From assembly GCF_001007875.1 (NCBI RefSeq), contig NZ_CP011412.1:2604001-2668000 (forward strand): 64,000 nt of DNA, written 5' to 3'. Position numbers and translations under genes: made by a program. Origin of the DNA: Sedimenticola thiotaurini. Its GTDB lineage: Bacteria; Pseudomonadota; Gammaproteobacteria; Chromatiales; Chromatiaceae. Position 1 is the first letter of the stretch, and each line of letters begins with the position of its first letter. Below the pieces are notes generated by a model that worked only from the letters and a program-made list of their open reading frames with translations, was not told the origin of the DNA and ran no database searches. Shown piece by piece: positions 1 to 64,000 of the stretch.

Positions 1-648
1 CTGTTTCTGGACGAAATCGGCGAACTGCCACCCAATGCCCAGGTCAAGCTGCTGCGTATACTGCAGGACCAGGAGGTGATGCGGGTTGGAGGAACCTCAC
101 CGGTCACGGTGAATGTGCGGATTATCGCCGCCACCAACCGGAATCTGCCGCAGATGGTAGAGAAGGGGCAGTTTCGCGAAGACCTGTTTTACCGGCTCAA
201 CCTATTTCCCATCGAAATGCCTGCATTGCGGGAGCGGCCGGAGGACATAACCATACTGGCACGCCATTTCCTCGCCCAGGCCGGGCGCAAATTTGGCAAA
301 AACATGCAGCGCATCGACCCGGAGTCGCTGATCAAGCTGACCCACCACAGCTGGCCTGGCAATATCCGAGAGCTGCAGAACATGATCGAGCGTGGCGTCA
401 TCATGGCCGACGGGCCGGAACTCAATCTGTCCGATTTCATGCCCACACCCATGACGACCGTGGCGGGCAAAATCCCCACACTGGCGGATATGGAGCGCCG
501 GCATATTCAACAGGCCCTGGCATTCACCTCCGGGGTGATTGCCGGATCACGTGGCGCCGCCAGCCTGCTCGATATCCATCCCAACACGCTGCGCTCCCGG
601 ATGAAAAAGCTGGGCATCGAACCCCATGAAACCATATTTCGTGACTGA
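1..648 (+). CDS. Sigma-54-dependent transcriptional activator, C-terminal part (5' end outside window)
   Basis: The reading frame is open from base 1, so the gene starts before the window. The visible part begins in the AAA+ domain at the Walker B motif (LFLDEIGELP), continues through the sensor I region (IIAATNRNL) and the arginine-finger region (FREDLFYRL), and ends in a Fis-type helix-turn-helix (GAASLLDIHPNTLRSRMKKL). The ending, a long helix containing LADMERRHIQQAL followed by that HTH, resembles the FhlA/NorR branch more than NtrC. The N-terminal sensor or receiver domain is not visible, so the signal is unknown. The downstream gene, ccoG, is on the same strand but 150 bases away and need not be its target. 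Confidence 0.93.
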   Translation: MFLDEIGELPPNAQVKLLRILQDQEVMRVGGTSPVTVNVRIIAATNRNLPQMVEKGQFREDLFYRLNLFPIEMPALRERPEDITILARHFLAQAGRKFGKNMQRIDPESLIKLTHHSWPGNIRELQNMIERGVIMADGPELNLSDFMPTPMTTVAGKIPTLADMERRHIQQALAFTSGVIAGSRGAASLLDIHPNTLRSRMKKLGIEPHETIFRD

Positions 649-800
649 TACGAGATATCGTCAACCCCGTCCGGATAACCGGCCCAACCCGGCCTGGATA
701 ACCAATTGATTCAATAGGCATTTGGCCATGCATTACAGGGTGGCATGGCTTTTGATACAGCACCGGGTACTCATCCACTTCCGGAGCTGGTTTTTTGAAT

Positions 801-2213
801 ATGCCAACGACCCTAACCCCACAACCAGAAATCAAGGCCGGGCACGGCCTGCCCGTTTATGCCGGGAACGGCAAGATTTACCCGAAACGCATGCCGGGAC
901 GTTTTCGCCGCCTGAAACACTGGACCGCCTCCTTCTGGCTGCTGTTCTTTTTCGGCCCTTACCTGCAGTGGGAGGGACACCAGGCCGTACTGCTGGATAT
1001 TCCCCACCGGCGTTTCCAGTTTTTCGACCTGACTGTTATGCCCGAGGACATCTGGTTACTGACCTTTGTACTGCTGTTCCTGGCCATGCTGCTCTTCGTA
1101 GTCACGGTTGTAGCCGGCCGGGCATTCTGCGGGTACGTCTGCTTCCAGACCGTCTGGACGGATCTTTACACCTGGATAGAGACGCTAATCGAGGGACCAC
1201 CGCGCGCCCGGCAACAGCTGGACCGGGCTCCCTGGGGGATGCATAAGCTGCTTACCAAGTCGGCCAAGCACCTGCTGTGGTTGCTGATCGCCGCACTTAC
1301 CGGGGTCAGCTTTGCCGCCTGGTTTACCGATGCCCGTCAGCTGTGGGTTGACTACTTCGCACTCGACGCTCACCCGGCGGCCTGGATTATTCTCGCCATG
1401 TTCACTGCCGGAACCTACCTGTTTGCCGGTTTTATGCGCGAACAGGTCTGTTTCTGGCTCTGCCCCTATGCACGCATCCAGGGCGTCATGTATGGCGACC
1501 AGACCATCCTGCCTACCTACAACTATCTGCGCGGCGAACCGCGCCAGCATCGCTCCACCAAACAGGCCAACCAGGCGGGAGACTGCATCGACTGCGGTCT
1601 CTGTGTCGCGGTCTGCCCTACCGGTATCGATATTCGCGATGGACAGCAGATCGGTTGTATCACCTGCGGTCTCTGTATTGACGCCTGCGATCACGTCATG
1701 ACCCGTATCGATCGCCCCACCGGCCTGATCCGTTACAGCTCACTGGCAAGCCTGGCATCCGGCAATAAGGGGCCTTCAATACCGATCCTGCGGGTCACGG
1801 TCTCCCTGGCTATCCTGGCCAGTTGCCTGCTGATCATCATCCTGGGTATTAACAACATTGGTGACACCAACCTCAACATCTACCACTACCGGCAGCCCCT
1901 CTTCATCACCATGAGCAGCGGTGATATCCGCAACCGCTACCGGATCAAGATCCAGAACAGAAGCCAAGTCCCGGCCCACTATCAAATCCTAGTCAGCGGG
2001 CTTGAGAATGCACGTATCATGGGCCAATCGAATTTGGCCATCGCCGCTGAAACGACCAGGGTCGCCGACATCTTCCTGGAGCTATCAAAGTCCCAACTGC
2101 CTACCGGTATCACTCCGATCACATTTCGCCTCATCCGACAGGGTGGTGCCGTGATCGAGTACAGAAGCGTATTCATCGGACCGGACGCAGCAGCTCCCGG
2201 AGGGACTTCATAA
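801..2213 (+). CDS. ccoG: Cytochrome cbb3 oxidase maturation protein CcoG (FixG/RdxA)
   Basis: A polytopic membrane iron-sulfur protein. CcoG acts in copper handling for assembly of cbb3-type cytochrome c oxidase. Four membrane segments lie in the first 215 residues and a fifth near 330-350. A cytoplasmic ferredoxin module carries CIDCGLCVAVCP (about residue 264) and CITCGLCIDACD (about 288). CFWLCPYARIQG before it is the family's conserved CxxxCP segment. The remaining 120 residues form the extracytoplasmic Ig-like domain typical of the family, and the length (470) is normal. An in-frame TTG at 795 sits 8 bases from a GGAG and could be the true start; ATG at 801 is the conservative choice. 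No ccoNOP genes are in the window. Confidence 0.93.
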   Translation: MPTTLTPQPEIKAGHGLPVYAGNGKIYPKRMPGRFRRLKHWTASFWLLFFFGPYLQWEGHQAVLLDIPHRRFQFFDLTVMPEDIWLLTFVLLFLAMLLFVVTVVAGRAFCGYVCFQTVWTDLYTWIETLIEGPPRARQQLDRAPWGMHKLLTKSAKHLLWLLIAALTGVSFAAWFTDARQLWVDYFALDAHPAAWIILAMFTAGTYLFAGFMREQVCFWLCPYARIQGVMYGDQTILPTYNYLRGEPRQHRSTKQANQAGDCIDCGLCVAVCPTGIDIRDGQQIGCITCGLCIDACDHVMTRIDRPTGLIRYSSLASLASGNKGPSIPILRVTVSLAILASCLLIIILGINNIGDTNLNIYHYRQPLFITMSSGDIRNRYRIKIQNRSQVPAHYQILVSGLENARIMGQSNLAIAAETTRVADIFLELSKSQLPTGITPITFRLIRQGGAVIEYRSVFIGPDAAAPGGTS

Positions 2214-2400
2214 CTTCGCCCTGTCTGCCGCTAAATCTATCAATGGTTCCACAACATTCCGGATCAGAGCGCCCTGACAACCGGCACTCTGCCTTGGAAA
2301 TTCATTAACTGGTCGCCAATGCGGCCGACCCAACCGGGCAATCCTGACTACACTCAGAGAAGGCAGGCACAGCAAAGCCAGTACTGGCAGGAGGTATAAA

Positions 2401-2856
2401 ATGCACTGTTATCGCTTGATCGGCCCGCTTCTGGCCGGTGCACTCTTTTGCCTCTCTGGCCTGGCCGTTGCTGACGCAGACTGCAACCGGCCCTTTCCTG
2501 GCAGCAGCCAACAGCCCCCCGAGCAGTTGCGGCAGATAGCAAAAAAATGTGACCGGGCCGAGATTGCCAATCTTTTCTATAATCGCGCCTACCATCGTGA
2601 ACTGCTGGAGAAATTTCAGCACCTGCACAGCCTGCAAACCCTGAAACCGAACCACGATCTTGCCCATTACCATACCCAGCGGATTTTTATCGCCCTCTCT
2701 GAGGCATTCGCCCAGCGGGCCTGGGAACAGGGGGACGGGCAGGCACTCCAGCAGCTCAACCGGCAATATGATCGATCCATCGAGATTGCCGAGTACCAGC
2801 TGAAGGGTTATGACGCACTGGCGGCCCGCACCCGACAGGCCCCGGCCAAGCCCTGA
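2401..2856 (+). CDS. Small secreted protein of unknown function
   Basis: 151 residues starting with a clear signal peptide: a short positive N-terminus, a hydrophobic core LIGPLLAGALFCLSGLAVA, and a likely cleavage after ADA or VADA. The mature part is helical and charged, rich in Gln, Leu and Arg, with two cysteines (CNRPFPG and KKCDRAE) that could form a disulfide in the periplasm. An AGGAGG-like Shine-Dalgarno (GGAGG at 2389-2393) precedes the ATG. No family was recognised. It stands alone between ccoG and the ABC-F gene on the same strand. Confidence 0.75.
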   Translation: MHCYRLIGPLLAGALFCLSGLAVADADCNRPFPGSSQQPPEQLRQIAKKCDRAEIANLFYNRAYHRELLEKFQHLHSLQTLKPNHDLAHYHTQRIFIALSEAFAQRAWEQGDGQALQQLNRQYDRSIEIAEYQLKGYDALAARTRQAPAKP

Positions 2857-2968
2857 CCGGGCCAGCCGGCCCGGCACAACCGGCAACCAGGTAAAAGTGC
2901 CCCTTTGCCACCCAACCAGCTAACACGGCGCTCCCGCTGCGGAGCAGAAAGCGGTAGAATTCGCCGCC

Positions 2969-4888
2969 ATGCTCAGATTCGATAAACTCAGTTTGCGACG
3001 CGGGGTGAAGCCGCTCTTCACCGATGCCAGCTTCACCATCCATCCCGGTCAGCGGGTCGGTATCACCGGCGCCAACGGCACCGGCAAGTCGAGCCTGTTC
3101 GCCATGATCCGTGACCAGCTGCATGCCGATGGGGGGGAGTTCTATCGCCCCAGGGACTGGGTGATCGCCCACGTGGCCCAGGAGACCCCGGCCGATCCCC
3201 GGGACGCGCTGGACTACGTACTGGATGGCGATGAGGAGTTACGCCTGATCGAGCAGCAACTGGCCGAAGCGGAAACCGCCCAGCTGGGCGAGCAGCTGGC
3301 CGAACTGCATGCCCGGCTGGATGTTATCGGCGGTTACACCGCCCGCTCCCGGGCTGCCCGGCTGATCCACGGGCTCGGTTTCCGACCCGGCGAGGAGCAC
3401 CAGCCGGTCAACAGCTTTTCCGGCGGCTGGCGCATGCGCCTCAACCTGGCCCGTGCCCTGATGTGCCGCTCCGATCTGCTGCTGCTGGACGAGCCCACCA
3501 ACCACCTGGATCTGGACGCGGTCATCTGGCTGGAGGAGTGGCTCAAAAGCTATCCCGGTACCCTGTTACTGATCTCCCATGACCGGGATTTTCTCGATTC
3601 CGTTACCAGCCACATCGCCCATATCGAGCAGGAGCAGATCACTCTCTACACTGGCAACTACTCGGCCTTCGAACGCATCCGGGCGGAGCGCCTGGCCAAT
3701 CAGCAGGCGGCCCATGAGAAACAGCAGCGGGAAGTGGCCCACATCCGCAGTTACGTGGAGCGGTTCCGCGCCAAGGCGACCAAGGCGCGCCAGGCCCAGA
3801 GCCGGCTGAAGGCGCTGGAGCGCATGGAGCTGATCGCACCGGCCCACGTGGACTCACCCTTCCACTTCGCCTTCAAAACCCCTGACAAGACCCCCAACCC
3901 GCTGCTCAAGCTGCTTGAATCGAGCGCCGGTTATGGTGACCGCCAGATCCTCGACCGGATCAACCTGACCCTCTCCCCCGGGGAGCGCATCGGCCTGCTG
4001 GGTCCCAACGGCGCCGGTAAATCCACCCTGATCAAGTTACTGGCCGGCGAGCTGCAACCGAACGGGGGCAAGCGGGAGACCGCTCAGGATCTGAAAATCG
4101 GCTACTTTGCTCAGCATCAACTGGACCAGCTACGCCCGGATGAGAGCGCCCTGGACCATCTGCTGCGTCTCGACCCCAAGGCCACTGAACAGTCGCTGCG
4201 CGATTTCATCGGCGGCTTCGGCTTCGCCGGGGATCGCGCTGAAAGCCCGGTGGCCCCCTTCTCCGGCGGCGAAAAGGCGCGCCTGGTACTGGCCCTGCTG
4301 GTCTATCAGCGCCCCAATCTGCTGCTGCTGGACGAACCCACCAACCACCTGGACCTGGAGATGCGCCACGCCCTGGGACAGGCGCTACAGGAGTTTGAAG
4401 GGGCCATGGTGGTGGTCTCCCATGACCGGCACCTGCTGCGCACCACCACTGACCAGTTGCTGCTGGTCCACGGCGGCCGGGTGGACGAGTTCAAGGGCGA
4501 CCTGGACGAATACCCCCGCTGGCTGGCGGATAACCGCAACACCGACCAGAAGGCGGAGAAAACCGGCAGTGACACGGAGCACAGCGCCAGCGCCCGCAAG
4601 GAGCGGAAACGGAACGAGGCGGCCCGCCGGAAACAGCTGCAGCCGCTGCGCAAGGCGGTGGAAAAATATGAAAAACAGCTGGAGCAACTGACCGGAAAAC
4701 AGCAGGCGCTGGAGAGCGCCCTGGCCGACCCGACCCTCTACGAAACCGATCGCAAGGAGCAGCTGAAACAGCTGCTGGCCGACAAGAGCCAGCTCAACCA
4801 GCAGCTCAGCCAGACCGAGGAAGCGTGGCTGGAGGCGTGCGAGGCACTGGAGTCGGCCGAACAGGAGTTGCACAGCGCACAGGCCTGA
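2969..4888 (+). CDS. yheS: ABC-F family ATPase, YheS type
   Basis: A soluble protein with two ABC ATPase domains and no membrane segments; ABC-F proteins act on ribosomes. Domain 1 has Walker A GANGTGKSS (about residues 34-42), signature FSGGWRMRLN and Walker B LLLLDEPTNHLDL. Domain 2 has GPNGAGKST, FSGGEKARL and a second LLLLDEPTNHLDL. The inter-domain linker contains the arginine/lysine-rich RFRAKATKARQAQSR segment. A charged coiled-coil tail fills about 545-639. Length (639) and the stretch LERMELIAPAHVD match E. coli YheS closely. ABC-F assignment is firm; the exact role of YheS is not well established. Confidence 0.95.
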   Translation: MLRFDKLSLRRGVKPLFTDASFTIHPGQRVGITGANGTGKSSLFAMIRDQLHADGGEFYRPRDWVIAHVAQETPADPRDALDYVLDGDEELRLIEQQLAEAETAQLGEQLAELHARLDVIGGYTARSRAARLIHGLGFRPGEEHQPVNSFSGGWRMRLNLARALMCRSDLLLLDEPTNHLDLDAVIWLEEWLKSYPGTLLLISHDRDFLDSVTSHIAHIEQEQITLYTGNYSAFERIRAERLANQQAAHEKQQREVAHIRSYVERFRAKATKARQAQSRLKALERMELIAPAHVDSPFHFAFKTPDKTPNPLLKLLESSAGYGDRQILDRINLTLSPGERIGLLGPNGAGKSTLIKLLAGELQPNGGKRETAQDLKIGYFAQHQLDQLRPDESALDHLLRLDPKATEQSLRDFIGGFGFAGDRAESPVAPFSGGEKARLVLALLVYQRPNLLLLDEPTNHLDLEMRHALGQALQEFEGAMVVVSHDRHLLRTTTDQLLLVHGGRVDEFKGDLDEYPRWLADNRNTDQKAEKTGSDTEHSASARKERKRNEAARRKQLQPLRKAVEKYEKQLEQLTGKQQALESALADPTLYETDRKEQLKQLLADKSQLNQQLSQTEEAWLEACEALESAEQELHSAQA

Positions 4889-5028
4889 GCATTAACCCCG
4901 TAGCCGGCAGCTATCGGACAATTTAGGTTGACCAGCACCCGCCCTATCGTCAACGATGGTCCGACAAGCGCATTTCGCCGGGTCGGCCGCAGGCCCATTG
5001 CCGGCACAGATCGGATCAGGAGAGAAAC

Positions 5029-5388
5029 ATGTCGGTTGATGACATCGTCTGGGCATTGAAAGAGAACAGCGAGGTACTGGAATCTTCCGTGATGATTCGT
5101 GAAGTGAAACTGTTACTCAATGTGGGACACGATCAGTTCAATCCCGAACTGAAGATAAAGATCTATAAAAACACCGCCATCCCTGAAGAACCGTTCCACT
5201 TTGATCTGAGCCACCACGTCCAGACGCCCCTGCAGAGCGTGTCGGCCGCGCCGCCGCGCAACTCCTACGGGACCGAGAGAGAAGCGCTCCAGCAGGCCAT
5301 TGCCGGCACCACCGGCCGGATCAGAGAAGCCCTTGACGCGGGTCACCAGCCATGCCAGGAGTGGCTGGTACGTAATGAAAAATTCTGA
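5029..5388 (+). CDS. Conserved-looking small protein of unknown function
   Basis: 119 residues, no signal peptide or membrane segment. The N-terminal half (MSVDDIVWALKENSEVLESS, then IREVKLLLNVGHD) alternates like a small alpha/beta domain; the C-terminal half is looser, with one cysteine near the end. A good Shine-Dalgarno (AGGAGAGA) lies just upstream of ATG 5029, supporting it as a real gene. It lies between the ABC-F gene and the RRM gene on the same strand. No family was recognised. Confidence 0.7.
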   Translation: MSVDDIVWALKENSEVLESSVMIREVKLLLNVGHDQFNPELKIKIYKNTAIPEEPFHFDLSHHVQTPLQSVSAAPPRNSYGTEREALQQAIAGTTGRIREALDAGHQPCQEWLVRNEKF

Positions 5389-5460
5389 ATCCGGACGGCG
5401 ACCTCTGCCGGCCCGGCAGCAGGCAGACCATCCACACCCCAGCCCATTCCAGGTAACCCC

Positions 5461-5730
5461 ATGAAACTGCTGATTCGCAATCTCTCCCGCAGCACCACCG
5501 AAGCTGAACTCCGCACCCTGTTCGAAGCCTGCGGCAGAGTGCAGTCCTGCACCCTGGTCATGGACCAGGCCAGTGGTCTCTCCAAGGGCTTCGGTTTTGT
5601 GAATATGCCCAGCCCGGGCGAAGCCAAAGCGGCCATGAAAAACCTCAATGGACAGGAGCTGGACGGCAACCGGATCCGGGTTAAAAAGGCCTCGCCACCA
5701 GCTTCCACTTCGGACGCTGCCGAAACCTGA
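5461..5730 (+). CDS. Single-RRM RNA-binding protein
   Basis: An 89-residue protein that is essentially one RNA-recognition motif. RNP2 is LLIRNL (residues 3-8) and RNP1 is KGFGFVNM (about 42-49), with the aromatic positions needed to stack on RNA bases. The C-terminal tail is short and Ser/Ala-rich. Bacterial proteins of this type resemble the cyanobacterial Rbp cold-response RNA chaperones, but no cold-box-like leader was seen here. A terminating GNAT gene follows after 18 bases, suggesting co-transcription. Confidence 0.92.
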   Translation: MKLLIRNLSRSTTEAELRTLFEACGRVQSCTLVMDQASGLSKGFGFVNMPSPGEAKAAMKNLNGQELDGNRIRVKKASPPASTSDAAET

Positions 5731-5748
5731 CCCGCTGACGGCCGTTCG

Positions 5749-6204
5749 ATGAACCCGACCCGCCTGATCCGAATTCGCACTCTGCAGCAGGAGGACGCTG
5801 CTGCGGTGGCCCGATTGGCCGTGGAACTGGGCTATCCCGCCAGCGAGGCGGTGATAACGCCGCGCATACAGCGACTGCTGCAACACCCCGATCACAGCGC
5901 CTTTATCGCCACGGAAAACCACCAACCGATCGGCTGGCTGCATCTGTTCATCAACTACCCCCTGGAGTCGGAACCCTGTGCGGAGATCGCCGGGCTGGTG
6001 GTGACGGAAAGCCACCGCGGTCGGGGCGTGGGGCGACAGTTACTGGGGGCTGCCCGACAGTGGGCAGCGGAGAGGGAGTTGCAGAGTCTGCGGGTTCGCT
6101 GCCAGATCCGGCGCAGACGTGCCCACCACTTCTATCAGGCCAACGGTTTTACCGAACTGAAAACCCAGAAGGTATTCATACTGCCGTTGACGCGCCGCCG
6201 CTGA
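5749..6204 (+). CDS. GNAT-family N-acetyltransferase
   Basis: 151 residues forming one GNAT domain. The acetyl-CoA-binding motif A is visible as LVVTESHRGRGVGRQLL (about residues 84-100), with the Q/R-x-x-G-x-G/A pattern as HRGRGVG. The late motif HHFYQANGFTELKTQKVF is the typical end of the fold. Substrate is unknown. It follows the RRM gene by 18 bases, so the two may be one transcript. Confidence 0.9.
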   Translation: MNPTRLIRIRTLQQEDAAAVARLAVELGYPASEAVITPRIQRLLQHPDHSAFIATENHQPIGWLHLFINYPLESEPCAEIAGLVVTESHRGRGVGRQLLGAARQWAAERELQSLRVRCQIRRRRAHHFYQANGFTELKTQKVFILPLTRRR

Positions 6205-6226
6205 ACCAGGGCGGCGCGTCAGGGGC

Positions 6227-9200
6227 TCAGACGGCGGAGCCTTTCGGCCCCTCCTCATCCAGCAGGGCTTCGTGCTCTTCGTGCTCCAGCTCCTGCTGGG
6301 CCTTGACGTGATCCCGGGCCAGCAGCAGATAGAAGGCCGGCAGGATAAACAGGGTGAAGAAGGTACCGATACCCAGGCCGGTGGTGATCGTCAGACCGAT
6401 ATCGAACCGGCTCACTGCACCCGGCCCACTGGCGGTGAGCAGCGGGAACATGGCCACGATCAGGGCCACTGCCGTCATCAGAATGGGCCGCAGACGAATG
6501 GCTGCCGCCTTCTCCACCGCCTCACGTTTCGACAGCCCCTCCTTGATCTGCAACTGATTGGCGAACTCCACAATCAGGATACCGTTCTTGGCCACCACGC
6601 CGATCAGGGTGATCAGACCCACCTGGGTATAGATGTTGATCGACGCCATACCCAGGGTGATGAACACCATGGCACCGGCAATGGAGAGGGGCACCGAGAT
6701 CAGGATGATCAACGGATCGCGCCAGCTCTCGAACTGGGCCGCCAGCACCAGGTAGATCACCAGCAGTGACAGGAAGAAGGTGATCACCAGGCCGCTACCC
6801 TGCTGGGCGTACTGACGTGAGTCACCGGCGTAGTCATAGCTGTAACCTTTCGGCAGCAGCTCCTGGGCCTGGGCCTCAAGGAACGCCAGTGCGTCACCCA
6901 ACTTGACCCCCGGGAACATCACCCCTTCCACGGTCACCGAGTTAAGCTGCTGGAACTGGGTCCGCTTCGACGGCTCCACGCTGTCCTCCATGCTGACCAC
7001 GGCAGAGAGCGGTACCAGGTCGCCGCTATCGGCGCGAATATAGTAGTTGTCCAGCATCGATGCATCGAGCCGGAACGCCTGCTCCACCTGAGGGATCACC
7101 TTATAGCTGCGACCTTCCAGGTTGAACCAGTTGACGTAACCTCCACCCAGCATGGTGCCCAGGTTACCGCCGATCTCGGACATACTGATACCCAGATCAC
7201 CCGCCCGGTCCCGATCCACCAGCAGACGGGTAACAGGACGATCAATATCCACCGACTTCTTCAGGAACATGAAGTTACCGCTGGCCATGCCGCGACCGAT
7301 AATCTGGTCTGCCAGAGCGGCGATCTCTTCATAGGTACGGTCACTGGTGAGCACGAACTGCACCGGCAACCCACCGGAAGAACCGGGCAGACTGGGCCGC
7401 GGGAAGGCCACCGATTGGAAGCCGGCCACCTTGTCGAGCGTCGCCTGCACCTCCGGCTGCAGCTCCATCTGGCTGCGTTCGCGCTTGCTGATGGAGGTCA
7501 TTTTGAAGCCGCCAAACACCGTATCCTGGGTACGACCCAGAATATAGAAACCGTCGTTAAACTCGGGAATCTGGGTAAAGCCCTCATGAATCTGTCGCGC
7601 ATAGGCGCGGTGATAATCGAGGGTCGCGGTACGGGGTCCGGTGGCCTGGTAGAACAGGATGCCCTGATCTTCAGTGGGGGCCAGCTCGTTCTGGCTGGTG
7701 ATGAACATCAGGTAGATGGCCGGCAGGGTGAGCAGGGCCAGAATGACACTCACCGATACCGTGGAGAGGGAGCCGTGCAGCAGCTTCAGATAGGCGGCGG
7801 AGAGCCAGTTGAAGAAGCGCTCGACCAGCTGTTCAAAACGCCCCTGGTTGCCGTGGGGCTTGAGCACGTGGGAAGAGATCATCGGCGACAGGGTCAGGGC
7901 CACGATACCGGAGATGATCACCGCTCCGGTCAGGGTGAAAGCGAACTCGGTGAACAGGGTACCCACCAGACCACCCATGAAGCCGATCGGCGCATACACC
8001 GCCAGCAGGGTGGTGGTCATGGCGATGATCGGCACCGCCATTTCACGCGCCCCGTAGATGGCGGCATGGAACTTGGTTTCACCCCGCTCGATGTGACGAT
8101 GCACGTTCTCCACCACGATAATGGCGTCGTCCACCACCAGACCGATCGCCAGCACCATGGAGAGCAGGGTCAGCAGATTCAGCGAATAACCCAGCAGCAG
8201 CATGATAAAGGCCGCACCCACCAGGGAGAGGGGTACCGCCACCGCCGGCACCGCCGCCGCCCGGAAGGAACCGAGGGTCAGATAGACCACGAACAGCACG
8301 ATCAGCACCGCCTCCATAATGGTGCCGTACACCTCATCGATGGAGTCCTGAATAAAGGTACTGGCATCGTAAGGGATCATCACGTTCATCCCTTTCGGCA
8401 GCTGGGCGCGGATCTTCGGCACCTCGTCATTGACCAGTCCGGCCACGGTCAGCGGGTTTGACCCGGGCGCCTGCTCCACGGCGATAAAGACCGCCGGGAT
8501 GCCGCTGTACCAGGCGGTCGAGTCGTAGTTCTCGGCGCCCAGCTCGGTGCGGGCGATGTCGCCCAGCCGCACCAGGGTACCATTGCTGCTGCGTACCACC
8601 AGCTGCTCAAAATCCTCCACCTGGTTGATATCGGTGCTGGCGGTCAGATCCACCGCCACATACTTGCCCTTGGTCGATCCGACACCCGCCAGGTAGTTGT
8701 TGGCGCGCAACACGCTGGCCACGTCATCGGCGGTGACACCCAACGCTGCCATGCGGCGTGGATCAAGCCAGATACGCATGGCAAACTGCTGACCGAACAT
8801 GCGCGCCTTGGCCACGCCGGGCAGCGCCTGCAGCTGTGGCTGCACAACCCGCAGCACATAATCGGCCAGCTGTACCCGGGAGACCTCATCACTGTAGAAC
8901 GCCACATACATCAGGGCGGTGGAGTCACCGGTGCTGGACTCGATTACCGGGTCCTGGGCATCGGTCGGCAGCACATTGCGTTTACTGGCCACCTTGGCCT
9001 GGATCTCGGCGACCGCCGCATTGGCGTCGTAATTGAGCTCCATGTGCACTTCAATGGAGGAGCTGCCCTGGGTGCTGGTAGAGAACATGTAGTCAATACC
9101 GTTGGCCTCGGCGATGGCCTGCTGCAGCGGGGTGGTCACAAAGCCCTTCACCAGGTCGGAACTGGCGCCCGGGTATGTGGTGGTGACCGTAACCACCGTA

Positions 9201-9325
9201 CTGTCGATCACCGGGTACTGGCGCACCTCCAGCAGACCAAGGGAACGCACGCCGACGATCAGGATCAGCAGGCTGACCACCGTCGCCAGAACCGGGCGCT
9301 TGATAAAGATGTCGGTAAATTTCAT
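6227..9325 (-). CDS. RND multidrug efflux pump, inner-membrane transporter (AcrB/MexF-like)
   Basis: 1032 residues, the usual length for an HAE1-type RND pump. It uses the proton gradient to export hydrophobic or amphipathic compounds through a tripartite complex. Visible are the first helix after MKFTDIFIKRPVLATVVSLL, large periplasmic porter loops, and the proton-relay segment LAIGLVVDDAIIVVENVHRH with the paired aspartates of TM4. A second large loop and TM7-12 follow. The start overlaps the stop of the adaptor gene by four bases (ATGA), so the two are translationally coupled. No outer-membrane TolC-like channel gene is adjacent. Confidence 0.96.
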   Translation of the reverse strand: MKFTDIFIKRPVLATVVSLLILIVGVRSLGLLEVRQYPVIDSTVVTVTTTYPGASSDLVKGFVTTPLQQAIAEANGIDYMFSTSTQGSSSIEVHMELNYDANAAVAEIQAKVASKRNVLPTDAQDPVIESSTGDSTALMYVAFYSDEVSRVQLADYVLRVVQPQLQALPGVAKARMFGQQFAMRIWLDPRRMAALGVTADDVASVLRANNYLAGVGSTKGKYVAVDLTASTDINQVEDFEQLVVRSSNGTLVRLGDIARTELGAENYDSTAWYSGIPAVFIAVEQAPGSNPLTVAGLVNDEVPKIRAQLPKGMNVMIPYDASTFIQDSIDEVYGTIMEAVLIVLFVVYLTLGSFRAAAVPAVAVPLSLVGAAFIMLLLGYSLNLLTLLSMVLAIGLVVDDAIIVVENVHRHIERGETKFHAAIYGAREMAVPIIAMTTTLLAVYAPIGFMGGLVGTLFTEFAFTLTGAVIISGIVALTLSPMISSHVLKPHGNQGRFEQLVERFFNWLSAAYLKLLHGSLSTVSVSVILALLTLPAIYLMFITSQNELAPTEDQGILFYQATGPRTATLDYHRAYARQIHEGFTQIPEFNDGFYILGRTQDTVFGGFKMTSISKRERSQMELQPEVQATLDKVAGFQSVAFPRPSLPGSSGGLPVQFVLTSDRTYEEIAALADQIIGRGMASGNFMFLKKSVDIDRPVTRLLVDRDRAGDLGISMSEIGGNLGTMLGGGYVNWFNLEGRSYKVIPQVEQAFRLDASMLDNYYIRADSGDLVPLSAVVSMEDSVEPSKRTQFQQLNSVTVEGVMFPGVKLGDALAFLEAQAQELLPKGYSYDYAGDSRQYAQQGSGLVITFFLSLLVIYLVLAAQFESWRDPLIILISVPLSIAGAMVFITLGMASINIYTQVGLITLIGVVAKNGILIVEFANQLQIKEGLSKREAVEKAAAIRLRPILMTAVALIVAMFPLLTASGPGAVSRFDIGLTITTGLGIGTFFTLFILPAFYLLLARDHVKAQQELEHEEHEALLDEEGPKGSAV

Positions 9326-10425
9326 TGTTCGGCTACCTTGCCGTTGTCCAGTTCAACGGAGTTATCGATGGTAACCGACTGGCCGTCACGCAGCTTCACC
9401 AGCCCGGCGGCAACCACCTGCTCTCCCGCCTCCAGACCCTCGGTAACCACCACGCGACCTGCCCGCACCGCGCCGGTATTTACCTGACGCCGCTGCACCT
9501 GCAGTCCGCCACCCTCGGCCTCCACAATAACGTAGGCGAAGTTGCCGTAGGTGTTGTAACTGATGGCGGTGCGCGGCACGGTCAGCACCTCACCCTGGTT
9601 CGGCAACAGGGTCTCCACCTCGGCGAACATGCCGGGTCGCAGACGCCGATCCCGGTTGGGTATGGTGCCCCGCACCTTGATCGAGCGGCTGCCCTCGTTG
9701 ACGCCCGAGTCGATAGCGCTGACGCTGCCAACGAACAGATCGTCCGGATAGGCGGCAACCCGCAGTTGTATCTGCTGACCGGGGGCGACCTTGCTGAACT
9801 CCCGCTCCGGCAGCGAATAATCCACGTAGAGCGGGTCCAGTGCCTGCAGACTGACAATGGCGCTACCGGCGGGCAGGAACTGCCCCTGATCCACCTGGCG
9901 GATACCGAGAATGCCGTCAAACGGCGAGCGGATCACCTTTTTACCCACCGTGGCCTGCTGCTGCGCCACCTTCGCCTGGGCGCTTTCATACGTGGCCTTG
10001 GCGATATCAAACTCCGATTTGGAAACCGCCTGCTTGGGCATCAGTTCAGCGGTGCGCCGGTACTGCACCTCGGCCAGTCGCTGGTCCGCCTTGAGCGAGG
10101 CCAGGGTGGCCAGTTCCACCGAGTCCTCCAGTCGCAGCAGCACATCCCCGGCTTTTACCGTCTGGCCGGACTCAAAGTTGATCAGACTGACAATGCCCGG
10201 CACCTCGTTGGTCACCTCGATACCGCTCTGGGCCCGCAGGCTGCCAACCGCACGCAACACCGGCTGCCACGCCTCCTGTTGCACCGTGGCCGACGCCACA
10301 ACGGCCGGCGGACGCGGTGCGGTCAGTTTGGCGGTCATCATCTGGAACTGCTGGTATTTCCAGTAACCGATACCGCCGGCGACGGCACCAAACACTAAAA
10401 GTACAATTATCAGCCGTTTAATCAT
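9322..10425 (-). CDS. RND efflux periplasmic adaptor (membrane fusion protein)
   Basis: 367 residues. An N-terminal anchor (LIIVLLVFGAVAGGIGYW) is followed by the two lipoyl/barrel-sandwich half motifs, GIVSLINFESGQTVKAGDVL and later VIRSPFDGILGIRQVDQGQF, flanking a short alpha-hairpin rich in Ala, Gln and Lys. The beta-barrel and membrane-proximal domains follow. It links the inner-membrane pump to an outer-membrane channel. It lies between the repressor and the pump gene and overlaps both (8 bases with tetR, 4 with the pump). Confidence 0.95.
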   Translation of the reverse strand: MIKRLIIVLLVFGAVAGGIGYWKYQQFQMMTAKLTAPRPPAVVASATVQQEAWQPVLRAVGSLRAQSGIEVTNEVPGIVSLINFESGQTVKAGDVLLRLEDSVELATLASLKADQRLAEVQYRRTAELMPKQAVSKSEFDIAKATYESAQAKVAQQQATVGKKVIRSPFDGILGIRQVDQGQFLPAGSAIVSLQALDPLYVDYSLPEREFSKVAPGQQIQLRVAAYPDDLFVGSVSAIDSGVNEGSRSIKVRGTIPNRDRRLRPGMFAEVETLLPNQGEVLTVPRTAISYNTYGNFAYVIVEAEGGGLQVQRRQVNTGAVRAGRVVVTEGLEAGEQVVAAGLVKLRDGQSVTIDNSVELDNGKVAEQ

Positions 10426-11146
10426 GAACTTTTTCCTGAGACATTACGGGTAAATCCGGGTCGCCGGCAGCTTCACCGGATGTTGGGTCGGGTGGTTGTT
10501 TACCGAGACAGCCATGAAATAGCAGATCCGCCGCCATCTGCGCGAAACGTTCCGGGTCGTCGGCAAAATCCACATGGGAAAAATGGCGCAGCACATTGCG
10601 GCTCTGGAAGAAAAATACGTTGATGCCGATAATCATCAGGGTCAACAGGGCCGGATCCAGATTGGCCCGGAACTCACCGCTGCTCTGGCCCTCCTGTACG
10701 ATCCCCACCAGCTCGGTAAAACGCTCATAAAACACCCGCTCCGCCAACTCCTTACCCCCCTCGGGGCTGGACTCCATCACCTCCCGGACCACCAGGCGGG
10801 AGACCTGCTCCCGGCGCAACAGGGATTCCAGATGGTGTACCAGGAAGGCGGACAGCTGATCGGTCACCGGACCGCCCTGATCACGGCCCTGTTGCAGCGC
10901 TTCACCGCTGTCGCGGCAGGCTTCGCGGATCACCTCCAGATAGAGCTCGTGCTTGCTGCCAAAGTGGTGAAATACATTGCCCTTGCTGACCCCGGCGCAG
11001 CGCGCCACCTCGCTCATGGAGGTGGCATCGAATCCCTTTTCCGAAAACAGGCCGGCCGCCACGTCAAGAATAGCCTGTCCACCAGCGGAAAGTCTCCCCT
11101 CACCCTGGGTACAAGGGCGACTATGATCGGATTGTGCTGGTGACAT
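10418..11146 (-). CDS. TetR-family repressor of the RND efflux operon
   Basis: 242 residues. The N-terminal helix-turn-helix is plain: TSMSEVARCAGVSKGNVFHHFGSKHELY at about 39-66, with the GNVFHHF recognition helix typical of TetR regulators. The C-terminal ligand domain is helical and not informative about the inducer. It is the first gene of the operon and runs into the adaptor gene with an 8-base overlap. The promoter region upstream carries an inverted repeat at 11163-11178, which fits autorepression. Ligand unknown. Confidence 0.93.
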   Translation of the reverse strand: MSPAQSDHSRPCTQGEGRLSAGGQAILDVAAGLFSEKGFDATSMSEVARCAGVSKGNVFHHFGSKHELYLEVIREACRDSGEALQQGRDQGGPVTDQLSAFLVHHLESLLRREQVSRLVVREVMESSPEGGKELAERVFYERFTELVGIVQEGQSSGEFRANLDPALLTLMIIGINVFFFQSRNVLRHFSHVDFADDPERFAQMAADLLFHGCLGKQPPDPTSGEAAGDPDLPVMSQEKVHD

Positions 11147-11162
11147 CAGGATTCCTGTCGAA

Positions 11163-11211
11163 CTGACCGGTCGGTCAGGCGTATTCTAGACACCTTGTTA
11201 GATCACCACAA
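11163..11211 (-). promoter_or_regulatory. Candidate promoter and TetR operator of the efflux operon
   Basis: On the minus strand TTGTGG (11211-11206) and TAGAAT (11188-11183) are separated by 17 bases, a good sigma-70 promoter. Directly downstream, 11163-11178 is an inverted repeat, CTGACC-GGTC-GGTCAG, with perfect 6-base arms, overlapping the expected transcription start. It lies 17 bases upstream of the repressor ATG. Repressor binding here is inference from position and symmetry. Confidence 0.6.
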
Positions 11212-11353
11212 GCCCGCAGGAACTGAACTGAAGCGGGACGGCTGGATACCGCTGGGCATGAAAAACAGGACGCGAAAAACCCTGCCGGGACCGTGGGGTA
11301 ACAGTTGATCCGGGATTATCGACCGGTGGTGGGGAGGCGGCAGGGCCGGAGTC

Positions 11354-12154
11354 TTACTCCAGCACCTCAACCGGGGCGCCGATTTTCAGTTCACCGCTGC
11401 CGTCATGCAGCAGATTCTGACCGAAATAGACCTGGTTACCTTCCCGGCGATAGCGGCTCAGGGTGCGCAGGGGTTCGGCACCCTTCTCGGCCGTCTCCGG
11501 ATCGATGGCGGGGATAGCGCAACGGGAGCAGGGCTTGGCGACCCGGAAGGTGATCTCACCCACCCGGATACGGCGCCAGCTGTCTTCCGCGTAGGGCTCG
11601 CAGCCGGTCACCACCAGGTTGGGGCGGAAGCGTTGCATCGGCAGGGGGGTGTCGAGCCGGCCATTGAGGTCATCCAGAGAGGCCTGGGAGATCAGCATGA
11701 ACGGGAACCCATCGGCGAAACCGACCCGGTCATGGGCCGTGGCATAATCGGGATCCACCGCCCTTTCGGTGCTTTCCGGCATGAAAAACAGTCTGCAATC
11801 GACGCCGAGAAAACGGCTCAGCCAGTTGGCCGGGGCATCACCGGCACTACGCGCCAGGCAGTGATCACCCCAGACCTGTACGCTGGCGGTCTCCCCTTCA
11901 CCGGGTGCAACGGGCACCTCCATGTCCGGCATAGCGGGCGCCGACAGACGCAGGGCTCCCGGGGTGAGTGCGGTACTGATCAGGGCCATGCGGGGATATT
12001 GGCGTTGGGTAATGAACTTGCCGGCCCCATCCACCACCATCCAGTGACGATCCAACTGGATACCGCGGCTGCCCACCGGTGCCCGCTCCAGGGAGACACC
12101 GCGCAGTGACTTGACCGGGTAAAAGTAGAGTCCGCTGAGGGTCAACTGGGCCAT
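11354..12154 (-). CDS. MOSC-domain protein (YcbX-like, without ferredoxin domain)
   Basis: 266 residues. The N-terminal MOSC beta-barrel is seen at YFYPVKSLRG (about residues 11-20) and the MOSC core at PMQRFRPNLVVTG and KPCSRCAIPAID, where the conserved cysteine would bind the molybdenum cofactor. YcbX proteins reduce N-hydroxylated compounds and usually carry a C-terminal 2Fe-2S ferredoxin domain; this one stops before it, so it would need a separate electron donor. It is transcribed alone on the minus strand. Confidence 0.9.
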   Translation of the reverse strand: MAQLTLSGLYFYPVKSLRGVSLERAPVGSRGIQLDRHWMVVDGAGKFITQRQYPRMALISTALTPGALRLSAPAMPDMEVPVAPGEGETASVQVWGDHCLARSAGDAPANWLSRFLGVDCRLFFMPESTERAVDPDYATAHDRVGFADGFPFMLISQASLDDLNGRLDTPLPMQRFRPNLVVTGCEPYAEDSWRRIRVGEITFRVAKPCSRCAIPAIDPETAEKGAEPLRTLSRYRREGNQVYFGQNLLHDGSGELKIGAPVEVLE

Positions 12155-12359
12155 GAATTATCCTTTAACCTGACAGGCGACCGATAAATTACCGGATGAA
12201 AAGTCATATGAGCCGAACCGGCGGCGGTTGTCCACCCGGATTGGCGTGACGGACTTCACAAATATACCCCAAACCCGCCCTTCATTCCGACCCGAACCTG
12301 CCGCCTATAATGGGACAAGAATTGATTCATAAGCGCCAGTCCGCCGGAGAAATGTAAAG

Positions 12360-13475
12360 ATGGAGATCATACCCTACCTGAAGCTGATGGTTCAGAAAAA
12401 TGGCTCTGACCTGTTTTTCAGCACAGGTGCCCCCCCCAACCTGAAGGCCGAGGGACGCACCATGCCGATCGGTGACACACCGATGGGGCCGGGTGCGGTA
12501 CGGAAACTTGCCTACTCGATCATGAGTGACGACCAGATCTCCGAGTTTGAAGGTACCATGGAGTGCAACCTGGCGGTCTCCATGAAAGGACTGGGACGTT
12601 TCCGCGTCAACGTATTCCGGCAACGGGGTGACGCCTCCATGGTGATCCGCTATATCAAGGGCGATATCCCCACCATCGAAGAGCTGAACCTGCCCCCGTC
12701 CCTTAAAGATCTGATTATGATGCCACGCGGCCTGATCCTGGTGGTGGGCTCCACCGGCTCCGGTAAGTCCACCTCCCTGGCCTCCATGATCGATCACCGT
12801 AACGCCAGCACCACCGGCCATATCCTCACTATTGAGGACCCGGTGGAGTTCCTGCACACCCATAAAAAATCGGTGGTAGACCAGCGGGAAGTGGGGCTGG
12901 ATACCCTCTCCTACGAAGTGGCGCTGAAAAATGCCATGCGTGAGGCGCCGGATGTGATTCTGATTGGCGAGATTCGTGACCGCCAGACCATGCAGCACGC
13001 CATCGCCTACGCCGAAACCGGCCATCTCTGTCTCTCCACCCTGCACGCCAACAACGCCAACCAGGCATTGGACCGCATCGTCAACTTCTTCCCCGATTCG
13101 GCCCATCACCAGCTGTTCATGGACCTGTCGCTGAACCTGAAAGCGGTCATATCCCAGCGTCTGGTCAAGAGCAAGGATGGCCGACGGGTGCCGGCGGTGG
13201 AGATCATGCTGCTCACCACCTTCGTGGCGGAACTGATCCAGAAGGGCGATATCCACGCGGTCAAGGAGGCCATGGAACAGGGCAATGAGCGGGGCATGCA
13301 GACCTTTGACCAGGCACTGTACAAACTCTACAAGGAGGGCAAGATCACCCTGGAAGAGGCGCTGGCCAATGCCGATTCACGCAACAACCTGTCGTTGAAG
13401 ATCCGTCTCTCCGAGAGTGGCAACGTGGATGGCGACAATGCCGCCATGGCCATCTCCGACGAGGAGTTCTTCTAA
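12360..13475 (+). CDS. pilU: Type IV pilus retraction ATPase PilU
   Basis: 371 residues of the PilT/PilU family, hexameric ATPases that drive pilus retraction. The N-terminal PAS-like domain (KLMVQKNGSDLFFSTGAPPN) is followed by Walker A GSTGSGKST (about 131-139), the Asp box ILTIEDPVEFLH, Walker B ILIGEIRD, and the His box HLCLSTLHANNA. The C-terminal extension beyond the ATPase is longer than in PilT and ends in Glu/Asp-rich sequence, as in PilU. GGAGA precedes the ATG. The usual partner pilT is not adjacent in this window. Confidence 0.93.
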   Translation: MEIIPYLKLMVQKNGSDLFFSTGAPPNLKAEGRTMPIGDTPMGPGAVRKLAYSIMSDDQISEFEGTMECNLAVSMKGLGRFRVNVFRQRGDASMVIRYIKGDIPTIEELNLPPSLKDLIMMPRGLILVVGSTGSGKSTSLASMIDHRNASTTGHILTIEDPVEFLHTHKKSVVDQREVGLDTLSYEVALKNAMREAPDVILIGEIRDRQTMQHAIAYAETGHLCLSTLHANNANQALDRIVNFFPDSAHHQLFMDLSLNLKAVISQRLVKSKDGRRVPAVEIMLLTTFVAELIQKGDIHAVKEAMEQGNERGMQTFDQALYKLYKEGKITLEEALANADSRNNLSLKIRLSESGNVDGDNAAMAISDEEFF

Positions 13476-13506
13476 ACCGGTCGGCGTGGAACGGCCACCC
13501 CGGAGC

Positions 13507-13776
13507 ATGACGCAAAACTGGACAATCTATATCCTTCGCTGCAGTGATGGCAGTCTCTACACCGGTGTCACCACCGATATGGAGCGGCGCCTGCATGAAC
13601 ACAACCACAGCAACCGGGCTGCCAAGTACACCCGGGTACGGCGGCCACTGACGCTCGCCTACCAGGAGTCGGCCAGCTCCCGGGCGGCCGCCTGCCGCCG
13701 GGAGTGGGAGATCAAACAGCTCAGCGCGACCCAGAAACGACGCCTGATCTCTGCACAACGGCATGATTCACGCTAG
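13507..13776 (+). CDS. GIY-YIG domain protein (YhbQ-like)
   Basis: 89 residues with the GIY-YIG signature in the form WTIYILRCSDGSLYTGVT at residues 5-22, followed by the conserved Arg (MERRLHEHN) and Glu (ACRREWEIK) of the nuclease fold. It is a single-domain member of the UPF0213/YhbQ group, thought to act on DNA, with no firmly known substrate. A longer in-frame extension upstream overlaps pilU and was rejected because the domain begins right after ATG 13507. Confidence 0.9.
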   Translation: MTQNWTIYILRCSDGSLYTGVTTDMERRLHEHNHSNRAAKYTRVRRPLTLAYQESASSRAAACRREWEIKQLSATQKRRLISAQRHDSR

Positions 13777-13807
13777 AATATGACGTTTTCTCTCTGTGTC
13801 CATCACC

Positions 13808-14095
13808 ATGACTGAAACCGCCGACAACACCACCCACTGCTGGATCTACCGCAGCAGCAAAAAAGACGAAATGTACCTCTATCTCGCCCGCGAGGACGAT
13901 TTCCAGGATGTACCGGAAGCACTGCTGCAACGCTTTGGCACCCCCCTGCCGGTGATGGAGCTTGAGCTGCACCCCGATCGCCAGCTGGCCCGCGAGGACG
14001 TGAACAAAGTGATCGGCAACCTGCGCAGCATCGGCTACCATCTGCAGATGCCCCCCAACCTGATACCCGAGCTGAACGACGGCCAGACCATTTGA
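13808..14095 (+). CDS. YcgL-domain protein
   Basis: About 95 residues. The family features are the start CWIYRSSKKDEMYLYLAREDDF, the middle VPEALLQRFGTPLPVMEL and the end YHLQMPPN, which match the YcgL (DUF709) family of gammaproteobacteria, whose function is not settled. A GTG at 13796 in the same frame is an alternative start four codons upstream. It follows the GIY-YIG gene by about 30 bases. Confidence 0.88.
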   Translation: MTETADNTTHCWIYRSSKKDEMYLYLAREDDFQDVPEALLQRFGTPLPVMELELHPDRQLAREDVNKVIGNLRSIGYHLQMPPNLIPELNDGQTI

Positions 14096-14278
14096 CCGGG
14101 ACGCCCCGGAACCGGGAGGATTCCGCGCCGTCGCTATCCGGTCCGCCGAAAAACGGCAAAATGACCTGGCCAGCGGGACGCAACCAACATGACAAAACCC
14201 TATACACCATGCTGATCCCAATGCTTGATCCCTTTCACCCAACCCGGCTCCATCCCCGAATTGTGGCGGCTTGTAACC

Positions 14279-15490
14279 ATGCGTGAAATCATACTGCTCA
14301 ACGTCACCGGCAAAGATCACGCCGGCCTGACCGCCTCCCTCACCGGGGTACTGGCCGATCACCGGATCAATATCCTCGACCTGGGCCAGGCGGTAATCCA
14401 CGACCACTTGTCACTGGGGATGCTGCTGGAGATCCCGCCGGCGGCCCAGTCCGGACCGGTTATCAAGGATCTGCTGTTCCAGGCCCATCAACTCGGCCTG
14501 CAGATAAACTTCACGCCGATCGACGAGGAGGCCTACGAACACTGGGTCAGCCAGCAGGGCAAACTGCGCTACATCGTCACCCTGCTGGGGCGTAAACTGA
14601 ACGCCCGCACCATCGCCCACGTGGCCCAGGTGGTCTCCAGCCACGGCATGAATATCGACGGTATTACCCGTCTGTCAGGACGCTTCTCCCTGCGCAGTGC
14701 CAATACTCACCGCCGTGCCTGTGTTGAGTTCACTGTCCGGGGCGAGGCGGATAACCTGGGCGCGCTGCGCCAGGATCTGCTGGAGATCAGCAGCCGGGAC
14801 GAGGTGGATGTGGCGTTCCAGGCAGACGACCTGTATCGCCGCAACCGGCGCCTGATCGTGTTCGACATGGATTCGACCCTGATCCAGGTGGAGGTGATCG
14901 ACGAGCTGGCCAAGGCCGCCGGAGTGGGCGATGCCGTGGCCGCCATCACCGAATCCGCCATGCAGGGCGAGATCGACTTCAACGAGAGTTTCCGGCGCCG
15001 CATGGCCCTGCTGAAGGGATTGGATGAGTCGGTGCTGGCCGGGATTGCTGAACGCCTGCCGATCACCGAGGGGGCGGAACGGCTCATCTCCAACCTGAAA
15101 CGGCTCGGATACCAGGTGGGCATCCTGTCCGGCGGGTTCAGTTATTTCGCCCGCCACCTGCAGAAGAAACTGGGGGTCGACTTCATCTCCGCCAACGAAC
15201 TGGATATCCGGGACGGCAAGCTGACCGGCCAGGTCAAGGGAGAGATCGTCAACGGCGCCCGCAAGGCGGAGCTGATGCAGCAGATGGCCCATGACCTGGG
15301 CATCAGCCTGGAACAGGTGATCGCGGTGGGTGACGGCGCCAACGACCTGCCCATGCTCAGCCTGGCCGGCCTCGGTGTCGCCTTCCATGCCAAACCGGTG
15401 GTTCGGAAAAACGCCCGCCACGCCATCTCCACCCTGGGTCTTGATGGTATTCTCTACCTGCTCGGTGTACGTGACCGGGAAGTCAACTAG
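14279..15490 (+). CDS. serB: Phosphoserine phosphatase SerB with N-terminal ACT domains
   Basis: 403 residues. It catalyses the last step of serine synthesis, hydrolysis of O-phosphoserine. Residues 1-180 hold two ACT-type regulatory domains (start MREIILLNVTGKDHAGL), and the rest is a HAD phosphatase: motif I FDMDSTLIQVEVIDE with the nucleophile Asp, motif II ILSGGFSYF, and motif III VGDGANDLPML. ATG 14279 was chosen because the ACT domain begins there; an in-frame ATG at 14225 would add an unrelated 18 residues. Confidence 0.95.
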   Translation: MREIILLNVTGKDHAGLTASLTGVLADHRINILDLGQAVIHDHLSLGMLLEIPPAAQSGPVIKDLLFQAHQLGLQINFTPIDEEAYEHWVSQQGKLRYIVTLLGRKLNARTIAHVAQVVSSHGMNIDGITRLSGRFSLRSANTHRRACVEFTVRGEADNLGALRQDLLEISSRDEVDVAFQADDLYRRNRRLIVFDMDSTLIQVEVIDELAKAAGVGDAVAAITESAMQGEIDFNESFRRRMALLKGLDESVLAGIAERLPITEGAERLISNLKRLGYQVGILSGGFSYFARHLQKKLGVDFISANELDIRDGKLTGQVKGEIVNGARKAELMQQMAHDLGISLEQVIAVGDGANDLPMLSLAGLGVAFHAKPVVRKNARHAISTLGLDGILYLLGVRDREVN

Positions 15491-15524
15491 ACACTGCGCT
15501 CAACCAGACAACCGGGAGACAGCC

Positions 15525-15959
15525 ATGAAACCGATCTTCAGACAACTCGCCACCGCCCTGTTGGGCCTGGCTGTCAGCAGCGTCACTGCCGGGGAGTTGA
15601 TAACCGTCTACAAATCCCCCAGCTGCGGCTGCTGCAACGCCTGGATCAAACACCTCAGGGACAACGGCTTTGCTGTCCAGGCCCATGACACCCGGCGCAT
15701 GACCCTGGTCAAGCAGTCGCTCGGGGTACCCGCAAGCCACAGCTCCTGCCATACCGCCGAGGTGTCCGGTTATGTGATCGAGGGGCATGTACCGGCGGCC
15801 GACATCCAGCGACTGCTGAGGGACAAACCGGCGGTAGCCGGACTGGCTGTCCCCGGCATGCCGATGGGATCTCCCGGCATGGAGGGGGCCCGCAAGGATC
15901 CCTACCAGGTACTCACCTTCGACGCGGTAGGCAACAGCCAGGTATATGCCGATTATTGA
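15525..15959 (+). CDS. DUF411 metal-binding periplasmic protein
   Basis: 144 residues with a signal peptide (RQLATALLGLAVSSVTAG) and the DUF411 core: YKSPSCGCCNAWIKHL with the CxCC metal/thiol motif, then SSCHTAEV and GYVIEGHVPAADIQRLL, and the end PGMPMGSPGME. Proteins of this family occur with copper resistance and copper-enzyme genes and probably bind copper in the periplasm. The Met-rich PGMPMGSPGM stretch fits. GGGAG lies upstream of the ATG. No copper transport gene is next to it. Confidence 0.9.
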   Translation: MKPIFRQLATALLGLAVSSVTAGELITVYKSPSCGCCNAWIKHLRDNGFAVQAHDTRRMTLVKQSLGVPASHSSCHTAEVSGYVIEGHVPAADIQRLLRDKPAVAGLAVPGMPMGSPGMEGARKDPYQVLTFDAVGNSQVYADY

Positions 15960-15990
15960 CGCCCGACGCGGGTATAGGGCAGCTCAGGAT

Positions 15991-16063
15991 GGTAGGTTGG
16001 GCACATCTTCTACGTCCACACCGTCATCGGGTATCCCGTGGGCACAAACAACGTACCCACCCT
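15991..16063. repeat. Intergenic inverted-repeat element, copy 1
   Basis: Between the DUF411 gene and djlA, GGTAGGTTGGGCAC (15991-16004) faces CCCGTGGGCACAAA and GTACCCACCCT (16035-16063). The same wording, CCCGTGGGCACAAA followed by GTGCCCACCCT, recurs at 59074-59105 in an unrelated intergenic spot. It looks like a small dispersed repeat of the type seen between genes in many sulfur-oxidising gammaproteobacteria. Confidence 0.5.
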
Positions 16064-16099
16064 AGCGTTGCGCCCCATGGACGCCGGCAGCACTAACCG

Positions 16100-16912
16100 C
16101 TAAATACCCCGTGCCTCTTTCACACGCTCGTAGGCCTGGCGGATCTCATGGGTCTTCTGGGCGGCCATTTTCATCATCTCCTCCGGCAGCCCCTTGGAGA
16201 CCAGTTTGTCCGGGTGGTGCTGACTGAGCAGACGCCGGTAGGCCTGTTTCACTTCCGCATTGCTGGCGTCAGACGACACATTCAGGATGGCGTAGGCGTC
16301 CTCCAGGGTGGGGCCGGACGGCTTTGCTCCGGCCTGCCGGCCGCCACCGCCGCGGCCGCTGAAGCCGGCCTCGGCACGGATCATCTTCTCCAACCGTCGG
16401 AAGGCGAACTCGGGAATGCCAAGTTGCTTGCAGATATGCAGCAGCAGTTGCTCTTCCGCCTTGTGCAGGGAACCGTCCGCGTAGGCCGCCTGCAACTGGA
16501 TCTCGATAAACATCTGAATCAGGGTATTGCGCCGGTGACACTCGCGGCGGAACTGATTCAGCACCTCATCCAGGGGGAAGTCCGCCGACTTGCCCTGGTT
16601 GAACAGATTGATGGCGGTCCGGCGCATCTCCTCATTGAGATCCATCTCGGCCATGACCGAGTTGGCCAGGGCGATCTCATCCCGGGACACCCGGCCATCC
16701 GCCTTGGCGATGGCACCCATGACCGAGAAAGTAGTGGTGAAGAAGGCGGTCTGGACCCGCTCCTGGTCCCCCGGGGGGAGCCGCTCTTCGTCGGACAACC
16801 CCTTCAGACCCTTGTCCAGATTATGGCCCAGCACGGCCCCGAGCAGGGCACCGATCGGCCCACCTACCATGAAGCCGAACGCACCGCCGGCCAACTTTCC
16901 CCACCAGCTCAA
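16100..16912 (-). CDS. djlA: DnaJ-like co-chaperone DjlA
   Basis: 270 residues. An N-terminal Gly-rich hydrophobic segment (GGAFGFMVGGPIGALLGAVLGHN) can anchor it in the inner membrane. A TerB-like helical domain follows (about 50-170, MGAIAKADGRVSRDEI). The C-terminal J domain has DAYAILNVSSDAS and the HPD motif in SQHHPDKLV. DjlA stimulates DnaK at the membrane. Order and length match the family. Single gene on the minus strand. Confidence 0.94.
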   Translation of the reverse strand: MSWWGKLAGGAFGFMVGGPIGALLGAVLGHNLDKGLKGLSDEERLPPGDQERVQTAFFTTTFSVMGAIAKADGRVSRDEIALANSVMAEMDLNEEMRRTAINLFNQGKSADFPLDEVLNQFRRECHRRNTLIQMFIEIQLQAAYADGSLHKAEEQLLLHICKQLGIPEFAFRRLEKMIRAEAGFSGRGGGGRQAGAKPSGPTLEDAYAILNVSSDASNAEVKQAYRRLLSQHHPDKLVSKGLPEEMMKMAAQKTHEIRQAYERVKEARGI

Positions 16913-17034
16913 TGGAGCCTCCTGTCTGCGATTAATCGGGAATCACCAGCTGTCCGGCGATCCAGCGGATGACAATACAACAGCCAGGATAACGTATCCA
17001 GCCGGATAACCGTTTTCTGCCAACCGGGTGACGC

Positions 17035-20000
17035 TCAGGCCCGTTGCGGCGGCTCGATCGGCAGGCGAAGAATAAAACAGCTGCCCCCCTGCCGCACCGG
17101 CTTCACTTCGATACTGCCGCGGTGATTCTGGGTAATGATGAAGTAGGAGACCGACAAGCCAAGGCCGGTGCCGGAGCCCACCTCCTTGGTGGTGAAGAAG
17201 GGTTCGAAAATCCGCCGCCGCAACGCATCGCTCATCCCCGGGCCGTTATCTTCAATCTCCACGCAGACCCACTGCCCGCTCGGATAGACACGCAGGATAA
17301 ACCGGTCTTGGTGATCCTCGGTACTGTCTCCCAAAGCCTCAAACATCGCCTGGGCGCCATTTCTCAGCAGATTTAACAACACCTGCTGAATCTGGCTCCC
17401 TTCACACCAGGCCTCCGGCAGCGGGTCGGCATACTCCCGCACAATATCGATCTTTCTGAAGTCGTAATGCTTGGCCAGGTTGTAGTCATTGGAGGCGATC
17501 TCCAGAGTATCATCCAACAACAGCCGCAGATCCCGCCACTCAAACTTCAGATCGCTTTTGCGGCTGAAACTCAACATGCTGCTGACGATCCTGGCGGCCC
17601 GCTTGCCGGACTGGGAGACCATCTCCAGCAGGGACAGGATGTCCCGTTTTTCCAGGTACTGGTTAATCACCTCCAACGAGGTGCCGCAGGACTCCGCCAC
17701 CGCATGATTTTTGGCCATGCCCGATCCCAACCGGCTGTTTATCACCTGTATGCTCTGCACGATACCGGCCAGGGGATTGTTGATCTCATGGGCCATGCCG
17801 GCCGCCAGTCCGCCCACCGACAGCATCTTCTCCGACTGCACCATCACCTCCTCCATACGGACCGTCTCTGTCACATCATCCAGACGGATCACCGCACCCT
17901 CCACTGAATTAGTAAGTAGCGGATAGAGCGTGACATCCATGTAGTGCACTTCACCCGAGGCATCTTCCCAACGCAGATTGGTGTCCTGCACCGGCACCGG
18001 TGGACTGATCGCCTGCGCCACCTTCTGCAGCACATCCGGGAACCGGGGAATCAACCGGGAGAAGGGTTGGCCGACCGCCTCCGCCGCTGCGGTTCCGCTC
18101 ATGCGCTCCGCCTCCCGGTTCCAGTGGGTAATGCGGCCCGCCACGTCGATGCCGATCAGCGCGGATGGCATGGAGTCGATGATATTGCTCAACAGATTAC
18201 GCAACCGGGTCAGTTCCAGCTCCGCCTGCTTGCGTCGGGTAATATCGGTGTAAGTGGTCACTACCCCGCCCGTTTTCATGGGCGTGCGGGTAAGCTCCAG
18301 AATCCGTTTGTTGGCGCGGACTTTCTCAAAAACCACCCGCTCGGGCCGGAAGGTCCGGGCGATATATTGCCGGATGAAAGCCTCCCGCTCCTCCACCAGG
18401 CCGTACTCCCCCCGGTCGATGTTGAAACCACAGATATCCTGCAATGTGACCCCGGCACGCAGCATCTCCTCCGGCAGGTCATTGAGCTCCACAAAACGGC
18501 GGTTCCAGGCCACCAGATTCATATCCCGGTCAAACATGGAGATGCCCTGATCGATATTCTCCACCACCGATTTGAGCACTTCGCGGCTGGTCTCCACCGC
18601 CGATGAAGCCTCCTCGATAATGTCCAGCATCCCCTCCAGGTTGAGATCGTTCGGGCGCAGACCGGTATCGATCAAGGCCCGGGCGGAAGCCGACCCCACC
18701 ACGCCCGAGAGCAGTTTCTCCACCTGATTCAGCAACTCCACCGGTGCATCCAGGCTCATTCCGGGCGAGCGGCTGGAACCTTCGCTCTCCCGATAACTGC
18801 CAAACAGCCGGCCGACCCGGTCCTGATCGGCAAAGCGCGCCACATTCCGCTCCAGGTCGTCAATCTTGATCTGACCCCGCCAGGCATGGTCGGTGTATTC
18901 GTCCCGGCCCGAATGGAGATCCACAAATGCCCGCGCCTGCAGCTGCTCCACCGAACTCTGGCGGGTAAACAGTGACACCACCAGGTAACAACCTATATTG
19001 AAAAAGGCGCTCCAGAACAGGCTGTGTATTAATGGATTTTCCCAATCCAGGCCGAACAGTGCCTGGGGTTTCAGCAACCCTATCCCAAACGGTCCCTGTT
19101 CGAGGAGAGCGAGGGGTAGCCAGCCGGACTGGGCAAAGGATGGCAACACCAGGGTATAACCCCAGACCAGAAAGCCGCTGGCCAGACCGGCCAATGCCCC
19201 GGCCAGGGTCGCCCCGCGCCAGAACAGACCACCGATGATCAGCGGGGCAAACTGGGCTGCCGCGGCAAAAGAGACCAGCCCGATTGTCACCAGGGCATAG
19301 GAGTCACCGATAACCCTGAAATAGCTGTAGGCCAGGATCAGCACTCCCAGGATACTGAGCCGCCTCAGCGTCTTGAGAATTCCGCTGGCGGTCTCGGTCC
19401 TCCCTAACCTGAAAGAGAGCAGGCCCAGGCGCATCAGCAACGGCACCATCAGGTCGTTGCAGATCATGGTACTCAGCGCAACGGCGGCCACGATCACCAT
19501 GCCGCTGGCGGCGGACAAGCCCCCCAGGTAGACCAGCAGGGCCAGCGCAGGCTGTTCCGCGGACATGGGCAGGGCCAACACAAAGGTATCGGGATTTACA
19601 CTATCCGACGGAAAGGTGACCAGTCCGGCCACCGCAATCGGCAGCACAAAGAGATTAATCAGCAGCAGATAGAGCGGAAACAGCCACATCGCGGTGTCCA
19701 GATGGGAGCGATCGGTGTTCTCCACCACGGTCACCTGAAACTGGCGCGGCAGGCAGAAGATGGTCAGGGCGGACAGCAGCATCAGAAAGGTCCAGCTACC
19801 GTCATTGAACAGCGCCTGCCCTGAAAACAGCAGCGCCAGTTCCGCATCGGACTCGACCCGCTGATAGATCGAGCCAATTCCATCAAACATGGCATAACTG
19901 ACAAAAATCCCCACGGCGATAAAGGCGACCAGCTTCACCAGGGACTCGAAGGCGATCGCCACCATCAACCCCTCGTGGTGCTCAGAGGCGTCCAGGCGAC

Positions 20001-20553
20001 GGGTGGCGAACAGAATGGTGAACAGGGCCAGCAGCAGGGTCACGTAGAGCGCCTTGTCAGTGAACACGCTGGTGGAGTTGGATACATCACTGATGATTGC
20101 CGGATAGGCGATCAGAGTATTGAAACTGGTGGAGATCGCCTTCAGCTGCAGGGCCAGGTAGGGCATGATGCCGATCACCGCCACAATGGTCACCAGCCCC
20201 GCCAGCTTCTGGCTCTTGCCATAGCGGGACGAGATAAAATCGGCAATTGAAGTGGTGTGCTGCTCCTGGGCAATCTTGAGGATTTTGCGCAACAGAAACG
20301 GGGCGATCAGAAACAGCAGGGTGGGCCCCAGATAGATGGGCAGAAAACCGATCCCATCGGTGGTTGCCCGGCCGACACTGCCGTAATAGGTCCAGGAGGT
20401 GGCGTAGACCGCCAATGAGAGTGAGTAGACGTAAGGATTAGCGCCAATGCTCTGCCCCCTGGCAGCGCGCCTGTCGGCGCCGTAGGCGATCAGGAACAGC
20501 AGCGCCAGGTAGCTGAGGGAGACCAGGAATACCAACCAGGCAAACGGCATCAC
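17035..20553 (-). CDS. Sodium/solute symporter-fused sensor histidine kinase (CbrA-like)
   Basis: 1172 residues. The N-terminal half (about 1-510) is a complete SSS-type symporter with some 13 membrane helices, including AVYATSWTYYGSVGRATTDG. A soluble linker, then PAS domains (one around FDRDMNLVAWNRRF, one around MPSALIGIDVAGRITHWN), lead to a HisKA domain with the phospho-accepting His in GMAHEINNPLAG and a HATPase domain (NLLRNGAQAM, DNGPGM, GTGLGLSV). There is no receiver domain. The fold order is that of CbrA-type kinases, which sense nutrient or transport state. No response regulator gene is adjacent. Its start overlaps the small upstream gene by four bases. Confidence 0.93.
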   Translation of the reverse strand: MMPFAWLVFLVSLSYLALLFLIAYGADRRAARGQSIGANPYVYSLSLAVYATSWTYYGSVGRATTDGIGFLPIYLGPTLLFLIAPFLLRKILKIAQEQHTTSIADFISSRYGKSQKLAGLVTIVAVIGIMPYLALQLKAISTSFNTLIAYPAIISDVSNSTSVFTDKALYVTLLLALFTILFATRRLDASEHHEGLMVAIAFESLVKLVAFIAVGIFVSYAMFDGIGSIYQRVESDAELALLFSGQALFNDGSWTFLMLLSALTIFCLPRQFQVTVVENTDRSHLDTAMWLFPLYLLLINLFVLPIAVAGLVTFPSDSVNPDTFVLALPMSAEQPALALLVYLGGLSAASGMVIVAAVALSTMICNDLMVPLLMRLGLLSFRLGRTETASGILKTLRRLSILGVLILAYSYFRVIGDSYALVTIGLVSFAAAAQFAPLIIGGLFWRGATLAGALAGLASGFLVWGYTLVLPSFAQSGWLPLALLEQGPFGIGLLKPQALFGLDWENPLIHSLFWSAFFNIGCYLVVSLFTRQSSVEQLQARAFVDLHSGRDEYTDHAWRGQIKIDDLERNVARFADQDRVGRLFGSYRESEGSSRSPGMSLDAPVELLNQVEKLLSGVVGSASARALIDTGLRPNDLNLEGMLDIIEEASSAVETSREVLKSVVENIDQGISMFDRDMNLVAWNRRFVELNDLPEEMLRAGVTLQDICGFNIDRGEYGLVEEREAFIRQYIARTFRPERVVFEKVRANKRILELTRTPMKTGGVVTTYTDITRRKQAELELTRLRNLLSNIIDSMPSALIGIDVAGRITHWNREAERMSGTAAAEAVGQPFSRLIPRFPDVLQKVAQAISPPVPVQDTNLRWEDASGEVHYMDVTLYPLLTNSVEGAVIRLDDVTETVRMEEVMVQSEKMLSVGGLAAGMAHEINNPLAGIVQSIQVINSRLGSGMAKNHAVAESCGTSLEVINQYLEKRDILSLLEMVSQSGKRAARIVSSMLSFSRKSDLKFEWRDLRLLLDDTLEIASNDYNLAKHYDFRKIDIVREYADPLPEAWCEGSQIQQVLLNLLRNGAQAMFEALGDSTEDHQDRFILRVYPSGQWVCVEIEDNGPGMSDALRRRIFEPFFTTKEVGSGTGLGLSVSYFIITQNHRGSIEVKPVRQGGSCFILRLPIEPPQRA

Positions 20554-20849
20554 TCCCGTCCTTTGGAAGCGACCGGGCCCCTGACAGGCCGGTTCCGCGG
20601 CAGTTTCCGGCGTTTCGGGAACAGTACCAGAAGAATCAACAGCAGCCAGACCAGGTTGATGTAGATCATCACCAGCGGCCAGCCAAACGGCCGAAAAGTG
20701 GTGATGCGGGAGAATATCTCCAGAACCGGCGGGTTCAGCAACAGTGCCCCGATCAGGGCCGCCACCAGCAGTCTGGCCCGCCCCCTGCCTTTCGCAGTGG
20801 TTTTGTGTTGCACTGAAGCCATAGCCATCCCGTGCCTGCCGAACTGCAT
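20550..20849 (-). CDS. Small two-helix membrane protein coupled to the symporter-kinase
   Basis: Up to 99 residues; ATGs at 20831 and 20825 are alternative, shorter starts. Two hydrophobic stretches, LLVAALIGALLLNPPVL and VMIYINLVWLLLILLVLF, flank a short loop, and both ends are basic (KRRKLPRNRPVR). The stop codon overlaps the kinase start (ATGA), implying translational coupling. Small hydrophobic partners precede other SSS transporters and also cbrA genes in pseudomonads, where one is called cbrX. Whether this is homologous cannot be judged by eye. Confidence 0.75.
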   Translation of the reverse strand: MQFGRHGMAMASVQHKTTAKGRGRARLLVAALIGALLLNPPVLEIFSRITTFRPFGWPLVMIYINLVWLLLILLVLFPKRRKLPRNRPVRGPVASKGRE

Positions 20850-21023
20850 CAGTCCCAGTATAGGTGATCTGGACGATCAGGATGGCCAGATGGCCTATTC
20901 AACGGTAGTGCGGATCACCGCCCTGGCGACACTTCCGCCATGATATTTATCATTAAAGTATTCCGATCCATGTCCGATACTACTAGTGAGGTCACGCAGT
21001 CCACCGACTCGAGGGGGTACAAA

Positions 21024-21230
21024 ATGATCTGTGTATATGACATGGCCACTGGTGAACGTCTCCGGTACGAGCGTTCAAAAAAACAGCCTTCCCCGGCCCG
21101 CAGTGGCGGGCCAGCCGATGTTTTGCGCCCCGCACTTCAACTTCAGGAGGTCCAGCTTGTGTCACGACATGAGCCGGCGTGGCTGCGCTCCGATCTCATG
21201 TTGAAACCTGTCGATAGTTTTCCTGATTAA
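21024..21230 (+). CDS. Small protein of unknown function (68 residues)
   Basis: A short gene supported by a strong Shine-Dalgarno (GAGGGGG, 21011-21017) six bases before ATG 21024 and by a strong terminator 30 bases after its stop. The protein begins MICVYDMATGERLRYER, a strand-turn-strand-like start, then becomes basic and Pro-rich, and ends in a short acidic tail. No cysteines form a recognisable motif. The frame stays open upstream to 20940 but with no ribosome-binding site. No family was recognised. Confidence 0.5.
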   Translation: MICVYDMATGERLRYERSKKQPSPARSGGPADVLRPALQLQEVQLVSRHEPAWLRSDLMLKPVDSFPD

Positions 21231-21254
21231 AACAATCTGAACGCCATAAAGCGT

Positions 21255-21294
21255 AAAAAAAGGCCCGTGATGTCTGCAGCATCACGGGCCTTTT
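21255..21294. terminator. Bidirectional rho-independent terminator
   Basis: AGGCCCGTGATG (21261-21272) pairs perfectly with CATCACGGGCCT (21280-21291) around a 7-base loop. An A-run lies on the left and a T-run on the right, so it can end both the small plus-strand gene and the 1652-residue minus-strand gene. Confidence 0.9.
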
Positions 21295-21328
21295 ATCTGG
21301 CCAGTTGGTTCCGACACCACAGCCCGGA

Positions 21329-24300
21329 TCAGCGCTCTTCCCGCACCACCCGGAAACCCACAACCAGCAGCCTGGCATCCGGGTCATGCCGTCCACGCCG
21401 GGTCACCCGCAGGCTCTCACCCGGTTTATTGAATGCGCCGCCCCGTACTACCCGCTCGGTGCAACCCGGCTCCTGCCAGCTCGAGCCATCCGTTGGTGCG
21501 CCATCGTAGGAGCTGTGATAACAATCCTCCACCCACTCCATCACGTTGCCGGCGGTATTGTACAGACCGAACGGGTTGGGTTTGAAACGACCCACCGGTG
21601 CGGTGGAGGAGCCATCCCAGCGGCTGCCGCAGTTGAAGCAGTTGGCATTGCCGGTACCCAGTTCAGAGCCCCACCAATAGGGCGATTCGGTGCCTGCCGA
21701 TGCGGCATACTCCCACTCCGCCTCGGTCGGCAGACGGTAGCGCTGGCCGGTCTGCTCACTGAGCCACTGGGTGTAGGCCCGGGCATCTTCCCAGCTGACG
21801 TTGATCACCGGCCGCGGCCCCTGACCCCAGCCGAGATCATCCGGCAAGGGGCGATCCGTCGCCGCGGCAAACAACTCATAGTCCCGGAAGGTCACTTCAT
21901 AGCGTCCGATACTGAAGTTTTTCAGTGTGACCTCATGCACCGGCTGCTCCTCATTAGCCAGCTGGCTCATGGGACTGCCCATCATGAAAGAGCCACCCCG
22001 TATGTAGACCAGCTCCGGCCCCATGCCACCAGCACTCAGCTGATCCTGCATCTGGGTACCGGTCTCCGGTCCCCGTCGGGGTTCCACCTTGGGCGGCACC
22101 GGTTCCGGTTTGGCCGGCTCAGGCGGTGTGAGCGCAATCCTGGGTTGCGGCTGCTCGACCGGGGTCGGCTTTGGTGCTTCTGCCTGCGGGACTGCGGGTT
22201 GTACCGGATTTACCGGGGCGGAGGCCGCTGCGGCGGGCTGGTCCACTGTCAAATCGGCCTGTACCGGCGCGGATGCCACTACCGGTTCCGGCAACGGGGT
22301 CACCGTCGCTATCGTCTGCCCTCTGCCCTGACCCAGGAAGCCACCGATTATCTCTCCGTTGCCGCCCAGTATGGAGAGCGCTTCCGCCGCGCCAAATGCC
22401 AGCAACGCCCCCACCAGAAGTGCTGTCAGCTTCTGTTTAGCGGCACCGCCAGACGGGGCGGCCGGCCCGTTGGCTGCCCGTTTTTCCAGCAGGTCATCCC
22501 TGGGCCGGGCATGTTCCACCTGTTTCTGTAACAGGTAGAGTGACTCCTCCACCTGTTTACGGGCTGCCACCGCCTCATCCTTCTTGAAGGCCGCCTCTTC
22601 GGCCTCCACCTGGGCGGCCTCCAGTGCCAGCTTGAGCCGATCGATCTCGCTGTTGCGCTCTTCGGTCTTCTCTTCCAGCAACAGGCTCTGCTTCCGCGCC
22701 TGCTCCAGTTCTGCACTCCGTTCATCCAGTGACCGTTTCAGTTTGTCGATATCCTGGCGCAGCACTTCACACTCGGCCGCATCGGCAGAGCTGCCCAGTT
22801 CCAGCTCCTTGAGCCGCAGGTTGGCCTGCTCCAGGGACGTCTGCAGTTCAGCTACCTGGGCCAGCGATGACTCATTGGCTGCACTTTCCGCAACTTGCTG
22901 GCGCAGCTCTTCCATCTCTTTGCAGAGACGGGCCACCTCCTGCTCAGCCGCCTCTTTTGCAGCGATCAGGGCCTTGCTATCTGCGCTGTCGGATGACGTG
23001 GATCGCAACTGTTCCAGCTCTTTCTGCAGGTCAGTCTTCTCCTGCTCCAGCGCCTCGTAAGCCCGGTCCGCCTCGTCCAACGCATCGTTGAGGGTTTCCA
23101 GCTCGGCCTGAATCGCCTTAATCTCCTGGCTTTGCGGCACCTTAGCAGCTGCGGACTTGCCGGCTTGCTGGACGGCGGTTTCCGCAGCCATTCTGGCGGC
23201 GTTGGCTTCCGCCAGTTCGTCCCGCAGGGAGTCCAGCTCGGAGCTGTCTGCCGGGGCTGCCAGCTGCGCTTCAAGCTCTGTTACACGTTGCTGCGCCTCC
23301 TCCAGGAGCGCCTGCAGGCGATTCCGTTCACCATTGAGTTTGTCAAGATCGTCGGCCTGCTGTTCACGCTCCTGCTGTAGCGCCTGCAGCGCCTGTTCCG
23401 AGGCCTGCAGCTGGGATTTTACCGTCTCTGCGCTGGCCCGTTCGCTATCCAGCAGCTGTTGCAACTCATTCAGCAGCTGCTGCTTCTCTTCGGCCTCCTG
23501 CCGGGTTGCATCCAGTTCAGTGTTGGCTGTTTCGAGTGCTTCCGTAAGCTGTTTCAGCTCCGCCTTCAATTGCTCGAAGGTTTGCCCCTCTTCAACCCCG
23601 GAGCGTTTCTCCCGTTCGATCTGCAGCCGCAGTTCCACCAGGTCGTTTTCACGCTCGTCCGCCAGCTGCTGCAGTTGACCAAAACTCTTCTGCAATACCG
23701 TCAGCTCGGCTGCCAGTCGGTCCCGTTCATCGGTGGAGATACGCAGGGAGGACTCCAGCTGGCCGTGTTTCGCCAGGGCCTGGTCGAGCGCATGCTGCAG
23801 GTTCGCTTCCTGCTCTGTCTGACGCTGCTGGCGCTCCTCCTGCAGCGCGGCTTTCTCCCTTTCCAGCTCCACCAGCCGGACATTGGCAGCCTCCAGTTCA
23901 CTGCGTAACTGGGCCAACTCCTCCTGGTGGAGCTGTTTTTGCCGCTCGGCGGTATCCAGTGCCAGTTGGAGCTTTTCGGCAGTCTGTTCCTGGGTTCGCG
24001 TCTCTTCACGGAGCCGCTCCAGCTCTGTACGGCGCTGTTCCAGCTCCTGTTGCAGAGTATCCCGCTCCGCCAGTTGCTGATCGACTTCCTGCTCCCTTTT
24101 CCGCGCTTCGGCGAGCAACTGTTCCGCCTCGTTCAATGCGCTGCTGCGCTGCGCCAGTTCTGTTCGCAGTGTCTCCAGTTGAGTCTGCAACTGGCCAGCA
24201 CTCTGCCCCTGCGTCTCCTGCTCCTTACGCAGCTGCTCCAGCTCTGCACGGCTGGCATCCAGCTCCTGTTGCAGTGCGTCCCGTGCTGCCGACTGGGACG

Positions 24301-26287
24301 CCTGCTGCTGTTCTGCCTCCTGCTGTTTTTTCTGCGCTTCAGCAATCGACTGCTCGGCCTGTTTCAACGCCGCGTTGCGCTGCTCCAGCTCCGCCTGCAC
24401 CTCGGCCAGCTGTGTCTGCAACTGACCGGCACTCTGCCCCTGTGTCTCCTGCTCCTTACGCAGCCGCTCCAGCTCTGCACGGCTGGCATCCAGCTCCTGT
24501 TGCAGTGCGTCCCGCGCTGCCAACTGGGACGCCTGCTGCTGTTCTGCCTCCTGCTGTTTTTTCTGTGCGTCCGCAATCGACTGCTCGGCCTGCTTGAGTG
24601 CGGCAGCCCGCTGCTCCAGTTCCGCGGCCACCTTCTCCAGCTTCGCTTGCAGCTGATCAGCGTTCTGCTCCTGTGCACGCTTCTCTTCCCGCAACCGTTC
24701 CAGCTCTTCACGACTGGCATCCAGCTCCCGTTGCAGCTCATCCCGGGTCTCCAGCTGGGCGGTTTTTAACTGGCTCGCCTCCTGTTGCTTGGTCTCGAGA
24801 CGTTTTTCAAGCTTGCCGATCTCCTGGACAACCTGATCCAGCTGATCCTGTAATTGGCCCTTCTCCTGCGTCACCTCCGCCAGTTGCCGTTCAATGGCTG
24901 ACTGCTGCTGTTTCAAACTGGCGCCGCTCTTCTCCTGCGCCTTTAACTGCGCCTGGAGTTTTTTAACCTCTTCCGCCAGCCGTTGGCTCTCTTCACTGGC
25001 CCGGGTCTCCCCGGCTTCCGATTCAGCCAGGCGCCCTTTCAACTTCTCCAGCATCAGTTTCAGCTTGCGCGCCCGCTGTAACTGCTCCTGCGCCTGGAGT
25101 TCGGTCTTCTGCAACCGCTCCCGCAGCAATCCGGCCTCATCATCCGGGGCAACAACTGCCGCGCCGCCCAGGGTCTCCTCCTGGTCCTGCCGCAGCTTGA
25201 TAATCTCGGCGCCATCCTTTGATCTGTCCCGTTTCAGCGCCTCCTCGGGGACCGCTTCCAGACCCCGCTCCAGCACCAGCGCATCCAGACCCTGCTCCAT
25301 GAGCAGATAGACCGCCGTGGAACTGACCAGTCCGTCCTGACAATAGACGATATAAGTGGTATCCACGTCGAGTCCCGCCAGTTCGGAACGCAACTCATTG
25401 AAGGGGATATTCCTGCTCTTTTTTACATGCATCCGCTGATGTTCAAGCGGAGATCGCACATCCAGCCAGACGGCCCCCTTTTCCACCCGACGCATCGCCT
25501 CGCCATAACTGATGGCATTGGCCAGCGGCATTTTGATGTACTCGATAAAATCCTTTTTCTCCAGCCGGAACAGAACCCCATCGGTAAGCATGGAGACGGT
25601 ACTGCCACGGGGCTTGCCGGAGAGCAAAGACTCCTCGCCAAGGCAGTTGCCGGCACCCAGTTGCGCCAGCTCCTCGATTTCGCCGTCGCCCCGCTCCCGG
25701 GTAACCGAACACTGGCCCCGGTTGATCAGATAGAAGTAGTCCCCGGGCTCTCCCTGGCAGATAATCATCTCACCGGCTGATACCTGGACCTCCTCCATGC
25801 GCATCATGATGTTCTGGATATTGGCCGCCGGTATGCGCTGAAAAATGGGTGACTGCAACAACTGGCTCATCCAGTCATCGTCGCTGTCCCCGTTCAGCTC
25901 TTCAACCTGGTAGAGGACGTTGCCGCCACGGGTCAGCAGATCACTCAGCAAGTGACTATCAATACGGACAATCTCCGCTTTGGTTAAAGCGCGAGCCGAA
26001 AACCTGCGGGGTATATGGTGGGCGATGGGATAGCGCGCCATGTTGCTGGAGGCGCTGATGGCGTCGACCTCCTTGCCATCTTCAAGCAGGGACACCTTTC
26101 CCGACAGCAGGTAGACCCGTTCGGTCTCGGTATCCCCGGCGCGGAACAGGTAGTTGCCCTTGGCAATCTTCTCGAACTGGACTTCCGCCATCAGCTCTTC
26201 CAGCGTCTCTTCTGTGAGCGTGTTGAGCGGTACCAGTTTCCGCAATATGTTCAAGCCATTCTGTTTTGGCACTACTGCCATATCCAA
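21329..26287 (-). CDS. Giant membrane protein: two CNB-like domains, rhodanese, coiled coil, TM segment, FGE-like domain
   Basis: 1652 residues in a single frame. Residues about 23-120 and 149-250 are cyclic-nucleotide-binding-like domains. The second keeps a phosphate-binding-cassette pattern (CLGEESLLSGKPRGSTVS, with Glu218 and Arg227), the first does not. Residues 258-345 form a rhodanese domain with the active-site Cys316 in VYCQDG. From about 380 to 1280 is an almost unbroken coiled coil rich in Gln, Glu and Leu, including 77-residue repeats. One hydrophobic segment (LTALLVGALLAFGAAEALSI, near 1285) and a Pro-rich linker precede an FGE-sulfatase-like domain (about 1420-1650; GGSFMMGS, YRLPTEAEWEYAA, GNVMEWVED, VRGGAF). 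The two C-terminal cysteines used by true formylglycine-generating enzyme are missing. I infer a cytoplasmic sensor tied to an extracytoplasmic binding domain. No homologous partner lies beside it. Confidence 0.88.
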   Translation of the reverse strand: MDMAVVPKQNGLNILRKLVPLNTLTEETLEELMAEVQFEKIAKGNYLFRAGDTETERVYLLSGKVSLLEDGKEVDAISASSNMARYPIAHHIPRRFSARALTKAEIVRIDSHLLSDLLTRGGNVLYQVEELNGDSDDDWMSQLLQSPIFQRIPAANIQNIMMRMEEVQVSAGEMIICQGEPGDYFYLINRGQCSVTRERGDGEIEELAQLGAGNCLGEESLLSGKPRGSTVSMLTDGVLFRLEKKDFIEYIKMPLANAISYGEAMRRVEKGAVWLDVRSPLEHQRMHVKKSRNIPFNELRSELAGLDVDTTYIVYCQDGLVSSTAVYLLMEQGLDALVLERGLEAVPEEALKRDRSKDGAEIIKLRQDQEETLGGAAVVAPDDEAGLLRERLQKTELQAQEQLQRARKLKLMLEKLKGRLAESEAGETRASEESQRLAEEVKKLQAQLKAQEKSGASLKQQQSAIERQLAEVTQEKGQLQDQLDQVVQEIGKLEKRLETKQQEASQLKTAQLETRDELQRELDASREELERLREEKRAQEQNADQLQAKLEKVAAELEQRAAALKQAEQSIADAQKKQQEAEQQQASQLAARDALQQELDASRAELERLRKEQETQGQSAGQLQTQLAEVQAELEQRNAALKQAEQSIAEAQKKQQEAEQQQASQSAARDALQQELDASRAELEQLRKEQETQGQSAGQLQTQLETLRTELAQRSSALNEAEQLLAEARKREQEVDQQLAERDTLQQELEQRRTELERLREETRTQEQTAEKLQLALDTAERQKQLHQEELAQLRSELEAANVRLVELEREKAALQEERQQRQTEQEANLQHALDQALAKHGQLESSLRISTDERDRLAAELTVLQKSFGQLQQLADERENDLVELRLQIEREKRSGVEEGQTFEQLKAELKQLTEALETANTELDATRQEAEEKQQLLNELQQLLDSERASAETVKSQLQASEQALQALQQEREQQADDLDKLNGERNRLQALLEEAQQRVTELEAQLAAPADSSELDSLRDELAEANAARMAAETAVQQAGKSAAAKVPQSQEIKAIQAELETLNDALDEADRAYEALEQEKTDLQKELEQLRSTSSDSADSKALIAAKEAAEQEVARLCKEMEELRQQVAESAANESSLAQVAELQTSLEQANLRLKELELGSSADAAECEVLRQDIDKLKRSLDERSAELEQARKQSLLLEEKTEERNSEIDRLKLALEAAQVEAEEAAFKKDEAVAARKQVEESLYLLQKQVEHARPRDDLLEKRAANGPAAPSGGAAKQKLTALLVGALLAFGAAEALSILGGNGEIIGGFLGQGRGQTIATVTPLPEPVVASAPVQADLTVDQPAAAASAPVNPVQPAVPQAEAPKPTPVEQPQPRIALTPPEPAKPEPVPPKVEPRRGPETGTQMQDQLSAGGMGPELVYIRGGSFMMGSPMSQLANEEQPVHEVTLKNFSIGRYEVTFRDYELFAAATDRPLPDDLGWGQGPRPVINVSWEDARAYTQWLSEQTGQRYRLPTEAEWEYAASAGTESPYWWGSELGTGNANCFNCGSRWDGSSTAPVGRFKPNPFGLYNTAGNVMEWVEDCYHSSYDGAPTDGSSWQEPGCTERVVRGGAFNKPGESLRVTRRGRHDPDARLLVVGFRVVREER
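24056..24748 (-). repeat. Three tandem 231-bp (77-residue) repeats in the coiled coil
   Basis: Codons 514-590, 591-667 and 668 to about 742 repeat the same 77-residue block, 11 heptads long, each starting (T/A)RD(E/A)LQ(R/Q)ELDASR and ending near EAEQQQASQ. Copies 2 and 3 are nearly identical over their first half also at DNA level, indicating recent duplication or gene conversion. Copy 3 has lost four residues at its end, and a more diverged fourth unit follows. Confidence 0.85.
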
Positions 26288-26764
26288 TCCCTCGAAAGCT
26301 CACCCGGATGATGTACCTGCACCATCTCCTTCTGACCTGCAGGCTAAAAATACCACACCGGTATATCCTGCAATGCTGCCCTATCAACCCACCGGTCGGG
26401 TGCCATGAACAAAAGACAGATCCGCTTGCCCCGCTGCCGGGCCGGCAGACAAGCAACCCCGAACCGGAATATGGCATACTGGTGCCAGACAACCGGAATA
26501 GGGTTTCTCTACCGGTATGGTCACTCGACCGCACCGGGCACGATTGCCGGCGGATGCCTGAAACCACATCGATAACAGCTATTTTAGCTGCCTTGTGTTT
26601 CATGTATCGGGGCGTCGCTGCCAGATTGGCGAAACCCTCGCCCACCGTCTTGCTGAACAGGTAGCTTCAGGAACGGAAACTACCCAGTGGAACCATAAAG
26701 TTTATCGGCATCAGACAGCTAATTCTTGAACTGATGCCACAGATTCGACCTGAGAATAGCCTAA
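26288..26764. other. Divergent intergenic region with no gene seen
   Basis: 477 bases between the minus-strand giant gene and the plus-strand ggt. Frames of 132 and 187 codons cross it but lack ribosome-binding sites and protein-like composition, and one runs into the coding strand of the giant gene. It should hold two divergent promoters. No convincing motif was found by eye. Confidence 0.5.
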
Positions 26765-28318
26765 ATGAAAACTGCTGCAGGCGTCGTAGCGGCCGGCCAT
26801 CCGGTCACCGCCAACGCCGCCACTGAAATTCTACGCGCCGGTGGCAACGCCTTCGATGCGGCGCTGGCGGCCCTGTTTGCCAGTTGCGTCGCCGAACCGG
26901 TACTGGCATCACTGGGCGGTGGCGGCTTTCTGAACGCCAGACCCGCCGCAACAAAACCGCTGCTGTATGACTTTTTTGCCCAGACACCCCACCTGAAGCC
27001 GGATGAATCGGATATCGACCTTTACCCCATCCTGGCCGACTTCGGTACCGCTCAGCAGGAGTTTCACATCGGCATGGGTTCGATAGCCACGCCGGGGGTG
27101 ATCAAGGGCGCCTTCGCCATCCATCGGGATCTCTGTCGGATGCCGATGCGGGAGATCATCCAACCGGCCTGTGAAGCGGCGCGTCAAGGGGTCCGGGTAA
27201 ACGGATTTCAGCACTATATATCGGAGGTGGTGTCGCCCATCATCCTGTCGAGTCCCGAGGCACTGCAGCTGCATGCCAGCCGGGAACGACCCGGCACCAT
27301 TGCGGCCCCCAACGAAGTCCTCTGCAACCCGGCCATGGCGGATGGATTCGAGATTCTGGCCCTGGAAGGTGAGGCACTGTTTTACCACGGCGAACTGGGA
27401 CAACAACTGGTGGAGGAGTGCCATGCCCGTGGCGGCTGCCTTACCCGCAAAGACCTGGAAGCCTACCAGGTGGAACGGCGGACTCCGCTGGTTTTGAACT
27501 ATCACGACGCCCAGCTGTTCACCAATCCGCCACCGTCCATCGGCGGACTGCTGATCGCTTTCACCCTGGCGCTGCTGGAGCCGGAGAAGTTGGGCAACCA
27601 CCCAATAAACAGCGCCCACCATCTGGGTCGGATCGGCCAGGCGATGGAGTTGACCCAGCAACTGCGTAATCAGGTCGATAACGGGGGCAATGCCACGCCA
27701 CCAGACCATATCCTGTCCGGGGAATTGATCGAGCGCTACCGGACCATCATGGGCAATCATCGCAGTTTCTCCCGCGGCACCACCCAGATCAGCGTCGCCG
27801 ACCGGTCCGGCAACCTGGCCAGCATGACCCTGTCCAACGGAGAGGGCTCCGGCTATGTACTGCCGGAATGCGGCATTATGCTGAACAACATGCTGGGCGA
27901 GGAGGATATCAATCCCTACGGCTTTAACCAGTGGCCCCTGAACCGGCGCATCGCCTCCATGATGTCACCCACCCTGGTGATCAGGGCCGATGGTGATGCC
28001 ATCGCCGTTGGCTCTGGTGGATCCAATCGCATTCGCAGCGCGATTCTGCAGGTACTGGTCAACATAATTGACTTCGACATGGAGATCGAACAGGCGGTTG
28101 AGCAACCCCGGATACATTTTGAATCCGGCCTGTTGAACGTGGAAACGGGACCCGCCGAAGATACCATCCAGACCCTGCAACAGACGTTCGACCAGGTCCG
28201 CTGCTGGCCCGACAAAAATCTGTTTTTCGGCGGCGCCCACACGGTGATGCGCAAACAGAACGGCACCCTGTCCGGCAGCGGCGACAGCCGTCGGGGCGGA
28301 GTCTGCTACCAGGCATGA
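26765..28318 (+). CDS. ggt: Gamma-glutamyltranspeptidase-family protein
   Basis: 517 residues. The family makes one precursor that cleaves itself at a Thr to give two subunits and then transfers or hydrolyses gamma-glutamyl groups, for example of glutathione. Here the start AAGVVAAGHPVTANAATEIL and the cleavage region SRGTTQISVADRSGNLASMT place the nucleophile at the second Thr of GTTQ; SNGEGSGYVLPECGIMLNNM and later GGSNRIRSAIL are further family signatures. There is no signal peptide, so the protein should be cytoplasmic, unlike E. coli Ggt. The sequence is divergent from classical Ggt, so the substrate is uncertain. Confidence 0.85.
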   Translation: MKTAAGVVAAGHPVTANAATEILRAGGNAFDAALAALFASCVAEPVLASLGGGGFLNARPAATKPLLYDFFAQTPHLKPDESDIDLYPILADFGTAQQEFHIGMGSIATPGVIKGAFAIHRDLCRMPMREIIQPACEAARQGVRVNGFQHYISEVVSPIILSSPEALQLHASRERPGTIAAPNEVLCNPAMADGFEILALEGEALFYHGELGQQLVEECHARGGCLTRKDLEAYQVERRTPLVLNYHDAQLFTNPPPSIGGLLIAFTLALLEPEKLGNHPINSAHHLGRIGQAMELTQQLRNQVDNGGNATPPDHILSGELIERYRTIMGNHRSFSRGTTQISVADRSGNLASMTLSNGEGSGYVLPECGIMLNNMLGEEDINPYGFNQWPLNRRIASMMSPTLVIRADGDAIAVGSGGSNRIRSAILQVLVNIIDFDMEIEQAVEQPRIHFESGLLNVETGPAEDTIQTLQQTFDQVRCWPDKNLFFGGAHTVMRKQNGTLSGSGDSRRGGVCYQA

Positions 28319-28408
28319 CGCCATCAGAGAACAAACAGGCAATAGATCCACGGTTCCTGGATTGGGCCACGCACAACGGACAAAACGTGAAAAAGCCTGT
28401 CTTTTACT

Positions 28409-28456
28409 GCATTTCTGTACAGAAATGCTTGGAAAACCGTGAATCTATGCTATGTT
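28409..28456 (+). promoter_or_regulatory. Promoter of the HU-like gene with a 20-bp palindrome
   Basis: GCATTTCTGTACAGAAATGC (28409-28428) is a perfect 20-base palindrome. It abuts TTGGAA (28429-28434), which with TATGTT (28451-28456) and a 16-base spacer makes a good sigma-70 promoter for the HU gene starting at 28494. The palindrome is placed where an activator or repressor would bind; the protein is unknown. It does not fit the E. coli LexA box spacing. Confidence 0.55.
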
Positions 28457-28493
28457 TAGCGCGCACTCATCAGGTCTAACTCAGGAGTCTTCC

Positions 28494-29033
28494 ATGGCCG
28501 TCAAGAAAAAAGCAGCAAAAAAAACTGCCGCTAAAAAAGCACCCGTAGCAAAGAAGAAGGTTGTCGCCAAAAAAGCCGCCGCTAAAAAGGCACCTGCCAA
28601 AAAAGCCGCTGCCAAAAAAGCTCCAGCCAGGAAAGCCACTGCTAAAAAAGCTCCCGCCAGAAAAACCGCCGCGAAAAGAGCACCCGTTAAAAAGGCTGCT
28701 GCCCCGGCAAAACCAAAGGCCATCACCACCAAGCAGACCAAGACCCAGATCCTTCAGTCGATTGCTGAAGAGACCGGTCTTACCCGCAAACAGGTGGGTG
28801 ACGTGTTCACCGCACTGGGCACTCTGCTCAAGGGCCACATGATGCGCCGTGGATCGGGTGAGTTTGCCATTCCCGAAACCGGTGTGAAGGTTCGTCGCGT
28901 GGTAAAACCGGCCCGCAAAGCCCGCATGGGTCGTAACCCAGCAACCGGCGAACCGATCAAGATCGCCGCCAAACGGGCAACCACCGTCGTCAAGGTGACG
29001 GCGCTGAAGGCACTGAAGGATACTGTTGCCTGA
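28494..29033 (+). CDS. HU-family DNA-binding protein with a lysine/alanine-rich histone-H1-like tail
   Basis: 179 residues. Residues about 1-85 are almost only Lys, Ala, Pro and Arg, built from repeated KKAPAKKAA-type units like eukaryotic H1 tails. The rest is an HU/IHF fold (TKTQILQSIAEETGLTRKQV, then KVRRVVKPARKARMGRNPATGEPI), where the RMGRNPATGE arm inserts into the DNA minor groove. ATG 28494 was chosen because AGGAG ends six bases upstream; an upstream in-frame start would add residues without a ribosome-binding site. It ends at a strong terminator and so is a single-gene transcript. Likely a nucleoid-compacting protein. Confidence 0.92.
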   Translation: MAVKKKAAKKTAAKKAPVAKKKVVAKKAAAKKAPAKKAAAKKAPARKATAKKAPARKTAAKRAPVKKAAAPAKPKAITTKQTKTQILQSIAEETGLTRKQVGDVFTALGTLLKGHMMRRGSGEFAIPETGVKVRRVVKPARKARMGRNPATGEPIKIAAKRATTVVKVTALKALKDTVA

Positions 29034-29034
29034 T

Positions 29035-29073
29035 AAAAAAGGGCGGCCTGTCGTGAGACAGCCGCCCTTTTTT
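29035..29073. terminator. Bidirectional terminator between the HU gene and the aspartyl protease gene
   Basis: GGGCGGCCTGTC and GACAGCCGCCC pair around a GTGA loop with one bulged C. An A-run precedes and a T-run follows the stem, so it can serve the convergent genes on both strands. Confidence 0.9.
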
Positions 29074-29106
29074 CATTCATAACCTGATGTGATCAGCTCA
29101 CGCCGA

Positions 29107-29634
29107 TCACAGCTTTTTCAGCGTCAACTGATTACCCCGCTGCGTCCATTCGAGCCGCTTCAGAAAACTCATCCCCAGCAACACATCGTTACCTTCCATA
29201 CCGGGCAGAATGCTGGCGCTGACATCGCGCAGGGTAATATCTCCCAGCCCCACTTCAGCCAATCGGGTCCGCCAGGAGACTACCGTACCATTGGCGGTCT
29301 GGCTGAGTATCTGCCGCCCCCGGGGCAGTTCAAGGCGCTCGGCCAGTTCATCGGAGATCGCCACATCGGTGGCGCCGGTATCCAGCAGAAACAGCACCGG
29401 ATGCCCATTGATCCGACCACTGGCCACGTAGTGACCGGCCCGGTTACGCTTCAACACCACCTGGCTGTTGCCCTGATTATCCTGCAGGCTGACAGGATCC
29501 CGGTTGGGGTTGTTTTGCCGCTCCAGGATGTTACTGAACAGAAATGACATCAACACCAACAGCAATACCCAGGAGAGAATCATCATCCATCTCCCGATAC
29601 CACGCGCCCCGCTACTCCCACTAGACTTCATCAC
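29107..29634 (-). CDS. Membrane-anchored retropepsin-like aspartyl protease
   Basis: 175 residues. One N-terminal membrane segment (MMILSWVLLLVLMSFLFSNIL) is followed by a single aspartyl protease domain with the active-site FLLDTGATDVAIS (about residues 96-108) and the hydrophobic-hydrophobic-Gly flap-end motif DVLLGMSFLKRL. A protein with one DTG must dimerise to be active, as retroviral proteases do. This matches the clan AA proteobacterial family (TIGR02281-like), whose substrate is not known. The protease domain should face the periplasm. Confidence 0.9.
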   Translation of the reverse strand: MMKSSGSSGARGIGRWMMILSWVLLLVLMSFLFSNILERQNNPNRDPVSLQDNQGNSQVVLKRNRAGHYVASGRINGHPVLFLLDTGATDVAISDELAERLELPRGRQILSQTANGTVVSWRTRLAEVGLGDITLRDVSASILPGMEGNDVLLGMSFLKRLEWTQRGNQLTLKKL

Positions 29635-29734
29635 TATCCCGTCAACTGGCCATACCCCTTGCTGTTAACTGCTGACACTGCCGGGCCGGGGTGAGTTCAA
29701 CGCCACATCGGGAAAGGGATCGGCTGTCAACACT

Positions 29735-31561
29735 TCAGAGCGTCTTCCAGAGCTGATCAAAATCGGCCTCATCCAGTTCGCCGCTCTCGGCTCCGGGACG
29801 CTCTGACTGAGCCGGATCATGGTAGTAAAACTGGATAAAGGATGCAGTTGCCTCGATCTCTCTCAGCAGCACAATCGGTCGCTTTTCACCACCGACCACC
29901 AGCCAGCTGCGCTGCCCCGGTTCCGAGTAGAACGGGGTAGTAATAATGGTCTGATCCTCGTTGGGGTGCTGTAACAGCAGACCGGGCCAATAATCGTCCT
30001 GCCTGCTGCGACTGGAGCGGCGGCAGAACAGTACAGGCAACGCCTCACCATTGATCAGTTCCACACCAAAATCGATCAGATCCGGACGCTCCGCCCGCAT
30101 CCAACGAATCACCCCCAGGCGCAGGCTCTCCATCCCCTCTCCGTCCCGATGGGTAACGGCGACCAGTTCCCCCACGCTGATGGATGCCTCGGTATCCACC
30201 CAACCCAGGTGATAACCACTGGCACTCTGGTTGTAAACCGGACAGTGTCTCGGCACCGGCCGGGGCACGGTCTCAGCACTCTCCGTCACTGCCGGGGATG
30301 GCGCCACTTTCTGCATGGCCGGGGCATTGTTGTCCGCAATCCAGCGCCGAATACTCTGTAACTCCGGGTCATCCTGAATGATGTATTCATCCGCCTCCAG
30401 CAGCGCATGGGGGATACCGCCCAGGCCATCCCCCTCGTTACCGAACTGCGCCGTATCGAAGGCCGGCCGTGGACCGGCAGTTTTCTGCACCGGCTCTCCG
30501 CCCAGTTCGGTGTAGATCCCCCGCAAACCGCAGATCAATGCCACCTCTCCCTGGGTCTGGTCCCGCTCAACCACCCGCCGGGAACCGATTCCCCAGGTCA
30601 GCATCAGGCGCGCCAGCAGGTCCGGGGATAGCTTGTCCGGAGCGTCCTGGGGCCGCATGGCACCACGCAGGGTACCGGTCGCCTCCAGCTCTTCCGCCAG
30701 CCGAACCGCCATCTCGCCGGTATCCAGCACCCAGCCACGCAGCACCTGATGATCCCGCTCTGCCCCCATGTAGCGCGGCGCTTCATCCACACCGATATCC
30801 ACCATAAAGGGACCAACCTCACCGTCCGACTGCCCCAGTTCCAGCAGCCGACTGACCGGCGCCCAGCGCGACAGTGCCTGGTAGACCCGGGTCACCTCCC
30901 CCTGCATCAACCGGTAGGGTCCCGCCAAAGAGAGCAGGAGCAGCTGTTTATAAAGGTCATTGAGCGACGCCTGCTTATGCAGGCCCTGGTCCTCATAAGC
31001 GATTGACCGGTTGGCCAGCTTCATATCGAACCCATAGCGGTGGATACCGTGAATCTCCTTCCAGATAAATGGTGGTGCCGGCCGATAAAGTTGAAACGCC
31101 AGCAGCAGACGCCGCCCCAGAAAATAGAGCACCCGATGCAGCGCCAGGGCACGATTGGATTTGTGTAGAAACTGACCGGTGAGAGATTCGTGATGGTACT
31201 GGTCAAGCACTACCTTGTAGCCCTGGGCGGCCAGAATGCACAGGCTCTCGTACATACTCATCAGGGTGCCGGTCCGCTTGTTGAGGGGTAACGACGCCCG
31301 AGTCACACTCTGGGCCAGTGCGTCGATGGCGACCAGCAGGGGTTTCAGCAGCAATTCCAGGTTACTGACCCGGCTGGATACGGGCACTACCGATGCGTTC
31401 ATCTGGGTCAGCAACTGACGCAGGCTGCGGGACACCTGACCGATATTGCCGACCGGTAACTGCTCAACCAGCTGTTTAAAACGTTTTGGTTCAAAGGTAT
31501 CGTCACCGCTCGCCGGCGGAAGTCGCTTCGGCAGAAGGTAGGGATTATTGCTATTGGGCAC
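29735..31561 (-). CDS. Large protein with a PilZ-like C-terminal barrel
   Basis: 608 residues, soluble. The first 400 residues are helical (QVSRSLRQLLTQMNASV, SRALALHRVLYFLGRRLLLA) with no recognised domain. A beta-rich region near 440-540 has NQSASGYHLGW, SVGELVAV, LRLGVIRWMRAERPDLIDFG and VELINGEALPV. This spacing resembles PilZ barrels with their D/N-x-S-x-x-G motif, but the paired arginines (RxxxR) that bind c-di-GMP in classical PilZ domains are not evident. The C-terminus is acidic. A c-di-GMP-related role is possible only. Stands alone; its promoter lies in the long gap before the qmo operon. Confidence 0.75.
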   Translation of the reverse strand: MPNSNNPYLLPKRLPPASGDDTFEPKRFKQLVEQLPVGNIGQVSRSLRQLLTQMNASVVPVSSRVSNLELLLKPLLVAIDALAQSVTRASLPLNKRTGTLMSMYESLCILAAQGYKVVLDQYHHESLTGQFLHKSNRALALHRVLYFLGRRLLLAFQLYRPAPPFIWKEIHGIHRYGFDMKLANRSIAYEDQGLHKQASLNDLYKQLLLLSLAGPYRLMQGEVTRVYQALSRWAPVSRLLELGQSDGEVGPFMVDIGVDEAPRYMGAERDHQVLRGWVLDTGEMAVRLAEELEATGTLRGAMRPQDAPDKLSPDLLARLMLTWGIGSRRVVERDQTQGEVALICGLRGIYTELGGEPVQKTAGPRPAFDTAQFGNEGDGLGGIPHALLEADEYIIQDDPELQSIRRWIADNNAPAMQKVAPSPAVTESAETVPRPVPRHCPVYNQSASGYHLGWVDTEASISVGELVAVTHRDGEGMESLRLGVIRWMRAERPDLIDFGVELINGEALPVLFCRRSSRSRQDDYWPGLLLQHPNEDQTIITTPFYSEPGQRSWLVVGGEKRPIVLLREIEATASFIQFYYHDPAQSERPGAESGELDEADFDQLWKTL

Positions 31562-32010
31562 GGCTGCTCACCTTATAATTACGCTCACGCGATCAAGTTG
31601 TGTTGTTATATGTCTGCGTACGACGGCATTCTCTCACCGTGCCGCAATCCTTGATTACATTCCTTCCTGACATATCAGCACAAGGGAACAAACTTATCGC
31701 TGGTTCCGTTCCGGCCTGACAACTGTCAATCCTAATTAAGCCCGTCCCACGGACGAATGTACAGCCTGTCGGAACGGTCGGATTTCCATCGGCAACAAAC
31801 TCTTCATATAGCATGCCTATGGAGCCATTGGAAATTTCGATTGATAGATCGATTGTTTGATCTGGCGGGACGGGACTAAGAAGAGTATCTTACCAAATTC
31901 TAAATTATGGGTTTCTTTGTACCCTGTTTTTTGGTGACTGAACATCCCAGACGGGACTCCGTGTCAGCCCAGCTAATCGATTGAACCCTTTCCGCGACGG
32001 AGGAAAATCC
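31562..32010. other. Long divergent intergenic region upstream of qmoA
   Basis: About 450 bases, visibly more AT-rich than the flanks near 31800-31920, between the minus-strand PilZ-like gene and qmoA. It should hold the qmo promoter. CGATTG occurs twice around 31837-31855 within a short AT-rich patch. A 73-codon minus-strand frame here (31593-31814) has a Cys-rich, unprotein-like composition and was not called. GGAGGA at 31999-32004 is the qmoA ribosome-binding site. Confidence 0.5.
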
Positions 32011-33297
32011 ATGACGGAAGTAATTGCAACCAATCAGACCATCCTGGTGGTCGGTGGCGGTATCAGCGGTCTCACCGCTGCCCTGGAAGCCGCTGAGACC
32101 GGGAAACAGGTCGTCCTGGTTGAGAAGCGTCCCTATGTTGGTGGTCGTGTCACCCAGCTCTACAAGTATTTTCCCAAACTCTGTTACCCCACCTGTGGAC
32201 TGGAGATCAATCAGCGCCGGGCCAAAATGAACCCGAACCTGACCATCATCACCATGGCCGAGGTAACCGACATCCAGGGTGATGCGGGTAACTATACCGC
32301 CAGTGTAAAGATCAGCCCCCGTTATGTGAACGACAACTGTACCGGCTGCGGTGACTGCGCCCGGGCCGTCAGCAGTGAGTTCGACGACGAGTACAACTAC
32401 GGTCTGGGCAAACGTAAGGGCGCCTACCTGCCCCATCGTATGGCCCATCCGCAGCGCTACGTTATTGATCCCGCCATCATCGGCACGGAAGAGGCCGAGA
32501 AAGCGAAAGCGGCCTGCAAGGCGAACGCCATCGACCTGGAAATGCAGGAAGAGACGGTCTCGTTCAAGGCCGGCGCCGTGGTCTGGGCAACCGGCTGGCA
32601 GCCTTATGATGCCAACAAGATCCAGCCCTACGGCTATGACCGCTTCCAGAATGTCATCACCAACGTGGAATTCGAGCGCATGGCCGACCCCAACGGCCCC
32701 ACCGGCGGCAAGATTCTGCGTCCATCGGATGGTGAGGTGGCCAAGAATATCGCCTTCATCCAGTGTGCCGGTTCCCGTGACAAGAACCATCTGCTGCACT
32801 GTTCCCGCATCTGCTGCATGGCAACCCTGAAGCAGACCCACTATGTACAGGAAGCACTCGGCGACGAAGGCAAATCCACCATCTACTATATCGATATCCG
32901 CGCCATTGACCGGTTTGAGGATTTCTACCAGACCGTGCGGGAGAACCCCAACGTCTCCTTCATCAAGTCCAAGGTCGCATCGATCACCCAGAACAACGCG
33001 AACGGTAATCCGGTCCTGAACGGGGTGGATACCGAAGGTTATCACCGCTATGCCAACGAACATGACCTGGTGGTGCTGGCGGTGGGCATGCAGCCCAGTG
33101 TCGACAAGGCGAGCTTCCCGGTGGATATCGTGATCAACGAAGAGGGCTTTATCGAGCCGGCCACGGAAAATGGCGGCATCTTCGCCGCTGGCTGTTCTTC
33201 CGATGCCCTGGATGTGAACCGCGCAGTCCAGCAGGCCACTGGCGCCGCGCTGCGCGCCATCCAGGTAGTCAACCGAGTCGCCGGAACGGAGGGTTAA
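32011..33297 (+). CDS. qmoA: QmoA, HdrA-like flavoprotein of the quinone-interacting oxidoreductase
   Basis: 428 residues. A Rossmann FAD motif, GGGISGLTAALEAAETG, opens the protein; KLCYPTCGLEINQRR and VNDNCTGCGDCARAV are the Cys motifs seen in QmoA, and the C-terminus has the second FAD contact EGFIEPATENGGIFAAG. Qmo passes electrons between AprBA and the quinone pool; in sulfur oxidisers the flow is from AprBA to quinone. ATG 32011 is set by GGAGGA six bases upstream. First gene of a four-gene operon, only four bases before qmoB. Confidence 0.93.
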   Translation: MTEVIATNQTILVVGGGISGLTAALEAAETGKQVVLVEKRPYVGGRVTQLYKYFPKLCYPTCGLEINQRRAKMNPNLTIITMAEVTDIQGDAGNYTASVKISPRYVNDNCTGCGDCARAVSSEFDDEYNYGLGKRKGAYLPHRMAHPQRYVIDPAIIGTEEAEKAKAACKANAIDLEMQEETVSFKAGAVVWATGWQPYDANKIQPYGYDRFQNVITNVEFERMADPNGPTGGKILRPSDGEVAKNIAFIQCAGSRDKNHLLHCSRICCMATLKQTHYVQEALGDEGKSTIYYIDIRAIDRFEDFYQTVRENPNVSFIKSKVASITQNNANGNPVLNGVDTEGYHRYANEHDLVVLAVGMQPSVDKASFPVDIVINEEGFIEPATENGGIFAAGCSSDALDVNRAVQQATGAALRAIQVVNRVAGTEG

Positions 33298-33301
33298 CAA
33301 C

Positions 33302-35560
33302 GTGTCTGACGAAAAAAAATATGCCGGTTACATCTGCACTGGTTGCGGAATCGGTGAGCGGCTGGACTCCAGCCAGCTGGAGATGATTGCAACCCGTGAA
33401 GGGAAGATGCAGTCCTGCAAGCAACATGAGCTGTTGTGCAGCAGCGAAGGCGTGCAGATGATCCGCGACGACATCGCCAACGAAGGCGCCACCCACATTA
33501 TGATCGCCGCCTGTTCCCGGCGCGCCAAGGTAGAGGCGTTCAACTTCACCGATGTGGCGGTCACCCGCGCCAATCTCCGTGAAGGTGTGATCTGGGTTCG
33601 CCCGGATGAGCCCGAGCATCAGGAGACCACCCAGGAGATGGCGGATGACTATATCCGCATGGCCTGCGCCGAGCTGAAATCGATGGCGCTGCCCTCTCCG
33701 TCCGGTGAGCAGAGCCTGAACAAGACCATTCTGGTGGTCGGTGGTGGTATCACCGGCATGTCCGCCGCTCTCGAAGCAGCGGCAGCCGGTTATCCGGTAC
33801 ACATCGTGGAGAAACAGGCCGCCCTGGGTGGTCACGCCGCGGAGTACAGCAAGGCTATCCCGACCCGCTCACCCTACAAGGAGCCGCGGGACACTGGTGT
33901 AGCCGAGATGATTGCATCGATCGAGGCCAATGACCTGATCACCGTGCATCTCAACAGCACCATTGCCAAAACCGCCGGTGCACCGGGACGTTTCAGCGTG
34001 GAGATTGCCACCGAGTCCGGCGCCATCAACAGCGAAACCTTCGGCGCCATTATCCAGGCCACCGGCTTCAAGCTGTATGATCCCTCCGGTCTCAAGCAGT
34101 ACGCTTACAGCAGCAGCCCGGACATCGTCACTAACCACGAACTGGAAAAACTGGTCAAGGAAGCCAACGGCGGTCCGATCAAACGCCCCTCCGACGGCAA
34201 GGAAGTGAAGGCGGTTGCCTTCGTGCAGAACGTGGGCCAGAGCTCCACCGAAGAGGACCAGCTGCCGTACCACTCCGGTATCGGTGATCTGGTCGCCATC
34301 AAGCAGGCGATGTACTTCAAGGAGCAGAATGGTGATTGTGATACCACCATCCTGTTCAACAACCTGCGCACCCCCGGTGCCGGTGGCGAAGACTTCTACC
34401 GTGCCGGCCAGGAGAAGATGATCACCTTCTCCAAAGGCGATGTCAGCGAGGTTATTCCTGGTGACAGTATCGAGGTCAAGTTCCAGGATCTGATCCTGGA
34501 CGAAGAGACCAGCATGCAGGCCGACCTGGTGGTGCTGGATGTGGGCATGATGCCCAACTCCGGCCCGGACCCCTACGCGGTTCCCATTGTGCTGGACGAA
34601 GAAGAGCAGGCTGCCGCCGAAGCGGCAGAAGACACCCCGCCACCACCCAGTGTCAGCGTCGACTCGATCCTCAACCTGGACTACCGCCAGGGTACCGATC
34701 TGCCGCACCTGAAGAACGGGTTCACCGACTCCCACTTCATCTGCTTCCCATACGAGACCCGCCGTACCGGCATCTATGCGGCTGGCCCGCTGCGCCGTCC
34801 CATGGACATGCGCCAGGCTCAGGATGACGCGGCCGGTGCGGCCATGAAGGCGATCCAGGCAGCCGAGAACGCCGGCAAGGGTATGGCCGCCCATCCACGG
34901 GCCGGCGACCTGTCGTTCCCCAGCTTCCGCATGGATGGCTGTACCCAGTGCAAACGCTGCACCGTGGAGTGCCCGTTCGGCGCCATCAATGAGGACGAGA
35001 AGGGCTATCCGGTATTCAACGAATCCCGCTGCCGCCGCTGCGGTACCTGCATGGGCGCCTGCCCGGTGCGTGTGATCTCGTTTGAAAACTACTCGGTTGA
35101 AACGGTTAACCAGCAGATCAAGCATGTCGACGTACCTGACGAATTCGAGGAGAAACCCCGTATTCTGGTACTGGCCTGTGAAAACGACGCCTACCCGGCG
35201 CTCGATCAGGCGGGCATGAACGGTGTGGAGATCAGCCCCTGGGCCCGTGTCATACCGGTGCGCTGCCTCGGTTCGGTCAGCCTCTCCTGGATCACTGACT
35301 CACTCAACAGCGGCTATGACGGCATTGTTTTGATGGGTTGCGCCAAGGGCGACGACTACCAGTGTCACTTCGTGCGCGGATCGGCCATGGCCCATGAACG
35401 CATGGGCAAGGTGGGGGACACCCTCTCCTCGCTCAACCTGGAACCGGAGCGCGTCGTGGTCTACGAGGTGGCGATCACCGACGTAGAGCGTGCACCCAAA
35501 CTGATCAACGACATGGCGGAGACGGTCGAGAAGATCGGCCTGAGCCCGTTCAAGTTCTAG
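33302..35560 (+). CDS. qmoB: QmoB, HdrA-like flavoprotein with ferredoxin and MvhD-type domains
   Basis: 752 residues, with a GTG start (33302) eight bases after GGAGGG. An N-terminal segment, GYICTGCGIGERLD with later CKQHELLCSS, precedes the FAD motif GGGITGMSAALEAAAAG. In the second half are two 4Fe-4S motifs, CTQCKRCTVECP and CRRCGTCMGACP, and a C-terminal MvhD-like domain with LACENDAYPALD and LMGCAKGDDYQCHF. This order is that of QmoB. An acidic, Ala-rich and Pro-rich linker near 34600-34660 separates the halves. Works with QmoA and the HdrCB proteins downstream. Confidence 0.93.
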   Translation: MSDEKKYAGYICTGCGIGERLDSSQLEMIATREGKMQSCKQHELLCSSEGVQMIRDDIANEGATHIMIAACSRRAKVEAFNFTDVAVTRANLREGVIWVRPDEPEHQETTQEMADDYIRMACAELKSMALPSPSGEQSLNKTILVVGGGITGMSAALEAAAAGYPVHIVEKQAALGGHAAEYSKAIPTRSPYKEPRDTGVAEMIASIEANDLITVHLNSTIAKTAGAPGRFSVEIATESGAINSETFGAIIQATGFKLYDPSGLKQYAYSSSPDIVTNHELEKLVKEANGGPIKRPSDGKEVKAVAFVQNVGQSSTEEDQLPYHSGIGDLVAIKQAMYFKEQNGDCDTTILFNNLRTPGAGGEDFYRAGQEKMITFSKGDVSEVIPGDSIEVKFQDLILDEETSMQADLVVLDVGMMPNSGPDPYAVPIVLDEEEQAAAEAAEDTPPPPSVSVDSILNLDYRQGTDLPHLKNGFTDSHFICFPYETRRTGIYAAGPLRRPMDMRQAQDDAAGAAMKAIQAAENAGKGMAAHPRAGDLSFPSFRMDGCTQCKRCTVECPFGAINEDEKGYPVFNESRCRRCGTCMGACPVRVISFENYSVETVNQQIKHVDVPDEFEEKPRILVLACENDAYPALDQAGMNGVEISPWARVIPVRCLGSVSLSWITDSLNSGYDGIVLMGCAKGDDYQCHFVRGSAMAHERMGKVGDTLSSLNLEPERVVVYEVAITDVERAPKLINDMAETVEKIGLSPFKF

Positions 35561-35572
35561 GGGATACGGAAA

Positions 35573-36196
35573 ATGAGCGATTTAAATACCGCAATGGCCG
35601 AAAGGTACCGCAACAACTTCCTGAAGGAGGTTGAAGCCAACGTCGAAGAGGGCGAATGGGTCAAGATGTGCATGCAGTGCGGCGTCTGTGCAGGCTCCTG
35701 CCCGCTGGGCAACGCCTGGGAACACACACCGCAGAAGATCTTCATGATGATCCGCGCCGGCAAGCGTGAGGCGGTACTCTCATCCGACTCCATGTGGATG
35801 TGTACCTCCTGCTACAACTGCATCGCACGCTGCCCGCGGGGGCTGCCCATCACCCACATCATGCACGGTCTAGCGCACTACGCCAAACGGCTGGGCCTGG
35901 TGCCGAAAAATCAACCGACCCAGGAGTTCTCGCAGATCTTCTGGGATAACCTGATGAAGAAGGGCCGGGTCAACGAGCTGAAACTGGGCCTCTCGCTGTA
36001 CTTCAAAGACGGCTTCGGCCAGGGCATCAAAAACGCCCTTGCCAACAAGCAGTTGGGCCAGAACATGATGAAGGCCAAGCGCATGAACGCCATGGAGTTC
36101 TTCGGCGGTCACGGCATCAAAGATACCAGCGGTCTGCAAAAGATGATCAAAAAGGCCCAGGAGATCGAAGATGCCAAAATCCAGGGCAACAGCTAA
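35573..36196 (+). CDS. hdrC: HdrC-like iron-sulfur subunit
   Basis: 207 residues, soluble. Two 4Fe-4S motifs, CMQCGVCAGSCP and CTSCYNCIARCP, lie in the first 90 residues, followed by a helical, basic C-terminus. This is the HdrC fold. In the usual QmoC this module is fused to a cytochrome b-like membrane domain; here no membrane domain is present and a separate hdrB gene follows after 16 bases. Confidence 0.92.
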   Translation: MSDLNTAMAERYRNNFLKEVEANVEEGEWVKMCMQCGVCAGSCPLGNAWEHTPQKIFMMIRAGKREAVLSSDSMWMCTSCYNCIARCPRGLPITHIMHGLAHYAKRLGLVPKNQPTQEFSQIFWDNLMKKGRVNELKLGLSLYFKDGFGQGIKNALANKQLGQNMMKAKRMNAMEFFGGHGIKDTSGLQKMIKKAQEIEDAKIQGNS

Positions 36197-36212
36197 ATGA
36201 GGACAGACCAAG

Positions 36213-37112
36213 ATGGCTAAGAAAGAAGTCTCATATTATCCGGGATGCTCCTCACAGACAGGGGCGTCATCATCCAACCTGATGCGCGCAACCCAGACCA
36301 TGTGCGACGAGCTGGATATCCAGCTCAACGAAATACCGGACTGGAACTGCTGTGGTGCCTCCATCGGCTATGGCGGCGGTGGTGAACTGCCACGCCTGAC
36401 CCTGTCGGCCCGCAACATTGCGCTCTCTGAACAGCACAACCCGGGGCAGGAGATCGTCGCCACCTGTGCCGCCTGCTGGCTCTCTACCCGTGAAGCCAAA
36501 GAGCGCCTGCAGGAAGATTCTGACATGTTCCGGGATGCCAACACGGCGCTGAACGAGATCAAGCTGAAACTGAACAACCAGACTCCGGTTCGCCACATGG
36601 TGGAGGTACTGGTCGAGGATATCGGTTTCGAAGCGATCAAAGAGAAGGTGAAAAAGCCGCTGGAAGGGCTGAAGATCGCCAGCTATATCGGCTGTCAGAC
36701 CAACCGTCCGTTCGGTATCGCCGAGGAGTCGTTCGAGAACCCGGTCTATCTGGACCATATCATCGAGAGCGTGGGTGCCGATTCCATCCCCACTTACGAG
36801 AAGAAAGTACAGTGCTGCGGTGGTGCCCTGGCCTTCTCCGAGCCGGAGAAGTCCCAGGAGATGATCCACGGCATCATCGAAGCCGCCTATGATCACGGCG
36901 CCGACATGATCGCTACCCCCTGTCCGCTGTGCCAGGCTAACGTGGAGATCTACCAGGATCAGATTAACGAGCGCTTCGGCAGCAAGTTCAACATGCCGGT
37001 GGTCTACTACAGCCAGCTGATGAGCGTCGCCTTTGGCCGCAATACCAAGGACGCCGCCCTGGATGGACAGATCATCCGTGCCAAATCACTGGAAGATATT
37101 GCCGGCAAATAG
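36213..37112 (+). CDS. hdrB: HdrB-like subunit with two cysteine-rich CCG domains
   Basis: 299 residues. The two CCG domains are clear: YYPGC, then WNCCGASIG and CAACW; and YIGCQTNR, then QCCGGALAF and CPLCQ. In heterodisulfide reductase HdrB these bind the non-cubane 4Fe-4S clusters that act on disulfides. Together with HdrC it takes the place of QmoC, an arrangement known from Gram-positive sulfate reducers and some sulfur oxidisers. How electrons reach the quinone pool without a membrane subunit is not visible here. Last gene of the operon, followed by a terminator. Confidence 0.92.
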   Translation: MAKKEVSYYPGCSSQTGASSSNLMRATQTMCDELDIQLNEIPDWNCCGASIGYGGGGELPRLTLSARNIALSEQHNPGQEIVATCAACWLSTREAKERLQEDSDMFRDANTALNEIKLKLNNQTPVRHMVEVLVEDIGFEAIKEKVKKPLEGLKIASYIGCQTNRPFGIAEESFENPVYLDHIIESVGADSIPTYEKKVQCCGGALAFSEPEKSQEMIHGIIEAAYDHGADMIATPCPLCQANVEIYQDQINERFGSKFNMPVVYYSQLMSVAFGRNTKDAALDGQIIRAKSLEDIAGK

Positions 37113-37145
37113 CTACCAAAAAAACAATCAAATGCGCCAACAATT

Positions 37146-37173
37146 ACGGCCCTCATTTTGAGGGCCGTTTTTT
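37146..37173 (+). terminator. Rho-independent terminator of the qmoAB-hdrCB operon
   Basis: ACGGCCCTCA (37146-37155) pairs perfectly with TGAGGGCCGT (37159-37168) over a TTT loop and is followed by a run of Ts. Confidence 0.92.
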
Positions 37174-37234
37174 GTCTGGATCAGGATGGACGCCCCGTCG
37201 CCAAACCCGCGACGTGGCCGCACCAGCCCCGTTC

Positions 37235-37684
37235 TTATGCCGCCAGCACCTCGACCTTCGCCTTGATCGAATTGGCGATAAAACAGTTCCGGTGGGCGCT
37301 GGCGTGCAGTCGTTCGATAGCCGCCGCATCCGGTTGATTCTCGCCCCCGAACACAATCTTGGGACGCAATTCAATGCGGCTCAGTACCGGGCGACCATTG
37401 TCACCCTTCTCCAGAAAACCGGTCGCCCGATCCAGATAACTCTCCACCTGAAAACCTTTCAGTTCGGCAATAGCCAGAAAGGTCAGCATGTGACAGCTGG
37501 CCAGGGCACTGGTGAGCAGTTTTTCCGGGTCTGCACAGTTGGGATCACCTTTATACTCCGGCGCGGATGAGACCGGCACCTGGGCGGTGTCACTGAATGA
37601 GACCCTGTGGTTACGGTTGTAGGTGCCGTTCTCGGATGAGGCGGGGGAGCTGTGCCACTCCAGGTTTATGATGTGTTCGGACAT
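37235..37684 (-). CDS. OsmC/Ohr-family peroxiredoxin-like protein
   Basis: 149 residues. The two redox cysteines of the family are in LTSALASCHMLTFL and SAHRNCFIANSIK. The first helix-strand unit with FSDTAQVPVSSAPEYKGDP is also typical. OsmC-like proteins reduce organic peroxides with thiol help. An upstream in-frame start at 37717 is possible, but homology begins at MSEHIINLEW. Single gene on the minus strand, divergent from the bacteriohemerythrin gene. Confidence 0.9.
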   Translation of the reverse strand: MSEHIINLEWHSSPASSENGTYNRNHRVSFSDTAQVPVSSAPEYKGDPNCADPEKLLTSALASCHMLTFLAIAELKGFQVESYLDRATGFLEKGDNGRPVLSRIELRPKIVFGGENQPDAAAIERLHASAHRNCFIANSIKAKVEVLAA

Positions 37685-37934
37685 GGGGGTTGTACCTTCA
37701 GATTGAGTGCTTACCAACGGTCAGGATAGCAAATCGCCGACCGGAACAGTACCGAGGTTGATCGGCCCATTACCGGATAATTCCTTCACTTTCCCTGACC
37801 ACACCTGTCCGCTTGGGGGTTGTAGTTGCCCGGTAATCCGCTACTGCTCCCCTGCGCCTTCCTACCGCGAATCAAGGGGAGTAGTATGATTGCAGAAGTG
37901 TCCTTTAACATCTGCACGGATTTGAGGTATCGCC

Positions 37935-38336
37935 ATGAAGGAGTTGATTTGGGACAAGACCCTGAGCGTCTCAGTTGATGAGATTGATGCGGATCATCAA
38001 CGGCTGGTGGAACTGCTCAACCTGTTCAACCGGGCCGTAGCCGAGGATGAATCACCCGACTACCGGGAGGCGTTACTGGAAGAGCTGATCGCCTGTACGG
38101 TCTGGCACTTCCGCCACGAAGAGCGCCTGATGTTGAGGTATCACTACCCCGATCTCCCGGCGCACAAGGCAGAGCACCAGGAACTGATCGATAGCGTCAT
38201 CGCGTTTCAGCAAAACTACCAGCGGGATGGTGGAAAGATGAGCGAGGCCGATTTCGAGTACCTGGAGCACTGGCTGACCGAACACATCCTGATTATGGAC
38301 ATGAAACTGGGTGAGTGGTTGACTGGAGTGATGTAG
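37935..38336 (+). CDS. Bacteriohemerythrin
   Basis: 133 residues, a single hemerythrin domain. The di-iron ligands are visible in order: DADHQRL, TVWHFRHEERLM, HKAEHQEL, and HILIMDMKLG. Length and the start IWDKTLSVSVDEID match stand-alone bacterial hemerythrins, which bind oxygen for storage, delivery or sensing. A tidy four-helix bundle with no fused domain. Confidence 0.94.
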   Translation: MKELIWDKTLSVSVDEIDADHQRLVELLNLFNRAVAEDESPDYREALLEELIACTVWHFRHEERLMLRYHYPDLPAHKAEHQELIDSVIAFQQNYQRDGGKMSEADFEYLEHWLTEHILIMDMKLGEWLTGVM

Positions 38337-38479
38337 CGATTATTGAATCGGAATCGGTCCCATCCGTTTCAGGCAAGGCCCACGCTCCAGACAGCGACTC
38401 CAGCAGCGGCAGAGAAAACGTCAGTCCCCTGCTGGGTCCGTAGCCATAACCGTCCACAAAGTAGAGAGAGGCACACCCT

Positions 38480-39778
38480 ATGTCATCCGACAGGCAGAAG
38501 CCGGCAACCCCAGCGGGTTCTGGTATTCGTCAGACCCTGGGCGTTGACCAACCCCCGGGGCTTCAAAGATCCGCCGTAAAGTGGCTCCTGCTCACTGCTG
38601 TGCTTGCCGTTATTGCAGTTACCGCCTGGCAGCTATTCGCTAACGGCGAATCGCAATCGGTTCACTATAAAACCGCCGATGTCAGCCGGGGCTCATTAAA
38701 TATAACAGTGACTGCCACCGGAACGCTGGAGCCGGTAAATCAGGTCGAGGTCGGGTCGGAAATTTCCGGCACCATTAACGCTGTGCTGGTGGATTTTAAT
38801 GATCGGGTCAAACAGGGACAGGTGCTGGCGCGCATGAACACCGACCAACTTCAGGCCAAGGTGGACCAGGCAGAAGCATCGCTCAAACTGGCCCGGGCAC
38901 AGGTCAAACAGTCCGAAGCCACGGTTATCGAAACCAGGAACAACCTGAACCGCGCCAGGAAACTGGCGGAAACCGGTATGTGCTCGGAGCAGGAGTGCGA
39001 TTCTGCACAAGCCGCCTATGATCGTGCCGTGGCCAATCTGGAGAGCGCCAAAGCGCAGGTTGTTCAGGCACAGGCCACACTGAATGCCGAATTGACCACC
39101 CTGGCGAAGGCCACCATACATTCCCCCATCGACGGCATCGTACTGAACCGTGATGTGGAACCGGGCCAGACCGTGGCCGCCTCTTTCCAGACACCGGTCA
39201 TGTTTATCCTGGCCGAAAACCTCACCCAGATGGAGTTACATGTGGATGTGGATGAAGCGGATGTCGGCCAGATCGCCGTGGGGCAGGAGGCGCTGTTTAC
39301 CGTAGACGCCTATGCCGGCAGAAGTTTTCCCGCCAGAATTACCGAGGTCCATTTCGCCTCCCAGACCGTTGATGGGGTGGTGACTTATGAAACTGTGCTG
39401 AGCGTGGACAACTCCGAACTGCTGTTGCGTCCGGGAATGACAGCTACAGCTGATATTCTGGTCAAACAGGTAACAGATGCCTTGCTGGTGCCTAATGCCG
39501 CTCTGCGTTTCAGCCCTCCGGAGCCGGAGCAACAGACCTCCAGCAGAGGCGGCCTGATCAGCAACCTGATGCCCCGTCCCCCCCAGGCACCCAAGCCTCG
39601 GGAAGAGACCAGCACTGCCAATAACCAGCAGCAACGGGTATGGGTGCTGAACGACGGCGCGCCCCTGCCTATCGCTGTGACCACCGGCGCCACCGATGGT
39701 ATCAATACCGAGATCACCAGCGGCGCAATTGAACCGGGCATGGCGTTGATCATCGACACCATCAGCAGCAAGCAATAG
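38480..39778 (+). CDS. MacA-like periplasmic adaptor of an ABC exporter
   Basis: 432 residues. One N-terminal membrane anchor (WLLLTAVLAVIAVTAWQLF), the barrel-sandwich motifs QVEVGSEISGTINAVLVDFN and IHSPIDGIVLNRDVEPGQT around a long alpha-hairpin (KVDQAEASLKLARAQVKQSE), then a beta-barrel. A low-complexity Pro-rich insertion (MPRPPQAPKPREE) lies close to the end. It is the first gene of a three-gene operon with an ATPase and an FtsX-like permease and should link that permease to an outer-membrane channel, not encoded here. Confidence 0.93.
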   Translation: MSSDRQKPATPAGSGIRQTLGVDQPPGLQRSAVKWLLLTAVLAVIAVTAWQLFANGESQSVHYKTADVSRGSLNITVTATGTLEPVNQVEVGSEISGTINAVLVDFNDRVKQGQVLARMNTDQLQAKVDQAEASLKLARAQVKQSEATVIETRNNLNRARKLAETGMCSEQECDSAQAAYDRAVANLESAKAQVVQAQATLNAELTTLAKATIHSPIDGIVLNRDVEPGQTVAASFQTPVMFILAENLTQMELHVDVDEADVGQIAVGQEALFTVDAYAGRSFPARITEVHFASQTVDGVVTYETVLSVDNSELLLRPGMTATADILVKQVTDALLVPNAALRFSPPEPEQQTSSRGGLISNLMPRPPQAPKPREETSTANNQQQRVWVLNDGAPLPIAVTTGATDGINTEITSGAIEPGMALIIDTISSKQ

Positions 39779-39786
39779 AACCTATC

Positions 39787-40497
39787 ATGTCGGATCAGGA
39801 ACAACCCCTGATTAAACTCAGGGAAGTCAGCAAAGTCTACGGCACAGGACAGGCGGAGATGCAGGCGCTGCGGGGTATCGACCTGACCATCGAACGTGGT
39901 GAATTTGTCGCCGTGATGGGACCGAGTGGCTCAGGCAAGTCTACCTGCATGAACATACTGGGCTGCCTGGATACCCCAACCGCCGGACACTATCTTTTTG
40001 ACGGCATCGATGTCGGCACCCTGACCCGCGATCAACTGGCGCTATTAAGACGCCACTATCTTGGTTTCGTATTTCAGGGATTCAATCTGCTCAACCGAAC
40101 CTCCGCGCTGGAAAACGTCGAGTTGCCCCTGATCTATCGGGGCATGGCGGCGGCTGAGCGTCGCACCCGGGCACTCAATGCACTGAATATCGTGGGCCTG
40201 AGTGGCTGGGAGAACCACACTCCGGGGGAGTTGTCCGGCGGACAGCAGCAACGGGTCGCCATTGCCCGCGCTATTGTCACCGAACCGTCGGTACTACTGG
40301 CGGATGAGCCGACCGGCAACCTGGACTCGTCCCGCAGTCGGGAAATCATGGAGTTGTTGGGCTCGTTCAATCGCGACCAGGGCATCACCATTGTCATGGT
40401 CACCCATGAGCCGGAGATGGCGGCATTTGCCAACCGCCAGATTCACTTTCTGGATGGCCGGGTGGCCCGCGATGCAAACAGTGGAGCACCCAGCTGA
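39787..40497 (+). CDS. ABC transporter ATPase (MacB/LolD type)
   Basis: 236 residues. Walker A GPSGSGKST, Q-loop FVFQGFNLLNRT, signature LSGGQQQRVAIARA, Walker B VLLADEPTGNLDS and the H-loop MVTHEPEM are all present. The family drives mechanotransmission exporters of macrolide, lipoprotein or siderophore type. Nine bases separate it from the adaptor gene, and its stop shares a base with the start of the permease. Confidence 0.95.
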   Translation: MSDQEQPLIKLREVSKVYGTGQAEMQALRGIDLTIERGEFVAVMGPSGSGKSTCMNILGCLDTPTAGHYLFDGIDVGTLTRDQLALLRRHYLGFVFQGFNLLNRTSALENVELPLIYRGMAAAERRTRALNALNIVGLSGWENHTPGELSGGQQQRVAIARAIVTEPSVLLADEPTGNLDSSRSREIMELLGSFNRDQGITIVMVTHEPEMAAFANRQIHFLDGRVARDANSGAPS

Positions 40498-41702
40498 TGT
40501 TATGGAACGCCTTGTTACTGGCAATGCGGGAGATACGGCGCAACGTGATGCGTTCGTTCCTCACAATCCTGGGCATCGTCATTGGTGTCGCCGCAGTAAT
40601 TATCATGGTGACCATTGGCGGTGGTGCAACGGTTCAGGTGACTGAACAGATCGCCAGCCTGGGCAGCAATCTGTTGATGGTAACCCCGGGACAGCGAATG
40701 GGCATGGGTCAACGATCTGCCGCACCCGCGTTCCGCCTGGACGATGCAGAAGCGATCGTCAGGGAGATAAGCAATATCAGCTCTGTTGCCCCCTCCGCTT
40801 CGCAAACGGCCACCGCGGTTTACGGCAATGAAAACTGGAGCACCACGATCAGCGGCACCACCAATCAGTTTTTTGCCGCCGGTAACTGGTCATTCAGATC
40901 GGGGCGGGCGTTTCTGGAAACTGAACTGCGTGCGGGTAAAGCGGTATGCATCATCGGCGAAACGGTCCGCAGCAAACTTTTCGGTGAGCAGGATCCCCTG
41001 GGGCAGAAACTTCGTCTGGAGAAGCTTTCATGTGAAGTCATTGGACAACTGGAATCGAAGGGCCAATCCACCATGGGCAAGGATCAGGACGACCTGGTGG
41101 TGATTCCGTTACGCACTTTTCAACGACGTCTGGCCGGCAATCAGGATGTGGGGCTGATTCAGATCTCGGTCGAGGATGGTGCATCCACACAGAAAGTGGA
41201 ACAGGCGGTTACGGAACTGTTGCGTGAACGTCGCCACATATCTGCCAACGAGGAGGATGACTTCTCGGTTATGGATATGAAGGAGATCGCCAATATGCTG
41301 AGCGGCACCACACGGGTGTTGACCATGCTGCTTGGTGCGGTGGCGGCGGTCAGTCTGCTGGTGGGCGGTATTGGCATCATGAATATCATGCTGGTATCGG
41401 TGACCGAACGGACACGGGAGATCGGTATTCGCCTCGCCATCGGCGCAATGGAACGGGAAGTGCTTTTACAGTTTCTGGTTGAAGCGGTGGTATTGTCGTC
41501 CCTCGGCGGAGCCGTCGGCATCATACTGGCCCTGGCCGGTTCGGTTGTCTTGGCTGACCTGATGAAAGTCCCGTTCGTATTGAATTTCGGCATAGTGGCT
41601 CTGTCGTTTCTCTTCTCCGCCGCCGTTGGGGTCATTTTTGGTTATTTCCCCGCCCGCAAGGCGGCCCAACTGGATCCCATTGAAGCCTTACGCCATGAGT
41701 AG
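40497..41702 (+). CDS. MacB-type ABC permease (FtsX family)
   Basis: 401 residues. One N-terminal helix, MREIRRNVMRSFLTILGIVIGVAAVIIM, a large periplasmic domain (about residues 45-270), then three C-terminal helices, LLGAVAAVSLLVGGIGIMNIMLV, VEAVVLSSLGGAVGIILAL and IVALSFLFSAAVGVIFGYF. This is the MacB permease topology without a fused ATPase. The substrate is unknown. Ends the adaptor-ATPase-permease operon. Confidence 0.94.
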   Translation: MLWNALLLAMREIRRNVMRSFLTILGIVIGVAAVIIMVTIGGGATVQVTEQIASLGSNLLMVTPGQRMGMGQRSAAPAFRLDDAEAIVREISNISSVAPSASQTATAVYGNENWSTTISGTTNQFFAAGNWSFRSGRAFLETELRAGKAVCIIGETVRSKLFGEQDPLGQKLRLEKLSCEVIGQLESKGQSTMGKDQDDLVVIPLRTFQRRLAGNQDVGLIQISVEDGASTQKVEQAVTELLRERRHISANEEDDFSVMDMKEIANMLSGTTRVLTMLLGAVAAVSLLVGGIGIMNIMLVSVTERTREIGIRLAIGAMEREVLLQFLVEAVVLSSLGGAVGIILALAGSVVLADLMKVPFVLNFGIVALSFLFSAAVGVIFGYFPARKAAQLDPIEALRHE

Positions 41703-41943
41703 CGCGTAAGCATGCGACGAATTGTGCATCTCCAAATCAGTGGCTATCGGCTTGTCCCGGCACGCATAGCCAGTGCTGCCTGAGGATGTTTGACCAGTGC
41801 GCCTGCAATACCACAAGCCGTATGAAATGGCCTATAATCAGGGCCATATCATTACAATAAAATCAACCTGAACGCCCAACTTCATGCATCGGAGGCGGAG
41901 TTGCCTTCAAAAATAACAACCGGGCGTCATTGAGACCTATACC

Positions 41944-42396
41944 ATGGCCAGTTTCAGTTTCAGCGAAGACCCCAATGGGGGCGTAGGGCTTGAAGTCATC
42001 GCCAAAGACCACTTCGAACTCTTCAATGCGGCATCCGGTGCATTGTGTCTGTTCATGTGGGATCAGGAGACCGTGGAAGAGCGGGAGGAGATACCCATTG
42101 CCTGGTATGGCTTCGACATCCCCACAACGGTGGTGGGACTGCTGTCAGAGCTGCTTTTTCAAATGGATAATGGCTGGGTTTTCAAACGCTTCATCACCCA
42201 CTCCCTGGAAGAGGTGGATGAGCTTGACGAACGGCATCGAAAAAAACAGATGAAGATCACCGGCGTTGCCTATGGCGAGCGCTTTCGGCCGGAGCATCAT
42301 GTCGCCCGTTTTCCGGTACAGGCGGTATTGCTACCACGTCTTAAAGTGAAAGAGGTGGATGAGGGCTTGCGCCTCTATTGTGTACTGGACGCCTGA
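41944..42396 (+). CDS. Archease-like protein
   Basis: 150 residues. The pattern fits archease, the activator of the RNA ligase RtcB: a start with GVGLEVIAKDHFELFNAASGALCLFM, the middle VVGLLSELLFQMDNGWVFKRF, then VAYGERFRPEHHVARFPVQAVLL and an ending LYCVLDA, where archease ends in VLD with a metal-binding Asp. The N-terminal HxAD of typical archease is altered (SEDPNGG). No rtcB is in the window. The match was made by eye and should be treated as likely, not certain. Confidence 0.65.
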   Translation: MASFSFSEDPNGGVGLEVIAKDHFELFNAASGALCLFMWDQETVEEREEIPIAWYGFDIPTTVVGLLSELLFQMDNGWVFKRFITHSLEEVDELDERHRKKQMKITGVAYGERFRPEHHVARFPVQAVLLPRLKVKEVDEGLRLYCVLDA

Positions 42397-42409
42397 TTGA
42401 AGCGCCCTC

Positions 42410-43735
42410 TCATCCCGGTTGGGAAATGGCGTAACGCTTCATCTTCTCCCACAGGTTCTTACGACTGATACCCAAACTCTCTGCCGTTTCCGCAATACGC
42501 CACTCATGATGTTCCAGGGTTTCACGCAGGAGATTTTTCTCATACTCCTCCATCAGGTCTTTCAGCGATGCGTTGCCCCGTGACGCCAGGGGTGCCGCCT
42601 CCGTCGCACCAAACTCCCTGGGACCCATTACCTCCTGGGGCGAAAGGATACAGGCACGCTCCACCGCATGGGCCAGTTCCCGCAAATTACCCGGCCAGGG
42701 CAGGGACTCCAGATAACGTTCGGTCAGGGGCAGAATCAAGCGTCGCTTCTTGTGTTCATGGAAATAGTTTTCAACAACACAGTTGGCCAGCCAGTGGATA
42801 TCCTCCTTGCGCTCCCGCAGTGGCGGGATGTGGACGTGGGCAACGTTGATTCTGAAATAGAGATCCTCGCGGAACTCACCCCGATCCACCATCATTTTCA
42901 AATCCCGGTTGGTGGCATAAACCAGTCGCACATCCACGGGAATGGTATTTTCACTGCCGATCCGTTGCACCACCCGCTCCTGAATGGTACGCAGCAGTTT
43001 CGCCTGCATGCGGGGCGAGGTCTCCCCCACTTCATCCAGAAACAGTACGCCCCCATCGGCCTGTTCAAACACCCCGCGCCGCACCCGACCTGCGCCGGTA
43101 AACGCCCCTTTTTCATGGCCGAACAGCTCCGCTTCCAGCAGATCCTCCGGTAACGCCGCACAGTTGATAGCGATAAAAGGGGTTTCCGTTCCGTTTTTGA
43201 TACGACTGGCGAAATAGCGGGCCGCATACTCCTTGCCGACACCCGATTCGCCGGTAATCAGCAGGTCCACCTGGTGGGCCGCCAGGCGATCCAGGGTCGT
43301 CTGAATCTGTCGCATGGCGGGGGAAACCCCCAGCTCCACGCCACCCCCCTGCATATCATCAAACAGGGCAGCAGCCACCTCCCGCAGCTTGATCAGCAGG
43401 GCGTCCAGGTCGAACGGTTTGGTTATGTAGTCACTGGCGCCCAGCTTCAGCAGCCGGACCGCCTGATCGATGGTGCCGTATCCGGTGATAAAAATGGTGG
43501 GTGGCGGCAGTTTCTGGCGCTCGATCAGGCGATTGTAGAGCTGTTCACCACTCAGATCAGGCAGGCGTATATCACTGATCAGTACCTCGTACTGTCGCTC
43601 TTCCAGAGCCGCCAGCGCCTCTTCCGCCATCGTGAAGCAATCACAGTCAATACCCTCGATTTTGAAACGCTGGCAGAGCGAAGCCCGCATAATCGCATCA
43701 TCTTCAACCAGGCAGAGGCGTGGAGACTGGCTCAT
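42410..43735 (-). CDS. Sigma-54-dependent response regulator (NtrC family) of the molybdoenzyme locus
   Basis: 441 residues. Receiver domain: LCLVEDD acidic pocket, phospho-accepting Asp in LISDIRLPD, Lys in YITKPFD. AAA+ domain: Walker A TGESGVGKE, the sigma-54 loop HEKGAFTGA, Walker B GGVLFLDEVGE. The C-terminal Fis-type HTH is EWRIAETAESLGISRKNLWEKM. ATG 43735 overlaps the stop of the sensor gene by four bases. It is the last gene of the long operon and the likely binder of the palindromes upstream of that operon. This kinase/regulator/binding-protein trio resembles AioXSR and ArxXSR, which control arsenite oxidases. Confidence 0.94.
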   Translation of the reverse strand: MSQSPRLCLVEDDAIMRASLCQRFKIEGIDCDCFTMAEEALAALEERQYEVLISDIRLPDLSGEQLYNRLIERQKLPPPTIFITGYGTIDQAVRLLKLGASDYITKPFDLDALLIKLREVAAALFDDMQGGGVELGVSPAMRQIQTTLDRLAAHQVDLLITGESGVGKEYAARYFASRIKNGTETPFIAINCAALPEDLLEAELFGHEKGAFTGAGRVRRGVFEQADGGVLFLDEVGETSPRMQAKLLRTIQERVVQRIGSENTIPVDVRLVYATNRDLKMMVDRGEFREDLYFRINVAHVHIPPLRERKEDIHWLANCVVENYFHEHKKRRLILPLTERYLESLPWPGNLRELAHAVERACILSPQEVMGPREFGATEAAPLASRGNASLKDLMEEYEKNLLRETLEHHEWRIAETAESLGISRKNLWEKMKRYAISQPG

Positions 43736-45171
43736 TGAAACTCCTTTATCGGCAGCTCTACCGTAAATTGGGTCTTCCCACCCCGGGACTTCACCTCGAT
43801 AACCCCTTCCAGCTGCTGAATCAACTGATAGGTCACCCACAGCCCCAGTCCATTGCCGGTGGTGCTTTCCGAAAATGGTTCAAACAGGCTTTTCATGCGC
43901 TCCCGGGGAATGTTCGGCCCGTTATTCAGCACATATATATAGAGCATGTGGTTACGGCTCTCAACCGAACAGTGCACCACCCCCTCCTCGGGCGACGCCT
44001 GAACCGCGTTGAGTGACAGGTTGAGCAGCACCTGACGGATGGGGGTCGACGGTAGGGATATCTCCTGCTGGATGCCGTTGTACCACTTCAGGTCAACCCG
44101 CTTGCGATTAACGTCCGGCAACAGCAGCATGCGCACATCTTCAATGTCCTTTGGATTGAGGCTGTGACTGCGGGGATTGGCTTCAACCAGCAGAGCGGAG
44201 ATGGTTTCACGTATCTGTTGCAGACCGCGCTCTATGAGTGCAAAGGTTTCCCGTCCCAGATCGTCTGTCTTGCTGAAATGGCGAAACGTATTCAGTGCGT
44301 TCAGCATGCCGCCGAGGGGATTGTTGATTTCATGCGCCACCCCTGCGGAAAGCCGGCCGACAGCAGCCAGCCGTTCCGATGCCAGCATGCCCGCTTCCAG
44401 TTGCTCTTTCTCATCCAGCTCCTTCAGCATCTGCTGAAAGCTGGTTCCCAGCTGTCCGATCTCGTCCTTTCCCTGGCGTAAATCACAGACTATCTCCTCA
44501 CTGTTGCCGCGTCCCACTTTTGACATGCATCTGGCCAGATGCCCAAGGGGCATAACCATCCGGTTGCCCAGATACCAGCCCAGGGGCAGGAGCAGGATGG
44601 TCACCACCAGGGCGGAGAAAACCACCCGCTTGACGATGTCGGTAAATCTCGGCCAGAACAGCGCCCGATCATAACCGATCACCAGGGTGCCGATGGCCAC
44701 ACCATCACTCAACATGGGCAGAATCACGTAGAGCCGCTGGTCATTGGGGTGCTCATAGGGACGCGGGTTCAGATTGCCCGTGAGTCGCAACACCTCCGCT
44801 TCCACCCTGGCCAACTCCTCACCATGTACCCGTAACCGGGTGGTGACAGGGAGTGTCTTGGGTCGGTTGGAAACATAGATCTGACCGTTTTTATCCAGAA
44901 CGATAAGCAGCCGGGTGGAATTATTACCCGTCCAGCCCTCTGCCGCCTGCACCAGTCGATAGGCCCCCCAGAGATCGTCGTGCAACAGGGCGTTGGGCAA
45001 ACTGTTGGACAGTACGCTGCCTATCTCAACGGCATTATTGAACACCTCATTACGCAGATCCTCATAGGCGCGCCAGGTCAGCGCCAGCGTCACCACGCAG
45101 GCGGTAATAAGGATGACCAGCGTGAACATCAACGGGACTTTGATGCGGTAGCTGATATCACCGATCTTCAT
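43732..45171 (-). CDS. Membrane sensor histidine kinase
   Basis: 479 residues. Two membrane helices (VPLMFTLVILITACVVTLAL near 12-31 and VVFSALVVTILLLPLGWYL near 185-203) enclose a periplasmic sensor domain of about 150 residues. A HAMP domain follows (NRMVMPLGHLARCMSKVG), then HisKA with the phospho-His in AGVAHEINNPLGG, then HATPase (LNLSLNAVQAS, NNGPNI, TGNGLGLW). It overlaps both neighbours by four bases, so the binding protein, kinase and regulator are one translationally coupled unit. Confidence 0.94.
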   Translation of the reverse strand: MKIGDISYRIKVPLMFTLVILITACVVTLALTWRAYEDLRNEVFNNAVEIGSVLSNSLPNALLHDDLWGAYRLVQAAEGWTGNNSTRLLIVLDKNGQIYVSNRPKTLPVTTRLRVHGEELARVEAEVLRLTGNLNPRPYEHPNDQRLYVILPMLSDGVAIGTLVIGYDRALFWPRFTDIVKRVVFSALVVTILLLPLGWYLGNRMVMPLGHLARCMSKVGRGNSEEIVCDLRQGKDEIGQLGTSFQQMLKELDEKEQLEAGMLASERLAAVGRLSAGVAHEINNPLGGMLNALNTFRHFSKTDDLGRETFALIERGLQQIRETISALLVEANPRSHSLNPKDIEDVRMLLLPDVNRKRVDLKWYNGIQQEISLPSTPIRQVLLNLSLNAVQASPEEGVVHCSVESRNHMLYIYVLNNGPNIPRERMKSLFEPFSESTTGNGLGLWVTYQLIQQLEGVIEVKSRGGKTQFTVELPIKEFQ

Positions 45172-46052
45172 AAACCGTTATCCAGCAGTTTGACCGACTC
45201 GACAATGCCTTCGTACAACAGATCGTTGCCCTCTATAAAACCATCCAGGTTCATCTGATCCAGCAGCTCCCTTCCTGCAGCAGTGGATGACATATCAAGC
45301 AGGGCTTTCTGCAACGCAATAAATAGCGCCGGGGAGATATCCTGGCGGGTCACCAGTGGCGGAAAACCGAACTGTTCCGATTTCATCACCACCCGCGTGC
45401 CGGCCGTCAGCGTCGGATCGTGTCTGGACAGAGTCTCCCAGACATAGCCGTCCACCGCGCCGCCCTGGGCGATGCCGTCCGACACCGCCTTGACCACATC
45501 CCGATGTGACCAGGCAAAAAAACTCTTGGCAAAAAAACGATGGGGCTCGATGCCCTTTTTAAGCAGCCTGACCTGTGGATAGAGATAGCCGGAGTTGGAA
45601 TCGGGATCGGAGTAGACAAACACTTTGCGTTGCAGATCCTCCACATCCCCGGTGGCTGTATCGGAGGATGGAACGATCAGGTAGGAGCGGTAAAACGGAT
45701 TTCCGTTAAACAGCGGAACCCCGAGCAGTTTCAGCTTTTCCCGGTTCCTTACATACGGATAGCCGCACAACCAGGCCGCATCCAGATCCCCATCCAGCAG
45801 CAGATCTGTCACCTCCTTGTAGGTCTGGCGCTGCACAAACTTGACCGGGGTTTTCAGATGGTGGGCCAGGTACGCCTCCCACCTCTTCAGAAACGAAGTC
45901 TGGTCGGTGAGAATGACCGGCGTCAGGCCGATACGATACCCCTCCTCCCCATCCGCCAGCAGACCCTCTGCCACCAACAGGCCGCTGATCAGCCAGACGC
46001 CGATCAACACTTTTTGCCAGGCAATCATTTTTCGCCGAGTAAAAGACCCCAT
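45168..46052 (-). CDS. PhnD-like periplasmic substrate-binding protein, probable co-sensor
   Basis: 294 residues with an N-terminal signal (KVLIGVWLISGLLVAEGLLA). The mature part has the phosphate/phosphonate-binding fold signatures GLTPVILTDQTS, DGDLDAAWLCGYPYV, VFVYSDPDSNSGYLYP and FAWSHRDVVKAVSDG. No ABC permease or ATPase is nearby; instead it overlaps the sensor kinase gene by four bases. Proteins of this type (AioX, ArxX) bind arsenite and signal through the adjacent kinase, and TtrS has a comparable fold fused to its kinase. The ligand of this one is unknown. Confidence 0.9.
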   Translation of the reverse strand: MGSFTRRKMIAWQKVLIGVWLISGLLVAEGLLADGEEGYRIGLTPVILTDQTSFLKRWEAYLAHHLKTPVKFVQRQTYKEVTDLLLDGDLDAAWLCGYPYVRNREKLKLLGVPLFNGNPFYRSYLIVPSSDTATGDVEDLQRKVFVYSDPDSNSGYLYPQVRLLKKGIEPHRFFAKSFFAWSHRDVVKAVSDGIAQGGAVDGYVWETLSRHDPTLTAGTRVVMKSEQFGFPPLVTRQDISPALFIALQKALLDMSSTAAGRELLDQMNLDGFIEGNDLLYEGIVESVKLLDNGL

Positions 46053-46057
46053 TATTA

Positions 46058-46894
46058 TTATTCTCTGAACGATAAAGTTCTGATCTCTCCAGCCAGGACC
46101 ACTTGACCGGGATCCTCAACATCCAGTCCACCCGCCCTGAAGCGATAAATCAGCTTAACACGAATCCGCCGGCTCGCCCCATGCAGCGAAGTCTCGACCA
46201 CCTTACCCACACCAGGGGGCAAGGTGTTTTCCCGCCAGCCGGCTGTTATCGAATGTAGCCAGCCGAACCGATACTGGCGATCCTCCAGGCGCCTGCCCCG
46301 GCTGTCCAGTTGTTCAACCAACAACCAGACCGAGCGCCCGGTGGTACCGCCGGGCAGGGCGTGTCCCGCTTTATGGCGAATACGGATCAAGGCTGTATCA
46401 CCGCCCGGATCACGCCGGAAAGCGATAGTCAGTGTGGCTATCCCCTGCAGAAAACCGGGCCGGGTCGGTCCCTGGAAATCGTGGCTGAACGACGCATCCG
46501 GCAGATGGCAGGTGAGGCAATCATCGCCCCGCCGGGCCGCCGGTGAGTTGCGGAAACTGCGCAGGGTGATCTCACCGGGAGCGTCATGACAGGGCGCACA
46601 GGCGGCCGGCACCTGCACCCTGGGGTAGGGATGGGCACTCAAACCGTGACAATCGATACAGGTCACACCGGCTGAGCCGGTCGGGGAATGGCAGCGGAGA
46701 CAGCTTTCCGGTGAGCCGTTTTGTCGCCACTCCTCCCGAAACGTGGCGGTTTCCGCAGCGATCGCCATGCGACTTTGCTGAAACTCTGCCTGCTGCCTGG
46801 GATGGCACGCCGCGCAGGCGTTATCCCTATCTGCAGTTGCCCCTACCCCCCCACTGAACAGGGGCAACAGTAACGCTGCAATCCACGCTTTCAT
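46058..46894 (-). CDS. Pentahaem c-type cytochrome
   Basis: 278 residues with a signal peptide (AWIAALLLPLFSGGVGA). Five CxxCH haem sites: CAACH (27), CLRCH (65), CIDCH (79), CAPCH (99) and CLTCH (126). Extra histidines that could be distal ligands lie between them. Residues 150-278 have no haem motif and look like a beta domain (RIRHKAGHALPGGTTGRSVWLLVEQ). The pattern recalls the cytochrome c554 and multihaem electron-carrier families. It overlaps the rhodanese gene by four bases. A periplasmic electron carrier for the molybdoenzyme is the simplest role. Confidence 0.93.
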   Translation of the reverse strand: MKAWIAALLLPLFSGGVGATADRDNACAACHPRQQAEFQQSRMAIAAETATFREEWRQNGSPESCLRCHSPTGSAGVTCIDCHGLSAHPYPRVQVPAACAPCHDAPGEITLRSFRNSPAARRGDDCLTCHLPDASFSHDFQGPTRPGFLQGIATLTIAFRRDPGGDTALIRIRHKAGHALPGGTTGRSVWLLVEQLDSRGRRLEDRQYRFGWLHSITAGWRENTLPPGVGKVVETSLHGASRRIRVKLIYRFRAGGLDVEDPGQVVLAGEIRTLSFRE

Positions 46895-47370
46895 TCAAAC
46901 ACATGGGCCGGCTCGCCCCCTTCACACAGACCCCGTGGTATCAGGAACGGCACACTACCGGGCCGGGTGTAAGAGAACTCCGGCGTCTCCATCTCACCAC
47001 CCGCCGCCAGCCATGCCGCGAGCCCACCCTGCAACACCCGAACCTGATGACCGGCATCGACCAACCGTGTCACCCAGGCGGTAGTCAGGACATGGTCAGC
47101 CCCTTCGGGAGTCAGCAGGACCAATGCACCACCGCTACCATCGGGCAGATAGCCTTTGGGCTCCAGGCCGCCATTCAGTGCACCGGGAATGGTTCCGGCG
47201 TGGTACGCGGCCCGACCCCGCACATCCAGAACCAGGGGCGGTTCAGTGGTATCCAACCATGCAATCAAGGCCTGGGCAGAGACCGTTTCCCACTGGCTGG
47301 AGAGGGCCACCGACCCCATCAGCAGACAGGCGACCAGAAACGGGCCGGTCGGAAACAGCTGCTTTTTCAC
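46891..47370 (-). CDS. Rhodanese-like protein lacking the catalytic cysteine
   Basis: 159 residues. A hydrophobic N-terminal segment (PFLVACLLMGSVALSSQ) can act as a signal or anchor. The rhodanese fold is visible as PPLVLDVRGRAAYHAGTIPGAL and VRVLQGGLAAWLAAGG. Where the active-site loop should carry Cys, the sequence reads LVLLTPEGADH, so sulfur transfer by the usual persulfide is not expected. It may bind without catalysis. Four-base overlaps join it to both neighbours. Confidence 0.85.
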   Translation of the reverse strand: MKKQLFPTGPFLVACLLMGSVALSSQWETVSAQALIAWLDTTEPPLVLDVRGRAAYHAGTIPGALNGGLEPKGYLPDGSGGALVLLTPEGADHVLTTAWVTRLVDAGHQVRVLQGGLAAWLAAGGEMETPEFSYTRPGSVPFLIPRGLCEGGEPAHVFE

Positions 47371-48116
47371 GCTTCACCCACAGGGACTCCCATTACTTCG
47401 GGCACAGCCACTTCCTGGAACGCAGTCGGCGCAGTCAGCGCCTGTCGCAGCAGATCCATACCCGCCTCACGCGCCAGTTGCTGATCAATCACCACGGCCG
47501 TAGCGCCATCCACACAGGCCAGGTTGCGCAGATGGGCCACCTCTTTCGCCCCGCCGGATATCCAGATTGCCAACGGACAGTCGCTGATCTTCTCCAGCAT
47601 CTCCAGCGCCAACCCCTTGCCACGTACCTCCGCCTCCCGGGAGTCGAGCCACAGGGTATCAAAACCGAGATCAATCGCCCGGGTAACCGCCTCCACAAGG
47701 GAGACGTCCCCATCGGTTACCTGCCAGCCCTTTATGCTGGCGGAATCCGGAATATAAAAAGAGAAACCCTCGCCTATTGCCGGACCGGAGAAACGGTAGC
47801 TGATAGCGGGTTTGTACACCGTCAATTGGGGGACCCAGGTCAGCTCAGGCCACTCATCCCGCATCCGTGCCGTCTCGGCCAGGCCCCTGGTACAGACCCA
47901 GAGACAGCTGTCATCTTCCAGCCAGTCACTCTCCTGCTCCGGGTCTCCATCGATCAGCAGCGTATCGCCGACAGGTATCACCCTGCGCTGTTCCGGCCTA
48001 CAGCTGCCCGGAGCAACAACCAGACCATCCGCACCGGCCAGACAGGTGTGCAGCGCTTCCTGCTGCTCCGCTACTGGCGGTTTATACTGCACAAACAGTT
48101 TCAACTCTTCACTCAT
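47367..48116 (-). CDS. Unknown protein of the molybdoenzyme locus
   Basis: 249 residues, no signal peptide or membrane helix. The C-terminal half alternates strands and helices (FDTLWLDSREAEV, CPLAIWISGGAKEVAHLRN, DGATAVVIDQQLARE), as in a TIM-barrel end, and the last part faintly recalls HisA-type phosphate-binding loops. The N-terminal half has no recognised motif. It lies between the second Mrp-like ATPase and the rhodanese gene, overlapping the latter by four bases, so it is surely part of the operon. No function is proposed. Confidence 0.8.
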   Translation of the reverse strand: MSEELKLFVQYKPPVAEQQEALHTCLAGADGLVVAPGSCRPEQRRVIPVGDTLLIDGDPEQESDWLEDDSCLWVCTRGLAETARMRDEWPELTWVPQLTVYKPAISYRFSGPAIGEGFSFYIPDSASIKGWQVTDGDVSLVEAVTRAIDLGFDTLWLDSREAEVRGKGLALEMLEKISDCPLAIWISGGAKEVAHLRNLACVDGATAVVIDQQLAREAGMDLLRQALTAPTAFQEVAVPEVMGVPVGEA

Positions 48117-48128
48117 GTTGTGCCTCTG

Positions 48129-49064
48129 TTAATCGTCCAACAGGTTTTCCCAAAACGCCTCATGCTCTGCCCGGGCTTCCGCATCACTGTCCCGTGCCCG
48201 GAAAATGCGCTCCTTCTCCAGCGCCGCCTCCAGTTCCGCCGCCAGACCAACGAATGCGGCAGCCACCGCCCCTTCCGGCCGGCTCTTCACCAGGGGGGTT
48301 CCGGCATCCGCCAGCAGTTGCCCTTCGGGATCAAGGGGTACGCCCCCAAGCAGGCGCACATGTTTGCGTTGCGCCAGGGTACTCACTGTGCCATCGGGGA
48401 ACAGCGCCTGTTGCTCACCACAACAGGGACAGATGTAACTGGTCATATTTTCCACGATGCCGAATACCGGAATATCCAGGTCGTGGAACATGGCGATTCC
48501 GCGCGCCGCATCCACCACCGAGAGTTTCTGCGGCGTGGTGACCAACACAGCTCCGGTGACCGGTATCTGTTCCAGAATGGTGAGGGGCACATCGCCCGTA
48601 CCCGGTGGCAGATCCACCAGCAATATATCCAGTTCCGGCCAGGCAATATCATGGAACATCTGCAGCAGCGCCTGGGTAACCAGTGGCCCCTTCCAGACCA
48701 GCGCGGCCTCCGGTGGCAGAACATTGCCAACGGATACGGTCCAGACACCGTAGTTGTCCACCGGCAGGGTCCGGCCATCCGCATCGGTTGGGAGTTCCCG
48801 ATCCGTACCCATCATCCGGGTAATCGACGGACCGTAGAGATCCGCATCAAGAATGCCCACCCGCTTGCCGGCCTGGGCCAGGGCACAGGCCAGATTGACC
48901 GTGACCGTGGACTTTCCCACGCCACCCTTGCCACTGGCTACCAGTACGATATTCTCGATGCCCGCTATGGACTGCTGCGGTTCGGCATACCAGGGCTGTG
49001 CTCCGGGGGTCGGCTCTGTGTTGCCCAAAGTGACTGGTATGGGAAATTCCGGGATTTCGCTCAT
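48129..49064 (-). CDS. Mrp/NBP35-family P-loop ATPase, second copy
   Basis: 311 residues. Deviant Walker A ASGKGGVGKST (about residues 43-53), switch I ADLYGPSITRMMG, switch II LLVDLPPGTGDV, and the C-terminal CxxC that binds a bridging 4Fe-4S cluster, here CPCCG. Mrp/NBP35 proteins carry iron-sulfur clusters to apoproteins. It lacks the N-terminal MIP18-like domain that the first copy has. The start overlaps the stop of the first copy by four bases. Confidence 0.92.
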   Translation of the reverse strand: MSEIPEFPIPVTLGNTEPTPGAQPWYAEPQQSIAGIENIVLVASGKGGVGKSTVTVNLACALAQAGKRVGILDADLYGPSITRMMGTDRELPTDADGRTLPVDNYGVWTVSVGNVLPPEAALVWKGPLVTQALLQMFHDIAWPELDILLVDLPPGTGDVPLTILEQIPVTGAVLVTTPQKLSVVDAARGIAMFHDLDIPVFGIVENMTSYICPCCGEQQALFPDGTVSTLAQRKHVRLLGGVPLDPEGQLLADAGTPLVKSRPEGAVAAAFVGLAAELEAALEKERIFRARDSDAEARAEHEAFWENLLDD

Positions 49065-50131
49065 CGGCTCACCTCCTCCTGTTCAGTCAGTTTCAAAGCG
49101 TCCGCAACAGACCGGGCAAGCGTATGGAAATGCAAGCCGTGGCCGGTGGCATCACGGGCCACCGGATGGCCCGTGTCGGAACCCACCGCCACGTCCGGCA
49201 TGAACGGCAGCTGGGCCAGCAGAGGCAGGCCGGTCTGACGGGAAAGTTCGGTCGCTCCACCCGCTCCGAACAGGGCTCCCACATGTCCGCAACTGCGGCA
49301 GCTGACACCGGCCATATTCTCCACCAGGCCGAGACATGGCACCGCCAGGTCCGCAAACATCTCCAGGCCGCGCCGCACATCGTCGATAGCCACCTGGCCC
49401 GGGGATGTGACTGTAACCACGCCGGAGAGGGCCACGCTCTGCGCCACCGCCATATGCACATCGGAAGTACCCGGTGGCAGATCAACCAGCAGCAGATCCA
49501 GTTCTCCCCAGTCGATATCGTAAAACAGCTGTGGCAGTCCCTCGTCGATCAGTGATCCACGCCAGATCAGTGCCTGCTCTTCCGGTAACAGCAGCCCGAG
49601 GGACATCATGCGTACCCCATAGGCTTCCCGGGGCTCGATCCGGTCGCCATCGGCGGTCATCTCGGCACGACCAGTGACCCCCAGCAGGGTGGGGGCGGAC
49701 GGCCCGTAGACATCCGCATCCAGCAGTCCCACAGAGAAGCCCTGTGCAGCCAGTGCTACCGCGATGTTGACCGTCACCGTTGATTTGCCTACCCCGCCCT
49801 TGCCGCTGTGTATGCCCACAACACGCCGGACTCCGGGTAGAGCGGCTCTCTTTGCTATCGACTGGGGACGGGGTTTCACCACCGCACGCTCAACCCCCGG
49901 CAGCGCCTCCACCAGGGGAGTTATTGCCCCAGCCAGTGCCTCCTGCAGCTCGTCGGAGAGATGCTCCGTATCGAGCAGTACCCGCACCGCACCACCGGTG
50001 GCAACCACGTCGTAGACCTGTCCGGCGCTGACTACGTCAGGCCCCTCTTCGGACAGGCTAAGCTGGCTCAATGCAGCCAGTACCTGCTCCTCCAGGCTCT
50101 GCATCGCTTGATATGAACAATTCAGGGACAT
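49061..50131 (-). CDS. Mrp/NBP35-family P-loop ATPase, first copy with MIP18-like N-terminus
   Basis: 356 residues. The first 100 residues form a MIP18/DUF59-like domain (EEQVLAALSQLSLSEEGPDVV), followed by the ATPase: GIHSGKGGVGKST, DADVYGPSAPTLLG, LLLVDLPPGTSDVH and the cluster-binding pair in CRSCG. This is the standard bacterial Mrp (ApbC) form. Being inside a redox operon and next to a second, shorter copy suggests dedicated iron-sulfur maturation for the many clusters encoded here. Confidence 0.92.
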   Translation of the reverse strand: MSLNCSYQAMQSLEEQVLAALSQLSLSEEGPDVVSAGQVYDVVATGGAVRVLLDTEHLSDELQEALAGAITPLVEALPGVERAVVKPRPQSIAKRAALPGVRRVVGIHSGKGGVGKSTVTVNIAVALAAQGFSVGLLDADVYGPSAPTLLGVTGRAEMTADGDRIEPREAYGVRMMSLGLLLPEEQALIWRGSLIDEGLPQLFYDIDWGELDLLLVDLPPGTSDVHMAVAQSVALSGVVTVTSPGQVAIDDVRRGLEMFADLAVPCLGLVENMAGVSCRSCGHVGALFGAGGATELSRQTGLPLLAQLPFMPDVAVGSDTGHPVARDATGHGLHFHTLARSVADALKLTEQEEVSR

Positions 50132-50424
50132 AGAAACTCTTCCTTCAAATAGTGCTGAATAATCAGCGCTTCTTCGGCACTGATGACCTCATCAGCACCC
50201 TGTTCACGACGCATGACCTCCACAATGGCCGGCAGCAGCACCGGAGGGAATTCACACAATCGTTCAACCCGCAGTTCATGACAGCTTGAGCAGCGTGCCT
50301 GGAACAGCTCTTCGGGCGTTCCCGGCTGCCGCCACCAGCCGTAGATCAGCACCACCAGAGCGATCAGCAAGCCTGTCACCAGCCAGCCTGGTCTACCCGG
50401 ACAACATGTCGAGCCACGCTTCAT
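50122..50424 (-). CDS. Small membrane-anchored monohaem cytochrome c
   Basis: About 100 residues. A membrane segment (WLVTGLLIALVVLIYGWW) precedes one haem site, CSSCH at residues 45-49, with Met71 a plausible distal ligand in IVEVMRREQGADEVISAEEA. The final EEALIIQHYLKEEFLCP is like the last helix of small class I cytochromes. ATG 50424 lies inside the end of the upstream ferredoxin gene (32-base overlap); a longer frame upstream is a shadow of that gene. Its own end overlaps the first Mrp gene by 10 bases. Confidence 0.85.
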   Translation of the reverse strand: MKRGSTCCPGRPGWLVTGLLIALVVLIYGWWRQPGTPEELFQARCSSCHELRVERLCEFPPVLLPAIVEVMRREQGADEVISAEEALIIQHYLKEEFLCP

Positions 50425-51544
50425 CCAGCTCCTGCTCGTTACTGCAGACCTGACACTGATCGGTCGCCTGATCGGCCGGTACGAACGGTGTACCGCAACG
50501 ACTACAGGGCCGCTGCCGACGCAGGAACAGCTGCACCCGGCCCCGGTCGAGCTCATCCAGACGCCCGGCAGCCTGCGGGATCATCGCCTGCTCGGGACAG
50601 ATTCGTTCACACAGGGAGCAATCGGTACAGAGCGTCGGATCGAAACTCAGTTCACGCCTCTCGGCCGTTTCCAACGCGCACAACGCACCGGTCGGACAAC
50701 GCTCCCCGCACACCAGACAGCCGCTGCAGTCGGCACTCACCGAACGCAACCGCCAAGGCAGCGGTCCGGTAAGACGCCAGGGCACCCGGTCCGCCCGGCT
50801 GACCAGGACCGATTGATACTGCACCGCCCGTTGTGGATAGACACTGCTCTGGTAAAACGGCAGTGCCTCTTCATCCTGCTCCTCAGGATCCAGACCAGGT
50901 ACAATCCAATCCACCGCCTGGTTGACCGCCTGCGCCCCACCGAAACGGAGAAATGCCCGTCGGCTCAGATGGGGTTGATCCTGATATTCCCGGGTCTTAC
51001 CGGCGGTCACACTATCGGGGGTCAGCTCTATCCGGGGAGCCCCCTCACCCAGCCATTCGGATACCGTTTGCACCACCTTTTCGATCGATTCCCGCGCATC
51101 ACCGTATCTGCACCCTTCGCAGTTATTCAGGCCGTGCAACCCCAGCACGCTCACCCCTTCCGCCCGGGCCGCCGCGATCAGTCGTGCATCGAGCACGCTG
51201 TGACACGGGATAACGATGCCACCGCCCTTGTCACTGCTGGCACGACAGTGCAGATCAACCTGCGCCTGGTCAGCCAGTGTTGCGATGAAGCGCTCCGGGA
51301 CAAATCCTCTGGAGCGCAGGGCTCCGGCCGGACAACCGGGCAGACAGCTGTTACAACCGGTACAGCGGTCGGGATCCAGGTCGATAGCGTCCGGCGACAG
51401 GCTGAGGGCATCGGACGGACAGATATCCTGGCAGTTGGTGCACGTCAGGGTGCGACCCCGCAGGTTGGTACACAGCTCCTCTTCAATGATCAATTCCGAC
51501 AGATTCAGAAAACCATCGGCCTGTTCATGGGCAGTCAGTTGCAT
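50393..51544 (-). CDS. Multi-cluster ferredoxin fusion with an internal twin-arginine motif
   Basis: 383 residues. N-terminal module: CTNCQDICP and CTGCNSCLPGCP (about 35-72), then further cysteines in HCRASSDKGGG, IPCHSVLDA and NCEGCRYG (142-145). At 194-200 is SRRAFLR, an exact twin-arginine-type motif, but inside the chain. The second module has CSGCLVCGERCP (273-283) and CTDCSLCERICP (306-316), followed by a zinc-ribbon or rubredoxin-like pair, CSRC and CQVC (347-367). The second half resembles NapF/MauM ferredoxins starting at their SRR segment. Probably a soluble electron carrier or maturation factor of the locus. Confidence 0.88.
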   Translation of the reverse strand: MQLTAHEQADGFLNLSELIIEEELCTNLRGRTLTCTNCQDICPSDALSLSPDAIDLDPDRCTGCNSCLPGCPAGALRSRGFVPERFIATLADQAQVDLHCRASSDKGGGIVIPCHSVLDARLIAAARAEGVSVLGLHGLNNCEGCRYGDARESIEKVVQTVSEWLGEGAPRIELTPDSVTAGKTREYQDQPHLSRRAFLRFGGAQAVNQAVDWIVPGLDPEEQDEEALPFYQSSVYPQRAVQYQSVLVSRADRVPWRLTGPLPWRLRSVSADCSGCLVCGERCPTGALCALETAERRELSFDPTLCTDCSLCERICPEQAMIPQAAGRLDELDRGRVQLFLRRQRPCSRCGTPFVPADQATDQCQVCSNEQELDEAWLDMLSG

Positions 51545-51969
51545 TACACCGCCTCCTCGCTCTCCCTGGAGAGCGACTCGGCGGGAATCTTTCTTCCCAA
51601 CCAGTGGGTGAGTGCTACCGCACTGACCATGTTGGTCGCCAGGGGTACGTTATTGAGATCGCAGACCCGATAAAACGGGGTGATGTCGGGTTCATCAGCT
51701 GCCGGCGTCTCCGGATCGCGAATAAAGTAGACCGCCCGGATGGAGTTGGTGCAGATCAGTCCGCAAAGTTGAATCTCTCCTCCCTTTTTTCCGGAGAAGA
51801 GATGGGTCACTTCCAGCCCCACTTCCCGCTCGATCGCTTCGCCGGTCTCGGAGGTGGCCAGCAGTCGATAACCCTCAAACACCAGACGCTGCTTTTTGAT
51901 CAGTTTGATCAGCTCCGGCAATTTACGCTCATGGGCGATCATAATAATTGTCTGTCCCGCTCCAGCCAT
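51544..51969 (-). CDS. Methylglyoxal-synthase-like domain protein, altered active site
   Basis: 141 residues. The MGS fold is clear: IIMIAHERKL, LLATSETGEAI, HLFSGKKGGEIQLCGLI, YFIRDPETPAADEPD and LNNVPLATNMVSA. Compared with E. coli MgsA, His19 and Asp91 are kept (His13, Asp85) and Asp101 is Asp95, but Asp20 is Glu14, Asp71 is Glu65 and His98 is Asp92. True methylglyoxal synthesis is therefore doubtful; the domain may bind a phosphorylated or oxyanion ligand, as in carbamoyl phosphate synthetase. The stop shares a base with the next start, so it is firmly in the operon. Confidence 0.82.
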   Translation of the reverse strand: MAGAGQTIIMIAHERKLPELIKLIKKQRLVFEGYRLLATSETGEAIEREVGLEVTHLFSGKKGGEIQLCGLICTNSIRAVYFIRDPETPAADEPDITPFYRVCDLNNVPLATNMVSAVALTHWLGRKIPAESLSRESEEAV

Positions 51970-52078
51970 CTTGCCTAGCCTCTGGGGTAATGGTTAAAAA
52001 GGATGAAACGTCCCTGTTTCAAAGCGGAATGGAGGACTTTCATTAGGTTGCCCGCCTCAACCCTCCGGACATCCATGT

Positions 52079-53230
52079 TCAGGAAACCGCCGAACAGCAG
52101 CGGTTAAAAACAGGCGCCCCATTACCCGATCCATCCCGCAAACCAAACAGGTTCCGGTACAGCTTCCTATGCCCCGTCGCAAGGGCATCCACCGATACCA
52201 GCGGATCATCCCGGGCATCCAGACTGGCTTTTATATCCGGCAGCCACGCCGGCTGTTTCAGCCAGCGCTCCATGGCGCCATGATCCTGATGGGAGAATGT
52301 CACCCCATGTACGCCATCAATAAAATCGGCGCCCTGCACCCGATCAGATCGCAATACCGGCAATCGCAACGCGGCCGCCAGATCCAGCAGCGGGCTTTTG
52401 CACTGTTTGATATAGGGCATCAGAAGCAGGTCGGCATCACGAAACAGCGACGTCACCTCTTGCGGTGCCACATAGCGGTCGATAAGGGTAAATCGCATGG
52501 CCCGCTTGGCGGCGGCCAACAGCTCTTCCGGCACACCGCGCAGCACTCCCTCGCCCGCCACGATCAGGTGCATATCAGCGGGCCAGTCATTACACGCCAC
52601 CGTGGTCAGCAGTTGGTCGAGACCTTTACGCCGGCAGCCGTGTCCGAAAAACAGCAGACGTCGTTCGCCCGGCTGTTTCTGCGGCGCGGGCGAGCAGGCA
52701 GCAACCCCCGCTGGTTGTATCGCCAGGTAATTGGGGCTGCCGGGTAACAGGGTCACCTGTTCGTGGGGAGTATCCAGTAACTCATCCAGCGCCCAGACCA
52801 GATGTTTATCACGGGCGACCACGCAATCCAGTTTCCGGTACAGCACCCGGTAGGCCGGCATCAGCAACCAGCGCCGTTCGTGGGGAAGAATGTTGTGGGG
52901 CGTATAGATCACTTTGATGCCGCGACGCTGTGCCCAGCGAACGAAATGGATCGCCAGCAAGGGGTTATCCACCCACTGCAGATGGACAACATCGGGGTTT
53001 ACCGCCTGAACCTGCCGCCGCACGCAGCGCCAGCCTCGATAACCACTCTCCAGACAGGCCTGCTTGTGAAACGGCACGGTCCAGCCTTGCAGCTCATCAC
53101 GCCTGCCGGTCAGCAGGTGCACTTCCAAATCTGCCCGGTGCAGTCCATAGGCCAAGGCATGGGTGTAGTGGCTCAGAAAACCGCGGCCTGAAGCCTCTAC
53201 TAGGAGAATGCGCACTGACCGGCCGTTCAC
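52079..53230 (-). CDS. Glycosyltransferase, GT4-like
   Basis: 383 residues with GT-B architecture. The N-terminal domain has ILLVEASGRGFLSHYTHALA and DVVHLQWVDNP; the C-terminal domain has RLLFFGHGCRRKGLDQLL (donor-binding) and LLLMPYIKQCKSPLLDLAAALRLPVL, in place of the common E-x7-E. A role in a sugar-coat or lipid glycan would be usual, and its position between torD and the MGS-like gene is puzzling. Its ATG overlaps the torD stop by four bases. A 109-base gap follows it. Confidence 0.88.
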   Translation of the reverse strand: MNGRSVRILLVEASGRGFLSHYTHALAYGLHRADLEVHLLTGRRDELQGWTVPFHKQACLESGYRGWRCVRRQVQAVNPDVVHLQWVDNPLLAIHFVRWAQRRGIKVIYTPHNILPHERRWLLMPAYRVLYRKLDCVVARDKHLVWALDELLDTPHEQVTLLPGSPNYLAIQPAGVAACSPAPQKQPGERRLLFFGHGCRRKGLDQLLTTVACNDWPADMHLIVAGEGVLRGVPEELLAAAKRAMRFTLIDRYVAPQEVTSLFRDADLLLMPYIKQCKSPLLDLAAALRLPVLRSDRVQGADFIDGVHGVTFSHQDHGAMERWLKQPAWLPDIKASLDARDDPLVSVDALATGHRKLYRNLFGLRDGSGNGAPVFNRCCSAVS

Positions 53231-53979
53231 AGCCCGGATGCCTTGCGGAAGTCCGCGTCATAATCGAGCCGTTTCGGCTCCCGTCGATTCAGCTCCACCA
53301 GTTCCCGCAGGCGACGGCGATCGACCAGCTGTTCCAACTCCAGCCACAACGCCTGTTCCACCATGGTCAGAATCTGCCGGTAGAACGGCTGCAGGGCGGC
53401 ATCGGCGGCACGACGACACCAACCCGGTGCCCACTCCGCCAACAGGTCCAGAAAAAATGTCTCACGTCGCTGCTTGTGCTCATCGGCCAGGGGGATATCT
53501 CCCGTTGATAGCGCAGCCGCTTCCGCTCCAGCCAGATTGGCATAAAAGCCAAGCATGGTGCCGATGTGATCCGGGAACTCGCCGCTGAGGCGGTTTTGAT
53601 AATCCCACCCCGCCTGGCGATAGGCCTCCATCGCCTTGTCTGCCGGTTCCTTGAACAGGCAGCCGGTCTCGGCCACGGATGCGTAAGGGCTGACGCAGCC
53701 CGGTGCAACAAACAGTCCGGTAAACTCCTCCGCCAGCAGCTCGACCAGCTTTTCTGTCGGCGCGTGATAAAACTCCTCATCGAATTTCACCCCGAATTCA
53801 GCCAGGGTGGAACGCAGTTCACCCCGCACCAGACCGAGCAGGGCAGCGTCCGCCTCCGCTTCGATACAGCGCGAGAAAAAACCAAACAGTCCGGCCAGTG
53901 CCTGTACCTCTTCGAGTCTGTTCTGAATAAAAACAGTATCCCCGGTTGCTTCAGATGCCATTGTGGTTGTTGTCTGCAT
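53227..53979 (-). CDS. TorD/DmsD-family chaperone for the molybdoenzyme
   Basis: 250 residues, mostly helical. The family pattern is seen in LAGLFGFFSRCIEAE, LAEEFTGLFVAPG (the Y/F-x-x-L-F motif), VSPYASV and ADEHKQRRETFFLDLLAEWAPGW. Such chaperones bind the Tat signal and help insert the molybdenum cofactor before export. GGAGG just before ATG 53979 makes this the start; an ATG five codons upstream encodes the ribosome-binding site itself. It follows the molybdoenzyme gene directly. Confidence 0.93.
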   Translation of the reverse strand: MQTTTTMASEATGDTVFIQNRLEEVQALAGLFGFFSRCIEAEADAALLGLVRGELRSTLAEFGVKFDEEFYHAPTEKLVELLAEEFTGLFVAPGCVSPYASVAETGCLFKEPADKAMEAYRQAGWDYQNRLSGEFPDHIGTMLGFYANLAGAEAAALSTGDIPLADEHKQRRETFFLDLLAEWAPGWCRRAADAALQPFYRQILTMVEQALWLELEQLVDRRRLRELVELNRREPKRLDYDADFRKASGL

Positions 53980-54038
53980 CTCATCTCCTCCCAATCAAAC
54001 TTTTATCCCCCGGTACCTTGCGATACCGGGGGCAGTAA

Positions 54039-56708
54039 TCAGTGCCCGCCGGTATGGAGCGCTGGTTCAGGAAGATTGGACCAATCCACATCCACCTCTT
54101 GATGCTTGGCCCGATGGATATCACCCGTATAGGCGTAGCGCAGGGTCTCCTCATAATCCTTCATGGAGACCTCCAGGCTCACATTGGTATCACCATACTT
54201 ATCCCCGGGTTCCGCCTTGGATACGGTTACCACGGTGTCGAACCAGCCTTGCGATCCGCCAATGGGATCAACCGCCAGTCGGATAATCGGGTTCGGATGC
54301 ACGCCCTTGTCGTTCCACCAGACATTGTTGGCAATATCGGCGTCACCACCCTGTGCATACCCGGGTGCCTGTTCACGCTGCTTGAGCTGGGCCAGTCGGC
54401 CATAGGCACTGTGGCCGCATGCGGTGGAGATGGCGACCACATCCGGATGAATACCCTCGGTGACATGGGCCCGGGTGACTATATAGCCGACAGCCGATGT
54501 GACACGGATCAGATCACCGTCGGTAATACCCCGTGCCGCGGCAGTTTTGCGATTTATCCACGCCGGGTTTTTATGATAGAGCTCGGCCAGGTATTTCACT
54601 GAGGCGGTCCGGCTCTGTGTATGTACATTCACCTTATAGGTTGTCAGTACCAGTTCATCCGCCTTCTTGTCCCTGGAAGGCAGACGCTTGTAGACCGGCA
54701 ATGGATTGAAGCCGTACTTCCGGAAGCTCTCCTTGTACAGCTCAATACGACGGGATGGCGTGCCGAAGCCCACCATATTTTTGCCATTCACATGAATACC
54801 AATGGCGTGGCCATCTTTTCTGATCGTACCATCACTCTCTATCTCCGCCCCGAACATGTCGGAGGCGGACAGCTCCTTGGTATAGAGACCGTAATCGGGC
54901 TCTACTTCATTGCCATTTTTATCCACGATCTTGGCGGTCTCTTTATCCACCTTGCCATAGATTGGCCAGACGCCTTTCTTCTTCATGTGACTCCAGCCCC
55001 CATCCTCCTTCAGGCCGGGAATATTGTCGAAATGCGCTTTCATCCAATCTTCAACCGTATTGAAGGCGAAGTATTTCTTGATGCCAAGCGAGCCGTCGGC
55101 GTCCACTTTGTGGATTACGTCGATCAGTGTCTGACGGAACTCCTGAGTACCACCCAGCGGTTTGATGACCGGCTGGCGAATCGACAGACATGGATAGAGA
55201 CCACTCGGCATGGACTCGGGGTCATGTCGTTCCAGGTAGGTGACATCGGGAATAATCAGATCTGCCAGTTCCGTACTCTCCGACATATAGGGACTGAACG
55301 AGACATAGAACGGGATCTGTTTTTCGTCACTGAGCATATCCTTCCAGACATGGCTGGAAGGATAGGTGTATACCGGATTGTCGTAATAGGTCATCCAGAC
55401 CGATACCTTCGCCTCCCCCTTTTTGATCATGTAGGGCGCATGGGTCGACACATGATGGGACGCCAACGGGTAGAGTGGCGGCGCCGCGATCACGCTGGGC
55501 GCTTTTCCTTTCGGCGGCACCGGCTCCGGCTGGGGCCAGCCCATGCCCCGCGGCAGGCAGTATCCACCCTTCTTTTCCACATTACCGGTTATCACATTGA
55601 TCATGTGAATAGCCGCCTCCTGGTAAGAGCCCCAGATGTGTTTGCAGGGTCCGCGATAGGAGAAAGTGGTAGCCGGTTTGGTGGTGGCGAACTCCCTGGC
55701 GATACGTCGTATATCCTTGGCCGGCACACCCGACTCCTCGGCGGCGTACTCCGGGGTATAGGGTTTCAGATGATCAATCAGCTGCTCCGCCGTCACGTTG
55801 GTCCAGTCACGAATAAAATCGGCGTCATAGAGCCCCTCATTCATGATCACATGGCAGATCGCCAGTGCGACCACACCGTCTGTTCCGGGATAGGGGAAAT
55901 AGGCCTCATCGGCAAAGCCGGAGGTGTTCGACATGCGCACATCAAAGCTCACCAGCTTGGCCTTGTTGCCCACCACGCCATCCACCAGCCTTTGCGCGTT
56001 GGGATTCATGAAATAGGCGGTTTCCAAGACATTGGAACCGAAGTTGAGAATATACTTGGTATTGGCCCAATCACAGGATTCAATATCCGGCCCCCAGGAG
56101 GGCTCCAATCCCACTTTTTTCGATGACTCACAGATGTTGGTGTGGTTCAGCATGGCATTTGAACCAAGCGCATGCATAAAGCGGCCGACCGCACCACCGG
56201 TACGATCACGTCCCCACTTGAATACCATCTCGTTGAGGATCTCCGGCTTCTGCTCCGCATTGGCACGATCAATCACTTCACGCAGTTTCTTTGCCAGCAG
56301 GGTGGTGGCCTCATCATAGGAGATGCGCTTCCACTTGCCTTCACCCCGTTTGCCGGTACGCAGCAGGGGCGTCATGATCCGATCAGGATCGTATACATGC
56401 AGAAAACCAGAATTCCCCTTGGCACACAGCTTTCCCCGGGTATTCGGATGATCCATGTTGCCTTCAAGCTTTACGATGCGTCCATTCTCCACGTAAGCCA
56501 CACCGCCATCCTCGATGTTGCAGGCCAGGCAGGTATAAGGCACCGCCTCACGCTCCGCACCGGTGGTGGCGGAATAATCCTTTCCACCCAACTCCTGCTC
56601 CATGGCGACCAGACGACTGCTGGACAGACCCAGCGCACCGGCCGCAGCACCTGCCGCACTACCGAACTTCATGAAATCCCGGCGGGTGTATTTAATAGAA
56701 TCGCTCAT
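54039..56708 (-). CDS. Tat-exported molybdopterin oxidoreductase catalytic subunit (Psr/Phs/Ttr-like)
   Basis: 889 residues. The Tat signal has TRRDFMK (8-14) and a long Ala/Gly core. The N-terminal iron-sulfur motif has Cys60, Cys63 and Cys95, but the expected third Cys is Asp67 (CLACNIED). Cys193 in NHTNICESSKK is the likely molybdenum ligand. Later segments include SFDVRMSNTSGFADE, GYCLPRGMGWPQPEP and HPNPIIRLAVDP. With an NrfD subunit and a ferredoxin upstream it forms an A-B-C complex like polysulfide, thiosulfate or tetrathionate reductase. Gene order B-C-A is that of ttrBCA. It could also act on arsenic or selenium oxyanions, or in the oxidative direction. SoeA is less likely because it is cytoplasmic and has no Tat signal. 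Substrate not determined. Confidence 0.9.
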   Translation of the reverse strand: MSDSIKYTRRDFMKFGSAAGAAAGALGLSSSRLVAMEQELGGKDYSATTGAEREAVPYTCLACNIEDGGVAYVENGRIVKLEGNMDHPNTRGKLCAKGNSGFLHVYDPDRIMTPLLRTGKRGEGKWKRISYDEATTLLAKKLREVIDRANAEQKPEILNEMVFKWGRDRTGGAVGRFMHALGSNAMLNHTNICESSKKVGLEPSWGPDIESCDWANTKYILNFGSNVLETAYFMNPNAQRLVDGVVGNKAKLVSFDVRMSNTSGFADEAYFPYPGTDGVVALAICHVIMNEGLYDADFIRDWTNVTAEQLIDHLKPYTPEYAAEESGVPAKDIRRIAREFATTKPATTFSYRGPCKHIWGSYQEAAIHMINVITGNVEKKGGYCLPRGMGWPQPEPVPPKGKAPSVIAAPPLYPLASHHVSTHAPYMIKKGEAKVSVWMTYYDNPVYTYPSSHVWKDMLSDEKQIPFYVSFSPYMSESTELADLIIPDVTYLERHDPESMPSGLYPCLSIRQPVIKPLGGTQEFRQTLIDVIHKVDADGSLGIKKYFAFNTVEDWMKAHFDNIPGLKEDGGWSHMKKKGVWPIYGKVDKETAKIVDKNGNEVEPDYGLYTKELSASDMFGAEIESDGTIRKDGHAIGIHVNGKNMVGFGTPSRRIELYKESFRKYGFNPLPVYKRLPSRDKKADELVLTTYKVNVHTQSRTASVKYLAELYHKNPAWINRKTAAARGITDGDLIRVTSAVGYIVTRAHVTEGIHPDVVAISTACGHSAYGRLAQLKQREQAPGYAQGGDADIANNVWWNDKGVHPNPIIRLAVDPIGGSQGWFDTVVTVSKAEPGDKYGDTNVSLEVSMKDYEETLRYAYTGDIHRAKHQEVDVDWSNLPEPALHTGGH

Positions 56709-56718
56709 CTTTATCTCC

Positions 56719-57606
56719 TCAGAAATTGATCTGGGTAAGCTGTCCGGCATAGATCAGCACTTCCCGGAAACTGAAGGCACCTACCGCGCTCAATACCGCT
56801 GCCAGGGTCAGCACTTTTGGATTACGACCGATTTTCGGCGCGGCAACCAGAACCAGTGGAACCAGAATGCCGATCAGAAAGGTGACTCCCCAATACTTGA
56901 ATCCAAATTGCTGATTAATGATTTCCCAGGCCTGCTGTTTCTCACCGGTACCAAAATTCAGCACCACCCACTCGGCCAGAAACAGCGCAAAGGTCACTGC
57001 CAGAGAGATATAGAGAAAGGCGTGCAGAAACTCAGCCGCCTGCTCATCCAACTGTCCTCGTAAAAAATGGATAACCGCCACTACCGCGGTACCGGAACTC
57101 ATGGAGAGGATCACAAACAGCAGCGGAATCGTCGGATTGCTCCACAGCTCCCGGGTCTGATGAACCATCAGATCAAGGCCGGTGTAGAGCGGCATGGAGA
57201 GCGCCAGCAGAGATCCGATAATACCGGTCCAGCGCATCAGCTTCTGGTTCCCCTTCATGGATCCGTAATAGAACCCGAGAATGCAGAGGCCAAACAGCGG
57301 CAGGAACAGAGACCCCCAGGAGAGTGGAGAGGTCCAGTGGAAATAGAGTATGGGATAAAGAAACCGACTGGGTTGGCCAAGGTCCATGATCAGCAGCGGA
57401 CCACAGATGGCCAGCAGTATCAGTGAGACAAACAGCCCGGTTTTCTGAAAAGGTTCCATGGACTTGGCGATACCACCAAACACGTTGCCAAATACCGCTG
57501 GCGCGGCAGCATAAACAAACGTCATGCTGGCGGCACCGATCAGAAAGAAGTAGATAACGATTTCATGCCCCCAGGGGGCAATGTTGTAACTCATGTACTC
57601 AAACAT
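56719..57606 (-). CDS. NrfD/PsrC-like integral membrane subunit
   Basis: 295 residues with eight or nine membrane helices, beginning APWGHEIVIYFFLIGAASMT, which is a typical NrfD opening, and with LLIMDLGQPSRFLYPILYFH and SPLSWGSLFLPLFGL as conserved loops. NrfD subunits exchange electrons with quinones and lack haem. GGGGG ribosome-binding site upstream. Lies between the ferredoxin and catalytic genes, 12 and 10 bases away. Confidence 0.95.
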   Translation of the reverse strand: MFEYMSYNIAPWGHEIVIYFFLIGAASMTFVYAAAPAVFGNVFGGIAKSMEPFQKTGLFVSLILLAICGPLLIMDLGQPSRFLYPILYFHWTSPLSWGSLFLPLFGLCILGFYYGSMKGNQKLMRWTGIIGSLLALSMPLYTGLDLMVHQTRELWSNPTIPLLFVILSMSSGTAVVAVIHFLRGQLDEQAAEFLHAFLYISLAVTFALFLAEWVVLNFGTGEKQQAWEIINQQFGFKYWGVTFLIGILVPLVLVAAPKIGRNPKVLTLAAVLSAVGAFSFREVLIYAGQLTQINF

Positions 57607-57618
57607 GCTGGTTCCCCC

Positions 57619-58341
57619 TTATAGGACGCCTGAGAAAAACTTGCTGCCCCGGTTATGCTTATAGAAAGCCTCGCTGTCAGAGCGCGCTGCATAGGATTGC
57701 GGAGCAGCGAACACCTGCTCGGTCTGAGCTCGTTCCGGCTTGATGTAATAGACCTGTGGCCGGGTGCCTTTTTCCGGCTTCAGCACAACGGTCTTGTGGC
57801 GGGCAACCAGTTTAGAAACTTCGCTGTCCGGATCATTCAGGTCACCGAAGATGCGGGACCGTCCCAGGCAGGTCTGCACACAGGCGGGAGCCAGACCCTT
57901 TTCCACCCGGTGACTACAGAAAGTGCACTTGTCCACCACGCCACCGATTTTTACCCGGTCACGGTTTTTCGGCAGTACGTGTCGCGCGTTATAGGGACAG
58001 GCGGCGATACAGGTGCGGCAGGCAATACAGCGTTCATAACGCTGCAGCACGAAACCGTCCTCATGCTTGTAGGTTGCCTCGGTCGGACAATTGCGCACAC
58101 AGGGCGGATTGTCACAGTGATTACACAGGCGCGGCATGAAATGACGCTTGGTGTTGGGATAGTGGCCGGTATCTTTGACCTTCACGATAGTCCGCCACAC
58201 ACCCAGCGGCACATCATATTCAGCCTTGTCTGCGCAAACGCAAGCCATGCAGCCGATACAGCGGCGCAGGTCGACGACCATGGCCCAACGTTTCTTACCG
58301 GGCACGCCCAAAGATGGTTCAGCCTGAAGACCAACGGGCAT
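57619..58341 (-). CDS. Four-cluster ferredoxin subunit of the molybdoenzyme (PsrB/TtrB-like)
   Basis: 240 residues, no signal peptide, so it would ride out with the Tat-borne catalytic subunit. Four Cys groups, CIGCMACVC, CNHCDNPPCVRNCP, CIACRTCIAACP and CTFCSHRVEKGLAPACVQTC, bind four 4Fe-4S clusters that wire the active site to the NrfD subunit. ATG 58341 is set by GGAGGA just upstream; a longer frame to 58401 adds an unrelated leader. First gene of the operon, downstream of the candidate sigma-54 promoter. Confidence 0.94.
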   Translation of the reverse strand: MPVGLQAEPSLGVPGKKRWAMVVDLRRCIGCMACVCADKAEYDVPLGVWRTIVKVKDTGHYPNTKRHFMPRLCNHCDNPPCVRNCPTEATYKHEDGFVLQRYERCIACRTCIAACPYNARHVLPKNRDRVKIGGVVDKCTFCSHRVEKGLAPACVQTCLGRSRIFGDLNDPDSEVSKLVARHKTVVLKPEKGTRPQVYYIKPERAQTEQVFAAPQSYAARSDSEAFYKHNRGSKFFSGVL

Positions 58342-58455
58342 AGGGATTCCTCCTTCAGATATAGGGTTTAAGCGTAATAAACCGACAGAGGTTAAGAACA
58401 CAAAGCCAATTATTATGTTGTTACCAAGGCGCTATTCTTAACTTGCGGAAAGAAG

Positions 58456-58471
58456 TGCAGATTCCATACCA
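58456..58471 (-). promoter_or_regulatory. Candidate sigma-54 promoter of the molybdoenzyme operon
   Basis: On the minus strand the bases read TGGTAT-GGAAT-CTGCA, against the consensus TGGCAC-N5-TTGCW. The near-invariant GG at -24 and GC at -12 and their spacing are right; two bases of the -24 box and one of the -12 box differ. The transcription start would be about 105 bases before the ferredoxin ATG. Confidence 0.5.
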
Positions 58472-58570
58472 CAGTATTTTTGTATGTATTATATCTTATT
58501 GATTTTACTTAATAATTATTAGTAACAAGCGAACTTTGATGTTTAAAGGCCGCACAGAACCGCTAGCACA

Positions 58571-58586
58571 GTTACCAGTCGGTAAC
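58571..58586. promoter_or_regulatory. Palindromic candidate activator site 1
   Basis: GTTACCAGTCGGTAAC: perfect 6-base arms GTTACC and GGTAAC around four bases, about 125 bases upstream of the predicted start, the usual distance of a sigma-54 enhancer site. Confidence 0.6.
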
Positions 58587-58659
58587 CAAACCTGGAGCGG
58601 AAAACCATAACCAATTGTTTATACAGGATATTTTTAAACTGGATCTAAAAGGGCAGGAT

Positions 58660-58675
58660 GTTACCTGTCAGTAAC
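58660..58675. promoter_or_regulatory. Palindromic candidate activator site 2
   Basis: GTTACCTGTCAGTAAC: same layout as site 1 with one arm mismatch, 89 bases further upstream. Confidence 0.6.
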
Positions 58676-58883
58676 GGTGCACACCAAAACAGCCTCCGAA
58701 GCGGCCACGTCGGGGAGTCGGATAACGGAAATAATAATCGTATAAACAATAACTTATGACTCAGTTGGCCAGATAATTAAGATACTCCGAATAGAAACCG
58801 ACATGGGGTGATAACCCACGAATACCGATGGAGCAAAGCGGGCTTCTCCACAAGCGGAACGAACATCGTCTACTGGCGGCTGA

Positions 58884-58899
58884 GTTACTGAACAGTAAC
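58884..58899. promoter_or_regulatory. Palindromic candidate activator site 3
   Basis: GTTACTGAACAGTAAC: perfect arms GTTACT and AGTAAC around four bases, 224 bases beyond site 2. Its distance from the gene weakens the link, but the pattern is the same. Confidence 0.5.
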
Positions 58900-59073
58900 A
58901 TGCGCAATTATGGGTATCAGGGAGGCTTCAGATCCGGGGCCGCTAGAGCATTAACTTACAGGGTCCCGAATGAGCCTGTCCCGCACCGGAGCAGATCAGG
59001 CATGGGATCAGTCAAAGTGCGAGCATTTTTGCGCCGATCAAAAACAGCGAAATGAAAAATGGGTCAACCGTTT

Positions 59074-59105
59074 ATCCCCGTGGGCACAAAAGCGGTGCCC
59101 ACCCT
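59074..59105. repeat. Intergenic inverted-repeat element, copy 2
   Basis: CCCCGTGGGCACAAAAGCGG then TGCCCACCCT: GTGGGCAC pairs with GTGCCCAC around a short loop. It shares CCCGTGGGCACAAA and CCCACCCT with the element at 15991-16063. Confidence 0.5.
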
Positions 59106-59120
59106 GCCTGGCTTCGGAAG

Positions 59121-60059
59121 CTATTCAACCCGATGCCTTAACAGAACCAGATTATCCAGCACTACGTTGCTGGACCAGATAAAGCTGGCGCCGGCGCCCG
59201 TAAACTTTTCTCTGAAATTCATGTAAGCGTTTTTATTGTTTACGCCGATATGATCCTCGGTAAAGCCTGTCGCTTTAGGCCAGTCTGAATAATCACCGCT
59301 GGTTTGCCAGTTTGCCGGGATATCCCAGTGCAGCGAATAGGCGTTGCTGGCATCATCTCTCGCTTCGGTACTGCATTTTTGGGAGCCTCGCTGTGAACCC
59401 ACCTCTTCCACGCAAGTCAGGTCGTAAATAGGCGCTGTGTAGTAGGTCTGGGCGTACCAATCGGGACTTGTGACAGTGCCATCTGAAAAGCTGGCGATAA
59501 AGCCACCGTCCCCGGGATGATAAGGTTTGCCCCGGTTCTGTTCACTGCCCAGTCCTGAGTGCTCTTCCCAGTCCACAACCTTTACTGCAATCTCGTAAGG
59601 TTTGTTCACTTTGAAGCGGACAATGTTTGAATTGAAGGGTGTAAAGGGCACCGGGTCTACCCCTACCAACTTGCCATTCACGTACAACTCGAAATAGTTG
59701 TCCGCGAAGATGTAGCCGGTAATCACTTGTCCGTCCGGATCAATCTCCACCACCGGAACATCGGATATGGGAACGTCAGCCATTGAGTCCGGCGTGACGC
59801 CGTTGCACTGATTATAGAGATCGGCTGCGAAGTTCACCCTCTTATAGTTGACCTGCCCAGGTACCACATACCTCTTCCCAGCAGCGGACTTTACGCCAAC
59901 CGGCGACAGTCGTGAACGCCCGTACTCACATGAAAAGAGGTTTTCGGTAGTTACTGCGGCCGCGCCCTGAATGGGGATACCGGTCCCTGTATAGCCGCTT
60001 GATGCCGCATGGAGATTCAGGCTTACCAGTGATAAGGCCAGGATAAATTTGCGCATCAC
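59121..60059 (-). CDS. Secreted protein of unknown function
   Basis: 312 residues starting with a signal peptide (MMRKFILALSLVSLNLHAAS). The mature chain is rich in Tyr, Asn, Gly and aromatic residues, typical of an extracellular beta-protein. Part of it, GYIFADNYFELYVNGKLVG then VRFKVNKPYEIAVKVVDWEE, looks like a jelly-roll binding module as found in sugar-binding or fibronectin-attached domains. Four or more cysteines could form disulfides. No catalytic motif was seen. The gene is alone, with non-coding sequence on both sides. Confidence 0.8.
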   Translation of the reverse strand: MMRKFILALSLVSLNLHAASSGYTGTGIPIQGAAAVTTENLFSCEYGRSRLSPVGVKSAAGKRYVVPGQVNYKRVNFAADLYNQCNGVTPDSMADVPISDVPVVEIDPDGQVITGYIFADNYFELYVNGKLVGVDPVPFTPFNSNIVRFKVNKPYEIAVKVVDWEEHSGLGSEQNRGKPYHPGDGGFIASFSDGTVTSPDWYAQTYYTAPIYDLTCVEEVGSQRGSQKCSTEARDDASNAYSLHWDIPANWQTSGDYSDWPKATGFTEDHIGVNNKNAYMNFREKFTGAGASFIWSSNVVLDNLVLLRHRVE

Positions 60060-60381
60060 ACTCTGCTCCTGTTGATCATCGATCTGTGAATTTACGGCTA
60101 AATAAAACCGCTTTGCTTCCGGAAGGCGCTGGTGCTCTGATTACGCGCCAGCAAAACCGGAGGTTCCGATGCAGCCAGCGGTTAAGGGCAGATAAGTCGG
60201 TTTCAATCCATAACGGACAACAGAGTGATTCTATTGGAAAATCCCAAAGTCGCAAGGCGTTATTCAGGCTGTCAGGGCACAAAAAAACGGCCCTTAAAAA
60301 TTAAGAGCCGTTTATCTGTCCCACAGTGCTCGGGGGCAATCAGGAGCGCACCGCTACCTGCCCCGCACCATTTTCAGTCGG
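60060..60381. other. Intergenic region with terminator, no gene seen
   Basis: 322 bases between two minus-strand genes. It contains the terminator of the upstream gene at 60281-60313 and presumably the promoter of the secreted-protein gene. Short open frames on either strand lack ribosome-binding sites. Confidence 0.5.
60281..60313 (-). terminator. Terminator of the YkgJ-like gene
   Basis: AAACGGC and CTTAA pair with TTAAG and GCCGTTT around AAA with one internal mismatch; on the minus strand the stem is followed by a run of Ts. It lies 70 bases beyond the stop of the gene at 60382. Confidence 0.75.
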
Positions 60382-61275
60382 TTATCCGTCACTGTCACTA
60401 CTGTAACGCTGATCTTCCATCTGCTGCTGGCGCTGGATCTCCGCCTGGCGACGGGCTTCCCACACCTCCTGACGCTGTTCCACCCGCTTGTCCCAGACAC
60501 CCTCTTTTTCCGGTATGGTGCGCAGGCCGAAAAAGACCTGCTTCATCAGCCGGTAGCCGAACTGCATGAGGGAGGTGTCCTCTTTCGCCAGCACTTCGTA
60601 GAGGGAGTCTTCCAGGTCATAGGTCGCCTTGAAGTTGTCGCTCAGCACAAAGCGGCGGAAGCGGTCCATATCGAAGGAGCACATGAAGTACATCTGCAGT
60701 GTGGCCTCGGGCGGTTTACCCACACTGGGACCACCGGAGCGTTTCATCAGCATCAACTGCTCCCACTCCCGGTTCATCTCGTCATACTGGGCTGTCTCCT
60801 GCTCGGACAGGTACTCCTGTATGGTCAGTTCCCGATTCTCTTCATGTCCTTTGCAGTGATCCTCTTTGATCAGCACATAATCGATCTCTTCCTTCTTCTC
60901 CCCGGCGTTGAGACGGGCCATGTGGCCCAGGGGGTAGTACCGACAGGCGGTGGGGCGATCCTTGTAGACGCTGCACCCCTCGTCCGTCATAAACAGGCAG
61001 GCGCCGTCATTGTCAGTACGCAGTTTGACGCCCGGCAGTCCGTCCTGGTCCATCTGGAAAGGGACGGTGTGATCCTTCAGGAAATCGGTGCTGGTTTTAC
61101 CCAGGTGATCCTTCAGACGAATGATGTCATAGGGCGTCAAGGTAATGTCTGCGCTGCGGCAGCAGGCGTTAAAACAGGAGATGCCCTTGTGACAGCGGAA
61201 TTGGATTTTCGAGCCGAGATCAAGAATGGTCGGCACGAGATTGCTCTGAAAAGGAACTTCGATTTTATCACTCAT
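60382..61275 (-). CDS. YkgJ-type cysteine-cluster protein
   Basis: 297 residues. The N-terminal half carries the YkgJ/CxxCxxCC-family pattern: FRCHKGISCFNACCRSADITL, GACLFMTDEGCSVYKDRPTACRYYPLG, and a later Cys in EDHCKGHEENREL. These cysteines probably bind zinc or an iron-sulfur cluster. The second half is helical, charged and ends in a Gln/Arg-rich tail. The function is not known. It lies directly downstream of aprBA on the same strand but is separated from it by a strong terminator. Confidence 0.88.
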   Translation of the reverse strand: MSDKIEVPFQSNLVPTILDLGSKIQFRCHKGISCFNACCRSADITLTPYDIIRLKDHLGKTSTDFLKDHTVPFQMDQDGLPGVKLRTDNDGACLFMTDEGCSVYKDRPTACRYYPLGHMARLNAGEKKEEIDYVLIKEDHCKGHEENRELTIQEYLSEQETAQYDEMNREWEQLMLMKRSGGPSVGKPPEATLQMYFMCSFDMDRFRRFVLSDNFKATYDLEDSLYEVLAKEDTSLMQFGYRLMKQVFFGLRTIPEKEGVWDKRVEQRQEVWEARRQAEIQRQQQMEDQRYSSDSDG

Positions 61276-61407
61276 GGAGGGCCTCTGGTAGGAACTACCA
61301 AATTGGTTTTACAGTGTTGTAGCAAGTTTACACGATCCGGGCGATGCCCGTCTTCAAATCAGCGTGGCAGCGCCGTACGCTGACACTTCCGCCTCGATCG
61401 GCGGACA

Positions 61408-61450
61408 CAGGGGAAGACGCCTGTGCCACTGTAAGTACCGTCTTCCCCTG
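61408..61450. repeat. Perfect 12-bp inverted repeat between aprA and the YkgJ-like gene
   Basis: CAGGGGAAGACG (61408-61419) and CGTCTTCCCCTG (61439-61450) are exact complements over a 19-base loop. The first arm overlaps a smaller CACAG/CTGTG pair, so two alternative hairpins can form. It sits just past the aprA terminator and has no T-run of its own. Confidence 0.7.
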
Positions 61451-61453
61451 CGA

Positions 61454-61488
61454 TAAAAAAAGTCCGGGCACCAGAGGCACCCGGACTC
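61454..61488 (-). terminator. Terminator of the aprBA operon
   Basis: AGTCCGGG (61461-61468) pairs with CCCGGACT (61480-61487), extended inside by GC pairs; on the minus strand it is followed by seven Ts. It is about 30 bases past the aprA stop. Confidence 0.9.
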
Positions 61489-61515
61489 TTTCGTTCCTAA
61501 ACCGTCAAGCAGTGC

Positions 61516-63513
61516 TTACTTGAACAGCTTGGACTTGTCGACCAGATCGACGTGGGCGCGCTTGAAGCAGGTCCAGGTCTTGGTCTCTTTGTCATACACG
61601 GAGTTCACGAAGCACTTCCAGTTCTCCTCGTCGACGAAGTTTTTGTCCATCCGGTAGTAGAAACCGGGATAACGGGACTCTTCACGGAACTGAATGTGTT
61701 TCATGTGCGCTTCAGCAGTCAGGATGCGGTGGTAGTTCTCCCAGGCGCGAAGCAGTTCGTGCAGGTCTTTCGCACGCATCTTCAGGGAGTCTTCCTTCAG
61801 CATACCCAGCTTCTCTTCAGCGATCGCCAGCATGTGCTCGTTGGTGGTGTAGTAGGTGGCCACACCGGCAACGTACTCGTCCATGATCTTCTGCAGGCGG
61901 AACTGCAACATCCGCGGGGTGATGTAGTTGGGGTTCACATCGATAGCGGTGGTGTAGTCCTTGAACTCCAGGTAGTTACGTACCGGACGGTAGATCTCGG
62001 CGACCAGCTCTTCTACGGTGGTGTCCAGCTCAGGGGTGTGATCCTGGTTGTCCATGACGAACTGCACCATGGACTTGGCACACATACGACCCTCGGCGTG
62101 GGAACCGGAGGAGAACTTGTGACCGGATGCGCCCACGCCGTCAGCGGCGGTGAACAGACCCTGTACGGTGGTCATACCACGGTAACCCCAGTTCCAGCCG
62201 CGCGGCAGGTGCTCGGGTACACCGTCCATGGCCTCATCGGTCGGCGCGCCGACATCAGTAGGACCGGACACCCAGATGCCGCAGCAACCGGAGTGAGAAC
62301 CCAGCAGGTACGGTTCGGTCGGCATCAGCTCGGAGTTTTTCTTCTCCGGCTCGACGTTCTCGCCGGCCCAGATACCACACTGGCCGATACACATATCCAG
62401 GAAGTCTTCCCAGGCCTCTGCTTCCAGATGCTTCACCTCACGGGGGGTGAGGGTCTCACGCAGGTTGGCAAGAGCGGTGACGGTGTCCATCCAGATCGGA
62501 CCACGACCTTCACGCATCTCTTTCAGCATCAGGTGGTTACGCAGACAGGAAGCAGGAACAGCCGCCTGACCGTAGGGGGGATAGTCGTCCAGCATGTCCT
62601 TGTTGCGGTCCATGTAGACTTCGCCAAAGGCGTTGGTGGCCTTGGATTTGAACAGCAGGAACCAGGCACCGACCGGACCGTAACCGTCTTTGAAACGGGT
62701 CGGTACGAAGCGGTTTTCCATCATGGTCATCTCTGCGCCGGCCTCTGCAGCCATGGCGTAGGTGGAACCAGCATTCCAGACCGGGTACCAGGCACGACCC
62801 TGACCCTCGCCCACGGAACGGGGACGGAAGATGTTCACGCAGCCACCGGCAACCAGCAGACAGGCTTTGAACTTGTAGACGAACAGCTTGTGGTCACGAA
62901 CCGAGAAACCGACCGCACCGGCGACGCGGTTCTTGTCGTTCTTGTCGTTGACCAGCTTGACGATGAAGACACGCTCCTGGATGTTCTCGATACCCAGGCC
63001 CTTCTTGGCAGCCTCAGCGACGATCCACTTGTAGGACTCACCGTTGATCATGATCTGCCACTTACCGGAACGGACCGGCTTGCCGCCGTCTTTCAACGGA
63101 GTCATGCCCTTGGAGCCGTCAAAACGCTCACCGTTCTCGTCGGTCTTCCAGATTGGCAGACCCCACTCCTCAAACAGGTGCACTGACTCATCCACGTGGC
63201 GGCCCAGGTCGTAAGCCAGGTCATCACGGGTGATACCCATCAGGTCGTTGGAGACCATCCGGGCGTAGTCTGCGGGATCCTGCTCGGAACCAATATAGGT
63301 GTTAATAGCGGACAGACCCTGTGCCACAGCACCGGAGCGATCCATGGCGGCCTTGTCGACCAGCTTGACTTTAATATCCACGCCCTGCTTCTTGGCAGCA
63401 TCAACCCAGGGGCCAATCTCATAAGCAGCACCACAGGCGCCCATACCACCACCGATGATGAGGATATCTACCTCTTCCTCGATGATTTCAGGATTTCCGA
63501 ATTCACCAGCCAT
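61516..63513 (-). CDS. aprA: Adenylylsulfate reductase alpha subunit AprA
   Basis: 665 residues. The FAD-binding motif IIGGGMGACGAAYEIG is at about residue 20, and family stretches such as CVNIFRPRSVGEGQGRAWYP, ENRFVPTRFKDGYGPVGAWF and GSHSGCCGIWVSGPTD are intact. AprA with AprB interconverts APS and sulfite plus AMP in the cytoplasm. In a sulfur oxidiser it forms APS from sulfite. The order aprB-aprA, 55 bases apart, is standard. No sat or aprM is visible; aprM or other partners could lie just outside the window. A terminator follows. Confidence 0.98.
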   Translation of the reverse strand: MAGEFGNPEIIEEEVDILIIGGGMGACGAAYEIGPWVDAAKKQGVDIKVKLVDKAAMDRSGAVAQGLSAINTYIGSEQDPADYARMVSNDLMGITRDDLAYDLGRHVDESVHLFEEWGLPIWKTDENGERFDGSKGMTPLKDGGKPVRSGKWQIMINGESYKWIVAEAAKKGLGIENIQERVFIVKLVNDKNDKNRVAGAVGFSVRDHKLFVYKFKACLLVAGGCVNIFRPRSVGEGQGRAWYPVWNAGSTYAMAAEAGAEMTMMENRFVPTRFKDGYGPVGAWFLLFKSKATNAFGEVYMDRNKDMLDDYPPYGQAAVPASCLRNHLMLKEMREGRGPIWMDTVTALANLRETLTPREVKHLEAEAWEDFLDMCIGQCGIWAGENVEPEKKNSELMPTEPYLLGSHSGCCGIWVSGPTDVGAPTDEAMDGVPEHLPRGWNWGYRGMTTVQGLFTAADGVGASGHKFSSGSHAEGRMCAKSMVQFVMDNQDHTPELDTTVEELVAEIYRPVRNYLEFKDYTTAIDVNPNYITPRMLQFRLQKIMDEYVAGVATYYTTNEHMLAIAEEKLGMLKEDSLKMRAKDLHELLRAWENYHRILTAEAHMKHIQFREESRYPGFYYRMDKNFVDEENWKCFVNSVYDKETKTWTCFKRAHVDLVDKSKLFK

Positions 63514-63568
63514 TTGAATTTCCTCTTATTCTAAAAACTTTACAAATACAGTTCGGCTATGCCGCAGA

Positions 63569-64000
63569 TTACTTCTTGATCAGCTCACTGGGGTCGCCAG
63601 CGCGGTAACCGTTGGCCTGAACAAAGAAACCGGATTCAGCGATCTTGGAAATATCAGCCTCTGGCTTGCCACCGTAAGGATCGATAGAGCCTTCCGGCGT
63701 GGTACGGATGGGGAACTTGAAGCGCTTCATGGTGCCGTTGCGGAACTTGATGGTCCACATGATGGAATCGGTACCACGCAGTGGCTGAACGGAAGCGCCC
63801 AGCGGTACGATATCGGCATAGGGACGTGCTTCAATGGCCTGCTGCGGGCAGATCTTGATGCAGGAGTAGCACTCCCAGCACTGATCCGGTTCCTGGTTGA
63901 AAGACTTCATGGCGTGGCCGGTCAGGGAACCGTCCAGGTCAAGTTTCATCAGGTCATGCGGGCAGATATACATACAAGCGGTCTTGTCCTGACCCTTGCA
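63569..64000 (-). CDS. aprB: Adenylylsulfate reductase beta subunit AprB (5' end outside window)
   Basis: The frame is open to base 64000, so the first residues are missing. The visible part starts within the first ferredoxin motif (CKGQDKTACMYICPHD) and contains the second, CWECYSCIKICPQQAIE, then the beta-rich tail with IMWTIKFRNGTMKRFKFPI that clamps onto AprA. AprB carries two 4Fe-4S clusters that move electrons from the AprA flavin. About 143 residues are visible, close to the full family length. Confidence 0.96.
   Translation of the reverse strand, partial: CKGQDKTACMYICPHDLMKLDLDGSLTGHAMKSFNQEPDQCWECYSCIKICPQQAIEARPYADIVPLGASVQPLRGTDSIMWTIKFRNGTMKRFKFPIRTTPEGSIDPYGGKPEADISKIAESGFFVQANGYRAGDPSELIKK

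Follow-up and report, generated by a model that had tools for sequence, protein, structure and literature searches.

The question raised by this locus is which substrate its molybdoenzyme acts on, and which signal switches the operon on. Sedimenticola thiotaurini is a salt-marsh bacterium, and the window analysed here (64,000 nucleotides of contig NZ_CP011412.1) carries 16 reading frames in a single minus-strand train at 42410–58341 (Table 1). In the abstract of PMC6549141, arsenite oxidation is credited to two enzymes, Aio and Arx.

Gene content and conservation of the operon

All 16 frames are present where a sequence-only reading had placed them, and Pfam and NCBIfam scans gave the families that it expected, including those of the B-C-A-TorD core. 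The block is tightly packed, as that reading described. Nine of the 15 junctions overlap by 1–32 bases, and six are gapped by 5–109 bases, when the preferred starts are used (B, ATG 58341; TorD, ATG 53979; cytochrome, GTG 50379; regulator, ATG 43735). Internal promoters splitting the block were searched for in silico, and nothing clear was found. Sigma-70-like sites in the operon are not in excess (six found, 8.8 expected from shuffles), and the regulator palindrome has no copy within it. Terminator-like sites, counted on both strands, slightly exceed the expectation (19 versus 13.5, sd 3.9).

Table 1. Positions in the window of the operon genes, the adjoining archease gene and the upstream sites.
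Feature	Positions	Strand	Remarks
B: ferredoxin-like iron-sulfur subunit (TtrB/DsrO-like)	57619..58341	-	profile scans
C: NrfD/PsrC membrane anchor	56719..57606	-	7 hydrophobic segments (simple scan)
A: Mo-bisPGD catalytic subunit	54039..56750	-	Tat motif TRRDFM; Cys207 at Mo-ligand position; FS0 C74-x2-C77-x3-D81
TorD-family chaperone	53227..53979	-	
GT4-type glycosyltransferase	52079..53230	-	
Methylglyoxal-synthase-like (MGS-like) protein	51544..51969	-	catalytic positions altered
Polyferredoxin fusion	50393..51544	-	mid-protein Tat-like SRRAFL motif
Monohaem cytochrome c	50122..50379	-	hydrophobic N-terminus; start uncertain
Mrp1: Mrp/NBP35 ATPase	49061..50131	-	N-terminal FeS-assembly domain
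Mrp2: Mrp/NBP35 ATPase	48129..49064	-	
HisA/HisF-like barrel protein	47367..48116	-	
Rhodanese-like protein	46891..47370	-	signal-like N-terminus; no active-loop Cys
Pentahaem cytochrome c	46058..46894	-	five CxxCH; signal-like N-terminus
X: PhnD-fold periplasmic sensor, AioX/ArxX type	45168..46052	-	10/10 pocket residues
S: sensor histidine kinase	43732..45171	-	HAMP
R: sigma-54 response regulator	42410..43735	-	
Archease, divergent RtcB-less type	41944..42396	+	convergent with R
Sigma-54-like promoter TGGTATGGAATCTGCA	58456..58471	-	130 nt before B; shuffle p 0.105 in window alone
Palindrome GTTAC-N6-GTAAC, copy 1	58571..58586	.	presumed regulator site
Palindrome GTTAC-N6-GTAAC, copy 2	58660..58675	.	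presumed regulator site
Palindrome GTTAC-N6-GTAAC, copy 3	58884..58899	.	presumed regulator site

The whole gene order was found again in three congeners and a second genus, and a near-identical order with few losses was found in loci of Gamma- and Alphaproteobacteria. As the order recurs across genera and classes, the block is far from chance. Sedimenticola selenatireducens also carries the operon, and several carriers are sulfur bacteria by name. In total, 26 loci were compared (L014 and L035 may come from a single genome, and the A sequences of L026 and L027 are almost the same). Inside the accessory cassette 21 loci are uncut and five are cut (L014, L023, L025, L028 and L035). In certain genome searches, scores were taken for the best two candidates per genome. 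The MGS-like, ferredoxin, Mrp1, Mrp2 and HisF-like genes are each found in 21 of the 21 uncut loci, in two classes, and the glycosyltransferase gene in 20 of them. The accessory set is as unusual as the sequence-only reading had it, and conserved; no described system with the same gene set was found among open-licence papers.

It is conceivable that only BCA-TorD and the regulators form the system, and that the genes for the glycosyltransferase, the MGS-like and HisF-like proteins and the archease have nothing to do with it and merely ride along. In type III, the two loci that have the full XSR trio contain, besides it, only BCA and TorD. In the Ca. Thiodiazotropha locus (L018), the glycosyltransferase, cytochrome, rhodanese and pentahaem genes were not found, and the archease gene is found in only 10 of the 26 loci. 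However, the five cassette genes present in every uncut locus of two classes argue against riders, as does the type II Azoarcus locus, which retains a related ferredoxin gene and a rhodanese-like gene. We regard this explanation as decidedly unlikely.

The gene at 47367–48116 had been called unknown, and is HisA/HisF-like according to profile and structure comparison. A PF00977 match at E up to 1 was obtained for 17 of 19 members, and the protein of the window scores 20.7 bits, under the 23.6 cut-off. With its AF2 model (pLDDT 85.5), the 50 Foldseek matches listed are all HisF/HisA enzymes or designed barrels, mostly HisF-based, at TM of about 0.6. In the Azoarcus locus, the 232-aa P0018 was not accepted as a clear HisF-like homologue and is at most a possible one (hhalign probability 16 with 19 sequences and 2 with six), and P0017 was rejected as an MGS homologue. 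The catalytic residues of methylglyoxal synthase, which we take to be D71, H98 and D101 in E. coli numbering, are altered in the MGS-like proteins (n = 20). At the D71 position 13 of them have Glu and seven have Asp, at the H98 position none of the 20 has His, and at the D101 position three have Arg. One NCBIfam model was passed by the MGS-like protein (101.5 versus 84 bits) and one was missed (102.6 versus 146.9 bits). The rhodanese-like protein lacks the active-loop Cys, as had been noticed, but it is not cysteine-less, for Cys149 near the C-terminus is invariant in five of five aligned members.

The archease gene is a 17th linked gene, missing from the earlier gene list, and it sits upstream of B in other loci. 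The operon-linked archease passes the Pfam archease cut-off, and the operon type scores 62–79 bits, whereas the RtcB-linked archeases, which four of these genomes also have, score 134–143 bits. No RtcB match was found in the S. thiotaurini genome, or in any of the eight genomes having the operon-type archease alone, some of which are incomplete MAGs. A 151-aa ORF in L023 was rejected as an archease. A homologue in Thermomicrobium adjoins archease-rtcB.

The catalytic subunit and its partners

As a Mo-bisPGD subunit, a polyferredoxin subunit and an NrfD anchor are all found, the enzyme is a complex iron-sulfur molybdoenzyme of the A-B-C (NrfD) kind. Among the 25 matched NCBIfam models listed of 26, A passes only the Tat-signal model. 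The best score is that of PhsA (372.9 bits, cut-off 694), and neither the ArrA model (184.5 bits, cut-off 1600) nor the AioA model TIGR02693 (23 bits, cut-off 359) is reached. The scores to the Ttr models are also below their cut-offs (TtrA 102/1750, TtrB 210/416 and TtrC 56/314 bits). The trees of A and of the sensor are quick searches with no bootstrap. In the A tree, with few reference enzymes, A lies in its own clade, in which types I and II group apart from the others; two ArxA rows group with PhsA outside this clade, and the type III enzymes form a separate clade. L018 (12 residues extracted) and an unannotated Sulfurovum frame were left out of it. The placement in a DMSO-reductase-family tree, which the sequence-only reading had suggested as a check, is therefore outside the well-studied clades among these few references. 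According to the model cut-offs and the tree, membership of A in Aio, Arx, Arr, Phs/Psr or Ttr was set aside.

In FS0 of A, Asp81 replaces the third cluster cysteine. There are 26 Asp-motif rows, which include L010 and L016 from the same genome. L034 is without residues at the active-site columns. The GR motif of ArxA and ArrA is present in A and absent from the PhsA and PsrA rows. K212 of A stands at the distance from the Mo-ligand Cys at which ArrA has a Lys, and both ArxA rows lack it. The ArrA Lys at this position presumably contacts arsenate. The first PDB match of A is the Thermus thiosulfate/polysulfide reductase, and the second is ArrA. For B, the best models are TtrB and DsrO, and the DsrO cut-off is barely passed (200.1 bits versus 200). 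As no dsrMKJ-like genes were found in the operon by Pfam scans, membership of B in DsrMKJOP is not claimed.

These scores raise the possibility that the enzyme acts on a sulfur compound (thiosulfate, polysulfide, tetrathionate or sulfite), and that its operon is merely controlled by an arsenic-type sensor or the sensor has changed ligand. The best models of A and B, the top PDB match of A, the names of several carriers and the rhodanese-like gene are consistent with it. However, A reaches no sulfur-enzyme cut-off, even that of PhsA (373/694 bits), and it has the GR motif. The rhodanese-like protein has no active-loop Cys. The sensor, palindromes and acr3 linkage described below favour arsenic. 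We take a sulfur substrate to be unlikely.

Sensor, upstream palindromes and arsenic-gene linkage

At the operon end, the sequence-only reading had recognized a module like AioXSR/ArxXSR, and the sensor family, the pocket residues and the sigma-54 regulator agree with it. The best PDB match of X is AioX (225 bits), and ArrX scores 121 bits. Ten residues of the AioX ligand pocket, C106 included, were taken from a list in PMC5908839. All ten are kept in 23 of 24 locus sensors, including that of the window, and L060 differs at two sites. In the sensor tree, from which three other PhnD rows of the own genome were left out, X falls in a 30-row group (SH-aLRT 100) with all nine AioX rows and both ArxX rows. 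Seven type I sensors from Alphaproteobacteria are not part of the AioX/ArxX group, in a tree whose root is unreliable. R is of the sigma-54 type like AioR and ArxR. According to passages of PMC5908839, ArrR belongs to another regulator family, and the arsenate-binding ArrX has the same pocket residues. As this pocket is found in ArrX and also in the sensors of type III enzymes, it does not fix the ligand.

The S. thiotaurini genome (3.96 Mb) has five occurrences of the palindrome GTTAC-N6-GTAAC, and two of the reversed-pattern control. Three of the five precede the 16-gene operon, and two precede a paralogous BCA+XSR operon. Over 26 loci, the 15.6 kb before B contain 45 exact copies, versus two in 541.8 kb elsewhere. 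The type III enzymes share XSR and the palindromes. Among 13 opened plasmid loci, the exact palindrome is found in two (Sulfuricella arx and Hydrogenophaga aio), a one-mismatch copy in two and none in nine. As nine of the 13 lack the palindrome, it does not mark AioR sites in general. In 18 of 27 loci, a count that includes L015 from the same genome as L011, the best sigma-54-like site lies 75–135 nt upstream of B. The site of the window is not significant alone (p 0.105), so that only the repeated position counts.

Sensors like AioX were found in 29 plasmid records, and that of Azoarcus KH32C and 13 others were opened. Apart from Azoarcus KH32C, 12 of the 12 full-length sensors on the opened plasmids adjoin aio or arx genes (the Cereibacter locus was called arx by gene order). 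One truncated plasmid sensor adjoins copper genes. Among 22 genomes with acr3 over the cut-off, acr3 lies within 45 kb of A on the same contig in 10 (8/20 of type I and 2/2 of type II); the expected number is 0.64, where the 45 kb limit was picked after the distances had been seen, and uniform placement is assumed, ignoring contig breaks and genomic islands. The comparison gene RtcB shares a contig with acr3 in none of five. Either arsJ+GAPDH, acr3+arsC, aioB or an ars operon is present in six of 33 loci (L011, L033, L036, L085, L027 and L059). In the genome of the window, acr3 is about 866 kb off and arsJ about 216 kb off. No arsenic genes were found in the window by tblastn with nine queries, where the ArxA matches were set aside because they match A itself. 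The acr3 linkage does not reveal the activity of A.

The same complex could run in reverse, as an arsenate (or thioarsenate) reductase that would be a quinol-fed terminal As(V) reductase. K212, the ArrA match in the PDB and the binding residues also kept in ArrX are consistent with this direction. Against it, the sensor is much nearer to AioX than to ArrX, the regulator is of the AioR/ArxR kind, and the 12 full-length sister sensors accompany aio or arx genes. S. selenatireducens, an operon carrier, neither respires arsenate nor has an arsenate-reductase-like gene, according to passages of its genome paper that are silent on arsenite oxidation (PMC5052931). A reductase is, in our estimate, rather unlikely. 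A selenium or antimony oxyanion enzyme, sensed via the same Cys-containing pocket, is very unlikely. S. selenatireducens and S. thiotaurini use selenate, and a thiol-binding pocket could accept antimonite or selenite. However, passages of PMC5052931 link selenate reduction in S. selenatireducens to a cluster that resembles serABDC and has a different gene tag, and the neighbours in several relatives are arsenic genes.

Arsenic is indicated by the sensor pocket and its context, the palindromes and the arsenic-gene linkage, lines of evidence that are partly interdependent. The operon is probably switched on by arsenic. The sequence-only reading, in which the chemistry was not fixed by sequence, was thus too agnostic, although these lines do not prove the substrate.

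Proposed mechanism and comparison with known systems

We lean, with slightly better than even confidence, to the view that the operon encodes an arsenic-responsive molybdoenzyme of a third lineage, regulated separately and served by a dedicated accessory cassette. The enzyme would most likely oxidise arsenite (or thio-arsenic) and feed the quinone pool. Periplasmic arsenite would bind the AioX-like protein through the conserved Cys, and kinase S would signal to R. Then R would bind the upstream palindromes and fire the -24/-12 promoter before B, and the long transcript would yield A, B, the anchor C and the helpers. TorD would fold A, and Tat would export A together with B. The Cys-ligated Mo centre of A would take two electrons from the substrate. 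The electrons may pass through the unusual FS0, probably with an Asp ligand, to the clusters of B; beyond B, either C and quinone or the monohaem and pentahaem cytochromes would accept them. Iron-sulfur centres may be matured or repaired by the Mrp pair and the polyferredoxin, and the HisF-like, MGS-like, glycosyltransferase and archease proteins may form a phosphosugar/nucleotide-type side module.

More tentatively, and with considerable doubt, we suggest a third arsenite oxidase class beside Aio and Arx that would depend on a separate pathway for its maturation or its cofactor, because the active subunit would hold an Asp-ligated non-standard cluster or a modified cofactor. The pathway would consist of the paired Mrp ATPases, the polyferredoxin, the HisF-like and MGS-like proteins, the glycosyltransferase and an archease no longer tied to RNA ligation. 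If the arsenic oxidase reading is true, a third lineage exists in sulfur-oxidising and purple bacteria, including a Ca. Thiodiazotropha symbiont, and part of the arsenic cycle escapes surveys based on aioA and arxA. A role around a respiratory metalloenzyme would also be suggested for the archease, the HisF-like barrel and the MGS-like protein. The simple palindrome makes the regulon readable.

The Arx locus (arxB'ABCD + arxXSR) shares XSR with a sigma-54 regulator, TorD, the NrfD anchor, the Fe-S subunit and the molybdopterin subunit with the operon, and the exact palindrome in the case of Sulfuricella. In contrast to Arx, the operon runs in the order B-C-A and has XSR at its 3' end. Its A subunit does not fall within the ArxA group, the third Cys of FS0 is replaced by Asp, and there are nine extra genes between TorD and XSR, as well as the archease. 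The Aio locus (aioBA + aioXSR) shares the sensor, kinase and regulator type, and the palindrome is exact in the one Hydrogenophaga aio locus and mismatched in two Burkholderiaceae aio loci. However, the Rieske small subunit AioB is absent from the Pfam matches of the 16 genes, a membrane anchor is present, and A scores merely 23 bits to the AioA model. Psr/Phs, the nearest scoring characterised family for A, shares the three-subunit architecture, whereas its identity with A is about 30%, the GR motif and the Asp FS0 are absent from the PhsA and PsrA rows, and both XSR and the cassette are absent from the opened 7 kb of a phs locus.

The type II locus on plasmid pAZKH of Azoarcus sp. KH32C shares an A that is 57% identical, the Asp FS0 motif, XSR, and the related ferredoxin and rhodanese-like genes, and it adjoins an ars operon with acr3. 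It differs in that XSR is divergent, and no glycosyltransferase, MGS-like protein, Mrp of the same kind or archease was found in the gene run. Neither of the two full-XSR type III loci that were read has the cassette. The archease of the RtcB RNA ligase belongs to the same Pfam family as the operon archease, which scores lower and is without RtcB. Lastly, passages of PMC6620896 propose a Soe-like protein of Thioalkalivibrio as a candidate for alternative arsenite oxidation, and thus a non-Aio, non-Arx route in sulfur bacteria as here. That protein is without a Tat signal and cytoplasmic according to its authors (PMC6620896), whereas A carries a Tat motif.

Operon anatomy and spread of the cassette

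Sedimenticola thiotaurini SIP-G1 is a sulfur oxidizer from a salt marsh (PMC4472907). The operon runs on the minus strand from the ferredoxin-like Fe-S subunit B to the sigma-54 response regulator R, and comprises 16 genes with nine overlapping junctions (1-32 bases) and six gapped junctions (5-109 bases). The families assigned to these genes in the sequence-only reading were borne out, except that the gene called unknown there is HisA/HisF-like. The profile of the HisF-like proteins detects HisF in the PDB at 3.4e-9, and the AlphaFold2 model (pLDDT 85.5) shows a TM score of about 0.6 to the HisF and HisA structures. The His_biosynth family is matched by 17 of the 19 HisF-like members (E up to 1), and the window's member scores below the curated cut-off. 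The ferredoxin fusion is arranged as if a NapG-like exported ferredoxin were joined behind a cytoplasmic one.

Scanning the named genome collection for the catalytic subunit A gave 22 loci. Together with stretches of other genomes, 26 loci were compared (tblastn, 1e-3), including L014 and L035, perhaps pieces of one genome, and the near-copies L026 and L027. Gene presence was counted on the 21 loci that are uncut inside the cassette, the accessory genes between TorD and the sensor trio. All 21 have the genes for the MGS-like protein, the ferredoxin, Mrp1, Mrp2 and the HisF-like protein. The glycosyltransferase and the monohaem cytochrome are found in 20 each; 17 loci have the rhodanese, and 12 have the pentahaem cytochrome. 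Among the carriers are Sedimenticola, Ca. Thiodiazotropha, Allochromatium, Thiocystis, Rhodobacteraceae, Magnetospirillum and Kiloniellaceae. By protein search, the HisF-like gene was found in six of 93 relatives, with the window's genome counted. Few of the genomes sampled have the system: an A of this kind (above 1800 bits) was found in three of 369 genomes from the class, again counting the window's own, and in one of 398 from the phylum, namely the window's own. Locus L013 (G006:C5) is an isolated piece of a HisF-like gene (101 residues, 64%) outside the operon; its search match contains a TGA, and it may be what is left of a second copy.

Coordinates of the operon ends and of features in the compared loci
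Feature	Location	Observation
B	window 57619-58341	first gene of the operon
Sigma-54 regulator	window 42410-43735	last gene of the operon
Ferredoxin fusion	window 50393-51544	Tat-like SRRAFL motif mid-protein
L060	window's genome, C1:1414728-1420088	paralogue of the BCA-TorD core; own trio of AioX-like sensor, kinase and regulator, divergent; site of the genome's other two exact palindromes
L059	Azoarcus KH32C pAZKH 58733-68244	shorter type II system adjoining an ars operon with acr3
L027	9-308, 498-3993	aioB-like gene and second AioX-type sensor trio; type I operon a few kb away
L102	Paracoccus yeei, 8034-8582	half-length AioX-like protein without kinase-regulator pair, in a copper-resistance cluster
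L032	Magnetospirillum sp. 64-120, 7045-8166	moaA-like gene, divergent, directly upstream of B
L011	1-1986	arsJ beside or near archease; GAPDH partner
L033	2-3592	arsJ beside or near archease; GAPDH partner
G113	C369	arsJ beside or near archease

Three operon types and the catalytic subunit

Type I has the full cassette. Type II, the A of which shows 57-58% identity, is carried by the Azoarcus KH32C plasmid and two further genomes. The Azoarcus gene run consists of B-C-A-TorD, two small genes, a rhodanese-like gene, a ferredoxin and a small gene, with the sensor, kinase and regulator genes (XSR) divergent. With hhalign, the rhodanese-like gene is matched at 92%, and the ferredoxin, which is a related one, at 99.7%. 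Locus L087 carries the same set, and the sequence of L084 covers the locus only partly. Counterparts of both small Azoarcus genes, P0017 and P0021, are present in L087, and L084 has one of P0017. Type III, to which a paralogue in the window's genome belongs, has an A of about 38% identity (37-38% in L057 and L060) and only BCA, TorD and a divergent XSR. According to a quick tree of A with few reference enzymes (none of SrrA, TtrA, SrdA, SoeA, AnrA, ArrA or the archaeal ones), type I is the sister of type II (SH-aLRT 96), type III is apart, and ArxA and PhsA are located elsewhere.

Cys207 at the Mo-ligand position and the H-x3-C motif are kept in types I and II, and the motif is also found in ArxA, ArrA and PhsA. 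The GR motif is present in all three types, ArxA, ArrA and the Natrinema group, and absent from PhsA and Thermus PsrA. Lys212 of types I and II corresponds to a Lys of ArrA. The first cluster motif is C-x2-C-x3-D in all 26 type I and II rows with residues (two rows from one genome); in type III, ArxA, ArrA, PhsA, PsrA and the Natrinema group, it is C-x2-C-x3-C. The Asp is a putative cluster ligand.

Regulation and linkage to arsenic genes

All ten AioX pocket residues are present in the window's sensor. Of the 24 sensors compared across the loci, 23 have the complete set. Three perfect GTTAC-N6-GTAAC palindromes are located upstream of B in the window, and the only two other exact copies in this genome both precede the type III operon. 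In a set of 26 loci (22 type I, two type II, two type III), 45 exact copies were found in 15.6 kb before B versus two in 541.8 kb elsewhere, one of the latter being upstream of the archease of L085. At least one exact copy is present in 23 of these loci; L024, L028 and L036 have none. Among 13 plasmid loci of aio, arx or related kind, two have an exact palindrome, two a one-mismatch copy only, and nine neither. The ArxR site, as quoted in PMC5908839, starts with gtaac, in agreement with one half of the palindrome. The palindrome is a putative binding site of R. Of 27 loci, 18 have their best sigma-54-like site 75-135 nt upstream of B.

The sensor was matched in 29 plasmid records; that of Azoarcus belongs to type II and stands beside an ars operon. 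In 13 other plasmid loci examined, all 12 full-length sensors are by aio or arx genes, and the truncated one (L102) is by copper genes. Arsenic genes were detected in six of 33 loci searched (L011, L027, L033, L036, L059, L085). In 10 of the 22 genomes having acr3 over the cut-off, acr3 is within 45 kb of A on the same contig, a limit chosen after the distances were seen; 0.64 would be expected under uniform placement (P 1.7e-10). Likewise, arsJ is 4-33 kb from A on the same contig in three of nine genomes that have it. However, the window's genome is among the other 12, its acr3 and arsJ are far from the operon, and the queries used detected no ars gene within the window. These points count against an arsenic function. 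According to the genes near the type I operon of L027, two arsenic-responsive enzymes may lie side by side in one genome.

We favor a third lineage of arsenite-responsive molybdoenzyme, a reading that goes beyond what the sequences show directly (operon anatomy, conservation, sensor pocket, palindromes, separate clade and arsenic-gene linkage in relatives). Arsenite would be both the signal for the operon and the substrate of A, the enzyme would presumably oxidize rather than reduce, and the electron acceptor would be quinone.

Accessory genes and comparison with known systems

The Mrp proteins and the ferredoxin may act in maturation. An Mrp/NBP35 ATPase gene directly follows distant A homologues (about 30% identity) of Natrinema and Rhodococcus (L104, L106), which is outside support for the Mrp link. 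DsrE- and TusA-like genes precede the Rhodococcus run. The MGS-like proteins are altered at residues that methylglyoxal synthesis requires, so that they seem more likely to bind a ligand than to catalyze this reaction.

A divergent kind of archease is present in 10 of the 26 loci. It scores 62-79 bits with the Pfam model, versus 134-143 for the RtcB-linked kind in four of the same genomes, and RtcB was not found in any of the eight genomes (the window's among them) that have the divergent kind alone. The archease is convergent with the regulator in the window and in two congeners, and in strain SB48 it lies some 13 kb past the regulator; in Sedimenticola it is on the opposite strand and hence not on the operon's transcript. 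In seven loci (L012/L022, L020, L024, L025, L033, L085, L086) it precedes B and has the same orientation. Palindromes lie between the two in several of these (e.g. L022, L085), so that the archease is a linked gene and not a proven operon member. As it adjoins or is near arsJ in L011, L033 and G113, it may be part of a gene neighbourhood for arsenate export and not of the enzyme operon. In L105, a Thermomicrobium A homologue is near an archease-rtcB pair.

For alternative arsenite oxidation, a different, Soe-like candidate is proposed in the relevant part of PMC6620896. The operon's clade is not named in the part of PMC7331816 that lists known Cys-ligated lineages, and neither KH32C nor Sedimenticola is mentioned in PMC6683785 or PMC6549141. 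The parts of the system are of known kinds; for the clade, the Asp motif and the cassette, searches of open-licence papers found no description.
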